Shown here piece by piece: positions 1 through 64,000 of a stretch of DNA of 64,000 nucleotides. Position numbers and translations under genes: made by a program. The DNA comes from Thiomicrorhabdus sp. Kp2 (GTDB lineage Bacteria > Pseudomonadota > Gammaproteobacteria > Thiomicrospirales > Thiomicrospiraceae). The number at the start of each line of letters is the position of its first letter. The stretch's first letter is position 1. The DNA lies in contig NZ_ARWI01000001.1 in NCBI RefSeq assembly GCF_000478585.1, positions 2,542,001-2,606,000 on the forward strand, written 5' to 3'. Under the pieces are notes generated by a model. That model was given only the letters and a program-made list of their open reading frames with translations. It ran no database searches and was not told where the DNA came from.

Positions 1-595
1 TCACGGTGTCCCAAGTCTTAACCCAAGGATCAACAATAAATGCACGCTTGGAACCTTGCAGCTCACGGTAAGTGATTGCATCGGCATCATTAGTGTTAGG
101 GCCATCAGCAATAATCACCGCTCGTAAACGTTCTGCAATAGGCACTAAATCCGCCAATACCGCTTGATCATGAGAGAAGCCAGGCGTAATTAAAATGCGT
201 GGTGTCACTTTGGCAATACTCTCTGCAGCCAATAAAGCTTGAATACCTGTATAGCTACCTGTGCTTACATCGACTCCACCAATCACATTGCTTTTGGTAG
301 CAGCTGCATCCAACCCCTCATCGACACGAATAACCACAATCATAGCGCCGACCTGGTCAAAGATATCATCCATAGCGGCTGGCAAAGTGCCATTACCGCT
401 ACCAACCATATCAAGCTTGGCCGCTTCAATACGAGAGCCTGCAATTAATACAGGAGTATTTAATGGGAAGGCAGTGGCATCAGCATCGGGAGCCGTGCCA
501 ACCACACCCACAACGGATGATTTAACGGTTCTAATCGGGCGTGCACCGTTGTCAATTTCAACGACCTCGACCCCGTGTAAAAATTGTTCTGGCAT
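1..595 (-). CDS. Phage tail sheath protein (C-terminus outside window)
   Basis: The start codon at 595 follows a good ribosome site (GGAGTAACCC), and the reading frame stays open for 198 codons to the window edge. The N-terminus MPEQFLHGVEVVEIDNGARP and the following alternating strand/helix sequence with a GVVGTAPDAD segment are typical of contractile tail sheath proteins (P2 FI and Mu L type), which polymerise around the tail tube and contract on infection. The family is usually 380-500 residues, so more than half lies outside. It follows the small gp38-like gene by 3 bp, as in Mu-like late operons. Confidence 0.88.
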   Translation of the reverse strand, partial: MPEQFLHGVEVVEIDNGARPIRTVKSSVVGVVGTAPDADATAFPLNTPVLIAGSRIEAAKLDMVGSGNGTLPAAMDDIFDQVGAMIVVIRVDEGLDAAATKSNVIGGVDVSTGSYTGIQALLAAESIAKVTPRILITPGFSHDQAVLADLVPIAERLRAVIIADGPNTNDADAITYRELQGSKRAFIVDPWVKTWDTV

Positions 596-598
596 GGG

Positions 599-793
599 TT
601 ACTCCTTTGCCTTGCTAGCTGTTGGTGTTTTGGTTTTGGTTGACTGAGTCGTTTTAATGGGTTCTAAAAACCCACCCAAAACTAAGTAAGTGGCCTGCTT
701 GGGATAGAGGGACACGGTTTCATCTTTTTGATATGGCTTATGCTCCAGGTTCAGTGGCTTTAAAACCTTGTATGATTGTTTTGTTTGCGTCAT
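599..793 (-). CDS. Small phage protein, gp38/DUF2635-like
   Basis: This 64-residue protein lies directly before the tail sheath gene, the place of Mu gp38 and its DUF2635-type relatives. It has a short conserved-looking core (KVLKPLNLEHKPYQKDE followed by LVLGGFLEPI) and a lysine/threonine-rich tail. No membrane segment or catalytic motif is visible. The assignment rests on size and gene order rather than on a decisive motif; its function in virions is not known to me. Confidence 0.6.
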   Translation of the reverse strand: MTQTKQSYKVLKPLNLEHKPYQKDETVSLYPKQATYLVLGGFLEPIKTTQSTKTKTPTASKAKE

Positions 794-849
794 CGCTGAC
801 TCCTTTACGTTACTGTGATTGTTTTTTAGTGCCTATAGTCTGGCCACCA

Positions 850-1452
850 TTATGGTTTTGGCTTAGAACAAGCACCTCCCAAAGAATCATCCGTATTGTG
901 ATATTTAAGACTGATATCGTCGGCTTTAACATCGCCGCCATTTACCTGTGTGTTTCCGTTAATCGTTACTTCACCATTAATTGTGGTTGGGCCATTGATC
1001 TGTACACCACCTGGACTCGTTAACTCGGTGGTACCGCCACTTGGCAAGGTGGCTGATAGACAGTGTGTGGCACGGTTATATTCAATTACCGCACCGTCCT
1101 TATAAACGCGTCTATGTACATCTTTTGAGTTAGCCGGTGCAGCGTGTGCATCTTGATAGATCGCTGGAAAAACGACACCAAGCCGCATATCGCCATTAGG
1201 TGATATCACCATCACTTGCTCACCAACCTCAGGGGCATCCCAGTCTCTGTCATCGCCTGCACGATCTGCTATCCAGCGAAGCCAGCCAGTTACTAAATCA
1301 CCGCCTTGACTATCTTTGCCGTACTTCACTTTCACTTTAGCGGCATTGTAATCAGCTGATTCAATCGTGCCCATTCGCACTAAATTGCTTAAGCGTCTGG
1401 CTAAGTCTTCTAAACCTTCAAAACTGTCAAAGCTTCCAGGAACAGACTTCAT
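850..1452 (-). CDS. Phage baseplate assembly protein V (spike)
   Basis: The 200-residue product matches the gpV/gp45 family of contractile tails. The N-terminal third (about residues 15-40, LARRLSNLVRMGTIESADY) and the OB-fold region with VTGWLRWIADRAG and EVGEQVMVISPNGD are characteristic. Residues 130-175 carry repeated ING(P/E/N)T units, the triple-stranded beta-helix of the membrane-piercing spike. The start overlaps the gp37-like stop by 4 bp (ATGA), pointing to coupled translation. The C-terminus ends in GGACSKPKP, a short tail without the His-x-His metal motif of P2 gpV. Confidence 0.87.
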   Translation of the reverse strand: MKSVPGSFDSFEGLEDLARRLSNLVRMGTIESADYNAAKVKVKYGKDSQGGDLVTGWLRWIADRAGDDRDWDAPEVGEQVMVISPNGDMRLGVVFPAIYQDAHAAPANSKDVHRRVYKDGAVIEYNRATHCLSATLPSGGTTELTSPGGVQINGPTTINGEVTINGNTQVNGGDVKADDISLKYHNTDDSLGGACSKPKP

Positions 1453-1970
1453 AGTGGTTCATAACTCCCTGTGTTATCACCAACATAAAGCTGAGAAGGG
1501 AGTGTGCCATCTTCAATAAACAGGCTTTCGCCTAGCGTTAAATGCTGCTGCCAGGTAATCGCCCAAAGCATGACACCGTTTTTATCTACCTCGCTTGAGT
1601 AGAGGTTGTCTGAACGGATTGCTTGTGGCTGGCCTGTTCCGTTCACACCCCAGCGCGGTGACTCTGACTCGAGATAATGCTCAATCGCATCCACCAAATT
1701 ACGACATGCCTCTTCAGCACTGAGCTGTGCAGTTGTTTTGGTGACGATATAAACAACTAGCTGTTTAACGGGCTTTGCCTCTCCTGTGCCAGGGTTATTC
1801 ACCTTGACAGTACCTAATGAGCTCACTAACAGTGCTGGCGTTTTAGCACTTAAACGCTTTAGCTCCTGTAGATTGAATCGACCAGGATGAATTTCACAGG
1901 TTTTAAGGGCGTTTAAACGGTTCTTAAATTCCGTTTTAATCGCTGTTAACAGTTCATTCGTTGTGCTCAT
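1449..1970 (-). CDS. Mu gp37-like protein (DUF1834)
   Basis: A 173-residue protein in the slot between the tail-completion protein and the spike, where Mu-like phages carry gp37 (DUF1834). It begins with an AIKTEFKNRLNALKTCEIHP segment, has a mid-region VVYIVTKTTAQLSAEEACRN, and includes a Trp-rich stretch ending in AITWQQHLTLGESLF that recurs in this family. It probably belongs to the neck/tail terminator group. The gene overlaps both neighbours by 4 bp, so it lies inside a tightly coupled late operon. Confidence 0.75.
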   Translation of the reverse strand: MSTTNELLTAIKTEFKNRLNALKTCEIHPGRFNLQELKRLSAKTPALLVSSLGTVKVNNPGTGEAKPVKQLVVYIVTKTTAQLSAEEACRNLVDAIEHYLESESPRWGVNGTGQPQAIRSDNLYSSEVDKNGVMLWAITWQQHLTLGESLFIEDGTLPSQLYVGDNTGSYEPL

Positions 1971-2419
1971 TGCATCAATCCTTGCATCCAGTTTTCCAAT
2001 ACGCTTTCGAGCTCATCTCGGTTGTTTTGGCTAAGTCCTAAATAAGGACGTGCTACTAGTCCAGGACGCCCAACTTCTGCACCGCCGTAATGCTGTATGG
2101 CGGCATAGATTAAGTTAGAGCCAGTGATGACTTCACTGCCAGACGATTGGTGCTGAATGCTATCAAGTAGCTCACCTTCGTTTTCCAGTAGGCTATGGCC
2201 AGAGTGACGAGTTTGTGCATAGTCATCTGTCCATTCCGCCCAAGGTGCTCCGTCTGGGCTCTGTTTTTCTTCACTGATGCGGCGACGGGTTTGGCTCTCT
2301 GTTATGGATCCAATCGTATCGAGTAACTCGCTTTGTGCATTACGATCCAATAAACCGTTTAGCTTGATCTGCGCTTGTTGCAAATCGGTATTATCAAAGT
2401 GGAGTCCAACACCAGCCAT
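1967..2419 (-). CDS. Phage virion morphogenesis protein (Mu gpG / P2 gpS family)
   Basis: The 150-residue product carries the family pattern of an N-terminal helix (DLQQAQIKLNGLLDRNAQSE), ESQTRRRI, a PDGAPWAEWTDDYAQTR segment, and a C-terminal GRPGLVARPYLGLSQ motif. Members of this family complete the tail or head-tail joint during assembly. Length is normal for the family. It overlaps the downstream gp37-like gene by 4 bp and follows the gp36-like gene by 9 bp. Confidence 0.87.
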   Translation of the reverse strand: MAGVGLHFDNTDLQQAQIKLNGLLDRNAQSELLDTIGSITESQTRRRISEEKQSPDGAPWAEWTDDYAQTRHSGHSLLENEGELLDSIQHQSSGSEVITGSNLIYAAIQHYGGAEVGRPGLVARPYLGLSQNNRDELESVLENWMQGLMQ

Positions 2420-2428
2420 ATTCAGTAT

Positions 2429-2830
2429 CTATCGTTTAAAACGTCGTGGCTTAGATTGAATGTAAGCCACGCCGTTATTTGTTTGGGGAGGCTGAGGTAA
2501 CCCTAAAGTGACCTCACCTCGGCTAAAGCGCTTTAGCAGACCAATGGCATCGTCGTAACGCTGGCGGCGTTCTTCGGTAGCCATATCGGCATCAGCACTG
2601 AGTTTATAAAAGGCGATGTCTACGCATAACTGAGAGAGTACTCGTGGTACGGTGGCTAATGGCAGTGCATACTTAACCCCTACATAGGAGTCAATTTCCG
2701 CACTGGCATCTTCCAAAGCCGCCGTAACGACTTCGGCATCGACCACTTGATCATCATTACGATCAGCCACTACTAGGAGTGAATCTGTTCCATAACGGTT
2801 TTCAATATCTATCTGAGTTGCGTAGTTCAT
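2429..2830 (-). CDS. Mu gp36-like protein (DUF1320)
   Basis: This 133-residue protein starts MNYATQIDIENRYG and contains the alternating helices (ALEDASAEIDSYVGVKYALP, LSQLCVDIAFYKL, RYDDAIGLLKRFSRGEV) typical of DUF1320, the Mu gp36 group. By position it is a neck or head-completion protein. The C-terminus is basic (KPRRFKR). It lies 10 bp after the gp35-like gene. Confidence 0.85.
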   Translation of the reverse strand: MNYATQIDIENRYGTDSLLVVADRNDDQVVDAEVVTAALEDASAEIDSYVGVKYALPLATVPRVLSQLCVDIAFYKLSADADMATEERRQRYDDAIGLLKRFSRGEVTLGLPQPPQTNNGVAYIQSKPRRFKR

Positions 2831-2840
2831 TACTTATGCC

Positions 2841-3239
2841 TTATTCGTTTGCCGTTGAAGCAAGTAAATCTAGTGCAGCATCACGTTCAGCGGCAGAAAC
2901 TTTATCGCCCAACATGGCCTCTAGCGTTTTGATTTGAGGTTTGCCATCGCCTGTCCACAAATCGCTATCAGCTTTATCTAAATCGGCAATCAAATCAGCC
3001 AGTGCCTTCTGTTTTGTTTCAGCGTGCTGCTGATCCGATGCCTGCTCTGATTGTGATGATGCATTCGTGTCTTCAACTTGTTCAGACTCACGCACCACTA
3101 GGTTTTTTTCCGCTTTCAAAGCTTTAACAACGTCTTCCGTTAATGTTTCTACTGGTAGGCGTGTTTCCTGACGAGTAAAGGTCATTCCAGCTCGACGAAA
3201 GCTAAGTGCAACAGAGGTTACAATTATTGTTTTTTTCAT
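2841..3239 (-). CDS. Mu gp35-like protein
   Basis: A 132-residue protein following the major head gene, in the place of Mu gp35 (HI1506 type). The N-terminal part (TSVALSFRRAGMTFTRQET, then LTEDVVKALKAEKNLVV) matches the small FluMu-type domain. The middle is rich in Gln, Ser and Glu and probably unstructured. The C-terminal helix pair (IKTLEAMLGDKVSAAERD) is predicted from sequence only. The precise role is unknown; head-associated is an inference from the order of genes. Confidence 0.72.
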   Translation of the reverse strand: MKKTIIVTSVALSFRRAGMTFTRQETRLPVETLTEDVVKALKAEKNLVVRESEQVEDTNASSQSEQASDQQHAETKQKALADLIADLDKADSDLWTGDGKPQIKTLEAMLGDKVSAAERDAALDLLASTANE

Positions 3240-3300
3240 GAAGTTATTCCTTTTCTTTCAAATACCACCAGCCCTGTTAGAGCTGATGGGGAATGGTTAA

Positions 3301-4206
3301 TTAGCCTTGACCAGTAGAGCCATAAGCCATTTGCCAGAAACCATAACCTACCGCCATGCGGGCTTCAGCACCGAATAGGAATTTCTTCTTAGTAAAGACA
3401 ATATCGCTATTGATATCTGTCATAGCGACAGGTACGGGTTCTTTACGCACTTGAAGAATGAAAGGCTTAATCGCTTTGGTTGTATCTAACAAGAACCAAG
3501 CAGTACTTGATGTAAGACCAGGCATAACAACAACCTCAGCCGTCCCTTTATAGATATTGACCTTGCCATCTTCTAAACGATCAGCTGTCATTAATGTCTT
3601 AGCAATATCTTCCAATGCAGGTGGTACCGCTAGAACATTTGGCGTTACATTCAATGAACGACCTTCTTCGTCTTTCATGTTTTTTAGTGCTGTGCGTGCA
3701 GCACCATAAGAGGCTTGTGCCGCTGCTAAAGTGGTAATAGATAAAGCCGCTACCCCTTTGTTGCTAACACTTTGCCCCTTAACTTCATGATCGGTATCAA
3801 AGAAGTATTGGCCGTCATAACATAACGTTTCAAAGGCTTTATCCACCAGCTCTGAAATCAGCTCATCAGGTAGGTTTTTAGCCGATTCGCCTGCCATTTG
3901 TGCTTGCGGACCATAGATACCTAATTGATCGTCTTCGATATCGTTACGATCAACTTCAACCGTTGCTTCAAAGTCATCGTTGACGATGGTGTATTTGTGG
4001 GCTTCAAGTTGTTTGATGTGCTTTTCGCCAACCCATTTACGCATACGTGGAAAACGGCTTAACCAAGCGTAGCTGTTCTCGGATGTTGTAGAAGGCACTC
4101 TCATTGCCACTTTTGGCCAAACGACGGGTGCGGTTTCAAATGCTTTATTGAACGTAGCTTTCAGGTTTTGAAAGATGGCGCTCAGAGTACTTTTATTGAC
4201 TAACAT
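3301..4206 (-). CDS. Major head protein, Mu gpT-like
   Basis: The 301-residue product is a Mu gpT-family capsid subunit. It begins MLVNKSTLSAIFQNLKATFN and includes WPKVAMRVPSTTSENSYAWL, YTIVNDDFEATVEVDRNDIE and the C-terminal FGAEARMAVGYGFWQMA, all typical of this family. Length agrees with Mu T (about 305). It lies behind the protease/scaffold and a probable decoration gene, as in other Mu-like phages. No N-terminal propeptide site is obvious. Confidence 0.92.
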   Translation of the reverse strand: MLVNKSTLSAIFQNLKATFNKAFETAPVVWPKVAMRVPSTTSENSYAWLSRFPRMRKWVGEKHIKQLEAHKYTIVNDDFEATVEVDRNDIEDDQLGIYGPQAQMAGESAKNLPDELISELVDKAFETLCYDGQYFFDTDHEVKGQSVSNKGVAALSITTLAAAQASYGAARTALKNMKDEEGRSLNVTPNVLAVPPALEDIAKTLMTADRLEDGKVNIYKGTAEVVVMPGLTSSTAWFLLDTTKAIKPFILQVRKEPVPVAMTDINSDIVFTKKKFLFGAEARMAVGYGFWQMAYGSTGQG

Positions 4207-4228
4207 GTGTTGTCTCCTTATTTAATCG

Positions 4229-4630
4229 TTACTCAACCCAGACGCCGTCTGAATCAATACCTACTACAACACCAGCAACAGAACGCGTACCAGTTGCATC
4301 GGTAGCCGCTACGGTTTCGTCATCGACGATATAGCAGGGTTTTAAAAGCTGGGCTTGTGTGACCAGGTCACCCGCTTGGTTTTTCCATTTAAAGGCAGTC
4401 TTGCGACGCACCGTTACTGTGATATCGCCATCAGCACCTGCTGAGTTATCAGCCGATTGTTCAGCACGACCAACATAGATCAATCCAGTCGCGGCAGAAC
4501 CTGCTGCCGCAAATCCCGTAGCATTTAGTACCACTAAGGCACCGCCATGAATCACGGAAGCTGATGCTACAGGAATGGCCAAGAGTTCAGCGGCTTGCTG
4601 ATGCGTGTTTCGATCTTGAGATAAAGGCAT
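4229..4630 (-). CDS. Probable capsid decoration protein
   Basis: A 133-residue protein between the protease/scaffold and the major head genes. It is rich in Ala, Gly, Val and Thr, with an all-beta look (GGALVVLNATGFAAAGSAAT, GLIYVGRAEQSADN, VVVGIDSDGVWVE) resembling DUF2190/lambda-D-like head-stabilising proteins found at this locus. There is no signal peptide. The function is inferred from composition and position; a small structural protein of another kind cannot be excluded. Confidence 0.6.
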   Translation of the reverse strand: MPLSQDRNTHQQAAELLAIPVASASVIHGGALVVLNATGFAAAGSAATGLIYVGRAEQSADNSAGADGDITVTVRRKTAFKWKNQAGDLVTQAQLLKPCYIVDDETVAATDATGTRSVAGVVVGIDSDGVWVE

Positions 4631-4632
4631 GA

Positions 4633-5136
4633 TTAAACTCCTTGTTTAGCGTACTTATTAAGATCTTCAGCACTATTACCAAAAGCCGTGGCTACAGCTT
4701 GTTGTTCGGCATTGAGTGCTTTGTCCTGACTAGCATCTCTGCCATCATTCATTGAGGTGTCTGCAGCAATAACAGGGGATTTTTCAACAAAGGCCTTAAA
4801 GCGTTCTAGTCCACCTTCTTGCTGGCAGGCTGCTTTGTGATAATCGACGGTTGCAGGGGCAATTTTTCCATCTTGTAGCGCTTGATCAACCGCTTGGTCG
4901 ATTTGAGCATTGATGGCTTGTGCTTGATTGGCTGCCAAAGTCTTCTCGGCATTGATGGCACGCTGTTCCATTTGGGAATAGTCAGCACGTGGCACAAACT
5001 TATCCAGCGATGGGTTTTGAGCATGGTTAAGAGCAGTCTGATGATCAGACTTTAATTGATTGGCTGCACTAAGCACATCTTCAAAAGACGCGTTTTCAGG
5101 CAAACCAAGAGCTTTTGCCAGGGCTTTTAAGTCCAT
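4633..5136 (-). CDS. Probable internally initiated scaffold protein (gpZ-like)
   Basis: Inside the protease/scaffold gene, in the same frame, an ATG at 5136 is preceded by a strong ribosome site (TGGAGGATACC). It would give a 167-residue protein beginning MDLKALAKALGLPENASFED, made only of the helical scaffold half. In phage Mu the scaffold gpZ is the C-terminal part of gpI made from an internal start, so the same arrangement is inferred here. Expression as a separate product is not shown by sequence alone. Confidence 0.6.
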   Translation of the reverse strand: MDLKALAKALGLPENASFEDVLSAANQLKSDHQTALNHAQNPSLDKFVPRADYSQMEQRAINAEKTLAANQAQAINAQIDQAVDQALQDGKIAPATVDYHKAACQQEGGLERFKAFVEKSPVIAADTSMNDGRDASQDKALNAEQQAVATAFGNSAEDLNKYAKQGV

Positions 5137-5667
5137 GGTATCCTCCAGTAGGTTTTGGTTTTGGGATTGGTTTAGAGCTTTTAAAAATAGGTTGTGGTTA
5201 TTGGTCAGACCAATACTGGTAATGCGGACAATCTCAAAATCGTCCTTGGTATACAAAAAGACAGGTGATAGGTAGCGGTACTGTTTAGAGGACACAATTG
5301 AGTGCCCATTTTCAGTCCATTCAACCCGCCCAAATACGGCACCATCACGAATAACTAACTCTTTAATCCAGCCAATAGCGGGAGCAGGTTCACCATTAGG
5401 TGCTTTGAGTTCTGTCGCGTGTTCGATATCGATAGGAATATCGGCTTGGTTGGCATGAAATGCCTGAACGATTTGTTGAGGGTTGGGATTTTTCCAAGAA
5501 CGGCCATCACGGCCAGTAATCACGTTACCAGCAGGGATTAACTCAATCCATTCAGGTACAACGGATTGAGCCTCTTGGGCTATTTCAAAGTTAAGCGCCG
5601 CTCTCAGGTCAGAAGACTGATGTGAGCAAAGTGCTTTAAGAGTTGTAAGGGTAGTGTGCTTTTCCAT
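4633..5667 (-). CDS. Mu gpI-like head maturation protease with scaffold domain
   Basis: The 344-residue product has the Mu I arrangement: an N-terminal protease half (about residues 35-165, with WIELIPAGNVITGRDGR, DIPIDIEHATE and AIGWIKELVIR) and a C-terminal helical scaffold rich in Ala, Gln and Glu (residues 178-344). IDIEHATE supplies the histidine expected of the serine protease. The start at 5667 is preceded by CTGGAGGC. A dyad shared with the lysis operon lies 35 bp upstream, so this gene probably begins a late transcript. It lies downstream of an accessory gene that separates it from gpF. Confidence 0.88.
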   Translation of the reverse strand: MEKHTTLTTLKALCSHQSSDLRAALNFEIAQEAQSVVPEWIELIPAGNVITGRDGRSWKNPNPQQIVQAFHANQADIPIDIEHATELKAPNGEPAPAIGWIKELVIRDGAVFGRVEWTENGHSIVSSKQYRYLSPVFLYTKDDFEIVRITSIGLTNNHNLFLKALNQSQNQNLLEDTMDLKALAKALGLPENASFEDVLSAANQLKSDHQTALNHAQNPSLDKFVPRADYSQMEQRAINAEKTLAANQAQAINAQIDQAVDQALQDGKIAPATVDYHKAACQQEGGLERFKAFVEKSPVIAADTSMNDGRDASQDKALNAEQQAVATAFGNSAEDLNKYAKQGV

Positions 5668-5701
5668 GCCTCCAGTTTAGAAGCATGGAAAAAGTGGTGG
5701 A

Positions 5702-5717
5702 TATCAAGGGCTTGATA
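5702..5717 (-). promoter_or_regulatory. Dyad upstream of capsid operon (late control site, copy 1)
   Basis: TATCAA-GGGC-TTGATA lies 35 bp before the protease/scaffold start. A nearly identical site, including the flanking GG and AAGTTTTT, lies the same distance before the lysis-type operon at 13990. Duplication at two operon heads suggests a phage activator site, most likely for the Mor-type protein at 14997-15440. A weak plus-strand terminator is the alternative, as T residues follow on that strand. Confidence 0.5.
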
Positions 5718-5722
5718 AGTTT

Positions 5723-6715
5723 TTATAGATTGGTAGATTTAATAAGAACAGAATCGATAATGTATTTATTTTCCGCTTTACTAAATTTTTTAATTACTGA
5801 TATATCAGCCTTAAAACGCAGGTTTCCATGAATTTTTGATGGATCTAAATCGTCTGATAATAAAAATTTGACTCTGTCATCGATAATGCCAGGAACAATG
5901 CCAGCCCAGACTTTACGACGTTGACCGATATCACTAGCATAAATAACAACATCAGCATTCTGGTAATCAGCCGTCTGTTCTGTTGGCATTGGCGGAGTAT
6001 ATTTAGCTGGAACAGCTTTTACGACTTCTTGAGAGAATGAGACCTCTGTTATGCCACCAATATCAAGAGTTGCTTGATCATCTTGTTTTGCAGGCTTAAT
6101 CGCTTTGATTGCCGCCTTTGCGATTTCCTTTTGTTTATCTTGAGTGGCAGACTTAACAATGGCTTTAATTTGATCTCCAGTCATATCAAACTCACCTGCA
6201 CCAAAGTTAATAATAGTGTTGTCATGAACATTTACTGTAGTTTGGCTAGCTTGATCAGAACCTGATGTCGCAATTGCATAGGTAATACCAGATGAAATCG
6301 TAACCGCACCCACAAAGTATAAGAACCTTTTCATAATTTCTTTCTCATATTGTTCAACCTGATCAGGATCATTTGGATCGGCATTATATTTCTTTGCAGA
6401 CCATTTTTGGACCATTTCTCTAAATTTCTGATAATGGTCTTCACCACCAAAAACGATATCTATTTTAAGTAAGTCTAGTAAAGAGCCATCTTTAATTTCT
6501 TCAACATAGATATCAACACCTTGAATATCTATATCAGGAATGAAACCTTGAATAATTCTTGGAGATGCTTTCAACAATACCTTTAAACCTTGCAATGATG
6601 AAATTACATCATCTATAGGTACGGGTTCAAGAGTTGTGTAATGAAACTCTTGATGTATTCTCAGAGTTCTTTTTTCAGCAAAGTATTCAATATTTTTAAT
6701 ACCTGATCCTGGCAT
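5723..6715 (-). CDS. Accessory phage-borne protein with one membrane segment
   Basis: I do not recognise this 330-residue protein. It has an N-terminal soluble region of about 128 residues (including LQGLKVLLKASPRIIQGFIP and VDIYVEEIKDGSLLDLL), one membrane segment at about 129-150 (MKRFLYFVGAVTISSGITYA), and a C-terminal soluble part with a VNVHDNTIINFG strand and a Lys-rich stretch. It lies between gpF and gpI, where Mu has no such gene, and its flanks are AT-rich, so it looks like a gained cargo (moron) gene. A role such as exclusion of other phages is possible but unsupported. Confidence 0.7.
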   Translation of the reverse strand: MPGSGIKNIEYFAEKRTLRIHQEFHYTTLEPVPIDDVISSLQGLKVLLKASPRIIQGFIPDIDIQGVDIYVEEIKDGSLLDLLKIDIVFGGEDHYQKFREMVQKWSAKKYNADPNDPDQVEQYEKEIMKRFLYFVGAVTISSGITYAIATSGSDQASQTTVNVHDNTIINFGAGEFDMTGDQIKAIVKSATQDKQKEIAKAAIKAIKPAKQDDQATLDIGGITEVSFSQEVVKAVPAKYTPPMPTEQTADYQNADVVIYASDIGQRRKVWAGIVPGIIDDRVKFLLSDDLDPSKIHGNLRFKADISVIKKFSKAENKYIIDSVLIKSTNL

Positions 6716-6840
6716 TAGTATTTCTCCTTAACAATTAGCATTAAAGAGTATAAGTTAATAATAATTAAATAATCAAACAAAACTAAGTAAATATTACTTA
6801 AAACCCGTTTAAATTTTTCAGCAAACGTTTAAGTCTTTTT

Positions 6841-6862
6841 AACCTAACCCAATGCTTAGGTT
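6841..6862 (+). terminator. Small hairpin in the 320-bp gap beside the accessory gene
   Basis: AACCTAA and TTAGGTT form a 7-bp stem around an 8-nt loop, followed by TTTGTATT on the plus strand. It is weak and could be a terminator or a regulatory hairpin. The rest of 6716-6960 is AT-rich with no reading frame that I can support; it presumably carries the promoter of the accessory gene. Confidence 0.3.
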
Positions 6863-6960
6863 TTGTATTAAAGTCGCTCAAATCGCTTTATTTTGGCTTT
6901 AGCTATTTGATAAAACTCTGACTTGATTTTATTGCGAATGAGTGGACAATAGAACTTACG

Positions 6961-7035
6961 ACAAGTGGTGGAGTGGTTCGCAATAAGCGTGGCCTGTCTA
7001 CAGGTCTTATCCAGTTCGATTCTGGCGCCACTTGT
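6961..7035 (+). ncRNA. tRNA-like element between gpF and the accessory gene
   Basis: ACAAGTGG at 6961-6968 pairs perfectly with CCACTTGT at 7028-7035, and a typical T-arm (CCAG-TTCGATT-CTGG) lies at 7011-7025 just inside. A middle hairpin (GGCCT/AGGTC, 6991-7006) holds the loop GTCTAC, one base shorter than a normal anticodon loop. There is no regular D-arm, only CGC-AATAA-GCG, and no encoded CCA. It is therefore either a decayed tRNA, a phage tRNA of odd shape, or a tRNA mimic. The anticodon cannot be assigned with confidence. Confidence 0.4.
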
Positions 7036-8241
7036 TTATTCAATGACTTCGTAGTCTCCAGACTGAATCAAATCTTCTAGATCCTTAGTTTGCACCTGAT
7101 AGACGGTGGCAATCTTGCCTTGACCATTCACTGCGATTTTGAGCATGCCTTGTTCTGTTTTGACTAAGTACAATACGGTTTTGTTTTTTCTATCCCACAG
7201 TACTTGATGTGGCTGCTGTATTAATTGTGGTAAATCACTCCATTGCTGATAAGTTGGAGAGTTTCCTTGGGCATCGTGACGTTGTGATTTTTTACCTACC
7301 AATAAACGGTCATCCAGTGTCACTAAGCCTTGAGGGGTTTTAAGGTGTTTTGCCATAAAACCTAAAACAGTCGACTGCATGACTGCCACACTGATTGAAC
7401 GGCCTTTTCTGAGATTATCGTCATAGACTTTTTTAAGCCAACTTTGATAGTGCTGCTGACGGATATCTGATTGTAAAGTATGTTTTACCAGGCCTGGTGA
7501 TTTTCGGTAAAGGTGTTCGTCTAGCGATTTAAGTCGAGCTATGCCAGGGTTGTAGTCCCAGCCTGGATCAATACCTTGGGGGACTTGCAACAATTCACCA
7601 GTACGTTCATTAAGCCAATCACGATATTGTATATGTGGGTCTTTACTCACTCCGCCTAAGCGTTCCGCTTCAGCGGCACTGATCTGTCTCACTCGGCACT
7701 TACATCCCCAGCCGTTTGGCGGATAATGTGTTTGCCAAAAAGGGTGGTCGATGGGCAGAATGATTCGACTCCAACTAACGTGCTCGTCTCGGTGGTTTCT
7801 TGATGGCCCTAGTTCATACATCAAATACGGCATAGCCGCTTTGGTTTTTTGAGCACGCTCATATTGCCCAGCGGCACGAGCGGTACGTAGATTGGTTCGA
7901 TAGATAACCTTAAGACGTCGTGGAGACCCCAGTTGCACTTCATAAGTTTCACTTGTTAATGGATCTGTTTTGTCTTGACGACCCCACCAACCCAATTTGA
8001 TGAGCTGTGGTTTAAGTTCTTTTTGAAACTGTGCTAAGGTTTGCCCTTGAGAAATAGCCTGTTGGGTAGCGAGCTTGATGGCTTCCAACACATCAAACTC
8101 AGTCGCCTTGGCAACGGTAAAGGCAATTGCATGCTCTTCTTGCCAAACGTCCTTCCAGTTAAAAGAGGGTTGAATGCCTTTTGATTTAAACCACTTAAGC
8201 GTTTCTTTTGGCAGAGGAGGCTGATTGTATTTAACGGGCAT
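7036..8241 (-). CDS. Phage head morphogenesis protein, Mu gpF-like (gp30)
   Basis: A 401-residue protein of the SPP1 gp7/Mu F minor head family, involved in early head assembly at the portal. Family features are TFEVAKATEFDVLEAIKLA-like N-terminal helices, YRTNLRTARAAGQYERAQK near residue 120, and the Cys-containing PPNGWGCKCRVRQISAAEAE. The ATG at 8241 is preferred over GTG 8250 because AGGTGAC lies just upstream of it. It overlaps the portal gene by 11 bp. One exact ACCAGGCCTGGT copy (7487-7498) is inside, read as Pro-Gly-Leu-Val. Confidence 0.88.
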   Translation of the reverse strand: MPVKYNQPPLPKETLKWFKSKGIQPSFNWKDVWQEEHAIAFTVAKATEFDVLEAIKLATQQAISQGQTLAQFQKELKPQLIKLGWWGRQDKTDPLTSETYEVQLGSPRRLKVIYRTNLRTARAAGQYERAQKTKAAMPYLMYELGPSRNHRDEHVSWSRIILPIDHPFWQTHYPPNGWGCKCRVRQISAAEAERLGGVSKDPHIQYRDWLNERTGELLQVPQGIDPGWDYNPGIARLKSLDEHLYRKSPGLVKHTLQSDIRQQHYQSWLKKVYDDNLRKGRSISVAVMQSTVLGFMAKHLKTPQGLVTLDDRLLVGKKSQRHDAQGNSPTYQQWSDLPQLIQQPHQVLWDRKNKTVLYLVKTEQGMLKIAVNGQGKIATVYQVQTKDLEDLIQSGDYEVIE

Positions 8242-9814
8242 TACTGTCACCTAAACCACGTGCTTTAAAGGTTTGCTCTGCCAGTTTTATAATCAATTCA
8301 CTGCTTTCGATACTTTCAACCAGGCCTGGTAACTTTTGTAAAAAGTCTTCCAAGCTAACAGAGGCTGTCAATGCTTGCTCAATGGGATTGATCACCGCTT
8401 GAATTTGCGGTTGCCAATCTTGCATGGCTTCTTTTTCTAAATCATCTAGATCATCTAAGTCATCGACTTCAGCTGTTTGCTGAGCATTAATCGCCTTATC
8501 CTGTGTGTGGCAAGATGGACATTGGCAGGCCTGGTGGTTTAATGCACTTTGCTGCGGTAAGGCATCCGCTTTACCTAAAATCTCATCATCTTCTGCTGGG
8601 TCTGGCAGGCCAATCTTGTCACGCACGACTGACGCAGATACTTTAAGTCCTAAAGGTACCAGCTCTTTTAAGGCGTTGACCATCGCTTCGATATTTTCAG
8701 CTTCTGGAAGACTCCAAACGACTTTAGGGTAGTCGCCTTGTACACCAAAGTTAAGGTCAATAAACGGTTTGATTAAATCGCGATTAATGGTGCTTTCAAG
8801 CTGATTTAAATCTGACTCAAGGATATCGATGCGGACATCATTATGTACATTGGCTTGTGCTTGAGAACTGCCATCATCGGTTGTCATGGTTTGCCCAAGC
8901 ACCGCTTTGGAGATTTGTTTATCCAGATATTTTGCTAAGCGTTCAAAGGTATCGTTAGAGCCAGACTTTCTGCCGTCAACAAAATCGATATTCATGCTTT
9001 CAGGAATGACTGCAGCGGCATCGGTTCCAATATTGGCCACGGCATTAATTAGGGTTCTTATGTCATTTTCAGTCGCATTGTTGCCATGCTTACCAATGCG
9101 GATTGGCATACCATAAACTTCAGCAAACGCCATCCAGTCCGTAAGAGTGTATTGCTTACACATATAGGTAGCCGCAGCTAAACGTGCTAAACCTCCACGA
9201 GCTGGAATCCCTGATTTTAAGCGTGGAATATGTACCACAAACTTATAGGCTGGAAGCGATATGCCATTTAATAAGTCTTGCTCATCACGTAGCCTTAAGG
9301 TATGAGCATCATCTCTAGAAAACTGAAAGTGGCGAGGGTCACGCCACTTGTATTCTCGTGGTGTCCATACTGAACCGCGGTTCCAAAGAATTTCCGATAC
9401 GGCATAGCCTTTTCCCAAAGCATCTACACAATCCTGTACCAGTCGTGCAAAGCTTTCATGTTTAACTAAGCGGCGAACGGCATCAGCTATCTTGATAGAT
9501 TGGGCATCATCAGCGGCAGACTCTACTGCTGGTTTAACCCCTTCAATGGCTCGCTTACGGGTACCCAGTACAGAGCCGTAATGTGGCTCACGCTCTTCCA
9601 TCTCTTCTGCTAATGTTAAGTAGTCGTAGTTATCACCCTGGTTGGCCGACTCCAATACTTGAGCTAAACGCTCTGGTGTTAATCCACCTGCAATGGTATC
9701 GGTATTCCAAACTTGACGAACCCCTGTCATAGACGGTCTGGCTACTTCATCCGTTAAGGATTTTACTTTAATGGGTTCGCCGCGATAATCGACGATATTG
9801 GAGACTCTTTCCAT
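8231..9814 (-). CDS. Phage portal protein, Mu gp29-like (DUF935)
   Basis: The 527-residue protein is a DUF935 portal subunit, forming the ring through which DNA enters the head. Characteristic pieces are LQVLESANQGD-like, LTLAEEMEEREPHYGSVLGT, KRAIEGVKP, DALGKGYAVSEILW, FRDPRHFQFSRD-type sequence and the EVYGMPIRIGKHGNNATEND segment. Length is normal. A short Cys cluster (CQCPSCHT, about residue 430) is extra. It follows the terminase by 12 bp. An exact ACCAGGCCTGGT lies at 8319-8330 (Pro-Gly-Leu-Val). Confidence 0.92.
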   Translation of the reverse strand: MERVSNIVDYRGEPIKVKSLTDEVARPSMTGVRQVWNTDTIAGGLTPERLAQVLESANQGDNYDYLTLAEEMEEREPHYGSVLGTRKRAIEGVKPAVESAADDAQSIKIADAVRRLVKHESFARLVQDCVDALGKGYAVSEILWNRGSVWTPREYKWRDPRHFQFSRDDAHTLRLRDEQDLLNGISLPAYKFVVHIPRLKSGIPARGGLARLAAATYMCKQYTLTDWMAFAEVYGMPIRIGKHGNNATENDIRTLINAVANIGTDAAAVIPESMNIDFVDGRKSGSNDTFERLAKYLDKQISKAVLGQTMTTDDGSSQAQANVHNDVRIDILESDLNQLESTINRDLIKPFIDLNFGVQGDYPKVVWSLPEAENIEAMVNALKELVPLGLKVSASVVRDKIGLPDPAEDDEILGKADALPQQSALNHQACQCPSCHTQDKAINAQQTAEVDDLDDLDDLEKEAMQDWQPQIQAVINPIEQALTASVSLEDFLQKLPGLVESIESSELIIKLAEQTFKARGLGDSNAR

Positions 9815-9826
9815 TGTTTTATGTCC

Positions 9827-11380
9827 TTACATCATGCCACGGCTAAAGCCAGCGGTAGTGCGAATTGATCGGTTAATACGGTCATGATCTTGTCCAATAT
9901 TTCCTTTAGGTACTGAATGGTAACCGTAGACCTGAACTTCCATTTGACTGGCAAAGTAGGCCAAACAAATAGCAATAGCTGAATCGCCATGTCGGCCAGC
10001 AGAGGTTTGTCCTTCAGGGATACGAGGAATGCCTCGTACCATTTGTATAGCACGAAAGTCATTGAGCACATCGGCATCACGAGGAATGTTTAGCGTATCG
10101 TCCTCAAGTGCGGCTTTCATTTTTGGCATGTTTTCTAGGTACCACTTCTCGGATAACATGACTTCTTGTATGCGACCACTGCCGTATTTGTATTTAGCCT
10201 GTTCGGCTAAATATTGCCCATTACCTCTAGCATCTAAGGCTCCGCCTGTCATACGCGGTAAACGGTCACCAATGTAGAATAAAATTTGTTCCTGATTTCG
10301 GAACGGTACGTTTTTTAACTCCACTAAAAATGGGATGCTGCGCTTTAACTGCTGATTAATCAGCATGGGTGCGATTACCGTCATATCTCCTGAGCGTGCA
10401 AAATCCTCCCCAAAAGCGTGTAATGTTTTGGCATCCAACTTCGCCAGCTCGGGTCTTAGGTGTTTTTCACACCAGTCGGTAATTTCCGCCTCTCGCAAAT
10501 GTTCTGGCCAACTATTAAACTCGGCAGTTCCTTCAAACCGAAAAATAGGGGCATCCACCATTCGGGCTTCAAGCAAGGCTCTATTTAGATAAACACCGCC
10601 ACCTTGTTTAGGCACGCAGTAGTACTCTTCCATGGCATCTTCTTGAGTTGCGGTATCTTTAATCAGGTTCGCTTTCCATTCGTCTTCAGCAGTCTGACTC
10701 CATTCCAAACCACGAATCTGACAGATGCGTTTATAAAGGCCTTGCTCACAGGCATCGTCAATGGTCAAGCGGTGCACGGAGTAACGTTTTTTGCCTGCAC
10801 GAGAGTCTTGAATGATTTCGTTAAATAGATTGTCTACACCATTGTGTGTGGAGATTAAGCGTACCTTTGCACCCCACATTGTTAAAGCTAAAGCGGCTTT
10901 AAGCACTTCGGCAAGTCGGTCATGAAAGGCTGATTCATCAATGGTCACATTACCTTGGCGACCACGCATATTGGATGGATTGGAAGACAGAGCCTGGATT
11001 TTGTAACCCGATGCAAAGCGAATATTAAAAGTCAGAATGTCTTTATCTTCATCCTCAAGAATCTCCTCTTCAATTTCACCAGCGGCTTTATTGAAATGTT
11101 TGGCCCACATAGCACAAGCTTGAATAAACTCTATTGCCATGTCTTTACCTGACCCAACGTAGAAGTGGTCGGTACCGCCTGCTGTTTTTTCGGCACTGGC
11201 AGAGAGAACAGCATCAGCCGCTTCTGCCCAAGTTAACCCTGTACGACGTGATTTTTCTGCTATTTTGAGTGGAGAATCATCAGCTATCCAAGCCTTTTGA
11301 TAGGACAAGAGAACGGAATCGGCATCATATTCTTTACCGTGTTTCGCATAAAACGCATCTTGTTTAGACATAAGTGGCAT
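9827..11380 (-). CDS. Terminase large subunit, Mu gp28-like
   Basis: A 517-residue packaging ATPase/nuclease. The N-terminal ATPase half has IAEKSRRTGLTWAEA as adenine/Walker A region and GNVTIDESAFHDRL as Walker B, followed by VRLISTHNGVDN (coupling motif). The C-terminal half contains FGEDFARSGDMTVIAP, the acidic strand expected for an RNase H-like nuclease, and a GRHGDSAIAICLA motif. Length agrees with Mu gp28. Start overlaps the gp27-like stop by 1 bp. It uses the packaging ATP cycle to fill heads with phage DNA plus flanking host DNA. Confidence 0.93.
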   Translation of the reverse strand: MPLMSKQDAFYAKHGKEYDADSVLLSYQKAWIADDSPLKIAEKSRRTGLTWAEAADAVLSASAEKTAGGTDHFYVGSGKDMAIEFIQACAMWAKHFNKAAGEIEEEILEDEDKDILTFNIRFASGYKIQALSSNPSNMRGRQGNVTIDESAFHDRLAEVLKAALALTMWGAKVRLISTHNGVDNLFNEIIQDSRAGKKRYSVHRLTIDDACEQGLYKRICQIRGLEWSQTAEDEWKANLIKDTATQEDAMEEYYCVPKQGGGVYLNRALLEARMVDAPIFRFEGTAEFNSWPEHLREAEITDWCEKHLRPELAKLDAKTLHAFGEDFARSGDMTVIAPMLINQQLKRSIPFLVELKNVPFRNQEQILFYIGDRLPRMTGGALDARGNGQYLAEQAKYKYGSGRIQEVMLSEKWYLENMPKMKAALEDDTLNIPRDADVLNDFRAIQMVRGIPRIPEGQTSAGRHGDSAIAICLAYFASQMEVQVYGYHSVPKGNIGQDHDRINRSIRTTAGFSRGMM

Positions 11381-11943
11381 TAGTTTGCTATCCCTAAAAT
11401 ATCTCGCTTAATCGTGTCAACAGTCGCTTTGCTCATACCTTGCCTAGTCATAGACTGTACAGCAGCTTCTGCGGCTTCTTTAGCTGCAATACGCTTAATT
11501 TCTTGTTCACGCTTAGAGTTGATAGCGGCGGCGTTTTCAAGCTGCTGCATAGAAAGCGATAGGTTTTTAATCATTTTGGCGAGTTCGGGTGCCATGTCTG
11601 GGTCAATGGTTTCGCCTTGCATTTTGAGCGTAATGTCAAACACCATCGTGCGTATCATCTCGTTTACCAGCTTGCCAACTTCACCTGACTGATCTTCACC
11701 AAAACGGTCAATGTACATTTTGGCGACTTCGCGTGATTCACGTAATTTTTGCCCGACACGCTCCATTTTTTGAGCATAGCGATTGACGGCACTTTTGGAG
11801 ACAACCTCATGACCAAGCGACTCCAGTACGGTATTAATCTTGGCGGTGGCTTCTAACTGAGAGATACGTGGATCACGAAGCAGGGTTTGCAACTTATCAA
11901 GAATCTCTTGTGGCATTTGCTCAATGGTTGAGGTACGTCCCAT
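11380..11943 (-). CDS. Mu gp27-like protein (DUF3486), probable small terminase
   Basis: The 187-residue protein starts MGRTSTIEQMPQEILDKLQT and continues with a helix-turn-helix-like region (LEATAKINTVLESLGHEVVS, KSAVNRYAQKMERVGQKLRE) and a long helical C-terminus. This is the DUF3486/gp27 family next to the large terminase, and the DNA-binding N-terminus suggests the small terminase role. A 4-residue basic end is absent; the protein closes with DILGIAN. Confidence 0.88.
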   Translation of the reverse strand: MGRTSTIEQMPQEILDKLQTLLRDPRISQLEATAKINTVLESLGHEVVSKSAVNRYAQKMERVGQKLRESREVAKMYIDRFGEDQSGEVGKLVNEMIRTMVFDITLKMQGETIDPDMAPELAKMIKNLSLSMQQLENAAAINSKREQEIKRIAAKEAAEAAVQSMTRQGMSKATVDTIKRDILGIAN

Positions 11944-11944
11944 A

Positions 11945-12091
11945 TCAGGCTCCTAGAAACGTATAAAAGTCGATGCCAAGCAATAGACCGTAACCAAATC
12001 CAAAACCAAACAATAAGCCCAGAGAAATTATGTAGGCAATGCTGAGAATGACTTCTCCAACAAGCTTGGCTTCTCTTTTTAATCTATTCAT
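11945..12091 (-). CDS. Small membrane protein, 48 residues
   Basis: An ATG at 12091 behind AAGGAATAAGTC opens a 48-codon frame ending at 11945, one base before the gp27-like start. The product MNRLKREAKLVGEVILSIAY has a basic N-terminus and continues with one long Gly/Leu-rich membrane stretch. It is placed in the lysis/packaging junction, so a holin accessory role is conceivable. No family is recognised, and the call rests on ribosome site, tight spacing and composition. Confidence 0.55.
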   Translation of the reverse strand: MNRLKREAKLVGEVILSIAYIISLGLLFGFGFGYGLLLGIDFYTFLGA

Positions 12092-12104
12092 GACTTATTC
12101 CTTC

Positions 12105-12287
12105 TTATAAAACGGTTATGGCTACGGCAATAATGACACCCAGTGAAAAGATCACGCCGCCTGCGATAAAGTAATGCTCGATGTTGGTCATTAAGCTGTC
12201 GCATTCACGGGCTTGTTTGCGCCTCTCATAGCATTGTTTATTTAGACGCTGACGAGCAAGGCGGCGTTGTGCGGCTTTACTCATCAT
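12105..12287 (-). CDS. Small membrane protein, 60 residues
   Basis: This product has a strongly basic N-terminal half (QRRLARQRLNKQCYERRKQA) and a single C-terminal membrane segment (FIAGGVIFSLGVIIAVAITV). It overlaps the gp26-like stop by 1 bp and so is translated with that operon. The layout (cytoplasmic basic head and one membrane span) resembles small lysis-module proteins, but I recognise no family. Confidence 0.6.
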   Translation of the reverse strand: MMSKAAQRRLARQRLNKQCYERRKQARECDSLMTNIEHYFIAGGVIFSLGVIIAVAITVL

Positions 12288-12577
12288 TAAAGCCCTTTGC
12301 GTGCAATGCCAGGCATGCTTGATGCACCCGTAGCTATATCCAGCCCACGATGGGTTAATTTGGCTACGGTAAAGCCGCCAAAACTATCAAGCGTGACTAG
12401 GCCTTGTTCTTCTAGCCAGGCTAGTTCGGCTAATAGTTTGTCGGTTGATAGAGCTTGACCCGCCATAAACAGGTTTTGCTTAATCAACACATTGTTTTGA
12501 GCATAATCATTTTCTTGTTCTAATTGCTCTAAGATTAGGCGGCGGACGTGTTCTATTACATGGTCTTTAAAGCTCAT
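12287..12577 (-). CDS. Mu gp26-like winged-helix protein
   Basis: A 96-residue protein in the Mu gp26 position. It consists of helices (HVRRLILEQLEQENDYAQNN, TDKLLAELAWLEEQGLV) followed by a beta wing and TKAKLTHRG-type ending (VAKLTHRGLDIATG), a winged-helix pattern described for this group (VpaChn25-type phage proteins). It overlaps the DUF2730 gene by 4 bp. Function in the phage is not established. Confidence 0.75.
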   Translation of the reverse strand: MSFKDHVIEHVRRLILEQLEQENDYAQNNVLIKQNLFMAGQALSTDKLLAELAWLEEQGLVTLDSFGGFTVAKLTHRGLDIATGASSMPGIARKGL

Positions 12578-12963
12578 CGTTGCTTTCCCTCTTTCATCAA
12601 ATACTCTTGGATTATGGTTAGGTTTTTATCCATACCGCTTAAACGGCCGTTGACTTCACTAAACCCATCGGATACGCGGTTAATCTTTTCATGCACTTGT
12701 TTAAAGTCTTCATGAGTAGGCATGTGTTTATTACGCTCTTCAACCCGTTCTAGGCGTTTATCATGGTCGGATATATGCTGTTGTACGTGTTGTTCAAGCT
12801 TATCGATACGGTTGTCGGTATGCTTTTCAAGTTTGTCAATACGCGTGGTATTGACTCGGCTGCGACTGGTTAAAAAGATATAAGCGGCTAATACAACGGT
12901 GCCAACAAAGTTAGCAACGGCAATCCAGAACTTCCAAAACTCGTAATCGATAGGTGACATCAC
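12574..12963 (-). CDS. Mu gp25-like protein (DUF2730)
   Basis: The 129-residue protein has one N-terminal membrane segment (FWIAVANFVGTVVLAAYIFL, about residues 11-30) followed by a long coiled coil with heptad repeats (RIDKLEKHTDNRIDKLEQHV). This is the DUF2730/gp25 pattern and may act as a spanin-like or holin-partner component, which is inference. It sits between the probable holin and gp26. Confidence 0.8.
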   Translation of the reverse strand: MMSPIDYEFWKFWIAVANFVGTVVLAAYIFLTSRSRVNTTRIDKLEKHTDNRIDKLEQHVQQHISDHDKRLERVEERNKHMPTHEDFKQVHEKINRVSDGFSEVNGRLSGMDKNLTIIQEYLMKEGKQR

Positions 12964-13517
12964 TAACCTCGCTTAACAGGGCGTGAGCCAAACCACCAGG
13001 TAACGGAAGTGGTAGCGAGAAAAATAATGGCGTTAATCACTTCTTTAAGCAGGTATTGGGCGTTGGCTGTACCTATCATTTGCCCTGTGATTTGCATAAG
13101 CTGGTAGGCAATCAAGGCCATTAATACCGCAAAATAAAGCGTGAGTGTGGGACGCATGAGTCCGCGAATGGCATCTACAAACCCACCGCCATAAGTGGCT
13201 TTGTCATTGCTGTAACTGGTTTGACGTAGGTTCAGTTCTGCAAGCTCTACATCGCCCGCTATTTGGCTTTCTGTGGTGAGGCGGTTTTGATTAGCAATAG
13301 CAATATCACGATTAGCCTGGGCTTCAACTTGTTTCATGTGCAGGTCATGTTCAAGCTGCATCTCTTCACGATCTGCTTGTCGCATGGCGAGTTCAAAAGT
13401 ACGTTTGGCCTCTTCAGCTTTGTGGTCTGCCCACATTTTTATGCCTGTGCCAAATAGGCCTAATAATCCGCCTGATGCGGCTGAACCTACCGCACCTAAA
13501 ATTGTGGTGATGTCCAT
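12963..13517 (-). CDS. Probable holin-type membrane protein
   Basis: The start at 13517 (MDITTILGAVGSAASGGLLG) is used, overlapping the preceding stop by 1 bp; the longer frame upstream lies within the preceding gene. The 184-residue product has an N-terminal Gly/Ala-rich segment, a charged coiled-coil middle (about 30-95), and two C-terminal membrane segments (TLYFAVLMALIAYQLMQI and VINAIIFLATTSVTWWFGS). This resembles the three-span holin family used for cell lysis. Position beside a lysis-type gene supports this, but no biochemical motif decides it. Confidence 0.62.
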   Translation of the reverse strand: MDITTILGAVGSAASGGLLGLFGTGIKMWADHKAEEAKRTFELAMRQADREEMQLEHDLHMKQVEAQANRDIAIANQNRLTTESQIAGDVELAELNLRQTSYSNDKATYGGGFVDAIRGLMRPTLTLYFAVLMALIAYQLMQITGQMIGTANAQYLLKEVINAIIFLATTSVTWWFGSRPVKRG

Positions 13518-13954
13518 TAGATAACCTCCAAATAAAAGTCTTGTCGTTGTGTGATTTGATGAATTTTGCGAACAGCAGCACGACTTGCCAGGCCTGCCAT
13601 TTGACCGTTTAAAATGCCCATGCGTAAAGCAGGCAGCTGACAACCCCAGCTATCGGATTTAAAGCCTTTGAGTTTGTCGCCAGCAAAGTTACCAGGGTGT
13701 TGCAAAATGCCTCCTCGCCCTGGAACACGGGTAACGTGGTACACGTCTTTGTATTTACCGCTAGCAGAACGAGCCATGTACTTGACTAGATAGAGACCTG
13801 GCAGGATGCGGCTAATATTGGTTTGATTGTTGCGTTCGGGCAACTCCAACATAAAGCAGACTTTCTTGTTCTGGTAGACAAGTACGCCTGGCGTGCCTTG
13901 GTCAGATGAGCCTGCACGGTAGAGCTGGAGTGTTTTTAATTGATTCGCTTTCAT
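13517..13954 (-). CDS. DUF5675 protein, probable lysis gene
   Basis: A 145-residue protein of the DUF5675 type: LYRAGSSDQGTPGVLVYQN, MLELPERNNQTNISRILPG, GLYLVKYMAR and CQLPALRMGI are characteristic, with the conserved GGILQHPGNFAGDKLKG segment. These proteins often occupy the endolysin position in phages and have an L,D-transpeptidase-like look, though activity is unproven. No other lysozyme-like gene is visible in the window. A regulatory dyad lies 36 bp upstream of its start, making it the first gene of a late transcript. Confidence 0.72.
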   Translation of the reverse strand: MKANQLKTLQLYRAGSSDQGTPGVLVYQNKKVCFMLELPERNNQTNISRILPGLYLVKYMARSASGKYKDVYHVTRVPGRGGILQHPGNFAGDKLKGFKSDSWGCQLPALRMGILNGQMAGLASRAAVRKIHQITQRQDFYLEVI

Positions 13955-13989
13955 GCCTCTAGGATAGAGGTTTGTCAGAATTGGCTGGA

Positions 13990-14005
13990 TATCAAGCGGT
14001 TGATA
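13990..14005 (-). promoter_or_regulatory. Dyad upstream of lysis-type operon (late control site, copy 2)
   Basis: TATCAA-GCGG-TTGATA lies 36 bp before the DUF5675 start and shares GGATATCAAG, TTGATAAGTTTTT and spacing with the copy at 5702. It probably marks a Mor-activated late promoter. No clean -10/-35 pair can be read, as expected for activator-dependent promoters. Confidence 0.5.
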
Positions 14006-14030
14006 AGTTTTTGAGGATGGAAGATAGAGG

Positions 14031-14096
14031 TTACAACTCTTACAACTGCTACAACCCTTATAATTTAAGGGAGTTGTAAGAGTTGTAGGAGTTGTA
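14031..14096. repeat. Inverted array of 9-bp repeats (iteron-like)
   Basis: Three tandem units related to TTACAACTC read one way (14031-14057) and three related GAGTTGTAA units read the other way (14070-14096), with TTATAATTTAA between. The two arms pair imperfectly. The array ends right at the stop codon of the AAA ATPase. It may be an mRNA hairpin or a protein-binding array; there is no T-run on the minus strand, so a simple terminator is unlikely. Confidence 0.6.
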
Positions 14097-14988
14097 TTAA
14101 TTAATCAATTGGTAGCTAATTACGCCTTTCTCTTTTTTGCTTACCCAGTAAATGGTTTCATACTGATCTAGTCTGTCACGGGCGGTTTTGTCGTCTTTTT
14201 TGTAACCACAACTCTCAAGTAGTTCAGTTTTATTGAGGCCTGGTTGTTTGTTTAAAGCGTTTTTAACCTCGTTAATAAAAGACTGTTCTTCAGAGCTAAT
14301 TCTTGCCGTGGTTATATCGATTGGCAGAAGGCTTAAGTCGTTTACTTTAACAGAAATGGCGGTGTCGACAATGGAGGCACGCTCTTTCTTTACGGTTAGT
14401 ACCCAGCGGATTTCTCCCTCTGGTGAATCGATTTTTGTTAACTGATACATGTTGTCGATAGAGTTACGAATATTGTTTGAGCCTTGGTAGTTGCGGCCGT
14501 CTTTGTTTGAGTGGTGCAATACGATGATGGTGGCTCCCGCTTCACGGATGTTTTTTAACTTGTCTCCAATACGCATAGCGGCATTGTCATTATTGACATC
14601 CCCAAAGTCTCGCAAGCTATCTAGCACAAACAGGGTGTTTTTATAGCGGTCTGCTACCGCCATATTTTCAAGTTCTTCTAGCATAGCAAGGGGGTTGCAA
14701 TTCGGTTTTTGAGCGGTGTGAGTAGTGCAGGTTTGAGCAGGCCTGGATAAGCTTTTGTTCTATGCCGCGTTCTTTAAGTACATTCATTGGGTTGTCGTAG
14801 TCTAGGTAGGCGACTGTCATGCCTTGTTGTGCGGCGTATTTAGCTAATGCCATCGCTAACCAACTTTTACCCATGCCGCCGTCGGCATAGATCATGGTAA
14901 TTAAATGCTTGGGGATAAAGCCTTCAATTAAAAACTCAGTTTTTTGATTAAAGTCTGATGGGGTTAGCGGGTTTAAAAAATGAAACAT
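14097..14988 (-). pseudogene. RepA/RecA-like AAA ATPase, frameshifted
   Basis: The first frame (14988 to about 14690) carries Walker A, YADGGMGKSWLAMALAKYAA; the second (14684-14097) carries Walker B, NTLFVLDSLRDFGD, the sensor IVLHHSNKDGRNYQGS, and a C-terminal winged-helix region. A run of five G (14690-14694, five C on the coding strand) separates them: removing one base joins ELQ to PLAMLEELENMAV smoothly. The whole would be an AAA_25/RepA-type ATPase of about 296 residues. It may be a mutation, a sequencing error in the homopolymer, or programmed slippage. It sits downstream of mor. Confidence 0.75.
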
Positions 14989-14996
14989 GTTATATC

Positions 14997-15440
14997 CTAA
15001 AGTGGTAATTTTCTTTGTCTGAGTTTGTATTGTTTGGCTACGATGTCATAAATGGCCGCTACGCTTAAGTCATACTCTTCAGCCAACTCGTCTTGATTGC
15101 GGCCATTAAACTTTTTGAAAATCTCTAGATTACGCAGCGAACGGGTGAGCGATTTACCTTTTGGCATATAAAAAGGTCTGCCGCCAAAGTGTTTGGCAAT
15201 CATTGTCGTGACGCCATCGGCATGTTTGTGTGCCGCGGCATTTTCGACCTTAAGAGTTTCTTTAAAGTAGTGTTCAATAACATCATGAAATTCAGCTAAA
15301 CGCTCTGGCCACTTCTGATTTGGGCAATCCGTCAGGTTGTCGAGTTTTTGATACTCTTCAAATACCTGTTCACTAGATGCGTCTACTTGACCACCAAACA
15401 GATCGTTTTGCTGATCACTGGTATCCATTGGGTCACTCAT
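14997..15440 (-). CDS. mor: Mor/C-family transcription activator
   Basis: A 147-residue protein whose C-terminal half matches the Mu Mor family: HADGVTTMIAKHFGGRPFYM, PKGKSLTRSLRNLEIFKKFN, GRNQDELAEEYDLSVAAIYD. The last part is a helix-turn-helix. Mor activates the middle/late promoter of Mu by binding a dyad next to the promoter. Here only one Mor/C gene is seen, so it may drive the late operons directly, through the dyads at 13990 and 5702. It overlaps the preceding gene by 4 bp (ATGA). Confidence 0.88.
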   Translation of the reverse strand: MSDPMDTSDQQNDLFGGQVDASSEQVFEEYQKLDNLTDCPNQKWPERLAEFHDVIEHYFKETLKVENAAAHKHADGVTTMIAKHFGGRPFYMPKGKSLTRSLRNLEIFKKFNGRNQDELAEEYDLSVAAIYDIVAKQYKLRQRKLPL

Positions 15441-15997
15441 GACTTTTCTCCACGTTTACGAAACTTTGGGTTGCTACGCAGTGCGGCCAATACAGCCCCA
15501 CCAATTTCTTTGGTTTGTTCGGCTTGTTCGGTTGGTTGTTGTGCGGTTGTGGCCGTTTTTCGGTGCTGTGCCTGTTGGCGTTTTTCTTCTATCTTTTGCT
15601 CTTCACGGGCTTCTATTGAGTTTTGTTCTGAGCTGATGATGGTGTATAAATAGTTGTGATTTTTAAGCGGCAGCATAAGGCCGTCTTGCTGTTCGGATTT
15701 TTCAATCATGGTGCTTAGGGCTTTATGCCATAGGCCGTCGGGTGCTGCCCAAATACGACCTTTGTAGTCAATACGACCTGCGTCAATGTCCGCTTTAAGC
15801 TGCTGCATGAGTTTTAGGGTGCGTTCCCAGCTTAATGAGCGTTGGGCTGGTCTAAATAGGCCGATGTAACGCATGACTAATTGGCCTAGTGGCTTAGGTA
15901 AATCAGCCGCTAAATAGACAACTTGGCGTGCCGCTTGTTCATTGGCAAAATCTAAAATGCTGGCGGCATGGCCACAGTTAGGGCAACGGAGTTTCAT
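15437..15997 (-). CDS. Zinc-ribbon phage early protein
   Basis: The start at 15997 overlaps the gemA stop as ATGA. The 186-residue product begins MKLRCPNCGHAASILDFANE; one CPNCGH pair is seen without a second pair, so zinc binding is uncertain. The middle (QLVMRYIGLFRPAQRSLSWE, RIWAAPDGLWHKAL) recurs in early genes of Mu-like phages near gemA, and the C-terminus is a charged Gln-rich coil. Function is unknown. Confidence 0.68.
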   Translation of the reverse strand: MKLRCPNCGHAASILDFANEQAARQVVYLAADLPKPLGQLVMRYIGLFRPAQRSLSWERTLKLMQQLKADIDAGRIDYKGRIWAAPDGLWHKALSTMIEKSEQQDGLMLPLKNHNYLYTIISSEQNSIEAREEQKIEEKRQQAQHRKTATTAQQPTEQAEQTKEIGGAVLAALRSNPKFRKRGEKS

Positions 15998-16431
15998 TGG
16001 GCGCGTCTCTTCCATTGTTTGAGTGATTCGATAATGCGGGATGCGGTGTCTTGGTCACAAAATTGTGGGGCTTCAAATTTGCCTTGGGTCATGCGTTTGA
16101 TGTATGCCATCAAAGCCGCTTCTGATTTGTCTTTAACTATGCCAAGGTTATGCAGCTCAATCCACAAGGCACGTATTTTGTCGCCTTGGCTTTTCTTTTG
16201 AGCGTAGGTTTTGCCGCTTTTACGACCTGTTACGCCGACTTTTAGACCGCGTGTTGGTTTCCACCCCAGTTCTTTTAGACGTTGAAGCACCGCGTACTGT
16301 CCGTGGAAGTCGAGCTTTGAGGCGGAATCAACCTTGGCCACGTCTAACAACATGGCACGGTAGGCATCGTCGGCCATACCGAGGTCTTTTTTGGCGATGT
16401 GTATTTTGGCTAAGTTGCTTTGGCGGCTCAT
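15994..16431 (-). CDS. GemA/gp16-like regulator (DUF1018)
   Basis: A 145-residue protein with the DUF1018 signature: IHIAKKDLGMADDAYRAML near the N-terminus, LKELGWKP in the middle, and a C-terminal helix AALMAYIKRMTQGKF. In Mu, GemA alters host gene expression and DNA supercoiling genes. It lies between a DUF2786 gene and the zinc-ribbon protein with 4-bp overlaps on both sides. Confidence 0.85.
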   Translation of the reverse strand: MSRQSNLAKIHIAKKDLGMADDAYRAMLLDVAKVDSASKLDFHGQYAVLQRLKELGWKPTRGLKVGVTGRKSGKTYAQKKSQGDKIRALWIELHNLGIVKDKSEAALMAYIKRMTQGKFEAPQFCDQDTASRIIESLKQWKRRAQ

Positions 16432-17093
16432 TGATCTAGTCTCATTTGTTGTTGTCCATTCATTCCACGGTTCAACTCAGCGTTTTTACCAGCTTCCATG
16501 CCTTTTAAAATGGCATCATTGTCTTTGTTCGTGGACTTATGTCGCTTGATATTTGGTTGAGAATCAGATGTTTTAAAATTGGCTTCTTTGTACTGTTTTA
16601 ATAGTTGATCATGCTTTGGATGGTTAGCAAATTCAGTCAACTTTTGATGCACTTCGTAGACCCATCCTTCTGCAAACAAATCTGCCTTTCGAGTTTTATT
16701 CTGTTTTTTGTAGCGGTTACTTAAGCTGCTCAAGTAGGCTAATCTATCTTTTTTAAGTTGTCTAAATAGCACTTGATATGCATAACTTGCCACTTCAACT
16801 TGCATACTTAGTCCTATAAAGTGAACTGTTCTATAACTAAACATGGCATCCACTCCAAAGGCTTTGCACACAATTCTGACTAAGGCATGTTGGTAGGCTG
16901 GTTTTTTTAATGACGTATGAGTTTCTGTTTCTACACTGCCAAACTCAGATAACTCAACCTCGGCATTAGAGACGCTATATTTCTGCATTAATTTTTGTGC
17001 TTGACGCATGGCCGACGCCGCTTCATTAGCATTGCTTGATTTAGATAGCTCAATGCACTTTAGTATTTTTTTAATAGCTTCTTGTTTGGTCAT
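16428..17093 (-). CDS. DUF2786 protein
   Basis: The start at 17093 (MTKQEAIKKILKCIELSKSS) is chosen because DUF2786 domains begin there and GGGAG lies upstream; the longer frame from 17156 adds no recognised sequence. The N-terminal 40 residues match DUF2786 (KILKCIELSKSSNANEAASA, MRQAQKLMQKY). The middle contains an ALVRIVCKAFGVDAMF segment and the C-terminus is Lys/Asn-rich. This domain is common in phage early regions; function is unknown. Confidence 0.8.
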   Translation of the reverse strand: MTKQEAIKKILKCIELSKSSNANEAASAMRQAQKLMQKYSVSNAEVELSEFGSVETETHTSLKKPAYQHALVRIVCKAFGVDAMFSYRTVHFIGLSMQVEVASYAYQVLFRQLKKDRLAYLSSLSNRYKKQNKTRKADLFAEGWVYEVHQKLTEFANHPKHDQLLKQYKEANFKTSDSQPNIKRHKSTNKDNDAILKGMEAGKNAELNRGMNGQQQMRLDQ

Positions 17094-17247
17094 TGAATAA
17101 GCTCCCATAGGTTTAAATGCAGGTTTTTCACTGTTTAAATTCCGTTTAAATGTCACTTAAGAAAACGCTCTGAAGTCCATAGGTGGTGGATAACAAAGTT
17201 AAGTATTCAGAACGTTTTATTAAATGGCCTGTTACCAGGCCTGGTGG

Positions 17248-17565
17248 TTAATTAAATGTGGTTTTGTACCAATCGATTGTTTCGACATCGACTTCGCTAT
17301 CGGTTTCAAGGTATTGCTCAAGGAACTCTATACCTCCTACAGATTCAACTAGCTCTTTGGCAACTTCATGCGTTTCTGCAGAACTGTTTGAGGCGTAACC
17401 TCTAATGACTTGTAAAGAGACAAATATGCCTCTGGCAAATCCTTCCTCATCCAGCTCAACAATCTCAAGCACTGACTCTTCAAAATCTTCTTGGTCTTCA
17501 TGTTCGTTGTACTTTTCAACAACCTCGTAGGCTATTTGAATCTTGTGATTTTCTTGTTTACTCAT
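17248..17565 (-). CDS. Acidic early phage protein, 105 residues
   Basis: Start at 17565 (MSKQENHKIQIAYEVVEKYN) is chosen for its AGGGAA ribosome site and 8-bp overlap with the previous gene. The product is highly acidic (EHEDQEDFEESVLEIVELDE; ETDSEVDVETIDWY), like DNA-mimic or anti-host proteins, but this is composition only. No family recognised. Its stop is followed 3 bp on by an exact ACCAGGCCTGGT copy (17234-17245). Confidence 0.6.
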   Translation of the reverse strand: MSKQENHKIQIAYEVVEKYNEHEDQEDFEESVLEIVELDEEGFARGIFVSLQVIRGYASNSSAETHEVAKELVESVGGIEFLEQYLETDSEVDVETIDWYKTTFN

Positions 17566-17791
17566 GATTTTTCCCTTGTTCATCGTCATCATCGTTAAAA
17601 GCATCAATAGCAAGACTAAATACGTCCTGCCAGCCAAGTGAATAGATGCGGCCGTCTGGGTGCTCAATCATTGGTGAGTTAGAGATAGACTTTGAAAGCA
17701 TGAACTTCTGGCCTTTGTAGTCTGCTTCACCTACATACTCTCGAATCACAAGTCCATTTTTTCCTATCACTTCTCCTACTTGCATACTCAT
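17558..17791 (-). CDS. Small early phage protein, 77 residues
   Basis: A small, probably beta-rich protein (MSMQVGEVIGKNGLVIREYV, then MIEHPDGRIYSLGWQDVFSL) with an acidic tail (FNDDDDEQGK). It overlaps the 58-residue gene upstream as ATGA and the 105-residue gene downstream by 8 bp. I do not recognise a family. Confidence 0.6.
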   Translation of the reverse strand: MSMQVGEVIGKNGLVIREYVGEADYKGQKFMLSKSISNSPMIEHPDGRIYSLGWQDVFSLAIDAFNDDDDEQGKNHE

Positions 17792-17964
17792 AATTCCTCC
17801 AGTGCATCCCAGCTATCTTGTTTAGCTTGAATGCGTTCTTTGTGGTTGTTGATTCGTTTGGCTTTTTCGACCTTATCAGGGTCAAGCTTTTTATTGGTAG
17901 CTTCTATATTGGTTGGCGGTTTGTAGGTTCGTTTTTGCCATTCGCTTAAGCTAGGACGTTCCAT
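17788..17964 (-). CDS. Small basic early phage protein, 58 residues
   Basis: An ATG at 17964 preceded by a near-perfect ribosome site (AAGGAGGTAAAC) opens a 58-codon frame ending in ATGA overlap with the next gene. The product begins MERPSLSEWQKRTYKPPTNI and is Lys/Arg-rich with a single charged helix. No family recognised. The ribosome site and overlap make it a believable gene despite its size. Confidence 0.65.
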   Translation of the reverse strand: MERPSLSEWQKRTYKPPTNIEATNKKLDPDKVEKAKRINNHKERIQAKQDSWDALEEL

Positions 17965-17976
17965 GTTTACCTCCTT

Positions 17977-18588
17977 CTAAATCGACGCCAAATCGAGTGG
18001 GATTTGATGGTAGTTTTGTTTGCCTTCTTCTCGCTCATAAATACGGATATAGCTTTTGGTACCATCGACTCGAATACTGTCTTTAATGGCTTGCATGGCA
18101 CGCTTCCATTTTTCTTCTTTAATCTCTAAACGCAGTAGGCCTAGTACTTTGGATGTACTCAGTTCGCCTTGTTTGTTGGTTGAGAATGCCTGGTCAACAA
18201 TCACTTTGACTTCACTGCGAGTGTCTTTAATCCATTCGTCTACGCATTCGTCAATCAGGGCTTTGGCAGCTTTTAGGGCTTCGTCAAAACGGATGATTTC
18301 GCTGATATTTCGTTGCACTTTGTATTGGCCGTTAAAACTCATTAGGGTGACGTTGCCTTTGTTGCCGCCCACGTAAACGTCATAACGTTCGGCAGAGAGT
18401 TCAATAAACGCGGCAATATCGCCCATGGTGGCGTCTTTAAACTGGGCAATTAAGCTGTTTAGGTCTTTGGCCTTTTTAACAATTTCAATCACGAGTTCGT
18501 CACGTTGTTTGTCGATATCTGAGACGAGGCTTTCAGGGATCAGGTGGCCTTGGCTGTTTTGCATAAAGCCTTGTGGGATAGTTGTCAT
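17977..18588 (-). CDS. DUF3164 phage protein
   Basis: The start at 18588 (MTTIPQGFMQNSQGHLIPES) has AGGAA upstream and overlaps the preceding stop by 1 bp. The 203-residue protein follows the DUF3164 pattern: GHLIPESLV, SAERYDVYVGGNKGNVTLMS, QRNISEIIRFDEALKAAK, and VLGLLRLEIKEEKWKRAM. This family is standard in Mu-like early regions next to MuB, possibly linked to replication/transposition. Its biochemical role is not known. No Mu Gam-like gene was found nearby. Confidence 0.85.
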   Translation of the reverse strand: MTTIPQGFMQNSQGHLIPESLVSDIDKQRDELVIEIVKKAKDLNSLIAQFKDATMGDIAAFIELSAERYDVYVGGNKGNVTLMSFNGQYKVQRNISEIIRFDEALKAAKALIDECVDEWIKDTRSEVKVIVDQAFSTNKQGELSTSKVLGLLRLEIKEEKWKRAMQAIKDSIRVDGTKSYIRIYEREEGKQNYHQIPLDLASI

Positions 18589-18890
18589 TAGTGTGTTCCT
18601 TTTATTGCGTTTGAGTATTGCGCCCACATAACGTCGGCAATGTGTTCTTTAAGGTGGTAAATATGGCCTGTGGTTAGGCTTTGCCCACGGCGAATGGTGA
18701 CGTAGGAGCACAGCGGGATATTGTCATTAAGCGGTGGTTCAATAATGATGGCTGGGCGTTTACCGTTTGGATCAACGGTTATAACGGTATGCCCATCACG
18801 TTGCAGTTGACGCATAGCGACTTGTGCCATCACTAAATTACGCATAATGTGTAGATTGGCTTTGTTGTCTTGGATGTTGAGTAGTTGCAT
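18588..18890 (-). CDS. Early phage protein, 100 residues
   Basis: A 100-residue protein with an N-terminal helix (HIMRNLVMAQVAMRQLQRDG) and a short beta region (HTVITVDPNGKRPAIIIEPP). It sits in the early operon, 2 bp after the HTH protein stop and overlapping the DUF3164 start by 1 bp. No family or motif is recognised. Confidence 0.6.
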   Translation of the reverse strand: MQLLNIQDNKANLHIMRNLVMAQVAMRQLQRDGHTVITVDPNGKRPAIIIEPPLNDNIPLCSYVTIRRGQSLTTGHIYHLKEHIADVMWAQYSNAIKGTH

Positions 18891-18892
18891 GT

Positions 18893-19237
18893 TTACTCTC
18901 CTTTACTTTTACTTTTTGGGTTGTTTGTACAGCTCTGGCAGGCTCTATAGAGCTGTACTCGCATTGGGTTGTTGGGTTTGAATCCTTTGTTTCTGTGGTT
19001 TGCACAGATGTCTGTGGTGATGACATCCAGTACAGGGCAAACAACGCTTTGTTCAAGTAAAGCCCCTGATACTTTTTCGGCTACGTTTTCAATATTGCCT
19101 TTGTAGGTACCTTTTATGATTTGGTTTACGGCTGTGCCGCTAATGCCACACTTTGCGGCGGCTTTGGCTTGTGAGCTGGTTTGTAGCTCTGTTTGAAGGG
19201 CTATGAACCAGGCCTGGTTTTGGTAGTTAGTAGTCAC
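18893..19237 (-). CDS. HTH-type early phage regulator
   Basis: GTG at 19237 with GGAGATTGAAG upstream is the best start (VTTNYQNQAWFIALQTELQT); it overlaps the preceding gene by 11 bp. The 114-residue product has a helix-turn-helix (SQAKAAAKCGISGTAVNQII KG) followed by a Cys-containing C-terminal half (CANHR, CQSC), which may bind metal. The ACCAGGCCTGGT copy at 19207-19218 is translated here as Asn-Gln-Ala-Trp-Phe. Probably a DNA-binding control protein of the early region. Confidence 0.65.
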   Translation of the reverse strand: MTTNYQNQAWFIALQTELQTSSQAKAAAKCGISGTAVNQIIKGTYKGNIENVAEKVSGALLEQSVVCPVLDVITTDICANHRNKGFKPNNPMRVQLYRACQSCTNNPKSKSKGE

Positions 19238-19850
19238 CTTCAATCTCCTCGGGTTTTGGGTACATGATTTGGTGGTTGTTTTGGTCAAATACAACGTGCA
19301 TGCGTTTGACCATTGGGGGTTTAGCCCCTGTCCAAGCAGCGGGTTTTAGTATGTAAACGGCTAGGCCGCCTGCATTGTTTGCGGCTTTTACGCACTTTAA
19401 ATAGCCCGCTTTGTAGAGCAATGAGACGTAGCTTTTGGCTTCGCCTTCGGCAATGGTCACTTCATCGGTACTGGCGATGGCGGCAAGCTGTTTGTAGTTG
19501 AATTGGCCTGTTATACGCATGGTTCGCCACATTTGTTCTCTGCCTGCACCTGTGGTGACTTTGTTGCCTTTTGGGTCAACAATAGGCGGGTTAACGCCTG
19601 TATCTTTTTCAAGCGTGTAGGTTTTGTAGCGAATGAGTGCACTGTCTGTTTTTGTGATTACGCTGCTTAAATAGCCTGCTTTTTCCCAGCCGTTAAGGTA
19701 GTAGCGGGCTTTATCAAGCTCTAGGTTGTATTTCTTTGGTGCACCCGTAATAAGCTGCTGTGCACTAAAGGTGTGTTGTTCTCTGATTTTTGCCCATAGG
19801 TATTCACGTACAGTGAGTTGACCAGGTTTTTTAATAGGCGTTTTTTTCAT
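19227..19850 (-). CDS. Early phage protein with winged-helix-like repeats
   Basis: A 207-residue protein with two similar segments: LTVREYLWAKIREQHTFSAQ followed by LDKARYYLNGWEKAGYL, and REQMWRTMRITGQFNYKQLA followed by EAKSYVSLLYKAGYLKC. Each looks like a winged helix with GYL ending the recognition part. It starts within the MuB stop (ATGA) and may bind DNA during transposition. I do not recognise a named family. Confidence 0.65.
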   Translation of the reverse strand: MKKTPIKKPGQLTVREYLWAKIREQHTFSAQQLITGAPKKYNLELDKARYYLNGWEKAGYLSSVITKTDSALIRYKTYTLEKDTGVNPPIVDPKGNKVTTGAGREQMWRTMRITGQFNYKQLAAIASTDEVTIAEGEAKSYVSLLYKAGYLKCVKAANNAGGLAVYILKPAAWTGAKPPMVKRMHVVFDQNNHQIMYPKPEEIEGDY

Positions 19851-20587
19851 CCTGATACTCCGTTACGAATTGAGCCGTGGCCTGTAAATAGGTCTCGTTT
19901 TCCCCATAGGCTGTTGTCTACTTCATCCCAGCCTTCTAGCTTTGATATCTCATTAATTTTGTTGAGGTTGACGCAGATTCGACGAGTAACGTTGCGACTT
20001 GCTTCAACCACTTTTATAAGTAAGTCGTCATGTATGGCAACGTCTGGTGCGTAGATGTTTGCTAGGATTTTGCTATCGCTCAAGGTGGCGGGTTGGGCAG
20101 GTATCCAGTTGAGTACTCGGTTGTGAAAACGCTCCCACTTTTTAAGTTTGGCTGGGAGGTGTTCTTCGCCGATGAGCAAGATGGTGGCAAATGAGCTTTC
20201 GTAGATATCGCGTACAATCTCGATGTATTTTCTTTCTACGAGAAAGTCGGTTTCATCAATGATAAGAGGGCGACCTGATAGGGCGAGTTCTTGCGATATT
20301 TGGTCTACCATTTCATAGATTGTGCTGGCAGGTGCAATGCCCATTTCTTCTAATACGGCTTTTAAAAAGGCTTTACGTGTCCAGGCGGATTTGCACTGTA
20401 CATAGTAGGCTCTGTGTTTATTGGCACTGTAGGTGGCGGCAAAGGTTTTACCCCAGCCACTTGGGCCATATAGGGCAATAATGCCTGGCAGGTGTTCTGC
20501 ACGGTTCATTGCATTGGTAATCGCTTGAGAACAGAGCGATACGTTTTGCAATGGGGCGATTGTGTTTCCTATAGTTTGTGTTAACAT
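19847..20587 (-). CDS. MuB-like transposition target ATPase
   Basis: A 246-residue AAA+ ATPase with Walker A GPSGWGKTFAAT (about residues 41-48), Walker B RPLIIDETDF, and sensor LLIGEEHLPAKLKKWERF. It starts MLTQTIGNTIAPLQNVSLCS. MuB binds target DNA, keeps it away from self-insertion and stimulates MuA. The shorter form without the long N-terminus of Mu B is typical of related phages. It lies 69 bp behind MuA. Confidence 0.92.
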   Translation of the reverse strand: MLTQTIGNTIAPLQNVSLCSQAITNAMNRAEHLPGIIALYGPSGWGKTFAATYSANKHRAYYVQCKSAWTRKAFLKAVLEEMGIAPASTIYEMVDQISQELALSGRPLIIDETDFLVERKYIEIVRDIYESSFATILLIGEEHLPAKLKKWERFHNRVLNWIPAQPATLSDSKILANIYAPDVAIHDDLLIKVVEASRNVTRRICVNLNKINEISKLEGWDEVDNSLWGKRDLFTGHGSIRNGVSG

Positions 20588-20656
20588 TTACTTTACTTCC
20601 TTTGCCTTTATGGCATTTAAGGCTGATTTAAATGGCGGTTTAAATCGGCTTTTTCT

Positions 20657-22807
20657 TTAGTTAGAACCTGTTTCCAAGCCCATTCCAAATTCTTCAAAAA
20701 ACTCTTTCATATCGGTGTATTCAGGCATTTGCTGATAGCTCTTAAACCATTTAAGGTCTTTTTGATCTAGGGTTTCTCCCGCATTTATCTTTTGTTCTAA
20801 ACGTAGAAATCTGCGGTAAATCTCTTCTGGGCTACTTGCTACAGCGACAATTTCAGCCTTTTTAGATGCGGCTGATTGTGGCTGTATTGCCGTGGTCATT
20901 TGTGCCGCTTCGGATGCCGATTGAAGGTGGTCGTTGGTATAGGTTTCTGTTTTCTTTGGCATCATGGAGACGTTATTGGCTTGACGTTTTGCTTGTAATA
21001 TCTCTTCGGCTAGGCCTTTTACTTTTTGGCGTGACTTCATGCTGCGGATTTCTTTTTTAGCTTGAGCGATATTTTTAAGTGCGTTTTGTTTGCCTTGGTG
21101 GGCGATTTCTTGGCGACTAATACCAACAAAGCGAGCATCTTCAGCCACACAAATGAATTCACCATTTTGAAAGACGTGTATGGTTCCAACATCAATTGGG
21201 TCTTTGCGGATGCTGACTCTTTCTGTGGCCATGTGACCAAGTTCAGGGGCAATGTAGGTAAAGCCATCTAAACGAATACCGTCTTTACCAACAACACGTT
21301 CGCCGACTTCGGCTAATAGAATGTCGAGAGCACGTTCGTTTTCAATGATGTTGATTGGGGCGTTCCATTCAGCCACCATTTGGAATGGGGTTTTGCCGTT
21401 GATGCCGTCACCTGTATGGGCGTTGTGCATATAGACGTTATCTATCCATTGATCTACAAAGTTTTGTAGGTCTTTTGATGACATGTCGATATCAATCACG
21501 CTGCCTTTTTTGAATAGGCGTTCACTGAATTGTTTGCGGTCTTCAATAACGGATCTCTCGGCTACGTTGTGCCCGATGAAACCAGGCATGATTTCTAACA
21601 GGCCGTGTGAGAAGGTTCTGAAAAAACGCTCAATGTGTGGCTTTTCCCAAGGTGAGAATGGGGCTGAAATGTCTTGTTCAATGCCGAGTGATTGAAATGC
21701 GGTTTTGATTTGCAGTGAAACGTAATCGGCACCGTTATCGGTTTTGACTTTGTCTGGTACACCCCATTCAAGTAGGCAGTCACGCATCAATTTAGAGACA
21801 GATGCAGCGGTTGAACTTTTTGAAACAAGTAATTTAACGCGTCGACTATAAACATCAATTGCACCAATTAGGTTGTAACGGCCATCGGATAACATGATGT
21901 CGGCTGGGGTTGAATCGAGTTCCCATTTTTCATTTAATGCGGCTACACCAACGGTTCCAAACGCAGGCATGTATTTGTTTTTCCATTTGTCAGGATTGGT
22001 GACAGCGGTAAAGACTTGAGCGTTTGCTTCTTTGTAGGTTTTAACCCATCGTTCAAGCGATCGTTTTGATGGTAGCTCGATATCGGTGTTTTCAAAGCGG
22101 ACTTGGACAGCTTCGAACAGTTGTGTTGCGTAGATGTGCGGGTATTCGTATATGGTGGCAATCACAAATTCACGCAACTTAGGCTGACGATCAATCTTGC
22201 TGGTACCTTTACGATTGCCGTAATTTCCCCATATGCGGCTGGAATTGCTTTCTAGTGCTTTTTCCCAGGCATAAAGGGTCGTTAGGCTTAAATCTGTATT
22301 TATGTAGTTACGTATCCAGCGCTCTTCTGCTGGAATGTTTAGCATGTCTTCTGACCATAAAAGTAGGAATTGGCTCGTGGCTTTGGTTTTGCCTTGATTG
22401 GATTTTTTAACGTAGGCTTGCCACATCGCTAAAACCAGCAGCTTGCTTTGAGCACGTTTTTGTTCGTCACCTTTTAGGTGGGCAACTTTGGCAAGTGTCT
22501 TTTGGCGGTTTTGTGCCGAGATACCCGCGGTTAAACTGTCTTTAACAGCAAGGGTACGTGCAAGTTCCGTGCTGGCTTTTTTGCTGGCCTCTTTGGAAGT
22601 CTGTGCCATTTCTTCAGCAGCTTGTTGGGAAAAGTATGCTTTGGTTTTATCTGGCAAACAGTCAATAAGGTATTCAAACCCTTTACCTTTAGCTTTCTTT
22701 TGTTTAATCCAGCTTTCTTTGTCAGCTTTTAACCGAACACCTCTTACCGTTGATGGCATACCAGGTAGGCCTGCTAACTCTTGTGCATTAAAGTAATGTC
22801 TATTCAT
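20657..22807 (-). CDS. MuA-like DDE transposase
   Basis: Start at 22807 (MNRHYFNAQELAGLPGMPST) is chosen since it begins the MuA-type DNA-binding domain; the longer frame lies over the preceding gene. The 716-residue protein has a winged-helix N-terminus, an integrase core with Asp (WELDSTPADI), Asp (VKTDNGADYV) and Glu (KPHIERFFRT), the Mu transposase C-terminal beta-barrel (LDGFTYIAPELG) and a helical tail for MuB contact (EEIYRRFLRLEQKINAGETL). It inserts and replicates the phage by transposition. Confidence 0.95.
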   Translation of the reverse strand: MNRHYFNAQELAGLPGMPSTVRGVRLKADKESWIKQKKAKGKGFEYLIDCLPDKTKAYFSQQAAEEMAQTSKEASKKASTELARTLAVKDSLTAGISAQNRQKTLAKVAHLKGDEQKRAQSKLLVLAMWQAYVKKSNQGKTKATSQFLLLWSEDMLNIPAEERWIRNYINTDLSLTTLYAWEKALESNSSRIWGNYGNRKGTSKIDRQPKLREFVIATIYEYPHIYATQLFEAVQVRFENTDIELPSKRSLERWVKTYKEANAQVFTAVTNPDKWKNKYMPAFGTVGVAALNEKWELDSTPADIMLSDGRYNLIGAIDVYSRRVKLLVSKSSTAASVSKLMRDCLLEWGVPDKVKTDNGADYVSLQIKTAFQSLGIEQDISAPFSPWEKPHIERFFRTFSHGLLEIMPGFIGHNVAERSVIEDRKQFSERLFKKGSVIDIDMSSKDLQNFVDQWIDNVYMHNAHTGDGINGKTPFQMVAEWNAPINIIENERALDILLAEVGERVVGKDGIRLDGFTYIAPELGHMATERVSIRKDPIDVGTIHVFQNGEFICVAEDARFVGISRQEIAHQGKQNALKNIAQAKKEIRSMKSRQKVKGLAEEILQAKRQANNVSMMPKKTETYTNDHLQSASEAAQMTTAIQPQSAASKKAEIVAVASSPEEIYRRFLRLEQKINAGETLDQKDLKWFKSYQQMPEYTDMKEFFEEFGMGLETGSN

Positions 22808-23288
22808 GTTCCGAATCCAAACCAAAGTCCAGCTCTGGGGTTTCTTGTTTTTGCACATTCTCTCTGTGGTAGGCAAGGTCTGACATTGAACTAGTCAAAG
22901 CGGCAACAGTTTCGTCAGCTGTGGCATTACCCGCGGCACACTTCATTAATAATGTGATGGCATGATTAAAAGTGGTTTGCATCTCCAAAACGCTAACAGG
23001 CTCTAAGCTCTTTCCTGTTGGGATATCAATCAGCAATTTGTTATCGCTTGATGCTAAATAAATTGATACATAGTTAGCACCGCAAACATGCTCAAAGCTG
23101 GCAATCTTATTGATGGGCATAGTGGCCTGTTTCATCCATTTGTATAAAATAGATTCATCGTCTAACCCCATTAGTTCTGCAATACGAGGTACAGAGAGGT
23201 TTTTCTTTTCCATTCCATGTTTTTTTACTAACCAAAACGCTTCTTGTAAGCTGGTTGGTCGTGCCTTTTTCCAATTAATGTATGCCAT
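22800..23288 (-). CDS. Early phage regulatory protein, 162 residues
   Basis: This protein precedes the transposase gene, overlapping its start by 8 bp. Residues 1-60 include a helix-turn-helix-like part (LSVPRIAELMGLDDESILYK WMKQ), followed by a Cys/Ser region and an acidic tail. It resembles the early regulators found before MuA in marine Mu-like phages, but no named family is certain. Confidence 0.6.
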   Translation of the reverse strand: MAYINWKKARPTSLQEAFWLVKKHGMEKKNLSVPRIAELMGLDDESILYKWMKQATMPINKIASFEHVCGANYVSIYLASSDNKLLIDIPTGKSLEPVSVLEMQTTFNHAITLLMKCAAGNATADETVAALTSSMSDLAYHRENVQKQETPELDFGLDSEHE

Positions 23289-23383
23289 TGGAATTCCTAA
23301 AAAATTTCAGTTCTAAACAAATTGCTTTCGCATGAGTTGCTGTTTCGATAATCTGTTAATAAATCGAACACATAAGGCAATCA

Positions 23384-23668
23384 TCATGCAGACATCAATC
23401 CCGCTTCTTTCAGTTTTGCTTTACCGTCATCTATTAACTTTTGACTCTTATTTGGGCGGTTTTCATCTGAATACTGAGGTATGTCAGGGAAAACTTTTTC
23501 GACAGGCTTATCAATTAGGACAGCAATTGAATTGGCTATGTAAAAGCTTTTCGCGGCTCTATTCGTTACGTTGTAGAACTGTATATAGCTTCTACCCATT
23601 ACTTCACATGCGGCAGCAAGCGTATATCCACGCTCTGCTAAAGCCGACTTAATTTCGTCATGATTCAT
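23384..23668 (-). CDS. Ner-like DNA-binding regulator
   Basis: A 94-residue protein at the head of the transposition operon, divergent from the repressor. It has the Ner/Nlp-type pattern: IKSALAERGYTLAAACEVMG as helix-turn-helix, then IANSIAVLIDKPVEKVFPD, close to the usual ...IWP ending. Ner lowers early transcription after induction. The 165-bp divergent gap to the repressor contains repeated ACGAATAT sites. Confidence 0.72.
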   Translation of the reverse strand: MNHDEIKSALAERGYTLAAACEVMGRSYIQFYNVTNRAAKSFYIANSIAVLIDKPVEKVFPDIPQYSDENRPNKSQKLIDDGKAKLKEAGLMSA

Positions 23669-23688
23669 GATACAATCCTCGTATTTAC

Positions 23689-23803
23689 CGAATATTTTCT
23701 TAATAGTAGATTATTATCTTTGGTTAATACATATACTAACGAATATATTCTTACATGTAAATAGAATATTGTCTTTTTTAAGGTTATTTACGCACGAATA
23801 TAA
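23689..23803. promoter_or_regulatory. Divergent early operator region
   Basis: Between the Ner-like gene and the repressor, CGAATAT-type sites occur at 23689-23696, 23739-23750 (ACGAATATATTC) and 23794-23803 (ACGAATATAA), plus a related AGAATATT at 23763-23770. Spacing near 50 bp and position over the divergent promoters point to operators for repressor or Ner. Which protein binds is not decided by sequence. Confidence 0.5.
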
Positions 23804-23842
23804 TCTTTAATTGCATAACATATTGTTTTATAGGTGGTTTTT

Positions 23843-24481
23843 ATGGAAAAGGAACATGAAATTTTAAATGGGAAATCGCTTCCTATTCAAGAAAGTACAA
23901 TGGGAACTAGAATAAAAGAGGTGGCAACATCGTTGGGTACACGAAAATATGCAGCTATGGTCGCTGGGGTAGCACCAGATACTCTTCAACGGTGGTTTAA
24001 AGAAGAGGCCGCTCCAAGCTTTGAATCGATATCAAAGTTAGCATTGGAAGCCGATTATTCGTTAGAGTGGATAAAAACGGGGGTTGGCTCCAAAAAGCGA
24101 GGGGAGCAAGGTATATGTAACCCTGATATTAACGAGAGAATATCAAATGATATTATTGATGTAATGATTGGATATGGATATATAGATGATGCTTGTGCCA
24201 ACTTTATTAAAGATTTTGTAGGCATATATAACCACTCGATTGACCGTCCTTATCCAGCTGCTTATCACAGGCAGGTACTGCTCAGGCTGATAAGTCAGGT
24301 TAAATCTTCAATAGCAAATTGTGAGCGAATGATTGAAAAGTACTCGGATAACCCTGAGACTAGAGACGCATTTACAAAAGGTAGAAAAGCAAATATGGTA
24401 GAGCTTGAACGATTACAAGCTGAGTTGAAAGAGACATATAAAGGTAATGATAATAACCTGACTGCTAGCTTTGATTTTTAG
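23843..24481 (+). CDS. Phage repressor, HTH-type
   Basis: ATG 23843 follows AGGTGG and is preferred over GTG 23834. The 212-residue product has an HTH domain (GTRIKEVATSLGTRKYAAMV, APDTLQRWFKEEAAPSFESI), then a GYGYIDDACANFIKDFVGIY helix region and a coiled C-terminus. It has no S24 peptidase motif, so induction would not be by RecA-style self-cleavage. It is transcribed toward the phage end, opposite to the transposition genes, exactly as the Mu c repressor. Confidence 0.8.
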   Translation: MEKEHEILNGKSLPIQESTMGTRIKEVATSLGTRKYAAMVAGVAPDTLQRWFKEEAAPSFESISKLALEADYSLEWIKTGVGSKKRGEQGICNPDINERISNDIIDVMIGYGYIDDACANFIKDFVGIYNHSIDRPYPAAYHRQVLLRLISQVKSSIANCERMIEKYSDNPETRDAFTKGRKANMVELERLQAELKETYKGNDNNLTASFDF

Positions 24482-24511
24482 GGAAATCCTTTCCTTTATT
24501 TTTTTGTAAAC

Positions 24512-24709
24512 CATGTGTCGCTGATTTTATATATTTTAAAATTTCATGTGTCGTTTAAATGTAGCTTTAAATTTAATTTAAACCAGCTTTAATCGACGCA
24601 GAATTTTCTCGAACCCCTTTATTTATCGGACTTCATTCCAAAATATCCCAATTAATACCAAAATATCCCAGTATTATTTAGATATTAGTCATTCATGTGT
24701 CCCTCTACA
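24512..24709. repeat. Phage terminus with three transposase-type sites
   Basis: CATGTGTC occurs at 24512-24519, 24545-24552 and 24694-24701, all in one orientation, with the last copy 8 bp from the proposed terminus ...CTCTACA|TATTG. Mu's left end likewise has one end-proximal and two inner MuA sites. Between them two copies of CCAAAATATCCCA lie near 24638 and 24657, possible extra sites. The rest of 24482-24709 has no gene. Confidence 0.65.
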
Positions 24710-25028
24710 TATTGATTGCCTATTTATAGCAAGTTTTTGTTCTATTTTGGTTCAAATTTGTTTTCATAGAATATCTCGATTAGATAACACTATGTTTTAT
24801 ATATGATTTTGTTCTGGCATAAATAGTGTTATTAGTGTTTGTTAATATTCATGAGTTTTAAGTAAGTTGTTTTATTGAATGATTGCTTTTATTTCATTAA
24901 TTTATATGAACTATGTTCCTTGTTTATAAGGCGTTTAACTTGTTTCTGTTTTGTTTGAATAAAAAATCAACTTTCTCAAAGTTACCAGGCCTGGTAGATT
25001 TATTTTGGTCTTTTAAGTGGGGTTGTAG
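24710..25028. other. Host DNA between phage end and nasT
   Basis: This 319-bp AT-rich stretch has no supportable gene. It carries an exact ACCAGGCCTGGT at 24984-24995, 33 bp before nasT, and presumably the nasT promoter. Five bases after the phage end are TATTG, the candidate target duplication; the other copy lies outside the window. Confidence 0.6.
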
Positions 25029-25601
25029 ATGAGTCTAAAAGTTATGTTGGTTGATAATGAATCCGTTCGTTCAGCCATGTTAGCGAAAGCACTTTCGGAT
25101 AGCGGTTATTCTGTCATTGCTAGGGTGAAGCCTGGTCCAGGGTTACTGGCTCAAGTGGCGATTCATTTGCCTGATATGGTTGTTGTCGATACTGAGTCTC
25201 CAGATCGTGATATTCTTGAAAGCATGCACTTATTGAGTGAGCATAATCCACTACCTGTTGTGATGTTTGCTGATGAAGAGAATGAAGTGATTATCCAAGA
25301 GGCGATTCGTTCAGGCGTAAGTAGTTATGTTGTAAAGGGTGTCGATATGGAGCGCGTTAACTCTATTATGAATGTTTCAATTGCGCGTTTTAGAGAGTAC
25401 CAAGCCATTAAGAATGAGTTGCGAGAAACAAAGTCTGAACTGATTGATACTAAGCTTATTGATAAAGCAAAAAGGCTTTTAATGCAGAATAAAAATGTAT
25501 CTGAAGATGAAGCTTACGAGGCAATGCGCAAGCTTTCTATGGATTCGAATCAAAAGATGTCTGAAGTGGCACAGAATATTGTCAATGTTTATGAGTTGTA
25601 A
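25029..25601 (+). CDS. nasT: NasT-type ANTAR response regulator
   Basis: The 190-residue protein has a receiver domain (residues 4-120; Asp54 in VVVDTESPDRDI is the phospho-site position) and a C-terminal ANTAR RNA-binding domain (IDKAKRLLMQNKNVSEDEAY followed by RKLSMD). NasT binds leader RNA of nitrate assimilation operons and prevents termination, unless held by NasS in the absence of nitrate. It lies 8 bp before the nasS-like gene; the predicted target leader is at 26883-26948. Confidence 0.92.
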   Translation: MSLKVMLVDNESVRSAMLAKALSDSGYSVIARVKPGPGLLAQVAIHLPDMVVVDTESPDRDILESMHLLSEHNPLPVVMFADEENEVIIQEAIRSGVSSYVVKGVDMERVNSIMNVSIARFREYQAIKNELRETKSELIDTKLIDKAKRLLMQNKNVSEDEAYEAMRKLSMDSNQKMSEVAQNIVNVYEL

Positions 25602-25609
25602 GGTGTTTT

Positions 25610-26761
25610 ATGAAAGATAAAGTAAAAATTGGCTTTATTCCCTTAACTGATAGTGCTCCTTTGGTTGTAGCTAAAGAAGAGGGGTTTTTTGAACAGTTTG
25701 ATCTTGATGTTTCATTGATTAGAGAAGTTTCTTGGTCAAATATTAGAGATAAATTGGTTTTTAGTGAGTTAGATGCCGCGCATATGTTAGCCCCACTATT
25801 GATAGCGTCTTCTTTCGGTTTAGGAAGCGTAAAAAAACCTTTAGTAACCGCTTATTCCTTTGGGTTGAACGGTAATGCGGTTAGTGTGTCGAATGAGGTA
25901 TTTGCTGAATTAATCGCCATTGAACCCGATTTGGTTTTAAAACCTGAAAAGAGTGCTTCGGCACTTAAACAAGTTGCATTATCAAGAAAAAAACAGGGTA
26001 AAGGACTATTGAGGTTTGCGGTTGTTTTTCCATATTCGATGCACAACTATTTATTAAGGCATTGGTTCTCAACAGCCAATATTCTAGTTGGAGAGGATGT
26101 TGAAATTGTGGTTGTGCCTCCTTCTAGCGTGGTTCAAGCTCTCGATGAGGGGCTGATTGATGGCTACTGCGTTGGAGAACCTTGGAATACTCATGCCGTT
26201 AAGAAACAGGTTGGCGTTACTGTTATAACGGGGTATGAGATTTGGAATAATGCCCCAGAAAAAGTGCTAGGAGTACGTGCTGCATGGGCTGAAGAGAATG
26301 TAAGTATTCATAAAAGACTTATTAAAGCACTTTATCTAGCAAGTCAATGGATCGATGATGCCTCTAATTATCAGAAACTTGTTAAGTATCTGTCTTTAGA
26401 GCAATATGTTGGGGCTCCTGAAGAGTCTATTCAAAATACCTATAAAGGAGAAGTGTGCAACCCAATAAATTCGACTTGTCGAAGTGTCCCTAATTTTAGC
26501 CTGCCTTTTCGCTACCAAGCCAATTTCCCTTGGCAATCTCATGCTGAATGGATTGTGTGTCAGATGCAGTCCTTAGGACAGTTACCTACAGAACTGAATG
26601 CCAAAGAGATTGCAAAGTCGGTGTATTGGACAGATTTATATCGTGATGTCATCTCATCGTTGGGTGTTTCATTGCCTTCGGTTAATGTGAAAGAAGAAGG
26701 TGTGCACAGTGAAATTTGGTATTTAGATGATGTTGAATTAGGATCTGATGCCCTTATATAG
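25610..26761 (+). CDS. nasS: NasS-type nitrate/nitrite sensor
   Basis: A 383-residue protein of the NrtA family (KIGFIPLTDSAPLVVAKEEG, GLNGNAVSVSNEVF, GYCVGEPWN) but without a signal peptide, starting directly at the mature fold. Cytoplasmic NrtA homologues next to nasT are NasS, which bind nitrate and release NasT. It is about 80 residues shorter than NrtA downstream and lacks the C-terminal extension. Context and missing export signal make the call firm. Confidence 0.9.
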   Translation: MKDKVKIGFIPLTDSAPLVVAKEEGFFEQFDLDVSLIREVSWSNIRDKLVFSELDAAHMLAPLLIASSFGLGSVKKPLVTAYSFGLNGNAVSVSNEVFAELIAIEPDLVLKPEKSASALKQVALSRKKQGKGLLRFAVVFPYSMHNYLLRHWFSTANILVGEDVEIVVVPPSSVVQALDEGLIDGYCVGEPWNTHAVKKQVGVTVITGYEIWNNAPEKVLGVRAAWAEENVSIHKRLIKALYLASQWIDDASNYQKLVKYLSLEQYVGAPEESIQNTYKGEVCNPINSTCRSVPNFSLPFRYQANFPWQSHAEWIVCQMQSLGQLPTELNAKEIAKSVYWTDLYRDVISSLGVSLPSVNVKEEGVHSEIWYLDDVELGSDALI

Positions 26762-26882
26762 TTCTTATTTTGTCCTAAGTGGTGCAATATTTTATTTTAA
26801 GACAGACTGATTAAAAGGTAGTTTATTTAACCTATTGATTTTATAGGATATTAATATTATTGGCACTTATAAAGCTTGATAT

Positions 26883-26948
26883 GTTTAAAATTAGTTAAAC
26901 GAGTGTTGAAGCTCACAATTCCTGTTATGGGGGTTGTGGGCTTTTTTG
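26883..26948 (+). promoter_or_regulatory. nrt leader: two hexaloop hairpins and terminator
   Basis: GTTTAA-AATTAG-TTAAAC (26883-26900) and GAGT-GTTGAA-GCTC (26901-26914) are adjacent stems with six-base loops. A 13-bp stem (26910-26922 with 26930-26942) followed by TTTTTT is an intrinsic terminator that shares bases with the second hairpin. This is the layout of ANTAR antitermination leaders. The family's loop rule of A at position 1 and G at position 4 is only partly met, so the terminator is certain and the ANTAR pair is probable. Confidence 0.65.
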
Positions 26949-26979
26949 TTTTTAGAGTTTTGTATTTGAGGGTAGAGTA

Positions 26980-28368
26980 ATGATGAATAGCAAAAATAGC
27001 AGAAGAACTTTTATTAAGAAAACCGCTTTAGCAGTGTCTATTGCTATTAGTTCAACAGCCTTTGCAGCGTGCGCACACGCGTTAGGTGATCCAGAAAAAG
27101 AAGATTTAAAATTTGGTTTTATTAAGTTAACCGATATGGCGCCTTTGGCAATTGCATACGAGAATGGGTATTTTGAAGATGAAGGTTTATATGTTCAATT
27201 AGAAGCGCAAGCTAACTGGAAAGTTTTATTGGATAGAGTCATTGATGGGCAATTAGATGGCGCGCATATGTTGGCGGGTCAGCCAATTGCTGCAACAATT
27301 GGTTATGGAACTAAAGCACCTGTTATTACGCCAATTTCAATGGATTTAAACGGTAATGCCATTACCGTTTCAAATAAAACTTGGGAGTCCATGAAGACAC
27401 ATGTTGAGATGGAAGGTGGTAAGCCTAAGCATCCAATTAGTGCAGCAGCTTTAAAGCCTGTGGTTGAATCTTATAAAGATGCAGGTAAGCCATTTAAGAT
27501 GGGTATGGTATTTCCTGTTTCAACGCATAACTATGAACTACGCTATTGGTTAGCGGCCGGAGGATTGAATCCAGGTTATTACGCACCGCATAAAGGGGAT
27601 AGTTCTGGTACTTTAAACGCTGATGTATTGTTGTCTGTTACCCCTCCTCCACAAATGCCTGCTACGATGGAAGCTGGAACCATTGAAGGCTATTGTGTGG
27701 GTGAACCATGGAACCAGCAGGCTGTTTTCAAAGGTATTGGTGTACCAGTTATCTCTGATAATTCCATTCAAAAAAACAACCCAGAAAAAGTCTTTGGATT
27801 ACGTGAGGACTTCTATGAAAAGTATCCAAACACCACTATTCGTGTAGTCAAAGCGATGATTCGTGCGGCGCATTGGTTAGATGCTGAGAATAATAAAAAC
27901 CGTCCTGCGGCGGTAAAAATCTTATCTAAACCTAACTATGTAGGAGCTGACTACAAAGTTATTGCCAACTCTATGACGGGTACTTTTGAATACGAAAAAG
28001 GTGATAAGCGTTCTGAACCAGATTTTAATGTCTTCTTCCGTTATAACGCCACTTATCCATACTATTCAGATGCTATTTGGTACATGACTCAAATGCGTCG
28101 TTGGGGGCAGATTTCTGAACAAAAATCAGATTCTTGGTACAAAGATATGGCTAAAAAAGTCTATCGTCCAGATATTTATAAAAAAGCGGTTGAAGAATTA
28201 GTCGCTGATGGTACTTTCAATAAAGCTGACTTTTCAGGTGTCTTTGAGACGGATGGTTTCCGTGGAGTACAAGATGATTTCATGGATGGAGTTCCATACG
28301 ATGGTTCAAAACCTAATGAGTACATCGATAGTATGAAAATTGGTCTAAAAGGCGCTAAAACGCTATAA
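26980..28368 (+). CDS. nrtA: NrtA nitrate-binding protein
   Basis: The 462-residue protein starts with a twin-arginine signal (NSRRTFIKKTALAVSIAISS), so it is probably exported folded by Tat; a Cys at AFAACAH may be a lipid-anchor site. The mature part has the NrtA motifs LKFGFIKLTDMAPLAIAYEN, SMDLNGNAITVSN and EGYCVGEPWNQQA. It captures nitrate (or cyanate/bicarbonate in relatives) in the periplasm for NrtBD. It is the first gene behind the antitermination leader and is followed by a long hairpin. Confidence 0.92.
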   Translation: MMNSKNSRRTFIKKTALAVSIAISSTAFAACAHALGDPEKEDLKFGFIKLTDMAPLAIAYENGYFEDEGLYVQLEAQANWKVLLDRVIDGQLDGAHMLAGQPIAATIGYGTKAPVITPISMDLNGNAITVSNKTWESMKTHVEMEGGKPKHPISAAALKPVVESYKDAGKPFKMGMVFPVSTHNYELRYWLAAGGLNPGYYAPHKGDSSGTLNADVLLSVTPPPQMPATMEAGTIEGYCVGEPWNQQAVFKGIGVPVISDNSIQKNNPEKVFGLREDFYEKYPNTTIRVVKAMIRAAHWLDAENNKNRPAAVKILSKPNYVGADYKVIANSMTGTFEYEKGDKRSEPDFNVFFRYNATYPYYSDAIWYMTQMRRWGQISEQKSDSWYKDMAKKVYRPDIYKKAVEELVADGTFNKADFSGVFETDGFRGVQDDFMDGVPYDGSKPNEYIDSMKIGLKGAKTL

Positions 28369-28373
28369 ACTCT

Positions 28374-28406
28374 ATTAGGACTCTAATAAGGTATTAGAGT
28401 CCTAAT
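28374..28406 (+). promoter_or_regulatory. 15-bp perfect hairpin between nrtA and nrtB
   Basis: ATTAGGACTCTAATA at 28374-28388 pairs fully with 28392-28406 around AGG. There is no T-run. It should protect the nrtA mRNA 3' end and allow more binding protein than permease. It also covers the ATG at 28405, which argues against that start for nrtB. Confidence 0.7.
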
Positions 28407-28437
28407 GAAAATAAAATGGAATGACAAAGGTAATTAT

Positions 28438-29436
28438 ATGAATCCTTTAAAATGGGGGTTAATTGAACCCTTCTACAAATTAGTGATAGGTGAGGATCGT
28501 AAAGGGCAAATTAATACAATCGTTAAGATGATTGGTTTGCCTTTAACTGGCTTGCTTATCTTTCTTGTTGTGTGGCAAGGGGCTGCATCCAATATCCATA
28601 CATCTTTAGGTCAGTTTCCTGGTCCTGTTCAAACCTATGAGCAATTTGTTTCTTTAGGTGAAGAGGCTGAGCAAGAGGCGATTAAAGAAGCAGGTTTTTA
28701 CCAAAGACAAGAAGAGCGCAATGCGCGTAAATTAGAAAAGAACCCAGAAGCTGAAGTTAAAATTCGTGAATATACTGGTCATCCTACGTTTTTTGATCAA
28801 ATAGTACGAAGCTTAATTACGGTAATGAGTGGTTTTATTTTGGCATCGATTATTGCGATTCCAATTGGAATTATCATTGGTTTGAGTACGAATGCTTATT
28901 CGGCGGTAAACCCTTTAATTCAAATCTTTAAGCCTGTTTCCCCTCTTGCGTGGTTACCTTTGGTGACGATGGTGGTTTCAGCGGTTTATGTAACAGATGA
29001 CCCTGCATTTGATAAAGCATTCTTAAACTCTATGTTTACGGTATTGCTATGTTGTTTATGGCCTACCATCATTAACACGGCGGCAGGTGTTGCGACGGTA
29101 ACGCAAGATTTAAAGAATGTTAGCCAGGTATTAAGTTTAAGTTGGTGGACACATATTCGTAAAATTGTACTTCCGTGTTCAATTCCAATGATGTTTACAG
29201 GTTTACGTATCTCATTGGGTATTGCTTGGATGGTATTGATAGCAGCTGAAATGTTGGCGCAGAACCCAGGCCTGGGTAAATTTGTATGGGATGAATTTCA
29301 AAACGGAAGTTCGGACTCTTTAGGCCGTATTATGGTTGCTGTTATTGTAATTGGTGTAGTCGGTTTCTTTTTAGATCGTGGCATGTTGATTCTACAAAAA
29401 GCGGTTTCGTGGGATAAATCAGCGGATATTCGCTAA
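28438..29436 (+). CDS. nrtB: NrtB nitrate ABC transporter permease
   Basis: ATG 28438 with AAAGG upstream is preferred because the alternative at 28405 lies in a hairpin. The 332-residue product has an N-terminal span (IGLPLTGLLIFLVVWQGAAS), a charged insert (about residues 70-110), then five spans with the BPD-type loop AAEMLAQNPGLGKFVWDEFQ that contacts the ATPase. It forms the membrane channel of the nitrate importer with the downstream ATPase. An ACCCAGGCCTGGGT palindrome falls within this loop sequence. Confidence 0.9.
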   Translation: MNPLKWGLIEPFYKLVIGEDRKGQINTIVKMIGLPLTGLLIFLVVWQGAASNIHTSLGQFPGPVQTYEQFVSLGEEAEQEAIKEAGFYQRQEERNARKLEKNPEAEVKIREYTGHPTFFDQIVRSLITVMSGFILASIIAIPIGIIIGLSTNAYSAVNPLIQIFKPVSPLAWLPLVTMVVSAVYVTDDPAFDKAFLNSMFTVLLCCLWPTIINTAAGVATVTQDLKNVSQVLSLSWWTHIRKIVLPCSIPMMFTGLRISLGIAWMVLIAAEMLAQNPGLGKFVWDEFQNGSSDSLGRIMVAVIVIGVVGFFLDRGMLILQKAVSWDKSADIR

Positions 29437-29456
29437 TAAAGTTTTAGGAGAAAAAT

Positions 29457-30251
29457 ATGTCAGATATCCATTTAGAATTAACGAATGTTGGGATTGAGTT
29501 TCCAACACCCAAAGGGCCTTTTAGAGCACTTCAGGATGTTAACCTAAAAATTGAACAAGGCGAGTTCATCTCTCTGATTGGCCACTCGGGTTGTGGTAAA
29601 TCGACAGTGTTAAATATTGTTGCAGGCTTGTACGGAGCAACAGAAGGAGGGGTCTTGTTGGATGGCCGTGAAGTGAATGCACCAGGTCCAGAAAGAGCCG
29701 TTGTTTTTCAGAATCACTCGCTTTTGCCTTGGCTAACCGCTTATGAAAATGTCGAGTTGGCGGTTGATCAAGTCTTTAAAAAAACCAAATCGGCTCAAGA
29801 GAAAAAAGAGTGGATTGAACATAACTTAAAACTGGTGCACATGGATCACGCCATGCATAAACGTCCAGATGAGATTTCTGGTGGGATGAAGCAGCGTGTA
29901 GGGATTGCTAGAGCCTTGGCTATGCAACCTGAAGTGATGTTGATGGATGAGCCGTTTGGCGCTTTAGATGCTTTGACTCGAGCGCATTTACAAGATTCAC
30001 TGATGGAGATTCAAAAAGAACTGAACAATACGGTCATCATGATTACTCATGACGTGGATGAAGCGGTATTGTTATCGGATAGGATTGTGATGATGACTAA
30101 TGGTCCAGCAGCCACAATTGGTGAAATTCTCAAGGTTGATTTGCCTCATCCTAGAGATCGTCTAGCTCTGGCGGATGATCCCACCTATAACCACTATCGC
30201 TCAGAAGTCTTACGATTCTTGTATGAAAAACAGAGAAAAGTAGAGCATTAA
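29457..30251 (+). CDS. nrtD: NrtD-type ABC transporter ATPase
   Basis: A 264-residue ATPase with Walker A GHSGCGKST, Q-loop FQNHSLLPWLT, signature ISGGMKQRV, Walker B VMLMDEPFGALD and switch ITHDVDEA. It lacks the NrtA-like fused regulatory domain of cyanobacterial NrtC, so a homodimer would power NrtB. It ends the nrtABD transcript, followed 38 bp later by a terminator-like hairpin. Confidence 0.9.
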   Translation: MSDIHLELTNVGIEFPTPKGPFRALQDVNLKIEQGEFISLIGHSGCGKSTVLNIVAGLYGATEGGVLLDGREVNAPGPERAVVFQNHSLLPWLTAYENVELAVDQVFKKTKSAQEKKEWIEHNLKLVHMDHAMHKRPDEISGGMKQRVGIARALAMQPEVMLMDEPFGALDALTRAHLQDSLMEIQKELNNTVIMITHDVDEAVLLSDRIVMMTNGPAATIGEILKVDLPHPRDRLALADDPTYNHYRSEVLRFLYEKQRKVEH

Positions 30252-30288
30252 ATTTTAAGTAAGGTGTCTATTGCTCTTTTGCACAATT

Positions 30289-30321
30289 GCTAATACACCT
30301 AATTTTGGTGTATTAGCGTGT
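30289..30321 (+). terminator. Terminator after nrtABD
   Basis: GCTAATACACC (30289-30299) pairs with GGTGTATTAGC (30307-30317) around TAATTTT, followed by GTGTTTT. An 11-bp stem makes this the likely end of the transporter transcript, though the T-run is interrupted. Confidence 0.65.
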
Positions 30322-30562
30322 TTTAGAGCTATAGGCGCACCAAAATAAAGCGTTTGAATCATCATTATTTTGAATGTATTGAGTTTTTTAACGCTTTTAT
30401 TTTTATGGGTTCTTTAAGTTGTTGATATTAATGACTTAAATTTAAATTACCCAAGTTGGCATTAAACTTGGTAATTATAAACAATATTATTTGACCTGTT
30501 GTCGGGTCGCACTGTCTAACACTGTGCCCGACGTTTATAGCTTTGGGCCCAAAAGGCTCACT
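30322..30562 (+). promoter_or_regulatory. Long structured leader of the nasB-nirBD-nasA operon
   Basis: This stretch has no gene. Near 30446-30476 AATTACCCAAGTT pairs with AACTTGGTAATT (one bulged C) and near 30499-30535 GTCGG...GCAC pairs with GTGCCCGAC. No T-run follows either hairpin. They suggest an RNA-controlled leader before the reductase operon, separate from the nrt leader; what binds it cannot be read. Confidence 0.45.
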
Positions 30563-31813
30563 ATGAAACAAAATGAAAAACAGAAACTTATTTTGATTGG
30601 GTCAGGTATGGTAGGCGCGAGATTCCTCGAACGCCTTCTCAAAGAAGCTCCAGATACATTCGATATCCGAGTATTTAATAAAGAACCTAACGCGGCTTAT
30701 AACCGCATTATGCTCTCTCCTGTTCTTTCAGGGGAACTCTCTGTTCCAGAAATCATGACCCATGATTATGATTGGTTTAAAAAGCACGCTATTCATTTAC
30801 ACACTGGCACAGCCATTTCAGAGATTGATTCAAGAAATAAAATTGTAATAACGGATTTGGGCGCAAGCTACGCTTATGACACGTTGATTGTGGCCACAGG
30901 TTCCGTGCCTTTCATTATTCCTGTTCCTGGTGCAGAGTTACCAGGCCTGGTTAGTTTTCGAGATATTCGAGATGTGAATTTCATGATTGATTCAGCCAAG
31001 GACAGGCAGAAAGCCGTCGTAATCGGCGGTGGATTATTAGGACTAGAAGCCGCTAATGGTTTAATTTCGCGAGGCATGGATGTCACCGTTGTGCACCGTA
31101 ATGAAGTCTTGATGAATGTGCAACTCGATCGGGTTGCAGGGGGCTTGCTGAAAAAAAGCCTAGAGGCGAAAGGAATGAAATTCAAAATGTCAGCGAATAC
31201 AGCTGAAATTTTGGGGAGTGAGCAGGTTTCTGGCGTTAAGTTTACAGATGGTTCCATAATAGATGCGGATCTTGTGGTCATGGCTGTGGGCATAAAGCCA
31301 AATGTCTCTTTGGGTAGACGAGTTGGTTTAGAAATAAACCGAGGCATTTTGGTCAATGACCAATTACAAACTTCCGTAAATGATATTTATGCTTTGGGTG
31401 AGTGCGTGGAACACCAAGGCCAATTATATGGACTGGTTGCACCTCTTTATGAACAAGCGCAGGTTCTTGCTGAACACTTGGTTGGAAAAGAGGCTAAATA
31501 TCAGGGCAGTGCTGTTTCTACCAAGTTAAAAGTAACGGGTATTCACCTGTTTTCAACGGGTGATTTCAACGACTCACCTGATACAGAGTCTCTAGTTTAT
31601 AAAGATTTAACTCAAAACATCTATCGCAAAATTGTACTTAAAAACAACCGTATAAAAGGTGCCGTTATGTTTGGTGATATTTCCAGTGCTAACTGGATAT
31701 TTAAACAATTAGCAGAACAGAACGATATGTCAGCCTACCGAGATACATTGGTTTTTGGCGAAGGTTTTGAACCTTCGACAATTCAGAATAAGCAAAAGGA
31801 AAAAGTCGCATGA
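30563..31813 (+). CDS. nasB: FAD/NAD(P)H oxidoreductase, nitrate reductase partner (NasB-like)
   Basis: ATG 30563 follows AAAAGGCTCACT. The 416-residue product is the pyridine nucleotide-disulfide reductase type found in the first half of NirB: N-terminal FAD site ILIGSGMVGARFLERLL, NAD site VVIGGGLLGLEAANGL, and FAD Asp replaced by IYALGECVEH as in NirB. It ends before the [2Fe-2S] and siroheme domains. Its likely role is passing electrons from NAD(P)H to NasA. It overlaps nirB by 4 bp. It could instead serve NirB or another acceptor. Confidence 0.8.
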   Translation: MKQNEKQKLILIGSGMVGARFLERLLKEAPDTFDIRVFNKEPNAAYNRIMLSPVLSGELSVPEIMTHDYDWFKKHAIHLHTGTAISEIDSRNKIVITDLGASYAYDTLIVATGSVPFIIPVPGAELPGLVSFRDIRDVNFMIDSAKDRQKAVVIGGGLLGLEAANGLISRGMDVTVVHRNEVLMNVQLDRVAGGLLKKSLEAKGMKFKMSANTAEILGSEQVSGVKFTDGSIIDADLVVMAVGIKPNVSLGRRVGLEINRGILVNDQLQTSVNDIYALGECVEHQGQLYGLVAPLYEQAQVLAEHLVGKEAKYQGSAVSTKLKVTGIHLFSTGDFNDSPDTESLVYKDLTQNIYRKIVLKNNRIKGAVMFGDISSANWIFKQLAEQNDMSAYRDTLVFGEGFEPSTIQNKQKEKVA

Positions 31814-34353
31814 ACAAGCAAAAAATAGTGGTAATTGGTAACGGTATGGTTGGTCACAACTTTATCGAAAAGTTGGTTGCTAGCGAAGGTTACAGCAATT
31901 TTGAAGTACACACCTTTTGTGAAGAACCGCGCGTTGCTTATGATCGAGTGTATTTATCTTCTTATTTTTCAGGTAAAACCGCCGAAGACTTGTCTTTAGT
32001 TAAACCAGGGTTTTATGAAAGCAATGGCGTCAACGTCTATATCAATGATAGGGCTGTTGATATTGATAGAAAGGCTAAAACGATTACATCGCAAAGTGGT
32101 GTATCGATTGAATATGACAAGTTGATTATGGCAACAGGATCCTATCCATTTGTGCCGCCTATTAGCGGCAATGATCGTGAAGGTTGTTTAGTTTACCGAA
32201 CCATTGAGGATTTGGATGCTATGAAATCCGTAGCCTCCAAGGGAAAAGTGGGGGTGGTTGTTGGTGGCGGTTTACTCGGTTTAGAAGCGGCTAAAGCTTT
32301 GGTTGATTTAGGTTTAGAAACCCATGTAGTGGAATTTGCACCTAGATTAATGCCAGTTCAATTAGATGATGGGGGAGCAGCGCTTCTCAAACGTAAAATT
32401 GAAAACCTTGGTGTGACTGTCCATACATCGAAGGCTACCACCTTAATCACGGATGGTGAACACTGTATAAATAAGATGGTGTTTGCTGATGGTGAAGAAC
32501 TTGAAACGGATATGGTGCTTTTTTCAGCGGGTATACGTCCACGTGATGATTTAGCCAAACAAGTAGGATTAGAGCTAGGACCAAGAGGTGGAATTCAAAT
32601 TGATGACCAATGTAAAACCAGTGATGGCGATGTTTTTGCAATTGGTGAATGTGCCTTACATGGCGGCATGATTTATGGTCTGGTGGCGCCAGGTTATGGC
32701 ATGGCGCAAGTTGTGGTAAATCAGCTTAATGCTGAACCTGCAAGTTTTACTGGTGCCGACATGAGCACTAAATTAAAACTGATGGGAGTGGATGTTGCGT
32801 CTATTGGTGACCCTCATGGAACAGATGAAAATGCGCTTTCTTACGTTTATGAAAATGGTCCAGAAGAGATTTATAAAAAAATTGTAGTGACTCCTGACGG
32901 AAAAAAATTATTGGGTGCTGTATTGGTGGGTGATGCGGAAGACTTTGGTAATTTACTCCAAATTATGCTCAATGATATGGACTTACCAGAGCATCCTGAT
33001 GCATTAATTTTACCGAATAGAGATGGCTCAAGCGATAGCCTATTTGGGCCAGATGCTTTGCCCGAAACGGCACAGCTATGTTCGTGCTATAACGTATCTA
33101 AAGGCGACATTATTAATGCAGTGGAAGGTGGTTGTTGCACCATGAGTGATATTAAAGCCACGACTGAAGCAGGAACTGGTTGTGGAGGTTGTGTGCAACT
33201 GGTAACTAATGTACTAAACAGTGAATTAGAAAAACGCGGTGTTGAAGTCAATACCGATATTTGTGAGCACTTTGCCCATACTCGTCAAGAGTTGTATCAC
33301 ATTTGTCAGGTTGAAGAGATTAAAGACTTTGACACACTCATAAAAACTCACGGTAAAGGGTGTGGCTGTGAAGTGTGTAAACAGGCTGCAGGTAGCATCT
33401 TTGCCTCTTTATGGAATTCATACGCCTTAGAAGAGGACAAAATTTCCTTACAAGATACTAATGATAATTATCTCGGTAATATGCAAAAAGATGGCACTTA
33501 CTCGGTAATTCCTCGCGTACCAGGTGGGGAAATTACGCCACAAAAGTTAATTGTACTTGGTGAGGTTGCCACTAAATATAAGCTATACACGAAAGTAAAT
33601 GGTGGTCAGCGAATTGTTCTATTTGGCGCACAAATGAATGATTTACCTGCCATATGGAAAGAGCTTATTGATGCTGGTTTTGAATCGGGTCAAGCTTATG
33701 CTAAAGCACTGCGCACGGTTAAATCTTGTGTGGGATCAACCTGGTGTCGCTTTGGTTTAGATGATTCCGTCACTATGGCGATAGAGTTAGAGAACCGATA
33801 CAAAGGCTTACGCTCACCACACAAAATTAAAATGGGGGTTTCTGGTTGTACGCGTGAATGTGCTGAAGCGCAGGCAAAAGATATTGGTTTAATCTCAACC
33901 GAAAATGGCTGGAACTTATTCGTGTGCGGTAATGGTGGTATGAAACCGCGTCATGCGGATTTGTTTGCCACAGAGTTGACTAAAGAAGAAGTGTTCAAGT
34001 ATGTGGATCGCTTATTGATGTTCTACATTAAAACGGCTGACCGTTTACAAAGAACTGCCACGTGGATGGATAACCTAGAAGGTGGTTTAACTTACCTACA
34101 AGATGTGGTTATTAATGATTCACTTGGCTTGGGTGAAGAGCTAGAAGTGCAGATGCAAGCACTTCACGATACATATAAATGTGACTGGAAAACCGCGATT
34201 GAAAATCCTGAATTTACAAAACGATTCCGTTCATTTGTGAATGTTGAAACACCTGCTCCGCAAATGTTTGTGCAGGAGCGTGGCCAAATTCGTCCAGCAA
34301 CGGAAGATGAAAAGTTGAAAGGTATTGCTGTTGAAATAAAGCAAATAGCCTAG
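31810..34353 (+). CDS. nirB: NAD(P)H nitrite reductase large subunit NirB
   Basis: An 847-residue enzyme reducing nitrite to ammonium with six electrons. FAD site (VVIGNGMVGHNFIEKLV), NAD site (VVVGGGLLGLEAAKAL), a BFD-type [2Fe-2S] domain (CSCYNVSKGDI ... TGCGGC, about 425-475), a second CGCEVC pair near 520, the ferredoxin-like half, and siroheme/[4Fe-4S] cysteines CVGSTWCRFG and GCTRECAEAQ (about 640-695). Length agrees with E. coli NirB. It acts in the cytoplasm with NirD. Confidence 0.95.
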   Translation: MNKQKIVVIGNGMVGHNFIEKLVASEGYSNFEVHTFCEEPRVAYDRVYLSSYFSGKTAEDLSLVKPGFYESNGVNVYINDRAVDIDRKAKTITSQSGVSIEYDKLIMATGSYPFVPPISGNDREGCLVYRTIEDLDAMKSVASKGKVGVVVGGGLLGLEAAKALVDLGLETHVVEFAPRLMPVQLDDGGAALLKRKIENLGVTVHTSKATTLITDGEHCINKMVFADGEELETDMVLFSAGIRPRDDLAKQVGLELGPRGGIQIDDQCKTSDGDVFAIGECALHGGMIYGLVAPGYGMAQVVVNQLNAEPASFTGADMSTKLKLMGVDVASIGDPHGTDENALSYVYENGPEEIYKKIVVTPDGKKLLGAVLVGDAEDFGNLLQIMLNDMDLPEHPDALILPNRDGSSDSLFGPDALPETAQLCSCYNVSKGDIINAVEGGCCTMSDIKATTEAGTGCGGCVQLVTNVLNSELEKRGVEVNTDICEHFAHTRQELYHICQVEEIKDFDTLIKTHGKGCGCEVCKQAAGSIFASLWNSYALEEDKISLQDTNDNYLGNMQKDGTYSVIPRVPGGEITPQKLIVLGEVATKYKLYTKVNGGQRIVLFGAQMNDLPAIWKELIDAGFESGQAYAKALRTVKSCVGSTWCRFGLDDSVTMAIELENRYKGLRSPHKIKMGVSGCTRECAEAQAKDIGLISTENGWNLFVCGNGGMKPRHADLFATELTKEEVFKYVDRLLMFYIKTADRLQRTATWMDNLEGGLTYLQDVVINDSLGLGEELEVQMQALHDTYKCDWKTAIENPEFTKRFRSFVNVETPAPQMFVQERGQIRPATEDEKLKGIAVEIKQIA

Positions 34354-34413
34354 TTTGTAATCCAATAGATATTTAAAGATTGACCAGGCCTGGTAGGTTA
34401 AAAGGAATAAGAA

Positions 34414-34734
34414 ATGAGTGAGTTTATTAAAGTATGTATCACTGACGATTTGGTGAAAAATTCAGGTGTTGCCGCGCTTGTAAATGATGTTCAAGTGGCG
34501 TTGTTTTATTTAAACGGTGAAGTATTTGCCTTGAATAATTATGATCCCATTGGCAAAGCCTATGTTATGTCTAGGGGTATGGTCGGTGATTTAAGAGGTG
34601 AACTGATGGTTGCTGCGCCTTTACAAAAACAGCACTATAGCTTGCGTACTGGACAATGTTTGGATGTCGAAGGGGTGGTTATTCCTATTTATGAAACGAA
34701 AGTTGAAGACAATCAAGTGTTTATAAAGCTATAA
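34414..34734 (+). CDS. nirD: Nitrite reductase small subunit NirD
   Basis: A 106-residue NirD with the Rieske-like fold but without the iron-sulfur ligands, as is normal for NirD (VALFYLNGEVFALNNYDPIG, RGELMVAAPLQKQHYSLRTG, QCLDVEGVVIPIYETKVEDN). It is the NirB partner. An exact ACCAGGCCTGGT lies at 34383-34394 in its leader, 20 bp before the start. The stop codon is inside a long hairpin. Confidence 0.9.
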   Translation: MSEFIKVCITDDLVKNSGVAALVNDVQVALFYLNGEVFALNNYDPIGKAYVMSRGMVGDLRGELMVAAPLQKQHYSLRTGQCLDVEGVVIPIYETKVEDNQVFIKL

Positions 34735-34759
34735 ATACAGTGGTTATAGCTTTATAAAC
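34719..34759 (+). promoter_or_regulatory. 16-bp perfect hairpin between nirD and nasA
   Basis: GTTTATAAAGCTATAA (34719-34734, including the nirD stop) pairs completely with 34744-34759 around ATACAGTGG. No T-run follows, so it is an mRNA-stability or attenuation element rather than a full terminator. Confidence 0.7.
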
Positions 34760-34810
34760 AGAGCTCTATTGTGATTTTTTTACTGAATAACTTTTAAAGA
34801 AGACCTTTTT

Positions 34811-37507
34811 ATGCCGATTTCAAATAACAAGACAATTCAAACAACTTGCCCGTATTGCGGTGTGGGCTGTGGTATGGAGGTTTCTGCAAAACCATCACAA
34901 AAGTTATCATCAAAATCAGGAGGACTTGAAGCCTTAGAGGTTAAAGTCATTGGTTCGGAGCTGCACCCAGCCAACTATGGTCGTTTATGTGTAAAAGGGA
35001 GTTCGGCTGGCGAAACCGTTGGTTTTGAAGGTCGTATGATGCAGCCACAAATTAACGGTCATGCGGTCAGTTGGAATGAGGCAACCACTATGGTGGCTAA
35101 TAAATTCCAAAGCATCATTGCCGAGCATGGCCCAAAAGCGGTGGCTTTTTATGTTTCAGGGCAGTTTCTAACAGAAGACTATTACATCGCCAATAAATTG
35201 ATTAAAGGGTTTATGGGGTCGGCCAATATCGATACCAACTCACGTTTGTGTATGGCTTCGGCTGTAGTTGGCTACAAAAGGGCATTTGGTTCAGATACGG
35301 TGCCTTGCACCTATGAAGATTTGGAAAAGACGGATTTACTGATTATTGTCGGCTCTAATACCGCCTGGGCGCACCCGATTGTTTACCAACGCATTGCGGC
35401 GGCAAAACGCCAACGTCCTGAAATGAAAGTCGTGGTAATCGATCCTCGTAAAACAGCAACCTGTGATATCGCCGATATGCATTTAGCGCTTAAACCGGGT
35501 AGTGATGCAGTGTTATTTAATGGTTTTCTGGCTCATATTTCTGATTCACCTGCGCTCGACACTCAGTATATTAATGAGTACACAGAAGGTTTTCAAAACG
35601 CGATTGCTAAAGCACAACAATTGCAAGGCTCTCTGCAAACTGTAGCTGAACAGTGCGAGCTGGATATGCAAGACCTTAAAACCGTTTACGATTGGGTCAT
35701 CGAGACTCCCAAAATGGTGACACTGTACTCTCAAGGTGTGAACCAATCCTCGTCAGGAGTAGATAAATCAAATGCGATTATTAACTGCCACTTAGCCACT
35801 GGACGAATTGGTAAAGAAGGGATGGGGCCATTTTCGATTACTGGTCAGCCCAATGCCATGGGGGGGAGAGAGGTTGGTGGCTTAGCCAACCAACTTGCTG
35901 CGCACATGGATTTCAATAAGCCTGAAAATATCGATAAAGTTGCACGCTTTTGGCAAGCCGAAAACATGGCGCAAGAGAACGGTTTAAAGGCCATCGAGAT
36001 GTTTGATGCGGTGGCGGACGGGCGCATTAAAGCCATTTGGATTATGAATACCAATCCCGTGGTTTCTATGCCCAATGCCGATGCCGTTAAAAAAGCCCTC
36101 AAAAAGTGTGAGATGGTCGTTGTCTCTGATTGTGTTCAAGATACTGATACCACTCAAGTGGCGAATGTTTTATTACCTGCGCTCACGTGGGGAGAGACCG
36201 ATGGCACAGTCACCAATTCCGATAGAACGGTATCTAGACAACGTAAGTTCATGAACGGCCCTGAAAACGCCAAACCTGATTGGTGGATATTGATGCAGGT
36301 CGCGCAAAAACTGGGATATAAAGCGCAATTCAATTATCAGAGTGCGGCTGATATTTTTAGAGAACATGCCGAGCTTTCGGGTTTTGAAAATAACGGGTCT
36401 CGGGATTTTGATATCTCCCTTTTGGAGAATATGACGCACGGCGAATATTCAGCGATGCAGCCATTTCAATGGCCGCTAAATGCGAAACACCCTCAGGGTA
36501 CGAAACGCATGTTTACCGATAATCATTTTTTTACAGCCAGTGGTAAAGCGCAGTTTATTGCCATTACCCCAAGAGCGCCTGTTTATCCTACATCTCCTGA
36601 GTTACCTTTTATTTTGAATACTGGCCGTATACGTGATCAGTGGCACACTATGACCAGAACGGCTAAGACGTCCAAGTTAATGGCCCATATCGACGAACCT
36701 TATATCTCGATTCATCCTAATGATGCAGAACAGTATGGGTTAACTGAAGGAGATTTATCTAAGGTGGAAAACAATTTAGGTAAATTCATCGGCCGAGTGA
36801 AAATAGACGAAGGCCAACGTAAAGGCAGTTTGTTTGTGCCGATTCATTGGACGGCTCAGTATGCTAGTCATGGTCGAGTTGATACGTTGGTTCAACCCGT
36901 TGGCGACCCATTATCAGGGCAGCCCGAATCGAAACATACTCCAGTTAAATTATCTTTCTACAAGGCTCAATGGCACGGTTTCATTCTAAGTCGAGAACCA
37001 ATTAATACGGATGCTTTGGAGTATTGGGTCAAAATTAAAGGTAAACAATTTTATCGCTATGAAATAGCTGGAGAAAACAATCCTCCAGTAGACAATTCTG
37101 TCATCGATGCCTTATTGGGCATTGAAGGCGAAAAAGTAGAGTATTCTGATGTCGCAGGTCAACGTTACCGTGTTGCTAAAATTACCGATGGCCGATTACA
37201 GTCTGTTTTGTTTATCGCGCCGAGTACGGAGCTTCCGCCAAGAAAATGGCTTGGCAGTTTGTTCGCCGAAAAATTATTGGATGATAAAACACGTTTCAAC
37301 CTATTGGCAGGGGGAGCTTCAGGAGCAAAGGATGAAGGTAAGACAATTTGTTCTTGTTTTGGAATTGGGTTAAATACCATCATAGAGACAATCCAAAAAA
37401 GTAAGTTAACCACGGTTGAAGAGATTGGTGTCGCTTTGAAAGCTGGCACAAACTGCGGTTCATGTTTGCCAGAGCTAACGGAGATTTTGGCAAAAGAATT
37501 AGATTAA
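34811..37507 (+). CDS. nasA: Assimilatory nitrate reductase catalytic subunit NasA
   Basis: The 898-residue molybdopterin enzyme starts with a [4Fe-4S] motif (CPYCGVGCGMEV ... GRLCVKGSS) and lacks a Tat signal, so it is cytoplasmic. Mo-bis-MGD binding parts include IDTNSRLCMASAV (Cys ligand), VIDPRKTATCDIAD and NTGRIRDQWHTMTRT. A C-terminal BFD-like [2Fe-2S] domain (CSCFGIGLNTI ... GTNCGSCLPEL) is fused, as in Klebsiella NasA. It reduces nitrate to nitrite for NirBD. Confidence 0.94.
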   Translation: MPISNNKTIQTTCPYCGVGCGMEVSAKPSQKLSSKSGGLEALEVKVIGSELHPANYGRLCVKGSSAGETVGFEGRMMQPQINGHAVSWNEATTMVANKFQSIIAEHGPKAVAFYVSGQFLTEDYYIANKLIKGFMGSANIDTNSRLCMASAVVGYKRAFGSDTVPCTYEDLEKTDLLIIVGSNTAWAHPIVYQRIAAAKRQRPEMKVVVIDPRKTATCDIADMHLALKPGSDAVLFNGFLAHISDSPALDTQYINEYTEGFQNAIAKAQQLQGSLQTVAEQCELDMQDLKTVYDWVIETPKMVTLYSQGVNQSSSGVDKSNAIINCHLATGRIGKEGMGPFSITGQPNAMGGREVGGLANQLAAHMDFNKPENIDKVARFWQAENMAQENGLKAIEMFDAVADGRIKAIWIMNTNPVVSMPNADAVKKALKKCEMVVVSDCVQDTDTTQVANVLLPALTWGETDGTVTNSDRTVSRQRKFMNGPENAKPDWWILMQVAQKLGYKAQFNYQSAADIFREHAELSGFENNGSRDFDISLLENMTHGEYSAMQPFQWPLNAKHPQGTKRMFTDNHFFTASGKAQFIAITPRAPVYPTSPELPFILNTGRIRDQWHTMTRTAKTSKLMAHIDEPYISIHPNDAEQYGLTEGDLSKVENNLGKFIGRVKIDEGQRKGSLFVPIHWTAQYASHGRVDTLVQPVGDPLSGQPESKHTPVKLSFYKAQWHGFILSREPINTDALEYWVKIKGKQFYRYEIAGENNPPVDNSVIDALLGIEGEKVEYSDVAGQRYRVAKITDGRLQSVLFIAPSTELPPRKWLGSLFAEKLLDDKTRFNLLAGGASGAKDEGKTICSCFGIGLNTIIETIQKSKLTTVEEIGVALKAGTNCGSCLPELTEILAKELD

Positions 37508-37594
37508 AGGTGGTTATTAATACAGGGTCTGTAGCCATAACAATAGTATGTATTCATTAGTATTAAAAACGTATTCAAAGAGGAACTAGCCCAA

Positions 37595-38986
37595 GTGGAT
37601 TATTTACCGATTTTCGTTAATATCAAAGATCAGCATTGCCTAATTGTCGGTGGTGGAGCGGTTGCGGCAAGAAAAGCGGATCTTTTCATCAAGTCTGGTG
37701 CGGTGGTTACGGTGATTTCACCCGAACTGAAAACCGAGATGAAATATCACCTTTCACATGGAAAAATCGTTTGGCAGATGGGCGTTTTTTCAGAAGACCT
37801 AATCCGTACCTTAACCAAACCAAAATATGTGATTTCGGCAACCGATGATGAAACCATTAATCAAGCGGTTTACCACTATTGCCAGGCGAATCAAATTCCT
37901 GTCAATGTCGCAGACCAAACGGAATATTGCGATTTTATTCTTCCAGCCATTGTTGACCGTGCGCCCATGACGATTGCGATTTCTACTGGAGGCCGTTCTC
38001 CCGTGTTGGCCAGAGTCATGAAAGCGCGATTAGAGGCTTTGGTTCCTGCGGGATTTGGTCGGTTGACGGACTTGGTTGGACGTTATCGTCAAAAAGTAAA
38101 AGATGCCATTTCAGAGCTAGATGGCCGAAAAGTGTTTTGGGAAAAACTGTTAGACAGCAGCTTTATTGATAAAACCGTGCAAGGTCGGATTGAGGAAGCT
38201 GAACAATACCTCCAAAAAGAGATTGAGCAGGTCGAAAAAACAGGGCAAGAAATTCCGCCAGGGGAGGTCTATTTGATTGGTGCTGGGCCTGGTGATCCAG
38301 ATTTGATGACCTTTAAGGGCTTACGACTGCTACAACAAGCCGATGTGATTTTATATGACCGTTTGGTTGCGCCAGAAATTGTGGAGATGGCGAGGCGAGA
38401 AGCGGAACGTATTTATGTAGGTAAAAAAGATAAATGGCACAAAGTGCAACAAACAGACATTAGCCAAATGATGGTCGACTTAGCCAAAGAAGGTAAAAGG
38501 GTGGCGCGTTTAAAAGGCGGAGACCCATATATTTTTGGACGAGGGGCTGAAGAAGCGGAGGTACTGGTTAAAAATGGTATCTCTTTTGAGGTGGTTCCTG
38601 GGATTACCGCGGCGGCTGGTTGTTCTGCGTATGCTGGTTTTCCGCTCACCCACAGAGAGTTTTCGCAGTCGGTTTCTTTGGTTACAGGTCATCAACAAGC
38701 GGGTGCAGAAGGGATTGATTATGCCCGTTTAGCTCAGTCTGGCGATACAATGGTGTTCTATATGGGCATCAAAAACTCCGCAAAAATACAGGCAGGCCTG
38801 CTAAACCAAAATATGAATCCTGCTACGCCAGCCGCCATAATAGAAAAAGGCACGACTGCAGAGCAAAAAGTGACGTTTACCCGCTTGGATAGTCTAGCCA
38901 TGACGATTGAACAAAATGATATTAAACCCCCAGCCTTATTGATTGTAGGTGATGTGATTAAGGTAAGAGAAAGATTACGCCAATGA
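37595..38986 (+). CDS. cysG: Siroheme synthase CysG
   Basis: Start is GTG at 37595 behind GAGG. The 463-residue trifunctional enzyme has an N-terminal dehydrogenase/ferrochelatase half (LPIFVNIKDQHCLIVGGGAV, ADQTEYCDFILPAIVDR, SPVLARVMKARLEAL) and a C-terminal uroporphyrinogen methyltransferase (GEVYLIGAGPGDPDLMTFKG, RLKGGDPYIFGRGAEEAEVL, VPGITAAAGCSAYAGFPLTH). It makes the siroheme needed by NirB, which explains its place in the operon. Confidence 0.95.
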   Translation: MDYLPIFVNIKDQHCLIVGGGAVAARKADLFIKSGAVVTVISPELKTEMKYHLSHGKIVWQMGVFSEDLIRTLTKPKYVISATDDETINQAVYHYCQANQIPVNVADQTEYCDFILPAIVDRAPMTIAISTGGRSPVLARVMKARLEALVPAGFGRLTDLVGRYRQKVKDAISELDGRKVFWEKLLDSSFIDKTVQGRIEEAEQYLQKEIEQVEKTGQEIPPGEVYLIGAGPGDPDLMTFKGLRLLQQADVILYDRLVAPEIVEMARREAERIYVGKKDKWHKVQQTDISQMMVDLAKEGKRVARLKGGDPYIFGRGAEEAEVLVKNGISFEVVPGITAAAGCSAYAGFPLTHREFSQSVSLVTGHQQAGAEGIDYARLAQSGDTMVFYMGIKNSAKIQAGLLNQNMNPATPAAIIEKGTTAEQKVTFTRLDSLAMTIEQNDIKPPALLIVGDVIKVRERLRQ

Positions 38987-40029
38987 ATACCATTGAGAGT
39001 GAAAACAAGCCGTTTCAGTTTTATATTCAAACGATTGGCCGAGGCCAAAAAAGACGCAGAAGTCTCACGCAAAAAGAGGCGCGAGATGCCATGAGAATGA
39101 TTCTTGCAGGCCTGGTAACCGATATGCAACTCGGTGCGTTTTTAATGCTGATTCGAGTACGTGAAGAAACGCCAGAAGAAGCGGCTGGTTTTTTACAAGC
39201 CATCAGAGAAACCTTGCCAAAAGTGGGGTGTGCTGTAGATATCGATTGGGGAAGTTATGCAGGGAAAAGACGTCAACTGCCTTGGTTTTTACTCGCTTTG
39301 AATCTTCTTAAAATCAAAGGCCACACAATATTGTTGCATGGTATGGTAGGGAATGAATCCTCTCGGCTTTATACTCAACCCGTGGTGGAAGCGTTGGGTT
39401 GGCCTATTGCGGATTCATTAGAAACGGCGAGCCAGCAGATTCAAAAACATGGTGCCTCATATTTACCGTTAGACTGTTTTGCCCCACAAATTAAAACCCT
39501 AATGAATACACGGGATGAACTGGGTTTACGCTCACCCATCCACTCCTTATCCAGAATGTTAAACCCGTTCAATGCCCGATTAAGTGTACATGGGGTTTTT
39601 CATAAGGGATATGATGATATTCACCAGAAAACGGCGAGTTTATTGTCCGACAATATGACCATAGCTTTTTGTGGTGATGGAGGGGAAGCAGAAGCTCGTC
39701 CTGATAAAAAAACCGAAGTTAAAGCGCTAGAAACCTGGTCTGAAAAAAGTCATCAAGGTGAAGAAATAACTCATCACCAGGCCTGGTCGTTTTATTTACC
39801 AAAAACATTTGTAAACGCCGATCCAACGGCTAAGTGCTTGGATATTGATGTATTGTTAGATGTTTGGCAGGGTAAACAACAAAATGAATACGGAGTGCAA
39901 ACCGTGTTGCAAACCGTATCCATGGCATTGATGGCACTAGACAATTTGACGTTTGATGAAGCGATAGTGCAGTCTAAGCAACTATGGAATAGGCGTTTAT
40001 TCAGTTCTAAAGGACAATACGCAATTTGA
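38983..40029 (+). CDS. TrpD2/YbiB-like glycosyltransferase-family protein
   Basis: A 348-residue protein related to anthranilate phosphoribosyltransferase but of the YbiB/TrpD2 branch: LTQKEARDAMRMILAGLVTD, LGAFLMLIRVREETPEEAAG, YAGKRRQLPWFLLALNLLK and HGVFHKGYDDIHQ. The PRPP-type GTGGD motif is not present, in line with the DNA/RNA-binding, non-enzymatic YbiB group. It overlaps cysG by 4 bp. Its role in nitrate assimilation is unknown; similar pairs with cysG occur, which I infer rather than cite. Confidence 0.82.
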   Translation: MNTIESENKPFQFYIQTIGRGQKRRRSLTQKEARDAMRMILAGLVTDMQLGAFLMLIRVREETPEEAAGFLQAIRETLPKVGCAVDIDWGSYAGKRRQLPWFLLALNLLKIKGHTILLHGMVGNESSRLYTQPVVEALGWPIADSLETASQQIQKHGASYLPLDCFAPQIKTLMNTRDELGLRSPIHSLSRMLNPFNARLSVHGVFHKGYDDIHQKTASLLSDNMTIAFCGDGGEAEARPDKKTEVKALETWSEKSHQGEEITHHQAWSFYLPKTFVNADPTAKCLDIDVLLDVWQGKQQNEYGVQTVLQTVSMALMALDNLTFDEAIVQSKQLWNRRLFSSKGQYAI

Positions 40030-40338
40030 AAAATAAGCTGGTTAATCGATAAATTGAATAATCAGCTTTTGATAGTTAATAAATGCTTGAATTGTGCACC
40101 CGCTCCGCTACCAAATTTAAAAGCAAGGTATTTCATTCACTTGCAGTGTTTTTAAGCCTGGCTTTTTTATTGCCTAGCGATATCTGGTAGTGACACAACG
40201 AAAGCCTGTTCTGATTTAAGGAAACTTATCTTCAATGTAATGCGTTGTGGAAGTCTATTTGTTTCTAGGAGAGCACAGGGTAAGGTTAAGCTTGTGTCTC
40301 AAGTGAGAAATCTGTAATGTGTGAAGGCAAGGCCTTAA
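40030..40338. other. 309-bp intergenic stretch
   Basis: No supportable gene. AATAAGCTG (near 40031) and CAGCTTTT (near 40062) form a weak hairpin that may end the nitrate operon. The rest shows no repeat or conserved structure that I can see. Confidence 0.5.
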
Positions 40339-40749
40339 TCAGTCTGTATGCTTTTGGTTCTGATGGAATGGCGGTAATCCAAATACGCGTTTATAGGCAC
40401 GTGAGAAAGCCGCCTCAGATTGGTAACCTAAATTTTCAGCGAGATCAGGTAAAGAAACGGATGATTGCATGATTTTCATTCTGGCTAGCTGCATTCTCCA
40501 CTCAGTTAGATATTGTTTTACCGATATCCCCATAATCTGCGTAAATCGTGCAGAAAATCCTGATCTAGACATACCAGCCTGTTCGGCAAGGCGATCCACA
40601 TTCCAAGTAGCTCCAGGCTGGTTGTGAATTGCAGCCAAGGCTTTACCAATTTTCGGGTCTTTCAGCGCGCCTAACCACCCACCTTTAGCTTCGGTAGAGT
40701 TCTCCAGCCAATATCGTATCGCTTTAATTACGATGTAGTGGATACTAAC
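40339..40749 (-). pseudogene. AraC-family regulator, N-terminally truncated
   Basis: The frame runs from 40749 (after TAG at 40750-40752) to the stop at 40339 without an ATG. It reads HYIVIKAIRYWLENSTEAKG, WLGALKDPKIGKALAAIHNQ and then a full AraC double HTH (VDRLAEQAGMSRSGFSARFT, LPDLAENLGYQSEAAFSRAY). This matches the C-terminal half of the cupin_6 AraC family, normally about 300 residues. The N-terminal ligand domain is missing and the sequence breaks at a palindromic terminator, so it is a remnant. Confidence 0.8.
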
Positions 40750-40779
40750 CTAGCAGGCCTGCTAGGTTAGTGTTTTTTT
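40744..40779 (+). terminator. Palindromic terminator with AGGCCT core
   Basis: ACTAACCTAGCAGG (40744-40757) is perfectly complementary to 40758-40771, with a run of seven T on the plus strand from 40773. The core is the CAGGCCTG shared with the dispersed palindrome. On the minus strand there is no T-run, so its direction suits plus-strand transcription although no plus gene lies within 700 bp. Confidence 0.6.
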
Positions 40780-40807
40780 ATTTTTACGTTGTTTTAGTGA
40801 ATATAAT

Positions 40808-41647
40808 TTAATGACTTTTTGCCATGAAAAGAGCGCTTTCTAGACTAAGACTTACTGACATAAAGCCTGATTTATGGCAGAAGATGGTATCTGTTAGCCC
40901 TGTAACTTCATTCAACTCGGTATCCCGTAAGCCACGGAATCGTTGTGGAAGATGGTTTTCTTGACCGTTACAGTACACGCCAAATTGTTCTTCACTTCTT
41001 GGATACACGACACGTTTGATTTCTGGATGAGAGGTAATAAAGTCTTTAAACGGTAAGTTTTTATCTAAAACCAAAATACCATTCTCTACCGTTTTTGCGT
41101 AGCTCTCTAGTTCAACCACGACTTCAGCTTCTTTTATGGCAGCTTTAATGAAGTTATTAAGAATTTCAGTCGTAAACTCAATGGCTTTATTAAAGGCGAT
41201 TTCTTGTTTTTCAGGTTCATCAGAAGATTCATTCATCATAGCAATGATTTGTGACACGGAAGGGCGCGGATCTTCTAAATACATGCCGTTATCGACAGCA
41301 TCAATGTCGGCAATTAGTTTGTCATCGACCCACTGGGTGGCAAAATTAATTTCGTAATCACCTTTTAAGCCACGTTTTTCTAAAATGCGTTTAGCATAGT
41401 GGCGCCAAATTAAGCCAGCCGTAGCAAATGGAATACCGTTTTCACGCTCTTCAGTAAAGCTATTTTGGTGATGGTCAAAACGCAGTGTTTCAGGGTCGTA
41501 TTCAGCACCTACATCTAAAACGATAGTGGCTTGTTTAATAATTTCTTCATCTCTGCTACGTGTGATTTGGTGTTGTTCAACCATCAATACCATTGAGATC
41601 GCAAAGACTTCGTCTGCATGAAAACGACCTGAGTGAGTTACCAGCAT
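40808..41647 (-). CDS. MYG1-family protein (UPF0160)
   Basis: A 279-residue protein with the MYG1 N-terminus THSGRFHADEVFAISMVLM and the metal-binding LRFDHHQNSFTEERENGIPF. Later parts DLIADIDAVDNGMY-like and DTIFCHKSGFMSVSLSLESA fit the DHH-type phosphoesterase fold with 3'-5' RNA exonuclease activity shown for eukaryotic MYG1. The product is cytoplasmic. It stands alone between the AraC remnant and an intergenic ACCAGGCCTGGT (41773-41784). Confidence 0.88.
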   Translation of the reverse strand: MLVTHSGRFHADEVFAISMVLMVEQHQITRSRDEEIIKQATIVLDVGAEYDPETLRFDHHQNSFTEERENGIPFATAGLIWRHYAKRILEKRGLKGDYEINFATQWVDDKLIADIDAVDNGMYLEDPRPSVSQIIAMMNESSDEPEKQEIAFNKAIEFTTEILNNFIKAAIKEAEVVVELESYAKTVENGILVLDKNLPFKDFITSHPEIKRVVYPRSEEQFGVYCNGQENHLPQRFRGLRDTELNEVTGLTDTIFCHKSGFMSVSLSLESALFMAKSH

Positions 41648-41909
41648 GAATTTTCCTTTTTATATTGTTCCTATTAGAGCAACTTAGCTCAATTTTTACT
41701 TGTTGTGCATTTTAACGTATTTGAACAATGAACACTTAAAAGCTCTTTGTGTTTATCAATCAAATAAAAGTGACCAGGCCTGGTAATTCATAAAACTGTC
41801 ATTTATTTGTTACCTAATTTTTAAAATTGATTTTTAGAATACAGGCATGTTGTTTTGTTCAGTAGAGCGAAACTGTGACTATAAATTTAAAAATATTTAG
41901 GAAATTACT

Positions 41910-42476
41910 ATGCGTTTAATCCCTCTATTTGCAACAGCTTTAGTAACGGCTTCAATTGCTCTCACTGGTTGTAACTCAACTGAAACTAAAACGGCAGAAA
42001 CAAAACCTGCAGAAGTTAAATCGGCCGCTATGGCCTCTTCAATTACCTTGTTTGAAGCACACCATGAAGGGCGTATTAACCAGTTTTATGATCAAAAAAC
42101 GTTTGATTCTTATATGTCTGTAGGTGAAACGGCTTACCGTTTAACGCGTATTGGTTCTGGTCCAAACGGTGAAACAGTTGTATTTGGTTTACCAAAAGCA
42201 GACAAGAAAAAAGGCGCTGAAACGCCTGCAGCAATGCTTTGGGATGGTAAATATGAAGTAACTTCTTTCTATGGCGAAATGTATAAGCACGGTCGTATCT
42301 ATGTGTTTAACGAAAAAGCAGATATGGATTTTGTTCGTAAAATCGGTGAACCATCTTATATGTATACAGAGATTGGTGCTGGCCCTAAAGGTGAAACAGT
42401 TGTATTTGTTTTAAATAAAAACAATAAAAAGAAAAAGCCTGTTGAGCTAATGGCTCAGTTTAAATCTATGCACTAA
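41910..42476 (+). CDS. Lipoprotein with a duplicated domain
   Basis: The N-terminus LIPLFATALVTASIALTGCN has a lipobox with Cys21, then a Lys/Thr/Glu linker. Two similar units follow: EGRINQFYDQKTFDSYMSVG...YRLTRIGSGPNGETVVFGL and HGRIYVFNEKADMDFVRKIG...YMYTEIGAGPKGETVVFVL. Each has GETVVF at its end. No family is recognised; it is expected in the outer membrane or periplasmic face. A strong terminator follows. Confidence 0.75.
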   Translation: MRLIPLFATALVTASIALTGCNSTETKTAETKPAEVKSAAMASSITLFEAHHEGRINQFYDQKTFDSYMSVGETAYRLTRIGSGPNGETVVFGLPKADKKKGAETPAAMLWDGKYEVTSFYGEMYKHGRIYVFNEKADMDFVRKIGEPSYMYTEIGAGPKGETVVFVLNKNNKKKKPVELMAQFKSMH

Positions 42477-42500
42477 TTGATTTAAAATATAGTTTATTTC

Positions 42501-42545
42501 ATTAACGCAAAAAGCCCGATTTTATATCGGGCTTTTTGCGTTAAT
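42501..42545 (+). terminator. Strong 20-bp terminator
   Basis: ATTAACGCAAAAAGCCCGAT pairs perfectly with its complement across TTTAT (42521-42525), with A-rich and T-rich halves on both sides. It can end transcription of the lipoprotein gene and, on the other strand, of the phosphofructokinase gene. Confidence 0.9.
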
Positions 42546-42624
42546 GGGGTTTGATATTAAGAGGGATAACTCAGTCGGAGCTAAACTCAGTGTTAGTTTG
42601 TTTAATATAGTTAAACTAGCTACA

Positions 42625-43914
42625 TTATTTTAAGGCTATAAATTTGCTTAACTGCGGTTTAACTACTTCAAAACTCAGCGGGGCAATATTAGGTAGCCCA
42701 TTTTTAAATGGAGCGGTTTTTTCACCTTGTATAAGCGGTCTAATATAGTTTAAAGCTTCTTGCGTGATATCCATTCCATCTTCTGTGAGAAAGTGATCTG
42801 GAACTGTTTTTTCTAAATTAGCCACTTCTATTAATGATACGGTTTCAAATTCAAAACGGAAGGGATTGGCCGAGGTCATTTTGATAATAGGGAGTACACC
42901 GTGTTCACCTCTTAATGCCGCTTTTACTGCTTCTTCACCCGCTTGATAGGCCATTTGCCAATCAATTTCAGAAACTAAGTGACTGGCTGAACGTTGACAA
43001 TAATCAGGGATGGCACAATGCGTTTTACTGTTTAGGTGTTCTCCAACAATATGCGCCAGTGTTGAACCCACTCCACCCAGTTGTACATAGTCTTTTTCAT
43101 GGGTGTGTTCTATATTAGCAATAGAAATGTAGTCGCCATTCTCTTTTGTTAAGCCTTCAGAAACCGCACAAACACAATAACCTTTACTGGCAATCAGTTC
43201 ATCAACTTTAGCCAAAAAGGCTTGTTGATTAAATTTACGTTCTGCGGGTAAAACAATTAATGGAACGTCTGGTATTACATCTTTTACCAGGCCTGCTGCA
43301 ATCGTTAACCAACCTGTGTTTCTTCCCATCGCCTCCATAACAAAGAACTTGGTAGATGTTTGATGCATAGAGTAAATATCTAAGCTTGCTTCAATAAAAC
43401 TGGTGGCTAGGTATTTAGCCGCACTGCCATAACCTGGGCTACAGTAAGAAATATCTAAATCATTATCAATGGTTTTTGCCACACCAACACAGGTTACTTT
43501 ATGGCCATTGTGACAGCAGTATTCGGCCACTTTTTGTGCGGTAACCATAGAACCATTACCACCGTTATATAAGAAGTAACCAATCTCATAGGTTTTAAAA
43601 ACTTCAAGCACTCGCTGATACTGCTCTGGGTTATGTTCTAAAGGGTCTAAATCAAAACGACACGCTTTAAACACCGCACCTGGTTGGTATTTCATCTGCT
43701 CAAGTGTTGCGGCTGAAATATCGCTTAAATCAACTAACTCTTCTTCTAAAACGCCTTTTATACCGTTAATTGCCGCGTAGGTTTTACCAAACGTTTCAGG
43801 ATGCTTTTGGATGGTTTCAATAACGGCTGCGGCACTGGCGTTAATCACAGCGGTTACGCCGCCTGCTTGTGCATAAAGTACGTTTTTGGCCTGTTGCGGT
43901 TGAGCTGCATTCAC
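42625..43914 (-). CDS. pfp: Phosphofructokinase, probably pyrophosphate-dependent
   Basis: The 429-residue protein has the phosphofructokinase catalytic motif AKTIDNDLDISYCSPGYG, the donor loop YNGGNGSMVTA, and MEAMGRNTGWLTIAAG. Lys before TIDND is the residue linked to pyrophosphate use, while GGNGS has the glycine seen in ATP enzymes; donor choice is thus not fully settled. PPi enzymes are usual in related sulfur oxidisers and methylotrophs lacking a standard ATP enzyme. An ACCAGGCCTGCT near-copy lies inside (43286). Confidence 0.83.
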   Translation of the reverse strand: MNAAQPQQAKNVLYAQAGGVTAVINASAAAVIETIQKHPETFGKTYAAINGIKGVLEEELVDLSDISAATLEQMKYQPGAVFKACRFDLDPLEHNPEQYQRVLEVFKTYEIGYFLYNGGNGSMVTAQKVAEYCCHNGHKVTCVGVAKTIDNDLDISYCSPGYGSAAKYLATSFIEASLDIYSMHQTSTKFFVMEAMGRNTGWLTIAAGLVKDVIPDVPLIVLPAERKFNQQAFLAKVDELIASKGYCVCAVSEGLTKENGDYISIANIEHTHEKDYVQLGGVGSTLAHIVGEHLNSKTHCAIPDYCQRSASHLVSEIDWQMAYQAGEEAVKAALRGEHGVLPIIKMTSANPFRFEFETVSLIEVANLEKTVPDHFLTEDGMDITQEALNYIRPLIQGEKTAPFKNGLPNIAPLSFEVVKPQLSKFIALK

Positions 43915-44020
43915 GGTCAGATTCCTAATGATTAAAGTTGTTGTCTAAACGGTTGTAGAGAGTCGTTGTAAATGAAATTATAAATATAAAAAATAGGCTT
44001 AATATGGATTATTTATTAAA

Positions 44021-45208
44021 TCACTTTGGTATCAAAACAACCTGTTGCTCTTGAATGATTAATTCTGCCTGGCCTGTGAGTAGGGCTTTTAAATTATGAC
44101 CAATCAGTTGTTGGCGCCATCCATTAAACATCGGTTGTTCAGGGTTGCGAATCATTTTTAACAACTGTGTTTTGTTTATAAGGTGGCTCGCTACCATTTT
44201 ATATTCGTATGCCACTTGGTGAATATAGGCATTGAAAAAATGCAGAAGAATCTCTTCTTGCTGGTTTTCTCTAGCATCTTTAGGGGCAGGAGTAGGGAAG
44301 CTCTCTGCTCCAGCGGCAAATACCGCATCAATCAGTTCAATCCATTGTTCTCCATAACCTTTTACGGATGAAGCTTTAATGCTTGGAACTTTATAAAGAG
44401 CTTGAACGGTTTGAGGTGGTCGTTTGGCGATATGTACAATGACCTCGTCACTCATGACCCATTTTTTAGGACGATTATGTTCTATGGCATATTCTTCACG
44501 CCACTGGGCAAGAGTATTAACTATGGCCAACCCTTTAGCTTTAAGCCCTTTTGTTCCTTTTACTTTTTCCCCTGCTGTTTGCGGGCAGGGTTTATAAAGA
44601 GATTCATTCAAAAGAGCATCACTGTCTTCTCTAGCGGCTTTAAGTTCATCAGAGCTTAACGCGGTTAAATATTTTTCATACAGCGGTGCTAAGTAACGCA
44701 CGTCATCCAAAGCATATTCAATTTGCTTATCGGTTAAGGGTCTATGATGCCAATTAGTACGAGTTTGGCTTTTATCCAATTTGGTGTTGAGTTCATTTTC
44801 AATGACTCGAGCAAACCCCGCAATATCGCCATGCTTTCTAAAAATAGAAGCAATCTGTGTATCAAAAATAGACGCAGGCATTTTGTGTTGTAATTGGTAT
44901 AACACCTCAATATCTTGGCGAGCAGAGTGAAAGACTTTAATTAATGAACTATCTGCTAATAAGTTCACTAGAGCATCCAACGGTTGGCTACTCTCACTGC
45001 TGTTTTGAATGGCGATTGGATCAATAATCGCGGCTTGTCCTAAACAGTCTTGTATCTGCACTAAGCTTAATTCTGGAAAATAGGTGTCAACACGCACAAA
45101 TTCTGTGTCAATCGCAATCCATGTGATAGCGGAATTTGCTAGAATCTGTTGGCAGTAGTCATTCAGTTGTGATTCAGTCAGAATCGATATATAGGCTTGA
45201 TTTGTCAT
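44021..45208 (-). CDS. rnd: Ribonuclease D
   Basis: A 395-residue 3'-5' exonuclease. DEDDy residues appear in WIAIDTEFVRVDTYFPEL, VFHSARQDIEVLY, and LTDKQIEYALDDVRYLAPLY, followed by HRDC-type domains (RPKKWVMSDEVIVHIAKRPP; FNAYIHQVAYEYKMVASHLI). It trims tRNA 3' ends. It is divergent from mpl, with 48 bp between. Confidence 0.93.
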   Translation of the reverse strand: MTNQAYISILTESQLNDYCQQILANSAITWIAIDTEFVRVDTYFPELSLVQIQDCLGQAAIIDPIAIQNSSESSQPLDALVNLLADSSLIKVFHSARQDIEVLYQLQHKMPASIFDTQIASIFRKHGDIAGFARVIENELNTKLDKSQTRTNWHHRPLTDKQIEYALDDVRYLAPLYEKYLTALSSDELKAAREDSDALLNESLYKPCPQTAGEKVKGTKGLKAKGLAIVNTLAQWREEYAIEHNRPKKWVMSDEVIVHIAKRPPQTVQALYKVPSIKASSVKGYGEQWIELIDAVFAAGAESFPTPAPKDARENQQEEILLHFFNAYIHQVAYEYKMVASHLINKTQLLKMIRNPEQPMFNGWRQQLIGHNLKALLTGQAELIIQEQQVVLIPK

Positions 45209-45256
45209 AGTCGGTCAAGTTTAAAAGTTAGTTACTATTAGAGCAAGGATAAATCA

Positions 45257-46675
45257 GTGAAACCGCAAAAAATACACATATTAGGCATTGCCGGAACCTT
45301 TATGGGCGGTATCGCCCAAATTGCCAAAGCGATGGGGCATGAGGTAACCGGCTCTGATAAGGCGATTTATCCTCCAATGAGCACGCAATTAGAACAAGCG
45401 GGCATTGGGGTAATGGATGACGATTCGATTGAATTTTTAAAACATGAACCTGACGCGGTGGTGGTGGGTAATGCCAAAAGCCGAGGGCACGTTGCCGTAG
45501 AAGCCACTTTAAATGCACAACAAGTTTACACCTCTGGCCCACAATGGCTGGCTGAACATATTTTAAAAGATCGCTGGGTAGTCGCTGTGGCAGGCACACA
45601 CGGCAAAACCTCAACCGCCTCTATGGTGGCGTGGATTTTAGAGTTTGCCAAATTAAATCCTGGTTTCTTAATTGGTGGTGTGCCCGAAAACTTTGGTGTG
45701 TCGGCTCGATTAGGTGATTCACCGTTTTTTGTGGTTGAGGCCGATGAATACGACACCGCATTTTTTGATAAACGTTCTAAGTTTGTGCACTATCATCCAA
45801 GAACTTGTGTGCTCAATAATCTTGAATTTGACCATGCCGATATTTTTGATTCGGTTAAAGACATCCAAAAACAGTTTCATCACTTAGTACGCACTGTGCC
45901 TGGCAATGGGTTAATTGTAATGCCAAATGATGAACCGAACTTAGATGAGGTCATTACACAAGGTTGTTGGACACCGATAGAAAAGCAAGGTTCAAGTGCC
46001 GAGTGGAGTTACAAACTGTATGAGCAAGATGGTTCTGAATTTGAGGTCATGTTTCAAGGTAGTTGTTTAGGGCGTGTGGTTTGGCCATTAAGAGGCCTGC
46101 ACAATGTGCGTAATGCGTTGAGTGCAATTGCGGCGGCGGTGCATTGTGGTGTGCCAGCGCGTATTGCGGTAGAAGGTTTATCTGAGTTTAAAGGGATTCG
46201 CCGCAGAATGACGTTGGTTGGTGAAGCGGGAGGAATCAAAATTTACGATGACTTTGCCCATCATCCAACCGCCATTGAAACCACGTTAAAAGGTGCCAAA
46301 AACCAACTTTTAAAATCTACCAGGCCTGGTAAAACCGATGATGATTTAGATTCTGCGAAGCAATCAGGACGATTAATCGCCGTGTTTGAACCGCGTTCCA
46401 ATACGATGCGAATGGGGATTCACAAAGCGACATTACCCAATGCGTTTATAGAAGCCGATGCGGTTTATGCCTTTATTGATGATGCTTGGAATTGGCAACT
46501 GCCTACAGAGCAATTTACCCAGCCGATTTATGTGCAAAATAGCTATGAAAAGCTATTAGAGCAGTTAATGATAGAATTGCAACCTGGCGATACCGTTGTA
46601 ATAATGAGTAACGGCAGTTTTGGTGGCATTCACCAAAAACTGTATTCTGCTTTACAAACTCAGTATTCAATATAA
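45257..46675 (+). CDS. mpl: Murein peptide ligase Mpl
   Basis: The 472-residue ligase begins KIHILGIAGTFMGGIAQIAK and carries the ATP site VVAVAGTHGKTSTASMVAWI and the Mur-family parts VLNNLEFDHADIF, PLRGLHNVRNALSAIAAAV and YDDFAHHPTAIETTLKGA. It joins recycled L-Ala-D-Glu-mDap tripeptide to UDP-MurNAc. An exact ACCAGGCCTGGT at 46319-46330 encodes Thr-Arg-Pro-Gly in a variable insert before the C-terminal domain. The stop overlaps the following microprotein start (TAATG). Confidence 0.95.
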   Translation: MKPQKIHILGIAGTFMGGIAQIAKAMGHEVTGSDKAIYPPMSTQLEQAGIGVMDDDSIEFLKHEPDAVVVGNAKSRGHVAVEATLNAQQVYTSGPQWLAEHILKDRWVVAVAGTHGKTSTASMVAWILEFAKLNPGFLIGGVPENFGVSARLGDSPFFVVEADEYDTAFFDKRSKFVHYHPRTCVLNNLEFDHADIFDSVKDIQKQFHHLVRTVPGNGLIVMPNDEPNLDEVITQGCWTPIEKQGSSAEWSYKLYEQDGSEFEVMFQGSCLGRVVWPLRGLHNVRNALSAIAAAVHCGVPARIAVEGLSEFKGIRRRMTLVGEAGGIKIYDDFAHHPTAIETTLKGAKNQLLKSTRPGKTDDDLDSAKQSGRLIAVFEPRSNTMRMGIHKATLPNAFIEADAVYAFIDDAWNWQLPTEQFTQPIYVQNSYEKLLEQLMIELQPGDTVVIMSNGSFGGIHQKLYSALQTQYSI

Positions 46676-46761
46676 TGTGGGCTTTGCTCGAAATAGCCAT
46701 TTTATTAGTAGTAGTCGGCTGGGTCGTGTGGATGGTCTTACCCCCTAAAAGAAAAAAGTAA
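46675..46761 (+). CDS. 28-residue membrane microprotein coupled to mpl
   Basis: The mpl stop and this start overlap as TAATG. The product MWALLEIAILLVVVGWVVWM followed by VLPPKRKK is one membrane span with a basic cytoplasmic end. Such Lys-ended single-span peptides after mur-type genes are conceivable as envelope small proteins. Evidence is the stop-start overlap and composition; translation is not shown. Confidence 0.5.
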   Translation: MWALLEIAILLVVVGWVVWMVLPPKRKK

Positions 46762-47027
46762 ATGGCATAGAGTATTGCACAAGAGTATGAATGTGTGGGC
46801 TAATTTATGTGGCATAGAATAGGTTAAAAGCGCACTATACGGTTACCATATTTTATGGTTTTAAGGGGCGTCAGCCTAATTTTTATCCGCATGAGACTTA
46901 TACCAAAACCTATTTGAAAATAGAAACTTACCAGGCCTGGTAGGTACTGTGGCAATATAAATTATGTAAGCATAGCGCAAAATTTCATTTTTAAATCAAT
47001 TGGGTCTGATTCATTAAATTTCTTATT

Positions 47028-47636
47028 TCACAAAGCAAAATATTCCTTTATTCCAGATAATACATTTGCTGTTGCAACAGAAGCCAGTATTAAACCCATT
47101 ACTCGACTTACAATGCTCGCACCTCCATTACCAATGAAACGATGAATCCAGGTTGCACCAAGCAATAGTATAAGCACAACAAATAAAACAGCGAGCATCA
47201 TGCCAGTCGTTTGCGCTTGTTCGACGAGATTATAACGTGCATTTTCTGTCATCAAAACGGCGGCAAGCATAGCACCAGGACTGGCTATCGAAGGAACAGC
47301 AAGAGGAAAAATAGCCGTTTCACTTTTACTGCTTACCAACTTAACTTCTTTTTCTGGCTTACTCTCACCAAAAATCATAGATAAGGCAAATACAAAAAGC
47401 ACAATGCCACCAGCAATCTGAAAAGCCGATAGTGGAATTGCCATTGCTTTAAGTATGAATTCACCAGCGACAACAAAGAACAATAAAATAGCGGCCGCTA
47501 CAAGTGTGGCTTTGATTGCGATGATTCTTTTAGATCTTGCATCAAACTGGCTCGTAACAGCGATAAAGACTGGAACGGTGCCAATCGGGTCGATTACGGC
47601 AAAGAAAAAGATGAATGTTGAAACGTAATCGATCAT
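47028..47636 (-). CDS. MarC-family membrane protein
   Basis: A 202-residue protein with six membrane segments and the family's FFAVIDPIGTVPVFIAVTSQ and VPSIASPGAMLAAVLMT motifs. MarC proteins sit in the inner membrane; the transport role proposed for them is not proven. An exact ACCAGGCCTGGT lies at 46930-46941, 87 bp after the stop, with ACTT/AGGT flanks that lengthen its dyad. Confidence 0.9.
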   Translation of the reverse strand: MIDYVSTFIFFFAVIDPIGTVPVFIAVTSQFDARSKRIIAIKATLVAAAILLFFVVAGEFILKAMAIPLSAFQIAGGIVLFVFALSMIFGESKPEKEVKLVSSKSETAIFPLAVPSIASPGAMLAAVLMTENARYNLVEQAQTTGMMLAVLFVVLILLLGATWIHRFIGNGGASIVSRVMGLILASVATANVLSGIKEYFAL

Positions 47637-48195
47637 TTGAATTTGTCCTTATATTGGTTAACGATAAACGACTTGGCTACGGGTTAGCACAACCAACTTG
47701 GTATTTTATTAGGTTTGCATATTGATGAATTAACCATTTACAGCATTCGTGTTATGAGATGTTTAAACAAATTTAACACCCAATATTGAGTACAAGGTGC
47801 TCATGTTTTGCATACCATATTATTATGGTCAGTAATTTCTACACTGGATGAGCAGTTGCTTGCAAAGGTTATTAAGATATTACATTAAAGAACCCCGTTT
47901 TACTAAACTAAATGTATAGTCAATCACCCTGAGAATGTATGCGCTTAGATGTTTTTTATGAAGAGTTTTTTTGAAATTTTACCACAGGGTTGAGCGGTTT
48001 CGTTTTGTGTGTTTTAAACGATAATCGGTTAAATTAAAAGAGCTATTTATTGCAAACAGGTACAGGTCTTTTTACTCTTTAGTGCTTGCTCGGATAGGAT
48101 TAATGCATGGGATTTACCACGCAGATAGTTTAAATTCATGTTGTAAACTGGGTGGGACGAGTTAAAGTGGCTCTATTAAATTAAAGGTAATAAAC
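47637..48195. other. 559-bp intergenic region before SMR gene
   Basis: No supportable gene on either strand. The stretch is AT-rich; the last 100 bp hold the SMR gene leader including GGGTGGGACGAG, but I could not fold it into a known riboswitch. The MarC promoter would be at its left end. Confidence 0.5.
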
Positions 48196-48525
48196 ATGGT
48201 TTATTTGTATTTAGGTTTAGCGATTGTTTTTGAAGTCATTGCTACCAGTTTTTTAAAACTGAGTGACGGCTTCACTAATTTATGGCCTAGTGTTGTTGTG
48301 ATAGTGGGTTATGGTTTGGCGTTCTACTTTTTAGGCCTGACGTTAAAAGAGTTACCAATAGGCGTTACATACGCTATTTGGGCAGGGCTAGGAATTGTTT
48401 TGTTAGCCTTAATCGGCATGATGTTTTTTAAACAAATACCTGACTTAGCTGCCTGGATTGGTATGGGCTTGATTATGGCTGGTGTTATTGTCATTCAGCT
48501 GTTTTCTAAAACCGCTTCCCATTAA
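48196..48525 (+). CDS. EmrE-type small multidrug efflux protein
   Basis: A 109-residue SMR transporter with four membrane segments. The membrane-embedded Glu of span 1 (AIVFEVIATSFLKLSDGFT) and YAIWAGLGIVLLALIG in span 3 match the EmrE/Qac branch rather than guanidinium exporters. It would exchange lipophilic cations for protons. AAAGG precedes the start. It lies alone, followed by a MITE. Confidence 0.9.
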   Translation: MVYLYLGLAIVFEVIATSFLKLSDGFTNLWPSVVVIVGYGLAFYFLGLTLKELPIGVTYAIWAGLGIVLLALIGMMFFKQIPDLAAWIGMGLIMAGVIVIQLFSKTASH

Positions 48526-48567
48526 GTTTTAAGGTACTGTGGTTTCTAAAAATAAAATGAATATAAA

Positions 48568-48728
48568 GAGACTTTTGCACGAGTCGATGAACGTATAAAA
48601 ACGGCTATAACCCTCTATCTTCAGGCTAAAAAGTCCGCCCAATAACTCGTTATTAAGCGTATTTTTTAGCCTAAATCTAAAGAATTCTATCTCGTTTTTC
48701 TTACGTCCCTGACTCGTGCAAAGGTCTC
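48568..48728. mobile_element. 161-bp MITE with 18-bp inverted ends
   Basis: GAGACTTTTGCACGAGTC (48568-48585) is repeated inverted at 48711-48728 with one mismatch. ATAAA flanks both sides (48563-48567 and 48729-48733), a 5-bp target duplication. The interior has no gene, but AGGCTAAAAA and TTTTTTAGCCT form an inner dyad. The GAGACTTTTGCA-type ends are like those of IS5-group elements, suggesting mobilisation in trans by such a transposase. Confidence 0.8.
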
Positions 48729-48888
48729 ATAAAGTTTTAAACTATTCCTGCCGTTCATTCAGTTCTGATTGCTAGAGTTACCAGGCCTGTTAGTTTGCTC
48801 GAAATCAAGTGTTTTGTTTTGTTTCAACACGGATTTTCACTCCTTTTTTATTTTCTTCAACTTTCACAAATCGTTTGATACCGTCCAG

Positions 48889-49001
48889 GTATTGCATTTT
48901 GCAATGCTTTTTGCAAAACACCCTGTTTTTATAAAATCTTTCTAAAATAAATCTATAAAAAACAACATCTTAAAGTTTGTGTGGTTTGGCATGTAAATTC
49001 C
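48889..49001 (+). promoter_or_regulatory. soxAX promoter: activator palindrome plus sigma-54-like element
   Basis: GTATTGCATTTTGCAATGC (48889-48907) is followed by another TTTTTGCAAAA half-site, and 80 bp further by TGGCATG-TAAA-TTCC (48987-49001). Spacing suits an enhancer-binding protein. The same palindrome and a very similar TGGCACG-N4-TTCC occur before the porin. The -12 part reads TTCC instead of TTGC, so the sigma-54 call is tentative. Confidence 0.5.
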
Positions 49002-49061
49002 TATATAAAAGTTAAGCGCTGATAAACTCGGCCTTATTAAAAACATTATTGAGGATATGTT

Positions 49062-49865
49062 ATGAAGAAGACAACGACATGGCTTTTAGCATCTTTATTG
49101 AGCAGTGGAGCTGTACTGCCTAATCTTGCTTTTGCAGAAGAAGCAAGTGTTGCGGATTATAGAGCGATGCTTGAAGGGGACAGCCCTGGTGAGTTTTGGG
49201 TAGATGACGGTAAAGACCTATTTTATGCAAAATCAGGCCCAAAAAATGTGAGTTTAGAAAACTGCGATTTAGGTAAAGGCCCTGGCGTTGTTGACGGCGT
49301 TTATGCTGAACTTCCTAGGTATTTTAAAGACGTTGATCAGGTCATGGATCTAGAGACACGTTTAATGCACTGTATGATTACTCAGCAGGGCAAAAACAAA
49401 GACGATATTATCAAAAATGCTTTCTCTAACCCTAAAAAGGGTAAAGATTCTGAGATGGAAAAGATCGTTGCTTATGTAGCCGCTCAGTCTAATGGTCAGA
49501 AGTTCAATCTTACTCTATCGCACCCAAAAGAAGCAGAATCTTATAAAACGGGTGAAGGGCTATTTTGGCGTCGTGCGGGCACAATGGATTTTTCTTGCGC
49601 AACTTGTCACGCTGCAGATGGCAAACGAATCCGTTTACAGACTTTATATAACGCCTATAACGATAAAACAACGATTCCTTCATGGCCTACCTATCGTGTT
49701 TCAAAAGCGACTGTAAGAACTATGCAAAACCGTATGTGGGATTGTCACTGGCAGATGCGTTTACCAGATGTGGATTTTGGTTCAAAAGCCACAATTGATT
49801 TAATTACGTTTATGACCAAAGAATCAAATGGTGGAGAAATTCAAGTTCCATCGATTAAACGATAG
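49062..49865 (+). CDS. soxA: SoxA, thiosulfate-oxidising cytochrome c subunit
   Basis: The 267-residue protein has a signal peptide (cleavage near AFA-EE, residue 25). One heme site CATCH is at 179-183; Cys68 and Cys104 are the disulfide pair left in single-heme SoxA, and Cys228 in MWDCHWQMRLP is the heme-ligating cysteine that becomes persulfidated. SoxAX attaches thiosulfate to the SoxYZ carrier in the periplasm. soxYZ and soxB are not in the window, so the sox genes are dispersed. Confidence 0.93.
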   Translation: MKKTTTWLLASLLSSGAVLPNLAFAEEASVADYRAMLEGDSPGEFWVDDGKDLFYAKSGPKNVSLENCDLGKGPGVVDGVYAELPRYFKDVDQVMDLETRLMHCMITQQGKNKDDIIKNAFSNPKKGKDSEMEKIVAYVAAQSNGQKFNLTLSHPKEAESYKTGEGLFWRRAGTMDFSCATCHAADGKRIRLQTLYNAYNDKTTIPSWPTYRVSKATVRTMQNRMWDCHWQMRLPDVDFGSKATIDLITFMTKESNGGEIQVPSIKR

Positions 49866-49891
49866 TGACCTCTTATTTAAGGATTTAAAAG

Positions 49892-50563
49892 ATGAAAGAT
49901 ATTACTTCAAAATCAACTTTTGTAGCCTCACTTGCCATGGCTGCTATTACGGTTGCCGCATTACCAAACACAGCGTTTTCAGCGGAACAGGCTGCAAGTT
50001 TTGATAAAACGGTATTGGCTAATGTAGAACAAACGGTACAAGAGAGCTGGACTCGCTCAAGCGCAGAAGAGCGTAAGCGTTTGGTGCAAGATTACAGTAT
50101 GAAAGTGTGTACTCAATACAAAGATAAGCCAACGCCAGAATTAGCTAAAAAATTGACTGAAATGAACCGTGCGTTAATTCAATACCCCAAAGATGGCATT
50201 AAGTTGGGTGATTGGAAAGCAGGGGAAAAATTGGCATCAAGTGGTTATGGTATGAGAATTGGTACCATTAATCCAGATGATCCAAAGAAAAAGCCAAATG
50301 GTGGTAACTGCTACGCATGTCATGCGTTAAGTCCTTCTGAGCCAGCCGCTGGGAATCTAGGGCCTAAATTAACAGGCTATGGCTCTCGTGGTACAAGTGA
50401 TGCGATGATGAAATACACCTACGAAAAAATTTATAACGCCCATGCTTTCTATGCTTGTTCAGGTATGCCGCGTTTTGGGGTACATAATGTGTTAAGTGAT
50501 AAACAGATATCAGACATTATGGCCTTTTTAATGGATCCAAAATCATCTGTGAACCAAAAGTAA
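49892..50563 (+). CDS. soxX: SoxX, cytochrome c subunit of SoxAX
   Basis: The 223-residue protein starts 26 bp after soxA. A signal peptide ends near AFS-AE (30). The heme site is CYACH (140-144), followed by the SoxX pattern GNLGPKLTGYGSRGTSDAMM, and the Met ligand is probably in SGMPRFG (192). The first 110 residues of the mature chain are a helical extension absent from short SoxX proteins and are typical of the longer form. It makes the heterodimer with SoxA. Confidence 0.92.
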   Translation: MKDITSKSTFVASLAMAAITVAALPNTAFSAEQAASFDKTVLANVEQTVQESWTRSSAEERKRLVQDYSMKVCTQYKDKPTPELAKKLTEMNRALIQYPKDGIKLGDWKAGEKLASSGYGMRIGTINPDDPKKKPNGGNCYACHALSPSEPAAGNLGPKLTGYGSRGTSDAMMKYTYEKIYNAHAFYACSGMPRFGVHNVLSDKQISDIMAFLMDPKSSVNQK

Positions 50564-50630
50564 ACGGGTGGTAGTGGATAGGGTGTGATAATACATATTG
50601 TAAAATCATATCCCATTCTCCTCCTCCAAT

Positions 50631-50652
50631 TAGCCAGCTTGCTGGCTTTTTT
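50631..50652 (+). terminator. Terminator after soxAX
   Basis: AGCCAGC-TT-GCTGGCT followed by TTTTTT is a clear intrinsic terminator closing the soxAX transcript 68 bp after soxX. Confidence 0.9.
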
Positions 50653-50729
50653 AATTAGAAATAGACTTTTAATTAAAGTTGTTTGAAAATATGAGTTCTT
50701 AATACAAGGGCTCTAAAAAGGAAAAAATT

Positions 50730-51659
50730 ATGCTGAATAATTTTAAAAACGTGATTGCAGTAGCTTTGCTATTTGTTTTTAACAGCACTTATGCGATGGA
50801 CTTTTCAGCGCAAAAAGTAACCGATGGTGTTTATGCCTATATTGGCCCTCTAACTGACCGTACACCTGAAAACTTAGGTTTAAATAATAATATCGGTTTT
50901 ATTGATACAGCTGATGGTTGGGTTTTGGTTGATTCTGGAGCGGGTGATGCAGCGGCTAAAAAATTAGAAAAAGCGGCTAAATCAATTAAAGAACAACCGA
51001 TTGTCGCGGTGATTAACGTTGGTAGCCAAGACCATAGATGGTTAGGTAATGACTACTTTGCGAAACAGGGCGCTAAAATTTATGCCTACAAAGGCACGGT
51101 TAAAACACAATCTTCTATGTTTGACACCTTAGTGAGCAGATTGTCTAGCAAGGTACCTGGCACAGAAAACACTAAAATGAAAACGGCTGATATCGTATTA
51201 GAAGAGACGCAAAACACCCTTAAAATTGGTGGTGTTGTAATGCAATTAAATTTCTATGGTAATGCTCATTTTCCTGGTGATTCCGTTCTGTATCTACCAG
51301 CTCAAAAAGTACTATTTACGGGTGATGTTGTTTATGTAGATCGTATGTTAGGGGTACACCCTTGGTCTAATACCGTTACTTGGAATGAGGCTTATAAAGA
51401 GATGCGTAAATTGCCAGCAACCTATATTGTGCCTGGTCACGGTAAGGTGTCAGATTGGGCAAAAGTGGATATTGAAACGGGGAACTATCTAGATAAGTTA
51501 GTGACTAATTTGACGGAAGCCGCTGAAAATATGTCTGGTGTTGGTCAAGCGGTTTCTGATAATAAAGATTGGCCAGAAGTTAAGCACTTAGAACATTACG
51601 ATTCATGGCACAAACAAAACCTAAATCGTACTTATTTACGAATTGAATCTACAATGTAA
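50730..51659 (+). CDS. Exported metallo-beta-lactamase-fold protein with altered metal site
   Basis: The 309-residue protein has a signal peptide (cleavage near YA-MD, 22). It has the fold's DSGAGDAAA, H180 (GNAHFPGDSVL), Asp199 (FTGDVVYVD) and H237 (VPGHGKV), but the first motif reads VGSQDHRWLGN (97-107), so two of three usual histidines of HxHxDH are missing while Asp101-His102 remain. At most one metal site is complete. It lies next to soxAX; similar proteins accompany sox and quinoprotein loci, with no known reaction. Confidence 0.82.
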   Translation: MLNNFKNVIAVALLFVFNSTYAMDFSAQKVTDGVYAYIGPLTDRTPENLGLNNNIGFIDTADGWVLVDSGAGDAAAKKLEKAAKSIKEQPIVAVINVGSQDHRWLGNDYFAKQGAKIYAYKGTVKTQSSMFDTLVSRLSSKVPGTENTKMKTADIVLEETQNTLKIGGVVMQLNFYGNAHFPGDSVLYLPAQKVLFTGDVVYVDRMLGVHPWSNTVTWNEAYKEMRKLPATYIVPGHGKVSDWAKVDIETGNYLDKLVTNLTEAAENMSGVGQAVSDNKDWPEVKHLEHYDSWHKQNLNRTYLRIESTM

Positions 51660-51792
51660 ATCGGTATTAAAATATTGGTTAGTTTTGTTTAATAAACGAA
51701 CCTAATCATCCTTAAAATACTGTGTTTAATCTCTTTAAAACCTACTCGTGAAGTGACCCCCAAATGTTGGACACCAACTTTGGGGGTTTTTC

Positions 51793-52305
51793 ATGTCCAA
51801 ATACAATCGAGAATTTAAACTGGCGATTGCTAAGCAATGCCTTTCTCATGAATCCAGTCTGTCCATTTCCAAGCGACTCGGTATTCCAGATCGCTATATC
51901 CGTTACTGGACACAAGTCTATCGTTTCCATGGTCAAAATGCGTTTATCAAACGAAACACACCATACTCTTTTGAAGACAAATATCGTATCCTAAAACACA
52001 TGCGTGAAAATAACTGGTCTATTAGTTATACCAGTATTGTCCATAACATGAGTTCTCCAGGTACGATTTCTACTTGGCTCACTCAATTCGAACGGTTCGG
52101 CCTTTCAGGCTTGCAGCCTAAAAAGCAGGGTAGAAAAATGAAAAAAAACCAAAAGCAAGAAACCATTAAACCAACCGAACAAATGAGCCTAGAAGAGTTA
52201 CGAGAAGAACTCGAATACCGTCGAGCGGAGAATGCTTATTTAAAAAAGCTCGATGCCCTGCTTCAGGAAAAAGAACGCCAAACCAAGAAAAAGCAGGGCT
52301 CATAG
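51793..52305 (+). CDS. IS3-family transposase OrfA
   Basis: A 170-residue protein with two HTH units (FKLAIAKQCLSHESSLSISK RLGIPDRYIRYW and an INNWSISYTSIVHNM-like part) and a C-terminal leucine-zipper helix (LRAELEYRRAENAYLKKLDA-type) for dimerisation, as in IS150-group OrfA. GAAAAAG at 52287-52293 is the slip site for the OrfAB fusion. Confidence 0.9.
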   Translation: MSKYNREFKLAIAKQCLSHESSLSISKRLGIPDRYIRYWTQVYRFHGQNAFIKRNTPYSFEDKYRILKHMRENNWSISYTSIVHNMSSPGTISTWLTQFERFGLSGLQPKKQGRKMKKNQKQETIKPTEQMSLEELREELEYRRAENAYLKKLDALLQEKERQTKKKQGS

Positions 52306-53141
52306 ATCAGCTTAGAAAGTTCTATCCACTTAAACATCTTCTCAAGGCCGCAGGGCTTGCGCGCAGTGTGTTTTATTACCATCAGGCGCGCAATGCGCTG
52401 CCTGATCGTTATGCGGACGTTAAAAGAGCGATTCAACAACTCTGTAATGAGCATAAAGGTCGTTATGGGTATCGACGCATGACCTATGCGTTAAGACGCT
52501 TAGGTCACTTTTTAAACAAGAAGGCCGTTCAACGTTTAATGCAAGAACTGAACTTGAAGTCATTCGTCAGGCCAAAGCGTTACCGATCCTATAGAGGTCA
52601 AGTAGGCCGAATTGCCGAAAATGTGCTTCAAAGAAACTTCCGTGTTGATGCACCGGATAAAAAATGGGTCACCGATGTCACGGAGTTTAAAGTCGGAGAA
52701 CAGCGAGTTTACTTATCCCCAGTGATTGACCTGTTTAACCAAGAAGTGATTAGTTATCGAGTGGCCAAGAGTGCACGGCTACCACTGGTGACCGACATGC
52801 TAAAAGAAGCAGTCAATAAGTTAACAGGCAAAGTCAAACCGATATTCCACAGTGATCAAGGCTGGCAGTATCAGCATAGTGATGTACAGAAGTTACTAAA
52901 AGAGAATGGATTAACTCAGAGCATGTCAAGAAAAGGGAACTGTTTAGATAATGCGGTTGCTGAGAACTTTTTTGGAATCCTCAAAACCGAGATGTATCAT
53001 CGTAAGAAGTTCAATAGCGCTGAGCATCTAATGGAAGAAATTAAAGACTATATTGAGTATTACAATACAAAACGAATCAAGGTGAAACTAAAAGGCCTGA
53101 CTCCGATAGAATATCGAAATCAGGCCTTAAGTGCCGTTTAA
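52296..53141 (+). CDS. IS3-family transposase OrfB (DDE integrase)
   Basis: Homology begins right after the slip site (GLIDQLRKFYPLKHLLKAAG) in the -1 frame, so OrfB is made as an OrfAB fusion; GTG 52368 is a possible weak independent start. Catalytic residues lie in WVTDVTEFKV, FHSDQGWQYQ and SRKGNCLDNAVAENFFG. The C-terminus has the IS3 ending YYNTKRIKVKLKGLTPIEYR. Intact frame suggests activity. Confidence 0.92.
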   Translation, partial: GLIDQLRKFYPLKHLLKAAGLARSVFYYHQARNALPDRYADVKRAIQQLCNEHKGRYGYRRMTYALRRLGHFLNKKAVQRLMQELNLKSFVRPKRYRSYRGQVGRIAENVLQRNFRVDAPDKKWVTDVTEFKVGEQRVYLSPVIDLFNQEVISYRVAKSARLPLVTDMLKEAVNKLTGKVKPIFHSDQGWQYQHSDVQKLLKENGLTQSMSRKGNCLDNAVAENFFGILKTEMYHRKKFNSAEHLMEEIKDYIEYYNTKRIKVKLKGLTPIEYRNQALSAV

Positions 53142-53256
53142 CTAAAATGTCCAACTTTTTGGGGTCACTTCATCGGCTTGAGGCCTGGTAGGTTTTTTTG
53201 TTTTTATCTACTTCTATTCTTGTTGTTCTTGTCTGCTTTTTATTACTTTTTACGGT

Positions 53257-54624
53257 TTATTTTTCAGCGGCTTGTTGTTGCAGTTTTCTATATAAAGTAG
53301 AGGCATCAATGCCTAGCTTTTGTGCCGCTTTTGATTTATTACCTTGGCAAGCATTTAAAACATGGTCAATCCATAGGTTTTCTATTTCAGCTAAACTCGC
53401 TTCTTCAGGCAGAGTGATGCTCGAATTTTCGAGCGAACCCACTTTATATTGGTGAAGTTCACTCGGCAGGTGAGAAATCTCAATGGTATCGCCTTTGGTT
53501 AACACCACGCTGCGTTGAATAATGTTCTCTAACTCACGTATATTACCAGGCCAGTCATAATGACTAAGGGCGTCAAAAACCTTAGGTGAAATACTATAAA
53601 TCTGTTTATTGAAACGTTTTGCATACATTTTTACAAAGGATTCTGCTAAAGCGGGAAGATCTTCTTTACGGTGACGTAATGGCGGAATTTGTATTGGGAA
53701 GACATTGATTCTATAGAATAAATCCTCTCTAAATAAGCCTTGTTCAACAAGCGGTTTTAAAGGCTGGTTGGTTGCAAAGAGTAGCCTTACATTGATTTTA
53801 ATCGCCTTGTTTCCACCTACACGAACAATGGTTTGATCTTGTAAAAAATGCAGTAATTTTGCTTGAACATCTAGTCGAATGCTATTGATTTCATCCAATA
53901 ATAAAGTACCGCCATTGGCTAATTCCAGCAGGCCTGCTTTGCGGTTGCTTGCACCAGTAAAGGCGCCTTTTTCATAACCAAATAGCTCAGATTCAACCAG
54001 GTTTTCTGGCAGTGCAGCGCAGTTAAGTTCAAAATAGGGGCCTTTAGGATTGGTACCAATACTATGAACATATTTTGAAAGCACACCTTTTCCCACGCCT
54101 GTTTCACCATAAATAAGCAGCGATACATCGAGCGGTGCGGCTTGTTGAACCTCTTTTATAATCTCTTGCATGGCTAGCGATTTATAAATAGGTTCTTGAC
54201 TGGATTTTTCGAGCTGTTGCAGTCGGGTTTCCATTTGCAGCATACGAGTTTGATGCTGAATCATATTCTGTAAACGTGACAACAGGTTTTGAATAAGACT
54301 GGTATCAAATGGTTTGGTAATCAGGTCAAATAGTCCAAATTTAAACGCTTCAGTGGCATCTTGAACGCTGGCATAACCCGTAATCATCACCACTTTGGTC
54401 GTGTTATTATGCTCTTTAACCGCTTGAACGATTTGTAAACCATCCCCATCGGGTAATTTTAAATCGGTTAAAACAACTTCTGGGTTAATTTGGTGAAGCT
54501 GGTGCAACCCTTCAGTTAAGGTATGGCAAATGGTGGTAGCAAAGCCTTGTGATTCAGCTAATTCACCCAGAAGCTTGGCCATGTCTATATCGTCTTCAAT
54601 AATTAAAATTGAGTAATTAAGCAT
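53257..54624 (-). CDS. NtrC-family sigma-54 response regulator
   Basis: The 455-residue protein has a receiver (ILIIEDDIDMAKLLGELAES, phospho-Asp in VVLTDLKLPDGDG), an AAA+ domain (GETGVGKGVLSKYVHS; ELFGYEKGAFTGASNRKAG with the sigma-54 contact GAFTGA; GGTLLLDEINS) and a Fis-type HTH (ACQGNKSKAAQKLGIDASTL). It overlaps its kinase by 8 bp. Its binding site is likely the palindrome found before soxA and the porin. Confidence 0.92.
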   Translation of the reverse strand: MLNYSILIIEDDIDMAKLLGELAESQGFATTICHTLTEGLHQLHQINPEVVLTDLKLPDGDGLQIVQAVKEHNNTTKVVMITGYASVQDATEAFKFGLFDLITKPFDTSLIQNLLSRLQNMIQHQTRMLQMETRLQQLEKSSQEPIYKSLAMQEIIKEVQQAAPLDVSLLIYGETGVGKGVLSKYVHSIGTNPKGPYFELNCAALPENLVESELFGYEKGAFTGASNRKAGLLELANGGTLLLDEINSIRLDVQAKLLHFLQDQTIVRVGGNKAIKINVRLLFATNQPLKPLVEQGLFREDLFYRINVFPIQIPPLRHRKEDLPALAESFVKMYAKRFNKQIYSISPKVFDALSHYDWPGNIRELENIIQRSVVLTKGDTIEISHLPSELHQYKVGSLENSSITLPEEASLAEIENLWIDHVLNACQGNKSKAAQKLGIDASTLYRKLQQQAAEK

Positions 54625-56020
54625 CTATTGGTACCTGCAATAAAAATGTTGTGCCGTTTTGGTCGCTTTTTTGGATGGTTATCTCCCCATGCATTTGTTG
54701 AAGAAGCGTTCTGTTTAGGTATAAACCTAATCCCGTACCTGAGTTGGATTGTGCATTGGCCGTTTTAGTTGAAAAGAACGCTTTAAAAACTTTTTGTTGG
54801 GTTTCTTTATCAATACCTTCACCATTATCTTCTACCTGAAGTTTCCAGCCTGGGCTCTCTTCATCGGCCATTAAAGTAAAAATCATCTCTGTGGCATTGG
54901 CTTCCATGCTATTGGATATTAAATTAAAGATAATCTGTTCAAAAGAGCTAGGGTCAATTTTACTCAAGGCAGAAGTGGGGTGGTTAAATTGCAAACGCAT
55001 ATTGGATTTTTGCCGAGCGATGGGGGTCATGGTTTGTAGTAAGTTGTCAATAAAGCTCACTAAATCAATCGATTGAATGATTAGTTCAGGCTTTTTGGCA
55101 GAATCGAGTAGGTTTTTAACCGCATCAGAACAGTTTTTTGCCTGGCGTTCAATAATTTGTAAACGTTCTATGAGGGCGTTATCTTCTGTTTGTTGAATGG
55201 CCATTTGTGAGTAACCGATGATATTGGCTAAGGGGGTGTTTAAATTATGTGCTAAACCCGCTGCCATTTGGCCTGTGGTAATGAGTTTTTGACTTTGACA
55301 GAGGTTTTGAGTCGCTTTGGCACTAAATTCATGTGCGGTAGCAAGTGATTTAATGTGTTGCTGTAAAGCTTGTTGAAGTTTATACACGGCATTGTTTAGC
55401 AGGCTCAGTTCATCGGGTAAATCTTGTTTTAGGTCGAGCGTTTCATAAAATATTTTTTGGGTGGAGTTCAGCTCTAAACACAAGTCTTGTATTGGGTTAA
55501 TCACATGTTTAGAGAGCAGTCGTTGAACAGCAAAAAACAAACTAGCAAGCATGAATAAGAAGGCAAGCGCCGCCAATATCGACAATTGTAATAAGGATTG
55601 GTTGATAGAGGTTGTACTAAAGTGTAATGAAATATTACCCGCAGGTCGGTTAAAGAAAGTTAAAGGTTTATTAATTTCCAGGCCTGGGGATTCGATTATT
55701 TCTGCGTGGGTTACTTCTGAAAGCACTTGGTTGTGCTGATTGGTAATTTTAATTTTAAGTAAATCGGGGTTCTTATTGACCAAGTCATGGCTCATTCTCT
55801 CAATAATGCTGTACTCCTGTAACATAACGGCATCTAAGGTGAGTGTAGAGACTTGCTCAGCTAAAGCGAGCGCTTTACTTTTTAATGATTCTTGTAAAAT
55901 ATGAGAGATAAAGTAATAACCCGATACACTCAGCGCGAGTGTGATGACTACCAGGCCAATCCCTAAGTAAAAATTAAGAATGCCTGCAAGTGTTTTGGGG
56001 CGAAGTTGACTTAGCGTCAT
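54617..56020 (-). CDS. Sensor histidine kinase
   Basis: A 467-residue kinase with two membrane segments (about 13-36 and 150-172) enclosing a periplasmic sensor of about 110 residues, a HAMP-like stretch, a DHp box (GLAHNLNTPLANIIGYSQMA, His in AHNLNTP) and an ATPase with N (QIIFNLISNSMEANATEM), G1 (VEDNGEGIDKE) and G2 (GTGLGLYLN). It pairs with the overlapping regulator. The signal is unknown; the neighbours suggest reduced sulfur or envelope conditions. Confidence 0.92.
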   Translation of the reverse strand: MTLSQLRPKTLAGILNFYLGIGLVVITLALSVSGYYFISHILQESLKSKALALAEQVSTLTLDAVMLQEYSIIERMSHDLVNKNPDLLKIKITNQHNQVLSEVTHAEIIESPGLEINKPLTFFNRPAGNISLHFSTTSINQSLLQLSILAALAFLFMLASLFFAVQRLLSKHVINPIQDLCLELNSTQKIFYETLDLKQDLPDELSLLNNAVYKLQQALQQHIKSLATAHEFSAKATQNLCQSQKLITTGQMAAGLAHNLNTPLANIIGYSQMAIQQTEDNALIERLQIIERQAKNCSDAVKNLLDSAKKPELIIQSIDLVSFIDNLLQTMTPIARQKSNMRLQFNHPTSALSKIDPSSFEQIIFNLISNSMEANATEMIFTLMADEESPGWKLQVEDNGEGIDKETQQKVFKAFFSTKTANAQSNSGTGLGLYLNRTLLQQMHGEITIQKSDQNGTTFLLQVPIDA

Positions 56021-56093
56021 AATAGGGTGTCTTTAATGAATTCCATTTTGGTTATTATATCGGTAATCGCGGTATGCCTTAAACATATAAAAA

Positions 56094-56113
56094 AGCCAGT
56101 TAAAAAACTGGCT
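56094..56113 (-). terminator. Terminator after the porin gene
   Basis: AGCCAGTT and AACTGGCT pair across AAAA, with T-runs on either strand. On the minus strand it lies 43 bp after the porin stop and is the likely end of its transcript, before the kinase gene. Confidence 0.85.
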
Positions 56114-56155
56114 AAAAACAAAGGTCTTAAAGAGAATAGATTAATTATTTAGTTT

Positions 56156-57235
56156 TTAGTATCCAAACTTTGCATCAATACCAAGAGTGAATGTAGTGGC
56201 ATTATCATCGCCACGCTCGTGTTGGCTCCAGCCCGCAATAATGGCTGATTTTTTAGTGAGCATATATTTGCCGCCTAAACCAATGGTCGTTGCATCATCT
56301 GTTTTGCTGTAGGCATTGTCTTTACCTGCTTCGTTTAGCCCGTAACTAGCCGTTAGTAGACCATTTTTACCCACTTTTTGTGAGGCAATCATAAATACGT
56401 TTTTACCCAGGTTTACTCCAGTTGCATCTTCATATAAACCCGCTAACGTTGTGCCTGAACCAAACTTATATTGGGCTGTAAATTGATTTGAAGAACCATT
56501 TTGAGCACTTGTAGCACTTGTTGGGTCATTGTCACTGTCAAGCGTGATGGTATCTGCCGTTAAACGTAAACCACCATTGGTATATTTCACACCAAAACCA
56601 CTTGCGCTACCACCTGTAAGGCCTTTAAGTTTTCCTGAGTTGTGTATATCAGTTGTTGTGCTGCCGTCTGATAATACTGAATAGTGAGCATTTACTTCAA
56701 AGCCATTCATCTTAGGTGAAACATATTCTGCTGTGCTATTAAAGTAGTTAGCGTCTAGGTTTGAGGCACCCTGTTGCCCACTTTGACGAGCTTGTAAAAC
56801 GTGATCCGTCCAAGGGTCAATTGCGGTATAGCTTGATTTATAGCCCGTTGTTAAACGTCCCATACGAATCTGACCAAACTTCTTATTTTTTAAACCAGCA
56901 TAGGCTTCACGGGCATAAATGCTATTAGCATCGCCACTCTCATCACCATTTTCACCAACGGTTTTGTATTCGGCTTCGAGTTGATAAATTAAAGAAATAT
57001 TTTCAAGGGTTGTATCTAGGCTTCCTTTCATACCAAAACGAGAGGCATTACTTTTAAATTCACCACCCTCAGTGCGCCCAACCATTGTGGTATTTGTTCC
57101 ATAGTCTACACTGGAGCTGTCGAAAGAAATATTGGCCTGACCATAAAATTTCATGGTGTCTTCTGCCTGAACTTGAGAAATGGCCGCACATGCAAGTGCG
57201 ATTGGTGTGAGTTTTAATAAGATTTTGTTGTTCAT
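56156..57235 (-). CDS. Gram-negative porin
   Basis: A 359-residue outer-membrane porin with signal peptide (LLKLTPIALACAAISQVQAE, cleavage near QA-E24). It shows FYGQANISFDSS, an SRFGMKGS strand, GQIRMGRLTTGYKS, and the closing strand FTLGIDAKFGY with terminal aromatic residue, typical of 16-strand trimeric porins. A sigma-54-like promoter and the shared palindrome precede it, tying it to the neighbouring kinase/regulator pair. Confidence 0.92.
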   Translation of the reverse strand: MNNKILLKLTPIALACAAISQVQAEDTMKFYGQANISFDSSSVDYGTNTTMVGRTEGGEFKSNASRFGMKGSLDTTLENISLIYQLEAEYKTVGENGDESGDANSIYAREAYAGLKNKKFGQIRMGRLTTGYKSSYTAIDPWTDHVLQARQSGQQGASNLDANYFNSTAEYVSPKMNGFEVNAHYSVLSDGSTTTDIHNSGKLKGLTGGSASGFGVKYTNGGLRLTADTITLDSDNDPTSATSAQNGSSNQFTAQYKFGSGTTLAGLYEDATGVNLGKNVFMIASQKVGKNGLLTASYGLNEAGKDNAYSKTDDATTIGLGGKYMLTKKSAIIAGWSQHERGDDNATTFTLGIDAKFGY

Positions 57236-57348
57236 AGTTTCCTCATTTATTTCTTAAAAGCTAAATTTTGGGATTAAATTTTTATGTTTTTGGGGTGTGT
57301 TCAAATTTTATTTACATTGAATCTCATTCAAATCCCTTACTACTAATA

Positions 57349-57442
57349 GGAAAAAGCGTGCCATAATTAACTTGTTGAAATATAATGGTTTATTGTTTTA
57401 AAGGTTTGTGCTTAACGCAAAAAGTATTGCATTTTGCAATAC
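57349..57442 (-). promoter_or_regulatory. Porin promoter: activator palindrome plus sigma-54-like element
   Basis: On the minus strand TGGCACG-CTTT-TTCC lies at 57363-57349. GTATTGCATTTTGCAATAC, a perfect 8+8 bp palindrome, lies upstream at 57424-57442, 61 bp from the -24 box. The pair matches that before soxA. The palindrome is also 77 bp upstream of the divergent PhnD-like gene and could serve both. Confidence 0.55.
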
Positions 57443-57518
57443 ATATTAGTTAATGGTGATTGAGATGTAATTGGGCTCAATAAACGGTAGACTAATCACA
57501 CTATTTTGAGGGCGTAGA

Positions 57519-58403
57519 ATGAAACTGTTTTTAGTGTATTTATCCCTGTTTGGGATGCTTAATCTGCTTGGATGTGATTCCGATTTAGAACAGAGTAAAC
57601 CAGAAGTTATTACCAGTGAACAAGCCGCTAACCCTAAGACTGAGGGGTTGGTTTTAGCTGTTCATCCTTATGACATACCTTCCAAAGTGCAACTACACTT
57701 TCAACCAATACTTAATTACCTAAGCCAAACCCTTGGACAAAAAGTCTCTTTGTATGTAGCAACCAGTTACGAAGATCAAATTAGGCAGATAGCAACAGGT
57801 AAGGTTGATTTTGCGTACTTGGGGCCAAGTAGTTTTATTAAAGCTCGAGACAACTATGTTGATGACTCTGGCAGAAAAGTACAGGCAATTGCTACAGAAA
57901 AACCCTACCAAGGTGCGGTAGTTGTTCACAAAGATAGCCAAATGAATAGCTTGCAAGATTTAAAAAACCACAGCTTTGCTTTTGGTTCTTATTACTCTTA
58001 TGCGGGGCATTTTGTGATTAGAGAAGCCTTAAAAGAAAATGGGGTACGTTTGGCTGATTTACAGCTATACAGTTTTTTAGGTAGGCATGAAAGGGCTGTT
58101 TTATCGGTTGCTTATGGTGATTTTGATGCGGCGGCCACTACCTTAGGTATTGCAGATCGTATGCAAGCACTTAAATATCCTGTAAAAGTCATTTACACCT
58201 CAAAGTTATTAGCGCCTATTGTATTGGTTGCGGGACCACAAGTTGATTCCGTGCTTGTGAACAAAATAAAGAAGTTACTCTTAAACCCAAGTTTTGAAGG
58301 CCAAGAGATGATTACTATGTTTGCGCCTGGCGGTTCATTCTTTCCTTATGACGAAGGGGTGTATGAAGAGGTTCGTAAAACGGTTGCACTGTTTGAGCAG
58401 TAA
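57519..58403 (+). CDS. PhnD-like substrate-binding lipoprotein
   Basis: The 294-residue protein has a lipobox (FGMLNLLGCDSD, Cys19) and the PhnD/phosphate-phosphonate binding fold: LAVHPYDIPSKVQLHFQPIL, DFAYLGPSSFIKARD, FAFGSYYSYAGHFVIREAL, and FDAAATTLGIADRMQ. No permease or ATPase gene is adjacent, so it may act as a sensor partner or solute scavenger, possibly with the nearby kinase. Ligand unknown. Confidence 0.82.
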   Translation: MKLFLVYLSLFGMLNLLGCDSDLEQSKPEVITSEQAANPKTEGLVLAVHPYDIPSKVQLHFQPILNYLSQTLGQKVSLYVATSYEDQIRQIATGKVDFAYLGPSSFIKARDNYVDDSGRKVQAIATEKPYQGAVVVHKDSQMNSLQDLKNHSFAFGSYYSYAGHFVIREALKENGVRLADLQLYSFLGRHERAVLSVAYGDFDAAATTLGIADRMQALKYPVKVIYTSKLLAPIVLVAGPQVDSVLVNKIKKLLLNPSFEGQEMITMFAPGGSFFPYDEGVYEEVRKTVALFEQ

Positions 58404-58441
58404 TTGGATAGCTAGATAAGAAAGGCTAAAAAGCTAAAAGC

Positions 58442-58762
58442 CTAAATTAATATGAGTAAATCGCCAAAGCCCCAGATTAGTGTACCCGCTACTAGTGTGA
58501 TATGCGTTAGACGTACCTTCTTTTGATGCCAGCGCGAGGGTGTAATATCGTCAATTTCTCTTATGGTTGTATTGCTTTCCAAACTATCATAGAGGATTTT
58601 TAATTCGCCATGCAGTAGAGAGTATTCACTCATTACCGCAAACAATACAATTAAACTGCCAAAACGAGCAAACCATAATGGCTCTAAGGCGAGACCTAAA
58701 ATTAAACCTACCAGGCCTGCCAGCCAGGACAGAAGCAATAATAAACCACTTTTCTTTTTCAT
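58442..58762 (-). CDS. Small membrane protein, 106 residues
   Basis: Three membrane segments are visible (LLLLLSWLAGLVGLILGLAL, FARFGSLIVLFAVMSEYSLL, THITLVAGTLIWGFGDLLIL) with a charged loop at about 53-78. No family recognised. A near-copy ACCAGGCCTGCC is inside (58710). It lies 12 bp after epmC and is likely cotranscribed. Confidence 0.65.
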   Translation of the reverse strand: MKKKSGLLLLLSWLAGLVGLILGLALEPLWFARFGSLIVLFAVMSEYSLLHGELKILYDSLESNTTIREIDDITPSRWHQKKVRLTHITLVAGTLIWGFGDLLILI

Positions 58763-58774
58763 AAATTATCCAAA

Positions 58775-59302
58775 TTAGAGTGAGAACTCCGTTTTATGCA
58801 GTTTCTCATTTTTTCGGTAATGTGCTATCAGTGCGTTTGACCACATTTTGGCTCGGTTAGGTAAGCCGTTTTGTAAATAGCATTGCACTTGATTATAAAC
58901 CGCTTCTTGAAACTTTTGAGAGGGTTGATTATTTAGTGCAATGTTATCGGCGCTAAAGTGAAATTGAAACCCAGCCGAAACCGAAAATATCCACTCTAAA
59001 GCCTGAGGTTTAACTTCTACCTTTTCAAACTCTGCTTGACGTTCTGCTGAGCGGCCGTCAGGTTCATACCAGTAGCCAAAATCTTCGAGCAAACGGCGTT
59101 CTTTACCTGCCACACACCAGTGCGAAATCTCATGCAGTGCACTGGCAAAAAAACCGTGCGCGAAAATAATTCTATGATGCGGATGCAGTGCATCAGCAGG
59201 GCGATAGATTGGCTCTTCTTCACAGCAAATTAACTCGGTGTTATAGCTAGGTATAAATGTTTGGTTGAATAGCGCTACAAGCGTTTGTGGTGAATGTTGC
59301 AT
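58775..59302 (-). CDS. epmC: EF-P hydroxylase EpmC
   Basis: A 175-residue protein of the EpmC/YfcM family: FNQTFIPSYNTELICCEEEP, the metal site FASALHEISHWCVAGKERR with His pair HEISH, and DFGYWYEPDGRSAERQAEFE. It hydroxylates the lysyl-lysine of elongation factor P. epmA and epmB are not in the window. Confidence 0.9.
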   Translation of the reverse strand: MQHSPQTLVALFNQTFIPSYNTELICCEEEPIYRPADALHPHHRIIFAHGFFASALHEISHWCVAGKERRLLEDFGYWYEPDGRSAERQAEFEKVEVKPQALEWIFSVSAGFQFHFSADNIALNNQPSQKFQEAVYNQVQCYLQNGLPNRAKMWSNALIAHYRKNEKLHKTEFSL

Positions 59303-59345
59303 ATTTGAGTGTTTTTAAAGAATAAACAGAAGGGGTTTAATAAAT

Positions 59346-59381
59346 ACCAGGCCTGGTAAATAGGTTTTTACCAGGCCTGGT
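59346..59381. repeat. Two ACCAGGCCTGGT palindromes 24 bp apart
   Basis: Exact copies at 59346-59357 and 59370-59381, separated by AAATAGGTTTTT, lie in the 93-bp gap between epmC and the hemL stop. The 24-bp phase puts them about two helical turns apart, on one face of the DNA. As RNA they could pair with one another as well as fold singly. Confidence 0.85.
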
Positions 59382-59395
59382 AGAATCAAATGTAT

Positions 59396-60676
59396 TTATA
59401 AACACGCCATGACTTTTCGAGCCGCTTCAATGGTTTTTTCAACATCTTCATCAGTATGTTGAGATGAGATAAACCCAGCCTCAAAAGCAGAAGGAGCAAG
59501 GTAAATACCTTCATTTAACATGCCGTGATAGAAGGCTCTGAAACGATCCATATCGCCTTTACAAACTTGTGCAAAACGGCTGATGTTTTTCTCTTCGGTA
59601 AAGAAGAAACCGAACATGCCACCCACTTGGTTAGTGGTGAATGGAATATTGTTTTCATCTGCGGCCGCTTGCATGCCAGCGAGCAGTTTTGCGGTTTTAG
59701 CAGTGAGGTTTTCAAAGAAACCGTCTTCTTGAATCATTTGTAAGGTTTTTAAACCTGCCGCCATCGCTAATGGGTTACCTGATAAAGTACCTGCTTGGTA
59801 AACTGGGCCAAGAGGGGCGATGTGTTGCATGACTTCACGTTTACCACCAAAGGCTCCAACAGGCATACCGCCACCAATGACTTTACCGTAAGTGGTTAAG
59901 TCTGGCTGCACATTATATAAACCTTGCGCACCCTGTAGGCCAACACGGAAACCACACATGACTTCATCAAAAATCAGTACCGCACCCGATTCATCACACA
60001 CTTCACGAAGGGTTTGTAAAAAACCTTCTTCTGGCGGAATGCAGTTCATATTACCTGCAACAGGTTCTACAATAATACAAGCGATTTGATCACCGATCTC
60101 GGCAAAGACTTTACGTACTTCGTCAGAGTCATTGTGGGTAAGTGTCAGAGTCTCTTCGGCTAGAGCGGCTGGAACGCCTGGTGAAGAGGGTACTCCCAAG
60201 GTTAGAGCACCAGACCCAGCTTTTACTAATAAAGAGTCTGAATGACCGTGGTAACACCCTTCAAATTTAACGATTTTATCGCGACCAGTATAACCACGAG
60301 CCAAACGAATCGCGGTCATGGTGGCTTCAGTACCTGAACTCACCATACGCACCATATCCATTGATGGGATAAGGTCGCAAACTAAATCGGCCATGGTGGT
60401 TTCAATCTCTGTTGGCGCACCAAAACTTAAGCCTTTTTCGGCTTGTTGTTGAACCACTTTAACCACTTCTGGATTGGCGTGGCCAAGGATTGCAGGCCCC
60501 CAAGAGCCGACATAGTCAATGTACTGTCTGTCATCGGCGTCGATTAAATAAGCCCCCTTGGCTTCTTTAAAAAAAACAGGATCTCCACCAACGCCTTTAA
60601 ACGCTCTAACGGGTGAGTTTACGCCACCTGGAATATGTTTTTGGGCGGCTTCAAATAGATCATGTGACTTACTCAT
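59396..60676 (-). CDS. hemL: Glutamate-1-semialdehyde aminomutase HemL
   Basis: ATG 60676 ([20 protein letters not shown]) with AAGGAA upstream is chosen; the longer frame adds 19 unmatched residues. The 426-residue PLP enzyme has [54 protein letters not shown] and the PLP lysine in [18 protein letters not shown]. It makes 5-aminolevulinate for heme and siroheme. Confidence 0.95.
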
Positions 60677-60807
60677 GGAGATTCCTTTTGGTATAGCTTG
60701 TTGAAATGCGATGTTATCGACTCTTAACAGCAAAAATAGGTTCGCTAAAATGTGTCGGTATTATAGCCTGATTTACCTCTAAAGATAAGCGGGGTTATAA
60801 ACGCACA

Positions 60808-61440
60808 TTAGAATAGATTTTGAATGGCTCTGCTTTGGTTTTCAATCTCTTTGTGGGCAAATATGCCTTGAATCACCGCAACCGAATCTGCACCCGCTTT
60901 GATGAGCGAGTTTGCATTGTTTATATTGATACCACCAATGGCTACGATGGGAATATTGAGCTGTTTTTTTGCGAGTGTTAAGGTGCTTAAATCAGCCTGT
61001 GGTGCATTGGGTTTGGTTTTGGATGCAAAGAAACGCCCAAAGGCGACATAGTCGGCACCCAATGTTTGCATGGCTTTGGCTCGTGCTAAGTCGTTATAAC
61101 AACTCACACCAATAATGGCGTCTTTCCCGAGTTCCTGACGCGCAAGAGTAATATCGTCATCGTCTTTGCCAATATGTACGCCATCCGCATTCACCTGTTT
61201 AGCTAATTGAATATCATCATTGATAATGAACCAGGCCTGGTAGCTTTGACAAAGGGATTTAAGTTGGCTGGCAAGTTCGATTTTTGTTAGTTGGTCGTTA
61301 ACCTTGTCCCTAAACTGAACGATTTTAGCCCCGCCTTTAAGGGCTTGTTCTACCTTTTTAATGATATTTTGACTGTTCATTAATTGGGTATCGGTAATTA
61401 CATATAAACCAGAAATAGGCTTGAAAGAAGACTCTGTCAT
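60808..61440 (-). CDS. thiE: Thiamine-phosphate synthase ThiE
   Basis: A 210-residue TIM-barrel enzyme: ISGLYVITDTQLMNSQNIIK, AKIVQFRDKVND, FIINDDIQLAKQVNADGVHI GKDD, GADYVAFGRFFASKTKPNAP and VAIGGININNANSLIKAGAD. It joins HMP-PP and THZ-P. The exact ACCAGGCCTGGT at 61230-61241 is read as Tyr-Gln-Ala-Trp. It ends 132 bp upstream of the hemL start on the same strand. Confidence 0.94.
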   Translation of the reverse strand: MTESSFKPISGLYVITDTQLMNSQNIIKKVEQALKGGAKIVQFRDKVNDQLTKIELASQLKSLCQSYQAWFIINDDIQLAKQVNADGVHIGKDDDDITLARQELGKDAIIGVSCYNDLARAKAMQTLGADYVAFGRFFASKTKPNAPQADLSTLTLAKKQLNIPIVAIGGININNANSLIKAGADSVAVIQGIFAHKEIENQSRAIQNLF

Positions 61441-61519
61441 AAGGGTTTGATTTTTTAGGAAGGAGAGAAGGGTTCTCCTTACTCAAGTGAATAAGGAGTG
61501 GCGTTGAGCGATTACCAAT

Positions 61520-62023
61520 TTATAACTGCGGGCTCATCTGTTTAATGCGTTCAGTGACCATTTCAAATTGCACTTCACCTACTTGTTGATAAACAATTTT
61601 TCCGTTAGGCGCAATTAAAAAACTGGTAGGGGTTAGCAAAACATCGCCAAAGGCTTTGGCTAATTGACCATCAGTGTCCATCACAAAGGTAAACGGATAA
61701 GGGTTGGCTTTAATGAATTTTTCAACTTGTTTGGCGGGATCGTAGTCCATAGAGATAGCAACCAGTTCAAAGCGATCGCCCAAAGTTTGTTTCATTTTGG
61801 CTAAGTCAGGCATCTCTTTAATACAGCCTGGGCAAGAGGTTGCCCAAAAGTTGACTAAAACAGGTTTCATTGGCTTGTTCAGCTGAATAGTTTGCCCCTG
61901 CGTACCTGTAACCGTTACATTAGGCGCCTGTCCGAGGCCATCTGAAAATACAGTGAGATAAAGTAGAGTAGAAAGTAAACCTACAACAAAGAGTCCAAAA
62001 ATTTTACTGCCGATATTTTCCAT
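61520..62023 (-). CDS. TlpA-like membrane-anchored thioredoxin
   Basis: A 167-residue protein with an N-terminal membrane anchor (KIFGLFVVGLLSTLLYLTVF) and a periplasmic TlpA/ResA fold: LNKPMKPVLVNFWATSCPGC with active site CPGC near residue 63, DYDPAKQVEKFIKANPYPFT and LLTPTSFLIAPNGKIVYQQV (cis-Pro). CPGC is unlike the CxPC of standard thioredoxin and suggests a less reducing pair. Possible role in cytochrome c or thiol maturation. Confidence 0.88.
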   Translation of the reverse strand: MENIGSKIFGLFVVGLLSTLLYLTVFSDGLGQAPNVTVTGTQGQTIQLNKPMKPVLVNFWATSCPGCIKEMPDLAKMKQTLGDRFELVAISMDYDPAKQVEKFIKANPYPFTFVMDTDGQLAKAFGDVLLTPTSFLIAPNGKIVYQQVGEVQFEMVTERIKQMSPQL

Positions 62024-62091
62024 AATATTTCTCTAAATATTCTCTAATTATCACACCCTAAAGGAGGGTGGTTCAATAAAGTAGCTCAATA

Positions 62092-62122
62092 AAAAAGGGT
62101 CATTGTAAAGATGACCCTTTTT
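62092..62122 (-). terminator. Terminator after rpiA
   Basis: AAAAAGGGTCAT pairs with ATGACCCTTTTT around TGTAAAG. The symmetrical A/T runs make it bidirectional; on the minus strand it closes rpiA, 74 bp after its stop. Confidence 0.88.
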
Positions 62123-62195
62123 GCTGTCTTGATGTAATCATACGTTGTCATTGCGTATTGACAATATCCTACAAATGATTGTCAGACTTTTTTCA

Positions 62196-62861
62196 TTATT
62201 TTGCGGTGATAGTCTCAACGCCGTTTGCTGTACCACAAAGGAAAATATCCGCTTTACGAGCTGCAAACAAACCATTAGTGACTACGCCAACAATGCTGTT
62301 TAATTCATTTTCCATGGCAACAGGGTCAACAATTTCTAGGCCGTGAATGTCTATAATGATATTGCCGTTATCGGTTGTAAAACCATCACGCAATACTGGC
62401 TCACCACCAAAGCGTTTAACAATTTCACGCGCCACATAACTGCGCGCCATTGGAATCACTTCCACAGGCAGTGGGAATTTACCTAAAACATCGACTTTTT
62501 TACTGTCATCAGCAATACAGATAAATTTGTCTGCAACCGCTAATACAATTTTTTCACGAGTAAGTGCACCACCACCACCTTTTACCAGGTGAAGACTTGG
62601 ATCGGCTTCATCAGCACCATCAATGTAAACAGACATCTCTGCAACACTGTTTAAATCAAACACAGGAATTCCGTGACCTTTTAAGCGTTCCGCAGTGGCT
62701 TCTGAACTTGCAACCGCACCTTCAATGCTACCTTTGATTTTAGCCAACTCATCAATGAAAAAGTTAGCCGTTGAACCTGTTCCCACACCAATAATCGTGT
62801 CTGGAACAACGTATTCAATTGCCGCTTGTGCTACTTTTTGTTTAAGTTCATCTTGTGTCAT
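62196..62861 (-). CDS. rpiA: Ribose-5-phosphate isomerase A
   Basis: A 221-residue enzyme with [57 protein letters not shown] and [20 protein letters not shown]. It interconverts ribose-5-P and ribulose-5-P, also serving the Calvin cycle in an autotroph. Length is normal. Confidence 0.95.
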
Positions 62862-63059
62862 GGGAGACCTCTTCTTTGCTATTACTATTATTATTTTATT
62901 TTTTTGTAACTGGTAATTTTAATCAATTAACGGAGACTTGTATAGGAGATATTACGGATTGTTTTGAATGTTGACAGAATCTATTGAGCGAATAGGAGAG
63001 GGAAAATCACCAGGCCTGGTAAGACAAGCCTGATGATTGAGTTTAGTGAAAAGACACTA

Positions 63060-63557
63060 TTACGGCTTTAAAGTAGGCGATGGCTCAACTTTTGGTTTTT
63101 CTTGAACCAGTGCAGGTGGCATAGAGCCTTCTGTGCGCGGGTAAACTTCAACAATCATCCCAGACTGTGAAACGTAGTACATATCAGGGTAAATGTGTAC
63201 TGTTTTAAAGGTCATTGGACGAATCTGGCGAGATTTCTCGGCAAGAGGCTTGCCTAGATTCATATACATACCGCACATCGTCATACTGGTAACGACTTTT
63301 TTCTGTCCCATAAAGTCATGGTCTTTTTGACTAAGCTGAGAACGAAGGTCAAGCTCTTTAATATGCTCTTGGCGTTCAGCATCGCTTGTTAAGGTTGAAT
63401 AGTTAACACACAGTTCTAAAGTGCCTGATTTTGATAAAGAACCTTCACGCTCAAGTACGCGTTTAGCCGCTTCTGTTTGTGCAATCGCTGAATTGGCGAT
63501 TGCTAATGTGAAAATAAGCCCGATTGCCATAGTGGCTTGTTTAATATTGTTTTTCAT
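63060..63557 (-). CDS. Exported protein of unknown function
   Basis: The 165-residue product has a signal peptide (MAIGLIFTLAIANSAIAQTE, cleavage near IA-Q27). The mature part has two cysteines (LELCVNYSTL and MTMCGMYMNL) that may form a disulfide and a Pro/Glu-rich C-terminus. No family recognised. An exact ACCAGGCCTGGT lies 40 bp after its stop (63009-63020). Confidence 0.7.
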   Translation of the reverse strand: MKNNIKQATMAIGLIFTLAIANSAIAQTEAAKRVLEREGSLSKSGTLELCVNYSTLTSDAERQEHIKELDLRSQLSQKDHDFMGQKKVVTSMTMCGMYMNLGKPLAEKSRQIRPMTFKTVHIYPDMYYVSQSGMIVEVYPRTEGSMPPALVQEKPKVEPSPTLKP

Positions 63558-63635
63558 ACAGCTCTTCTATTATTGGTCATCCATTTTTGGATTGTGAATT
63601 TCTATCGACGACAGATTTTAACAGGAAATAACAAT

Positions 63636-64000
63636 TTAATGCATGTGCTCGTGTGAATGCTCCATCATTTGTTCATGCTTCATTTCATGTTCCATTTGAT
63701 GATTGTTATCGTCAGTCATTGGCATTTTATGTTTCATCATCATGCCTTTCATTGATTTAACTGGCATGGTTACCATTTTAGAACTACCATCTTCAAAGTT
63801 TAATTTTACGGTGATTTCTTGCCCCATTTTTAATGGTTTATGCGGGCCAATTAGCATAATGTGTAAACCACCTGGTTTTAATTCGGTTTTACCCGAAGCA
63901 GGAACATCAATCGCTGGAATTTTTCGCATACGCATTACACCATTGTCATTGGTGTGAGTGTGAAGTTCTACAACCTTAGATACATCCGATTCAGCCGAGA
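63636..64000 (-). CDS. PCu(A)C copper chaperone (N-terminus outside window)
   Basis: The frame is open to the window edge and reads VVELHTHTNDNGVMRMRKIP, then PGGLHIMLIGPHKPLKMGQE, giving the H-x10-M-x21-H-x-M copper ligands of the PCuAC family. A C-terminal tail of about 35 residues is rich in His and Met (MKHKMPMTDDNNHQMEHEMK), an extra copper-binding arm. It is periplasmic and delivers Cu(I) to cytochrome oxidase. The signal peptide lies outside. Confidence 0.9.
   Translation of the reverse strand, partial: SAESDVSKVVELHTHTNDNGVMRMRKIPAIDVPASGKTELKPGGLHIMLIGPHKPLKMGQEITVKLNFEDGSSKMVTMPVKSMKGMMMKHKMPMTDDNNHQMEHEMKHEQMMEHSHEHMH

Follow-up and report, generated by a model that had tools for sequence, protein, structure and literature searches.

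A dispersed 12-bp palindrome forms a lineage-switching DNA address in one group of sulfur-oxidising bacteria

The palindrome ACCAGGCCTGGT is the signature of a genuine, lineage-switching DNA address, a word present in hundreds of copies in approximately half of the sampled species of one group of sulfur-oxidising bacteria. Its abundance, symmetry, dialects, switching between presence and absence, conservation at orthologous positions and preference for gene ends were observed, as was its depletion on one plasmid-like contig. The reading that we tentatively prefer, at somewhat less than an even chance, is that the site is read by a dimer as double-stranded DNA and forms a chromosome-wide 'self' address, kept by a bias in DNA exchange that operates without a classical type IV pilus. 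It has long been asked why certain genomes accumulate a single short word, and this one family amounts to a natural experiment on it: 32 of its genomes have the word and 30 lack it, the state has switched several times, one dialect is rewritten, and one motif-rich genome holds a contig poor in the motif.

The original prediction listed 15 exact copies of ACCAGGCCTGGT in the 64-kb window (the whole stretch of DNA that was analysed), and the 12-mer was verified at all 15 positions. It also placed the chance expectation far below one, in agreement with 0 matches in dinucleotide-preserving shuffles of the window (n = 100) and a third-order Markov expectation of about 0.01. The core CAGGCCTG occurs 27 times, 15 within exact 12-mers and 12 elsewhere, and hence the estimate of roughly ten further core-keeping copies was correct; position 53181, named as one of them, has to be withdrawn, as it reads GAGGCCTGG and does not keep the core. 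The dyad is extended by its flanks, as had been proposed for many copies, though the extended form TACCAGGCCTGGTA is found in only 5 of the 15. The sites in the window are as follows.

7487..7498, unstranded, exact 12-mer, inside Mu-like prophage
8319..8330, unstranded, exact 12-mer, inside Mu-like prophage
17234..17245, unstranded, exact 12-mer, inside Mu-like prophage
19207..19218, unstranded, exact 12-mer, inside Mu-like prophage
24984..24995, unstranded, exact 12-mer, extended TACCAGGCCTGGTA
30940..30951, unstranded, exact 12-mer
34383..34394, unstranded, exact 12-mer
39776..39787, unstranded, exact 12-mer
41773..41784, unstranded, exact 12-mer
46319..46330, unstranded, exact 12-mer, extended TACCAGGCCTGGTA, within mpl
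46930..46941, unstranded, exact 12-mer, extended TACCAGGCCTGGTA
59346..59357, unstranded, exact 12-mer, member 1 of a tandem pair (spacing 24 bp), directly past the hemL stop
59370..59381, unstranded, exact 12-mer, member 2 of the tandem pair
61230..61241, unstranded, exact 12-mer within thiE, exact too in 6 motif-rich relatives (G049, G028, G026, G032, G021, G022)
63009..63020, unstranded, exact 12-mer
8524..8535, unstranded, core CAGGCCTG, outer letters differ
13587..13598, unstranded, core CAGGCCTG, outer letters differ
14736..14747, unstranded, core CAGGCCTG, outer letters differ
29265..29276, unstranded, core as CCCAGGCCTGGG
38791..38802, unstranded, core CAGGCCTG, outer letters differ
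39105..39116, unstranded, core CAGGCCTG, outer letters differ
40752..40763, unstranded, core as AGCAGGCCTGCT
43286..43297, unstranded, core as ACCAGGCCTGCT
48780..48791, unstranded, core as ACCAGGCCTGTT
53927..53938, unstranded, core as AGCAGGCCTGCT
55677..55688, unstranded, core CAGGCCTG, outer letters differ
58710..58721, unstranded, core as ACCAGGCCTGCC

A genome-wide count had been set beforehand as a possible refutation, and the motif withstood it, with 557 copies of ACCAGGCCTGGT in the whole 2.73-Mb genome against 0 of the reversed spelling that served as control. Placement was analysed in a 900-kb sample of the genome containing 199 exact copies, 95 of them genic. The genic copies use all three frames (49 QAW, 37 PGL and 9 TRPG), which is as predicted and indicates that the DNA rather than a peptide is kept. 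The density of the 12-mer in this sample was 0.848 per kb in intergenic DNA and 0.122 in genes, an approximately sevenfold difference, and the intergenic value depended on gene orientation: 1.41 per kb between convergent, 0.87 between co-directional and 0.38 between divergent genes. A transcription-factor operator was rejected on this contrast between divergent and convergent regions.

Distances between sites were more regular than random (CV 0.78 vs 0.99, p 0.008, for the first 100 sites), and 10 pairs of close neighbours were found at 23-27 bp, where 1.6 were expected for 20-28 bp. Across 45 stretches of 20 kb, the counts fit a Poisson distribution (chi-square 34.6 on 44 df) and no depletion was seen at the GC-skew flips, including the stretches near the 0.2 Mb flip; a weak one-harmonic trend along the chromosome (p 0.006) has its maximum at 2.53 Mb, at neither flip. 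The suggested segregation or nucleoid-occlusion role thus found no support, and a role tied to the origin-terminus axis was rejected, since density over the 45 stretches is not biased along it.

The 12-mer proved to be the centre of a two-fold symmetric site of about 22-26 bp, for which we derived the approximate consensus AAnYTACCAGGCCTGGTARnTT with the core CAGGCCTG. Flank preferences are symmetric and similar in coding and intergenic sites. Copies with one mismatch number 19, 20, 0, 6, 1 and 0 by symmetric position pair from the outside in, a total of 46 against 115 exact copies. A/T tracts surround the dyad in several genomes, whereas G052 lacks them and those of G056 are weak.

Could such a palindrome be mainly the stem of a transcription terminator, acting at the RNA level? 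We consider this very improbable, in spite of the placement at gene ends, terminator-like neighbour pairs, additional covariation of the dyad at three positions in the flanks of intergenic sites, and a folding energy past stops that is lower than in motif-free stretches (-14.3 vs -10.5). Approximately half of the copies are genic (95 of 199), for which reason the terminator was rejected as the primary role; a T-run of at least 4 accompanies only 11 of 55 gene-end copies (9 of 95 genic ones), and the genic sites retain their flank preferences with no covariation beyond the first pair.

Conservation in close relatives had also been named as a point on which the motif might fall. Ungapped orthologous sites were exact in 20 of 25 comparisons (G049, G028, G026 and G032), as against 5-9% for control 12-mers, showing that orthologous copies are largely kept. 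Copy numbers of the core CAGGCCTG in 62 related genomes fall into two groups, with 236-1173 copies in 32 genomes, 0-74 in the other 30 and no genome between 74 and 236. The motif is not the species-wide signal that had been proposed: it is distributed over the family, switches between presence and absence, and has dialects. In a quick tree built from hemL and covering 35 of the 62 genomes, the motif state changed at least five times, two of these changes being forced by starred branches. G027, which sits within a clade of core-poor genomes on the hemL tree, has 12 cores yet 1025 copies of ACCGGCCGGT, a palindrome found at most 15 times in any of the other 61 genomes; it shares the outer ACC/GGT and central GGCC of the main dyad, and each of its halves is one base pair shorter. 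No comparable replacement palindrome was seen outside repeat arrays in nine other genomes of the 30 core-poor ones (20-120 kb of each). None of 10 G027 sites examined, several of which aligned to few or no relatives, fell on CAGGCCTG of an aligned relative, and conversion of sites in place between dialects was rejected on this result.

Several of these features could also be expected of an architectural site, at which a lineage-specific nucleoid-type protein would bend or bridge the DNA every few kilobases, selection keeping an even spread wherever genes tolerate it. The operator-like symmetry, the A/T tracts in several genomes, the even spacing, the site-by-site conservation in relatives and the avoidance of divergent intergenic regions all agree with this explanation, which also has no need of pili. 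We nevertheless regard it as rather unlikely, because the switching and the G027 dialect would require about 1000 sites to be lost or re-made, and we know of no architectural protein with a specificity so strict and so labile. The lack of an origin-terminus bias argues against its occlusion and segregation kinds only. If the explanation were correct, the chromosome-organising protein would be an unusually labile one.

A 97-kb plasmid-like contig of a motif-rich genome has 7 cores where 43.6 were expected, an approximately sixfold depletion for which a recent arrival of the contig may be a simple alternative. The Mu-like prophage is near host density (7 cores vs 9.3 expected); in the IMG/VR relative nearest to it, 17.6 kb hold 1 core and some of the sites are one to two bases off. 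No motif-rich virus was seen among the 36 IMG/VR stretches that contain the 14-mer, each in one copy, a weak test because our own prophage also has 0 copies of the 14-mer. The host-like density of the prophage beside that of its relative, together with the even spacing, would suit a self mark used in recombination or defence in a Chi-like manner, whereby site-bearing DNA is spared or repaired and other DNA degraded. Such a mark seems quite improbable to us, given that the dyad is symmetric, unlike Chi-type signals, that the plasmid-like contig is retained despite its few copies, and that the IMG/VR stretches, weak as that test is, yielded no motif-rich virus.

A methylation site had been put forward as another role. 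Neither the C5 (PF00145) nor the N4/N6 (PF01555) family was matched in 13 of the 32 motif-rich genomes (2 of the 13 being <90% complete) or in G027, and methylation by these enzymes, which do not track the motif over the 62 genomes, was consequently rejected; the test covers these two families among the modification classes, which also include m6A-only families and phosphorothioation, the latter considered as a candidate at GGCC. The same result bears on a HIP1-like process, in which a modification enzyme would act at part of the motif and linked repair or selection would create and keep the words. The palindromic, GC-rich and highly iterated nature of the motif and its replacement by another palindrome in one relative are as described for HIP1 in the part of PMC4390886 considered here, and the source genome has a C5 enzyme, though it adjoins an EcoO109I-type endonuclease. 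With neither family in those 13 genomes and G027, and with a depleted plasmid-like contig in a motif-rich genome, which is unexpected if all cell DNA were converted quickly, we judge this process improbable. The remaining role that had been suggested, mutational propagation, is possible.

Competence and pilus families likewise failed to track the motif. True type IV pilus PilM, the sole type IV pilus component sought genome-wide, was found in 1 of 62 genomes, the motif-poor G004; control genomes can match via FtsA and do not establish the specificity of the search, and weak PF11104 matches in other genomes look like FtsA/MreB, one being confirmed as FtsA. No relatives of the G004 PilM-PilN-PilO were present in 2.87 Mb of other stretches, covering part of each genome. 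ComP_DUS (PF16732), the receptor family of Neisseria, exceeded the cut-off in 0 of 62 genomes and also in 0 of 14 control genomes, which leaves the sensitivity of the search unproven. FimT/GspH (PF12019), FimT being a general DNA receptor, was matched in 3 of the 62 genomes, all motif-poor; short pilins of either family are easily missed. The type IV pilus and pilin-receptor families were accordingly rejected as trackers, neither a true PilM nor a match to the two receptor families being seen in a motif-rich genome. ComEC was rejected as a discriminating gene, since it is near-universal (31 of 32 motif-rich and 25 of 30 motif-poor genomes).

Our preferred reading, the exchange-biased self address, proposes that a putative dimeric protein binds the two-fold symmetric, 22-26-bp double-stranded site; a dimeric, sequence-specific DNA-binding protein is the most likely reader. 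The copies would serve as a 'self' address across the chromosome, maintained and replenished by some process that gives site-bearing DNA an advantage. Most likely, chromosomal DNA would be exchanged and recombined with a bias, in the manner of uptake signal sequences, by machinery distinct from the classical type IV pilus. Loss of the reader would let the sites decay, and a shift in its specificity would let a new dialect spread, as ACCGGCCGGT may have done in G027. In its favour we counted the 557 copies against 0 of the reversed spelling, the rich/poor bimodality, the state changes, the G027 dialect, the symmetric flanks, the scarcity of one-mismatch copies, the orthologous conservation, the intergenic and convergent preference, the even spacing, the close pairs, the depleted plasmid-like contig and ComEC in 31 of 32 motif-rich genomes. 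Counted against it were the PilM, ComP_DUS and FimT/GspH results, the undiscriminating ComEC, the prophage near host density, the palindromy, a one-mismatch ratio unlike that of Neisseria, the A/T tracts absent or weak in two genomes, the perhaps recent arrival of the plasmid-like contig, and the fact that no reader gene was found. Comparing which genes are present across the family ought to identify the reader.

A wider proposal, which we hold as doubtful though possible, is that Neisseriaceae and Pasteurellaceae are joined here by a third self-DNA signature of independent origin: palindromic, dimer-read, dialect-bearing, and biasing the exchange of DNA among environmental sulfur oxidisers that lack classical type IV pili. 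If so, a new DNA-recognition and transfer machine is still to be found, and a reader that governs DNA exchange would give bacterial sex a third means of recognising self.

Among known palindromic sites, those of the nucleoid-occlusion proteins SlmA and Noc are GC-centred and dimer-bound, and a density biased along the origin-terminus axis would be expected of SlmA, Noc and MatP sites; the copies described here are far more numerous than SlmA or Noc sites and are depleted at neither skew flip. REP elements are palindromic, multi-copy and extragenic, near gene ends, whereas nearly half of the exact copies in our sample are genic. Chi-type signals are asymmetric and read on one strand, in contrast to a perfect palindrome with symmetric flanks. 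The 12-mer had no match in the literature text searched, the matches listed for the core as a text string were unrelated by title, and among the matches listed none described a motif of this bacterial group by title or abstract start; the portions of PMC5217627 and PMC6501319 at hand hold nothing on the motif.

The likeness to HIP1 or to a protein-binding or uptake signal that had been suggested is borne out as a resemblance. HIP1 of cyanobacteria, in the sections of Elhai 2015 (PMC4390886) considered, is a highly iterated GC-rich palindrome, abundant in some lineages and nearly absent from others, with another palindrome in a few, and its role is described there as unresolved. Here too a palindrome is over-represented genome-wide and is replaced by another in one relative; the dyad is longer, has flank preferences and is tracked by no C5 or N4/N6 methyltransferase family, and its strong preference for intergenic DNA may be a further difference. 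The DUS of Neisseriaceae, according to the sections of Frye 2013 (PMC3630211) considered, occur in hundreds to thousands of copies, in dialects with a constant inner core and in association with terminators; 1294 DUS pairs of Simonsiella muelleri overlap with dyad symmetry, and one-mismatch copies in Neisseria are about equal to or above exact ones. The copy numbers and the dialects around a constant core are shared with DUS and USS (the exception is G027, where just GGCC and the outer ACC/GGT are retained), as is a secondary use as terminators or inverted pairs, by a minority of sites here. Unlike DUS, the site is a single perfect palindrome, whereas the uptake sequences known so far are non-palindromic (PMC1939737, in the part considered); its one-mismatch copies are fewer than the exact ones, and the motif-rich genomes have no ComP_DUS over the cut-off and no true PilM. 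The USS of Pasteurellaceae, as far as the sections of PMC12616744 considered describe them, combine a core with flanking regions that are rich in A/T and lie helical turns away, and they also show dialects, pairs in terminators and a high density, all of which recur here, except that the A/T regions of USS are one-sided and the present site is two-fold symmetric. No known system is matched in full by the dyad signature; it departs from HIP1 and from the Neisseria and Haemophilus uptake sequences in some of the criteria tested, yet it behaves like an uptake signal that marks self-DNA.

The original prediction of 15 exact copies of the palindrome ACCAGGCCTGGT in the window was borne out position by position, with no match in 100 dinucleotide shuffles of the window and a third-order Markov expectation of ~0.01. 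The core, CAGGCCTG, occurs 27 times in the window. One cited near-copy (at 53181) lacks this core, and the flank extension of the dyad, claimed for many copies, was found as the 14-mer TACCAGGCCTGGTA in five of the 15. The whole genome of Thiomicrorhabdus sp. Kp2 (one contig of 2,725,706 bases, with the window at 2542001–2606000) carries 557 copies of ACCAGGCCTGGT and none of the reversed control (the pattern spelled backwards), confirming over-representation beyond the window.

Placement was evaluated in 900 kb, or 33% of this genome, using an in-house ORF model (805 genes, 86% coding). The density of ACCAGGCCTGGT reached 0.848 per kb outside genes (104 copies), compared with 0.122 per kb within them (95 copies); between genes it was 1.41 per kb in convergent, 0.87 in co-directional and 0.38 in divergent spacers. 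As originally observed, genic copies are read in three frames (49 QAW, 37 PGL and 9 TRPG). Among co-directional copies, 36 of 66 lie within 50 bp past a stop codon; the mean folding energy 3' of stops was −14.3 with the motif vs −10.5 without it, and a T-run of at least four was present at 11 of 55 gene-end copies vs 9 of 95 genic copies. Some copies thus appear to have termination as a second use, though a terminator as the identity of the motif itself is highly improbable. In 1.46 Mb of motif-rich DNA, neighbouring cores lay 20–28 bp apart in 10 cases (1.6 expected). Counts per 20 kb followed a Poisson distribution (chi-square 34.6, 44 df), and spacing was more even than random among the first 100 sites listed (CV 0.78 vs 0.99, p 0.008). 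A one-harmonic density trend (p 0.006) peaked at 2.53 Mb, away from the sign changes of GC skew at ~0.2 and ~1.55 Mb; hence no origin–terminus role is apparent, and the earlier suggestion of a nucleoid or segregation site gained no support from the replichores.

The flanks of 115 exact copies, taken from 504 kb of the Kp2 genome, were symmetric and informative, with T at −1 in 58%, T or C at −2 in 92%, and A at −4 and −5 in ~61%; these preferences were similar in genic and intergenic copies. Left–right covariation of the flanks was confined to the first pair in genic copies and involved pairs 3, 6 and 7 in intergenic ones. The 46 one-mismatch copies in the same 504 kb were distributed over the symmetric position pairs, outermost first, as 19, 20, 0, 6, 1 and 0. 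When flanks were compared among genomes, A tracts ~10–12 bp from the centre were seen in G041, the G024 group, G010, G061 and G027, were weak in G056, and were absent from G052. The symmetric flanks, the preferences common to genic and intergenic copies and the covariation pattern argue for double-stranded DNA recognised by a symmetric, probably dimeric, protein, and part of the intergenic copies may additionally be hairpin-shaped.

Conservation was assessed on the 26 exact sites of a 104-kb region surrounding the window, of which 5 to 7 could be aligned gap-free, flanks included, with each of the four closest motif-rich relatives. As the original prediction would have it, the motif is kept in close relatives: 20 of 25 comparisons, which reuse identical Kp2 sites and are not independent, were exact (G049 5/7, G028 5/7, G026 4/5 and G032 6/6) vs 5–9% for control 12-mers with similar flank identity. 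Sites with gaps or without an alignment, many of which are intergenic or lie in the prophage, do not enter the count. Other motif-rich genomes offered few aligned sites, with exact fractions of 1/1 (G021), 1/2 (G022), 0/1 (G048, one mismatch), 0/1 (G024), 0/2 (G046) and 0/1 (G041), and none was exact in the core-poor G030 (0/3), G027 (0/1), G031 (0/1) and G051 (0/2).

Counting was extended to 62 genomes of the family, the Thiomicrospira-Hydrogenovibrio-Thiomicrorhabdus group; an order-level search yielded the identical 62. Exact ACCAGGCCTGGT ranged from 0 to 718 per genome, and the core was bimodal, at 236–1173 copies in 32 rich genomes and 0–74 in 30 poor ones (reversed controls, 0–36). Rich genomes make up 15 of 32 in the window's genus (g1), 7 of 11 in g3, 9 of 9 in g6 and the single one in g7; genera g2, g4 and g5 are core-poor. 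On a hemL tree the rich/poor state changes at least five times, two of them forced by starred branches, and none of 500 label shuffles reached as few changes. This tree, built by a rapid search from one gene in 35 of the 62 genomes and with 9 of its 32 inner branches starred, is a rough guide on which gain and loss are indistinguishable. Such lability counts against a costly architectural protein as the reader of the site; this is nevertheless the strongest rival explanation, if on balance an unlikely one. The 14-mer had at least 80 matches in the named genome collection; among the matches listed, Thiomicrorhabdus sp. Milos-T2 had 8, Thiomicrorhabdus sp. NP51 had 2, two distinct MAGs named Comamonas sp. 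lk also carried it, one Kutzneria stretch held it twice, and each remaining organism had one.

A frequent-word search of 28 genomes (20–504 kb of each) revealed a separate dialect, ACCGGCCGGT, with 1025 copies in G027, which sits within a core-poor clade of the hemL tree, and no more than 15 in each of the remaining 61 genomes. The dialect word shares its outer ACC/GGT and its central GGCC with the main motif, each of its halves being one base pair shorter. Fifteen copies each in G029 and G031 of the same clade (reversed control, 3 and 2) are perhaps a faint trace of it. Sampling of nine further core-poor genomes, of which four were represented by just 20 kb, turned up no comparable palindrome outside repeat arrays. 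Rich genomes share an unchanged core and differ in the bases next to it, with ACC..GGT in the clade of the window, AGC..GCT in G041, a mixture in G024, G046 and G047, and C or G in G052. Core-poor G007 (L163–L165) has a non-palindromic repeated word, ATCTGCCAGGCTGGG, which has CCAGGC in common with the motif and parts of which occur 6–10 times in the 60 kb sampled. Dense arrays of repeat units in G051 (L157–L159, ~100 copies of the top words) and G008 (L160–L162, 18–36) may be CRISPR-like or tandem.

Methylation, another role proposed earlier, is not borne out for the two methyltransferase families searched. PF00145 and PF01555 each occur in 24 of 62 genomes, rich and poor alike, and 13 of the 32 rich genomes, together with G027, match neither. 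The analogy with HIP1 (PMC4390886) fails on its methyltransferase link for these same families, and a HIP1-like process appears improbable. The C5 methyltransferase of Kp2 itself (L012:504–2538), with a MerR-type N-terminal match, adjoins an EcoO109I-type endonuclease gene.

The window contains soxA, nitrate transport and reduction genes, an IS3-family transposase gene (52368–53141) and the following element:
850–23288, Mu-like prophage with transposase, portal, MuF, terminase, head and baseplate genes
The prophage has host-like motif density (7 cores vs 9.3 expected; 4 exact copies vs 4.6). The one relative found in IMG/VR (L386) has 1 core and 0 exact copies in 17.6 kb, and falls one or two bases short of the motif at some sites. 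IMG/VR held 36 stretches with one 14-mer each, a weak test given that the Kp2 prophage itself has 0. The 97-kb contig G021:C2 (L353, L387–L390) has 7 cores vs 43.6 expected (p 8e-12), six-fold below the rest of its genome, and looks plasmid-like, its longest frames resembling conjugation and partition proteins by eye; the 16-kb contig G059:C2 (L354) has 2 of CAGGCCTG vs 10 of AGGCCT. That the motif marks DNA for recombination or defence is a rather improbable reading. Neisserial conjugative elements are described as marked by atypical DUS content (PMC7371117).

Of the uptake machinery, ComEC was detected in 56 of 62 genomes, among them 25 of the 30 poor ones and 31 of the 32 rich ones, whose single exception is 82% complete. 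PF11104 had a single strong match among the 62, in motif-poor G004, adjoining PilN and PilO; 55 further genomes gave weak matches that resemble FtsA or MreB, one being confirmed as FtsA, three more starting alike and the rest judged from length and score. ComP_DUS gave nothing above cut-off in the 62 genomes, nor in 14 control genomes, and GspH/FimT-like pilins occurred only in motif-poor G040, G042 and G051.

Membership in the uptake sequences therefore fails: the PF11104 search of the 62 genomes revealed no classical pilus machine in any motif-rich genome, and a 2007 paper (PMC1939737) describes uptake sequences as non-palindromic and mostly free of gene-end bias, whereas the motif here is palindromic and gene-end biased. 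In Simonsiella, 1294 overlapping, dyad-symmetric DUS pairs are reported (PMC3630211). What remains is that the motif works like uptake sequences, which it resembles in its many copies, in having A/T flanks, terminator pairs and dialects built on an invariant core, in favoring gene ends and in being depleted from a contig of plasmid-like character; by this analogy, we tentatively favor an uptake-like self-address as a possible reading.
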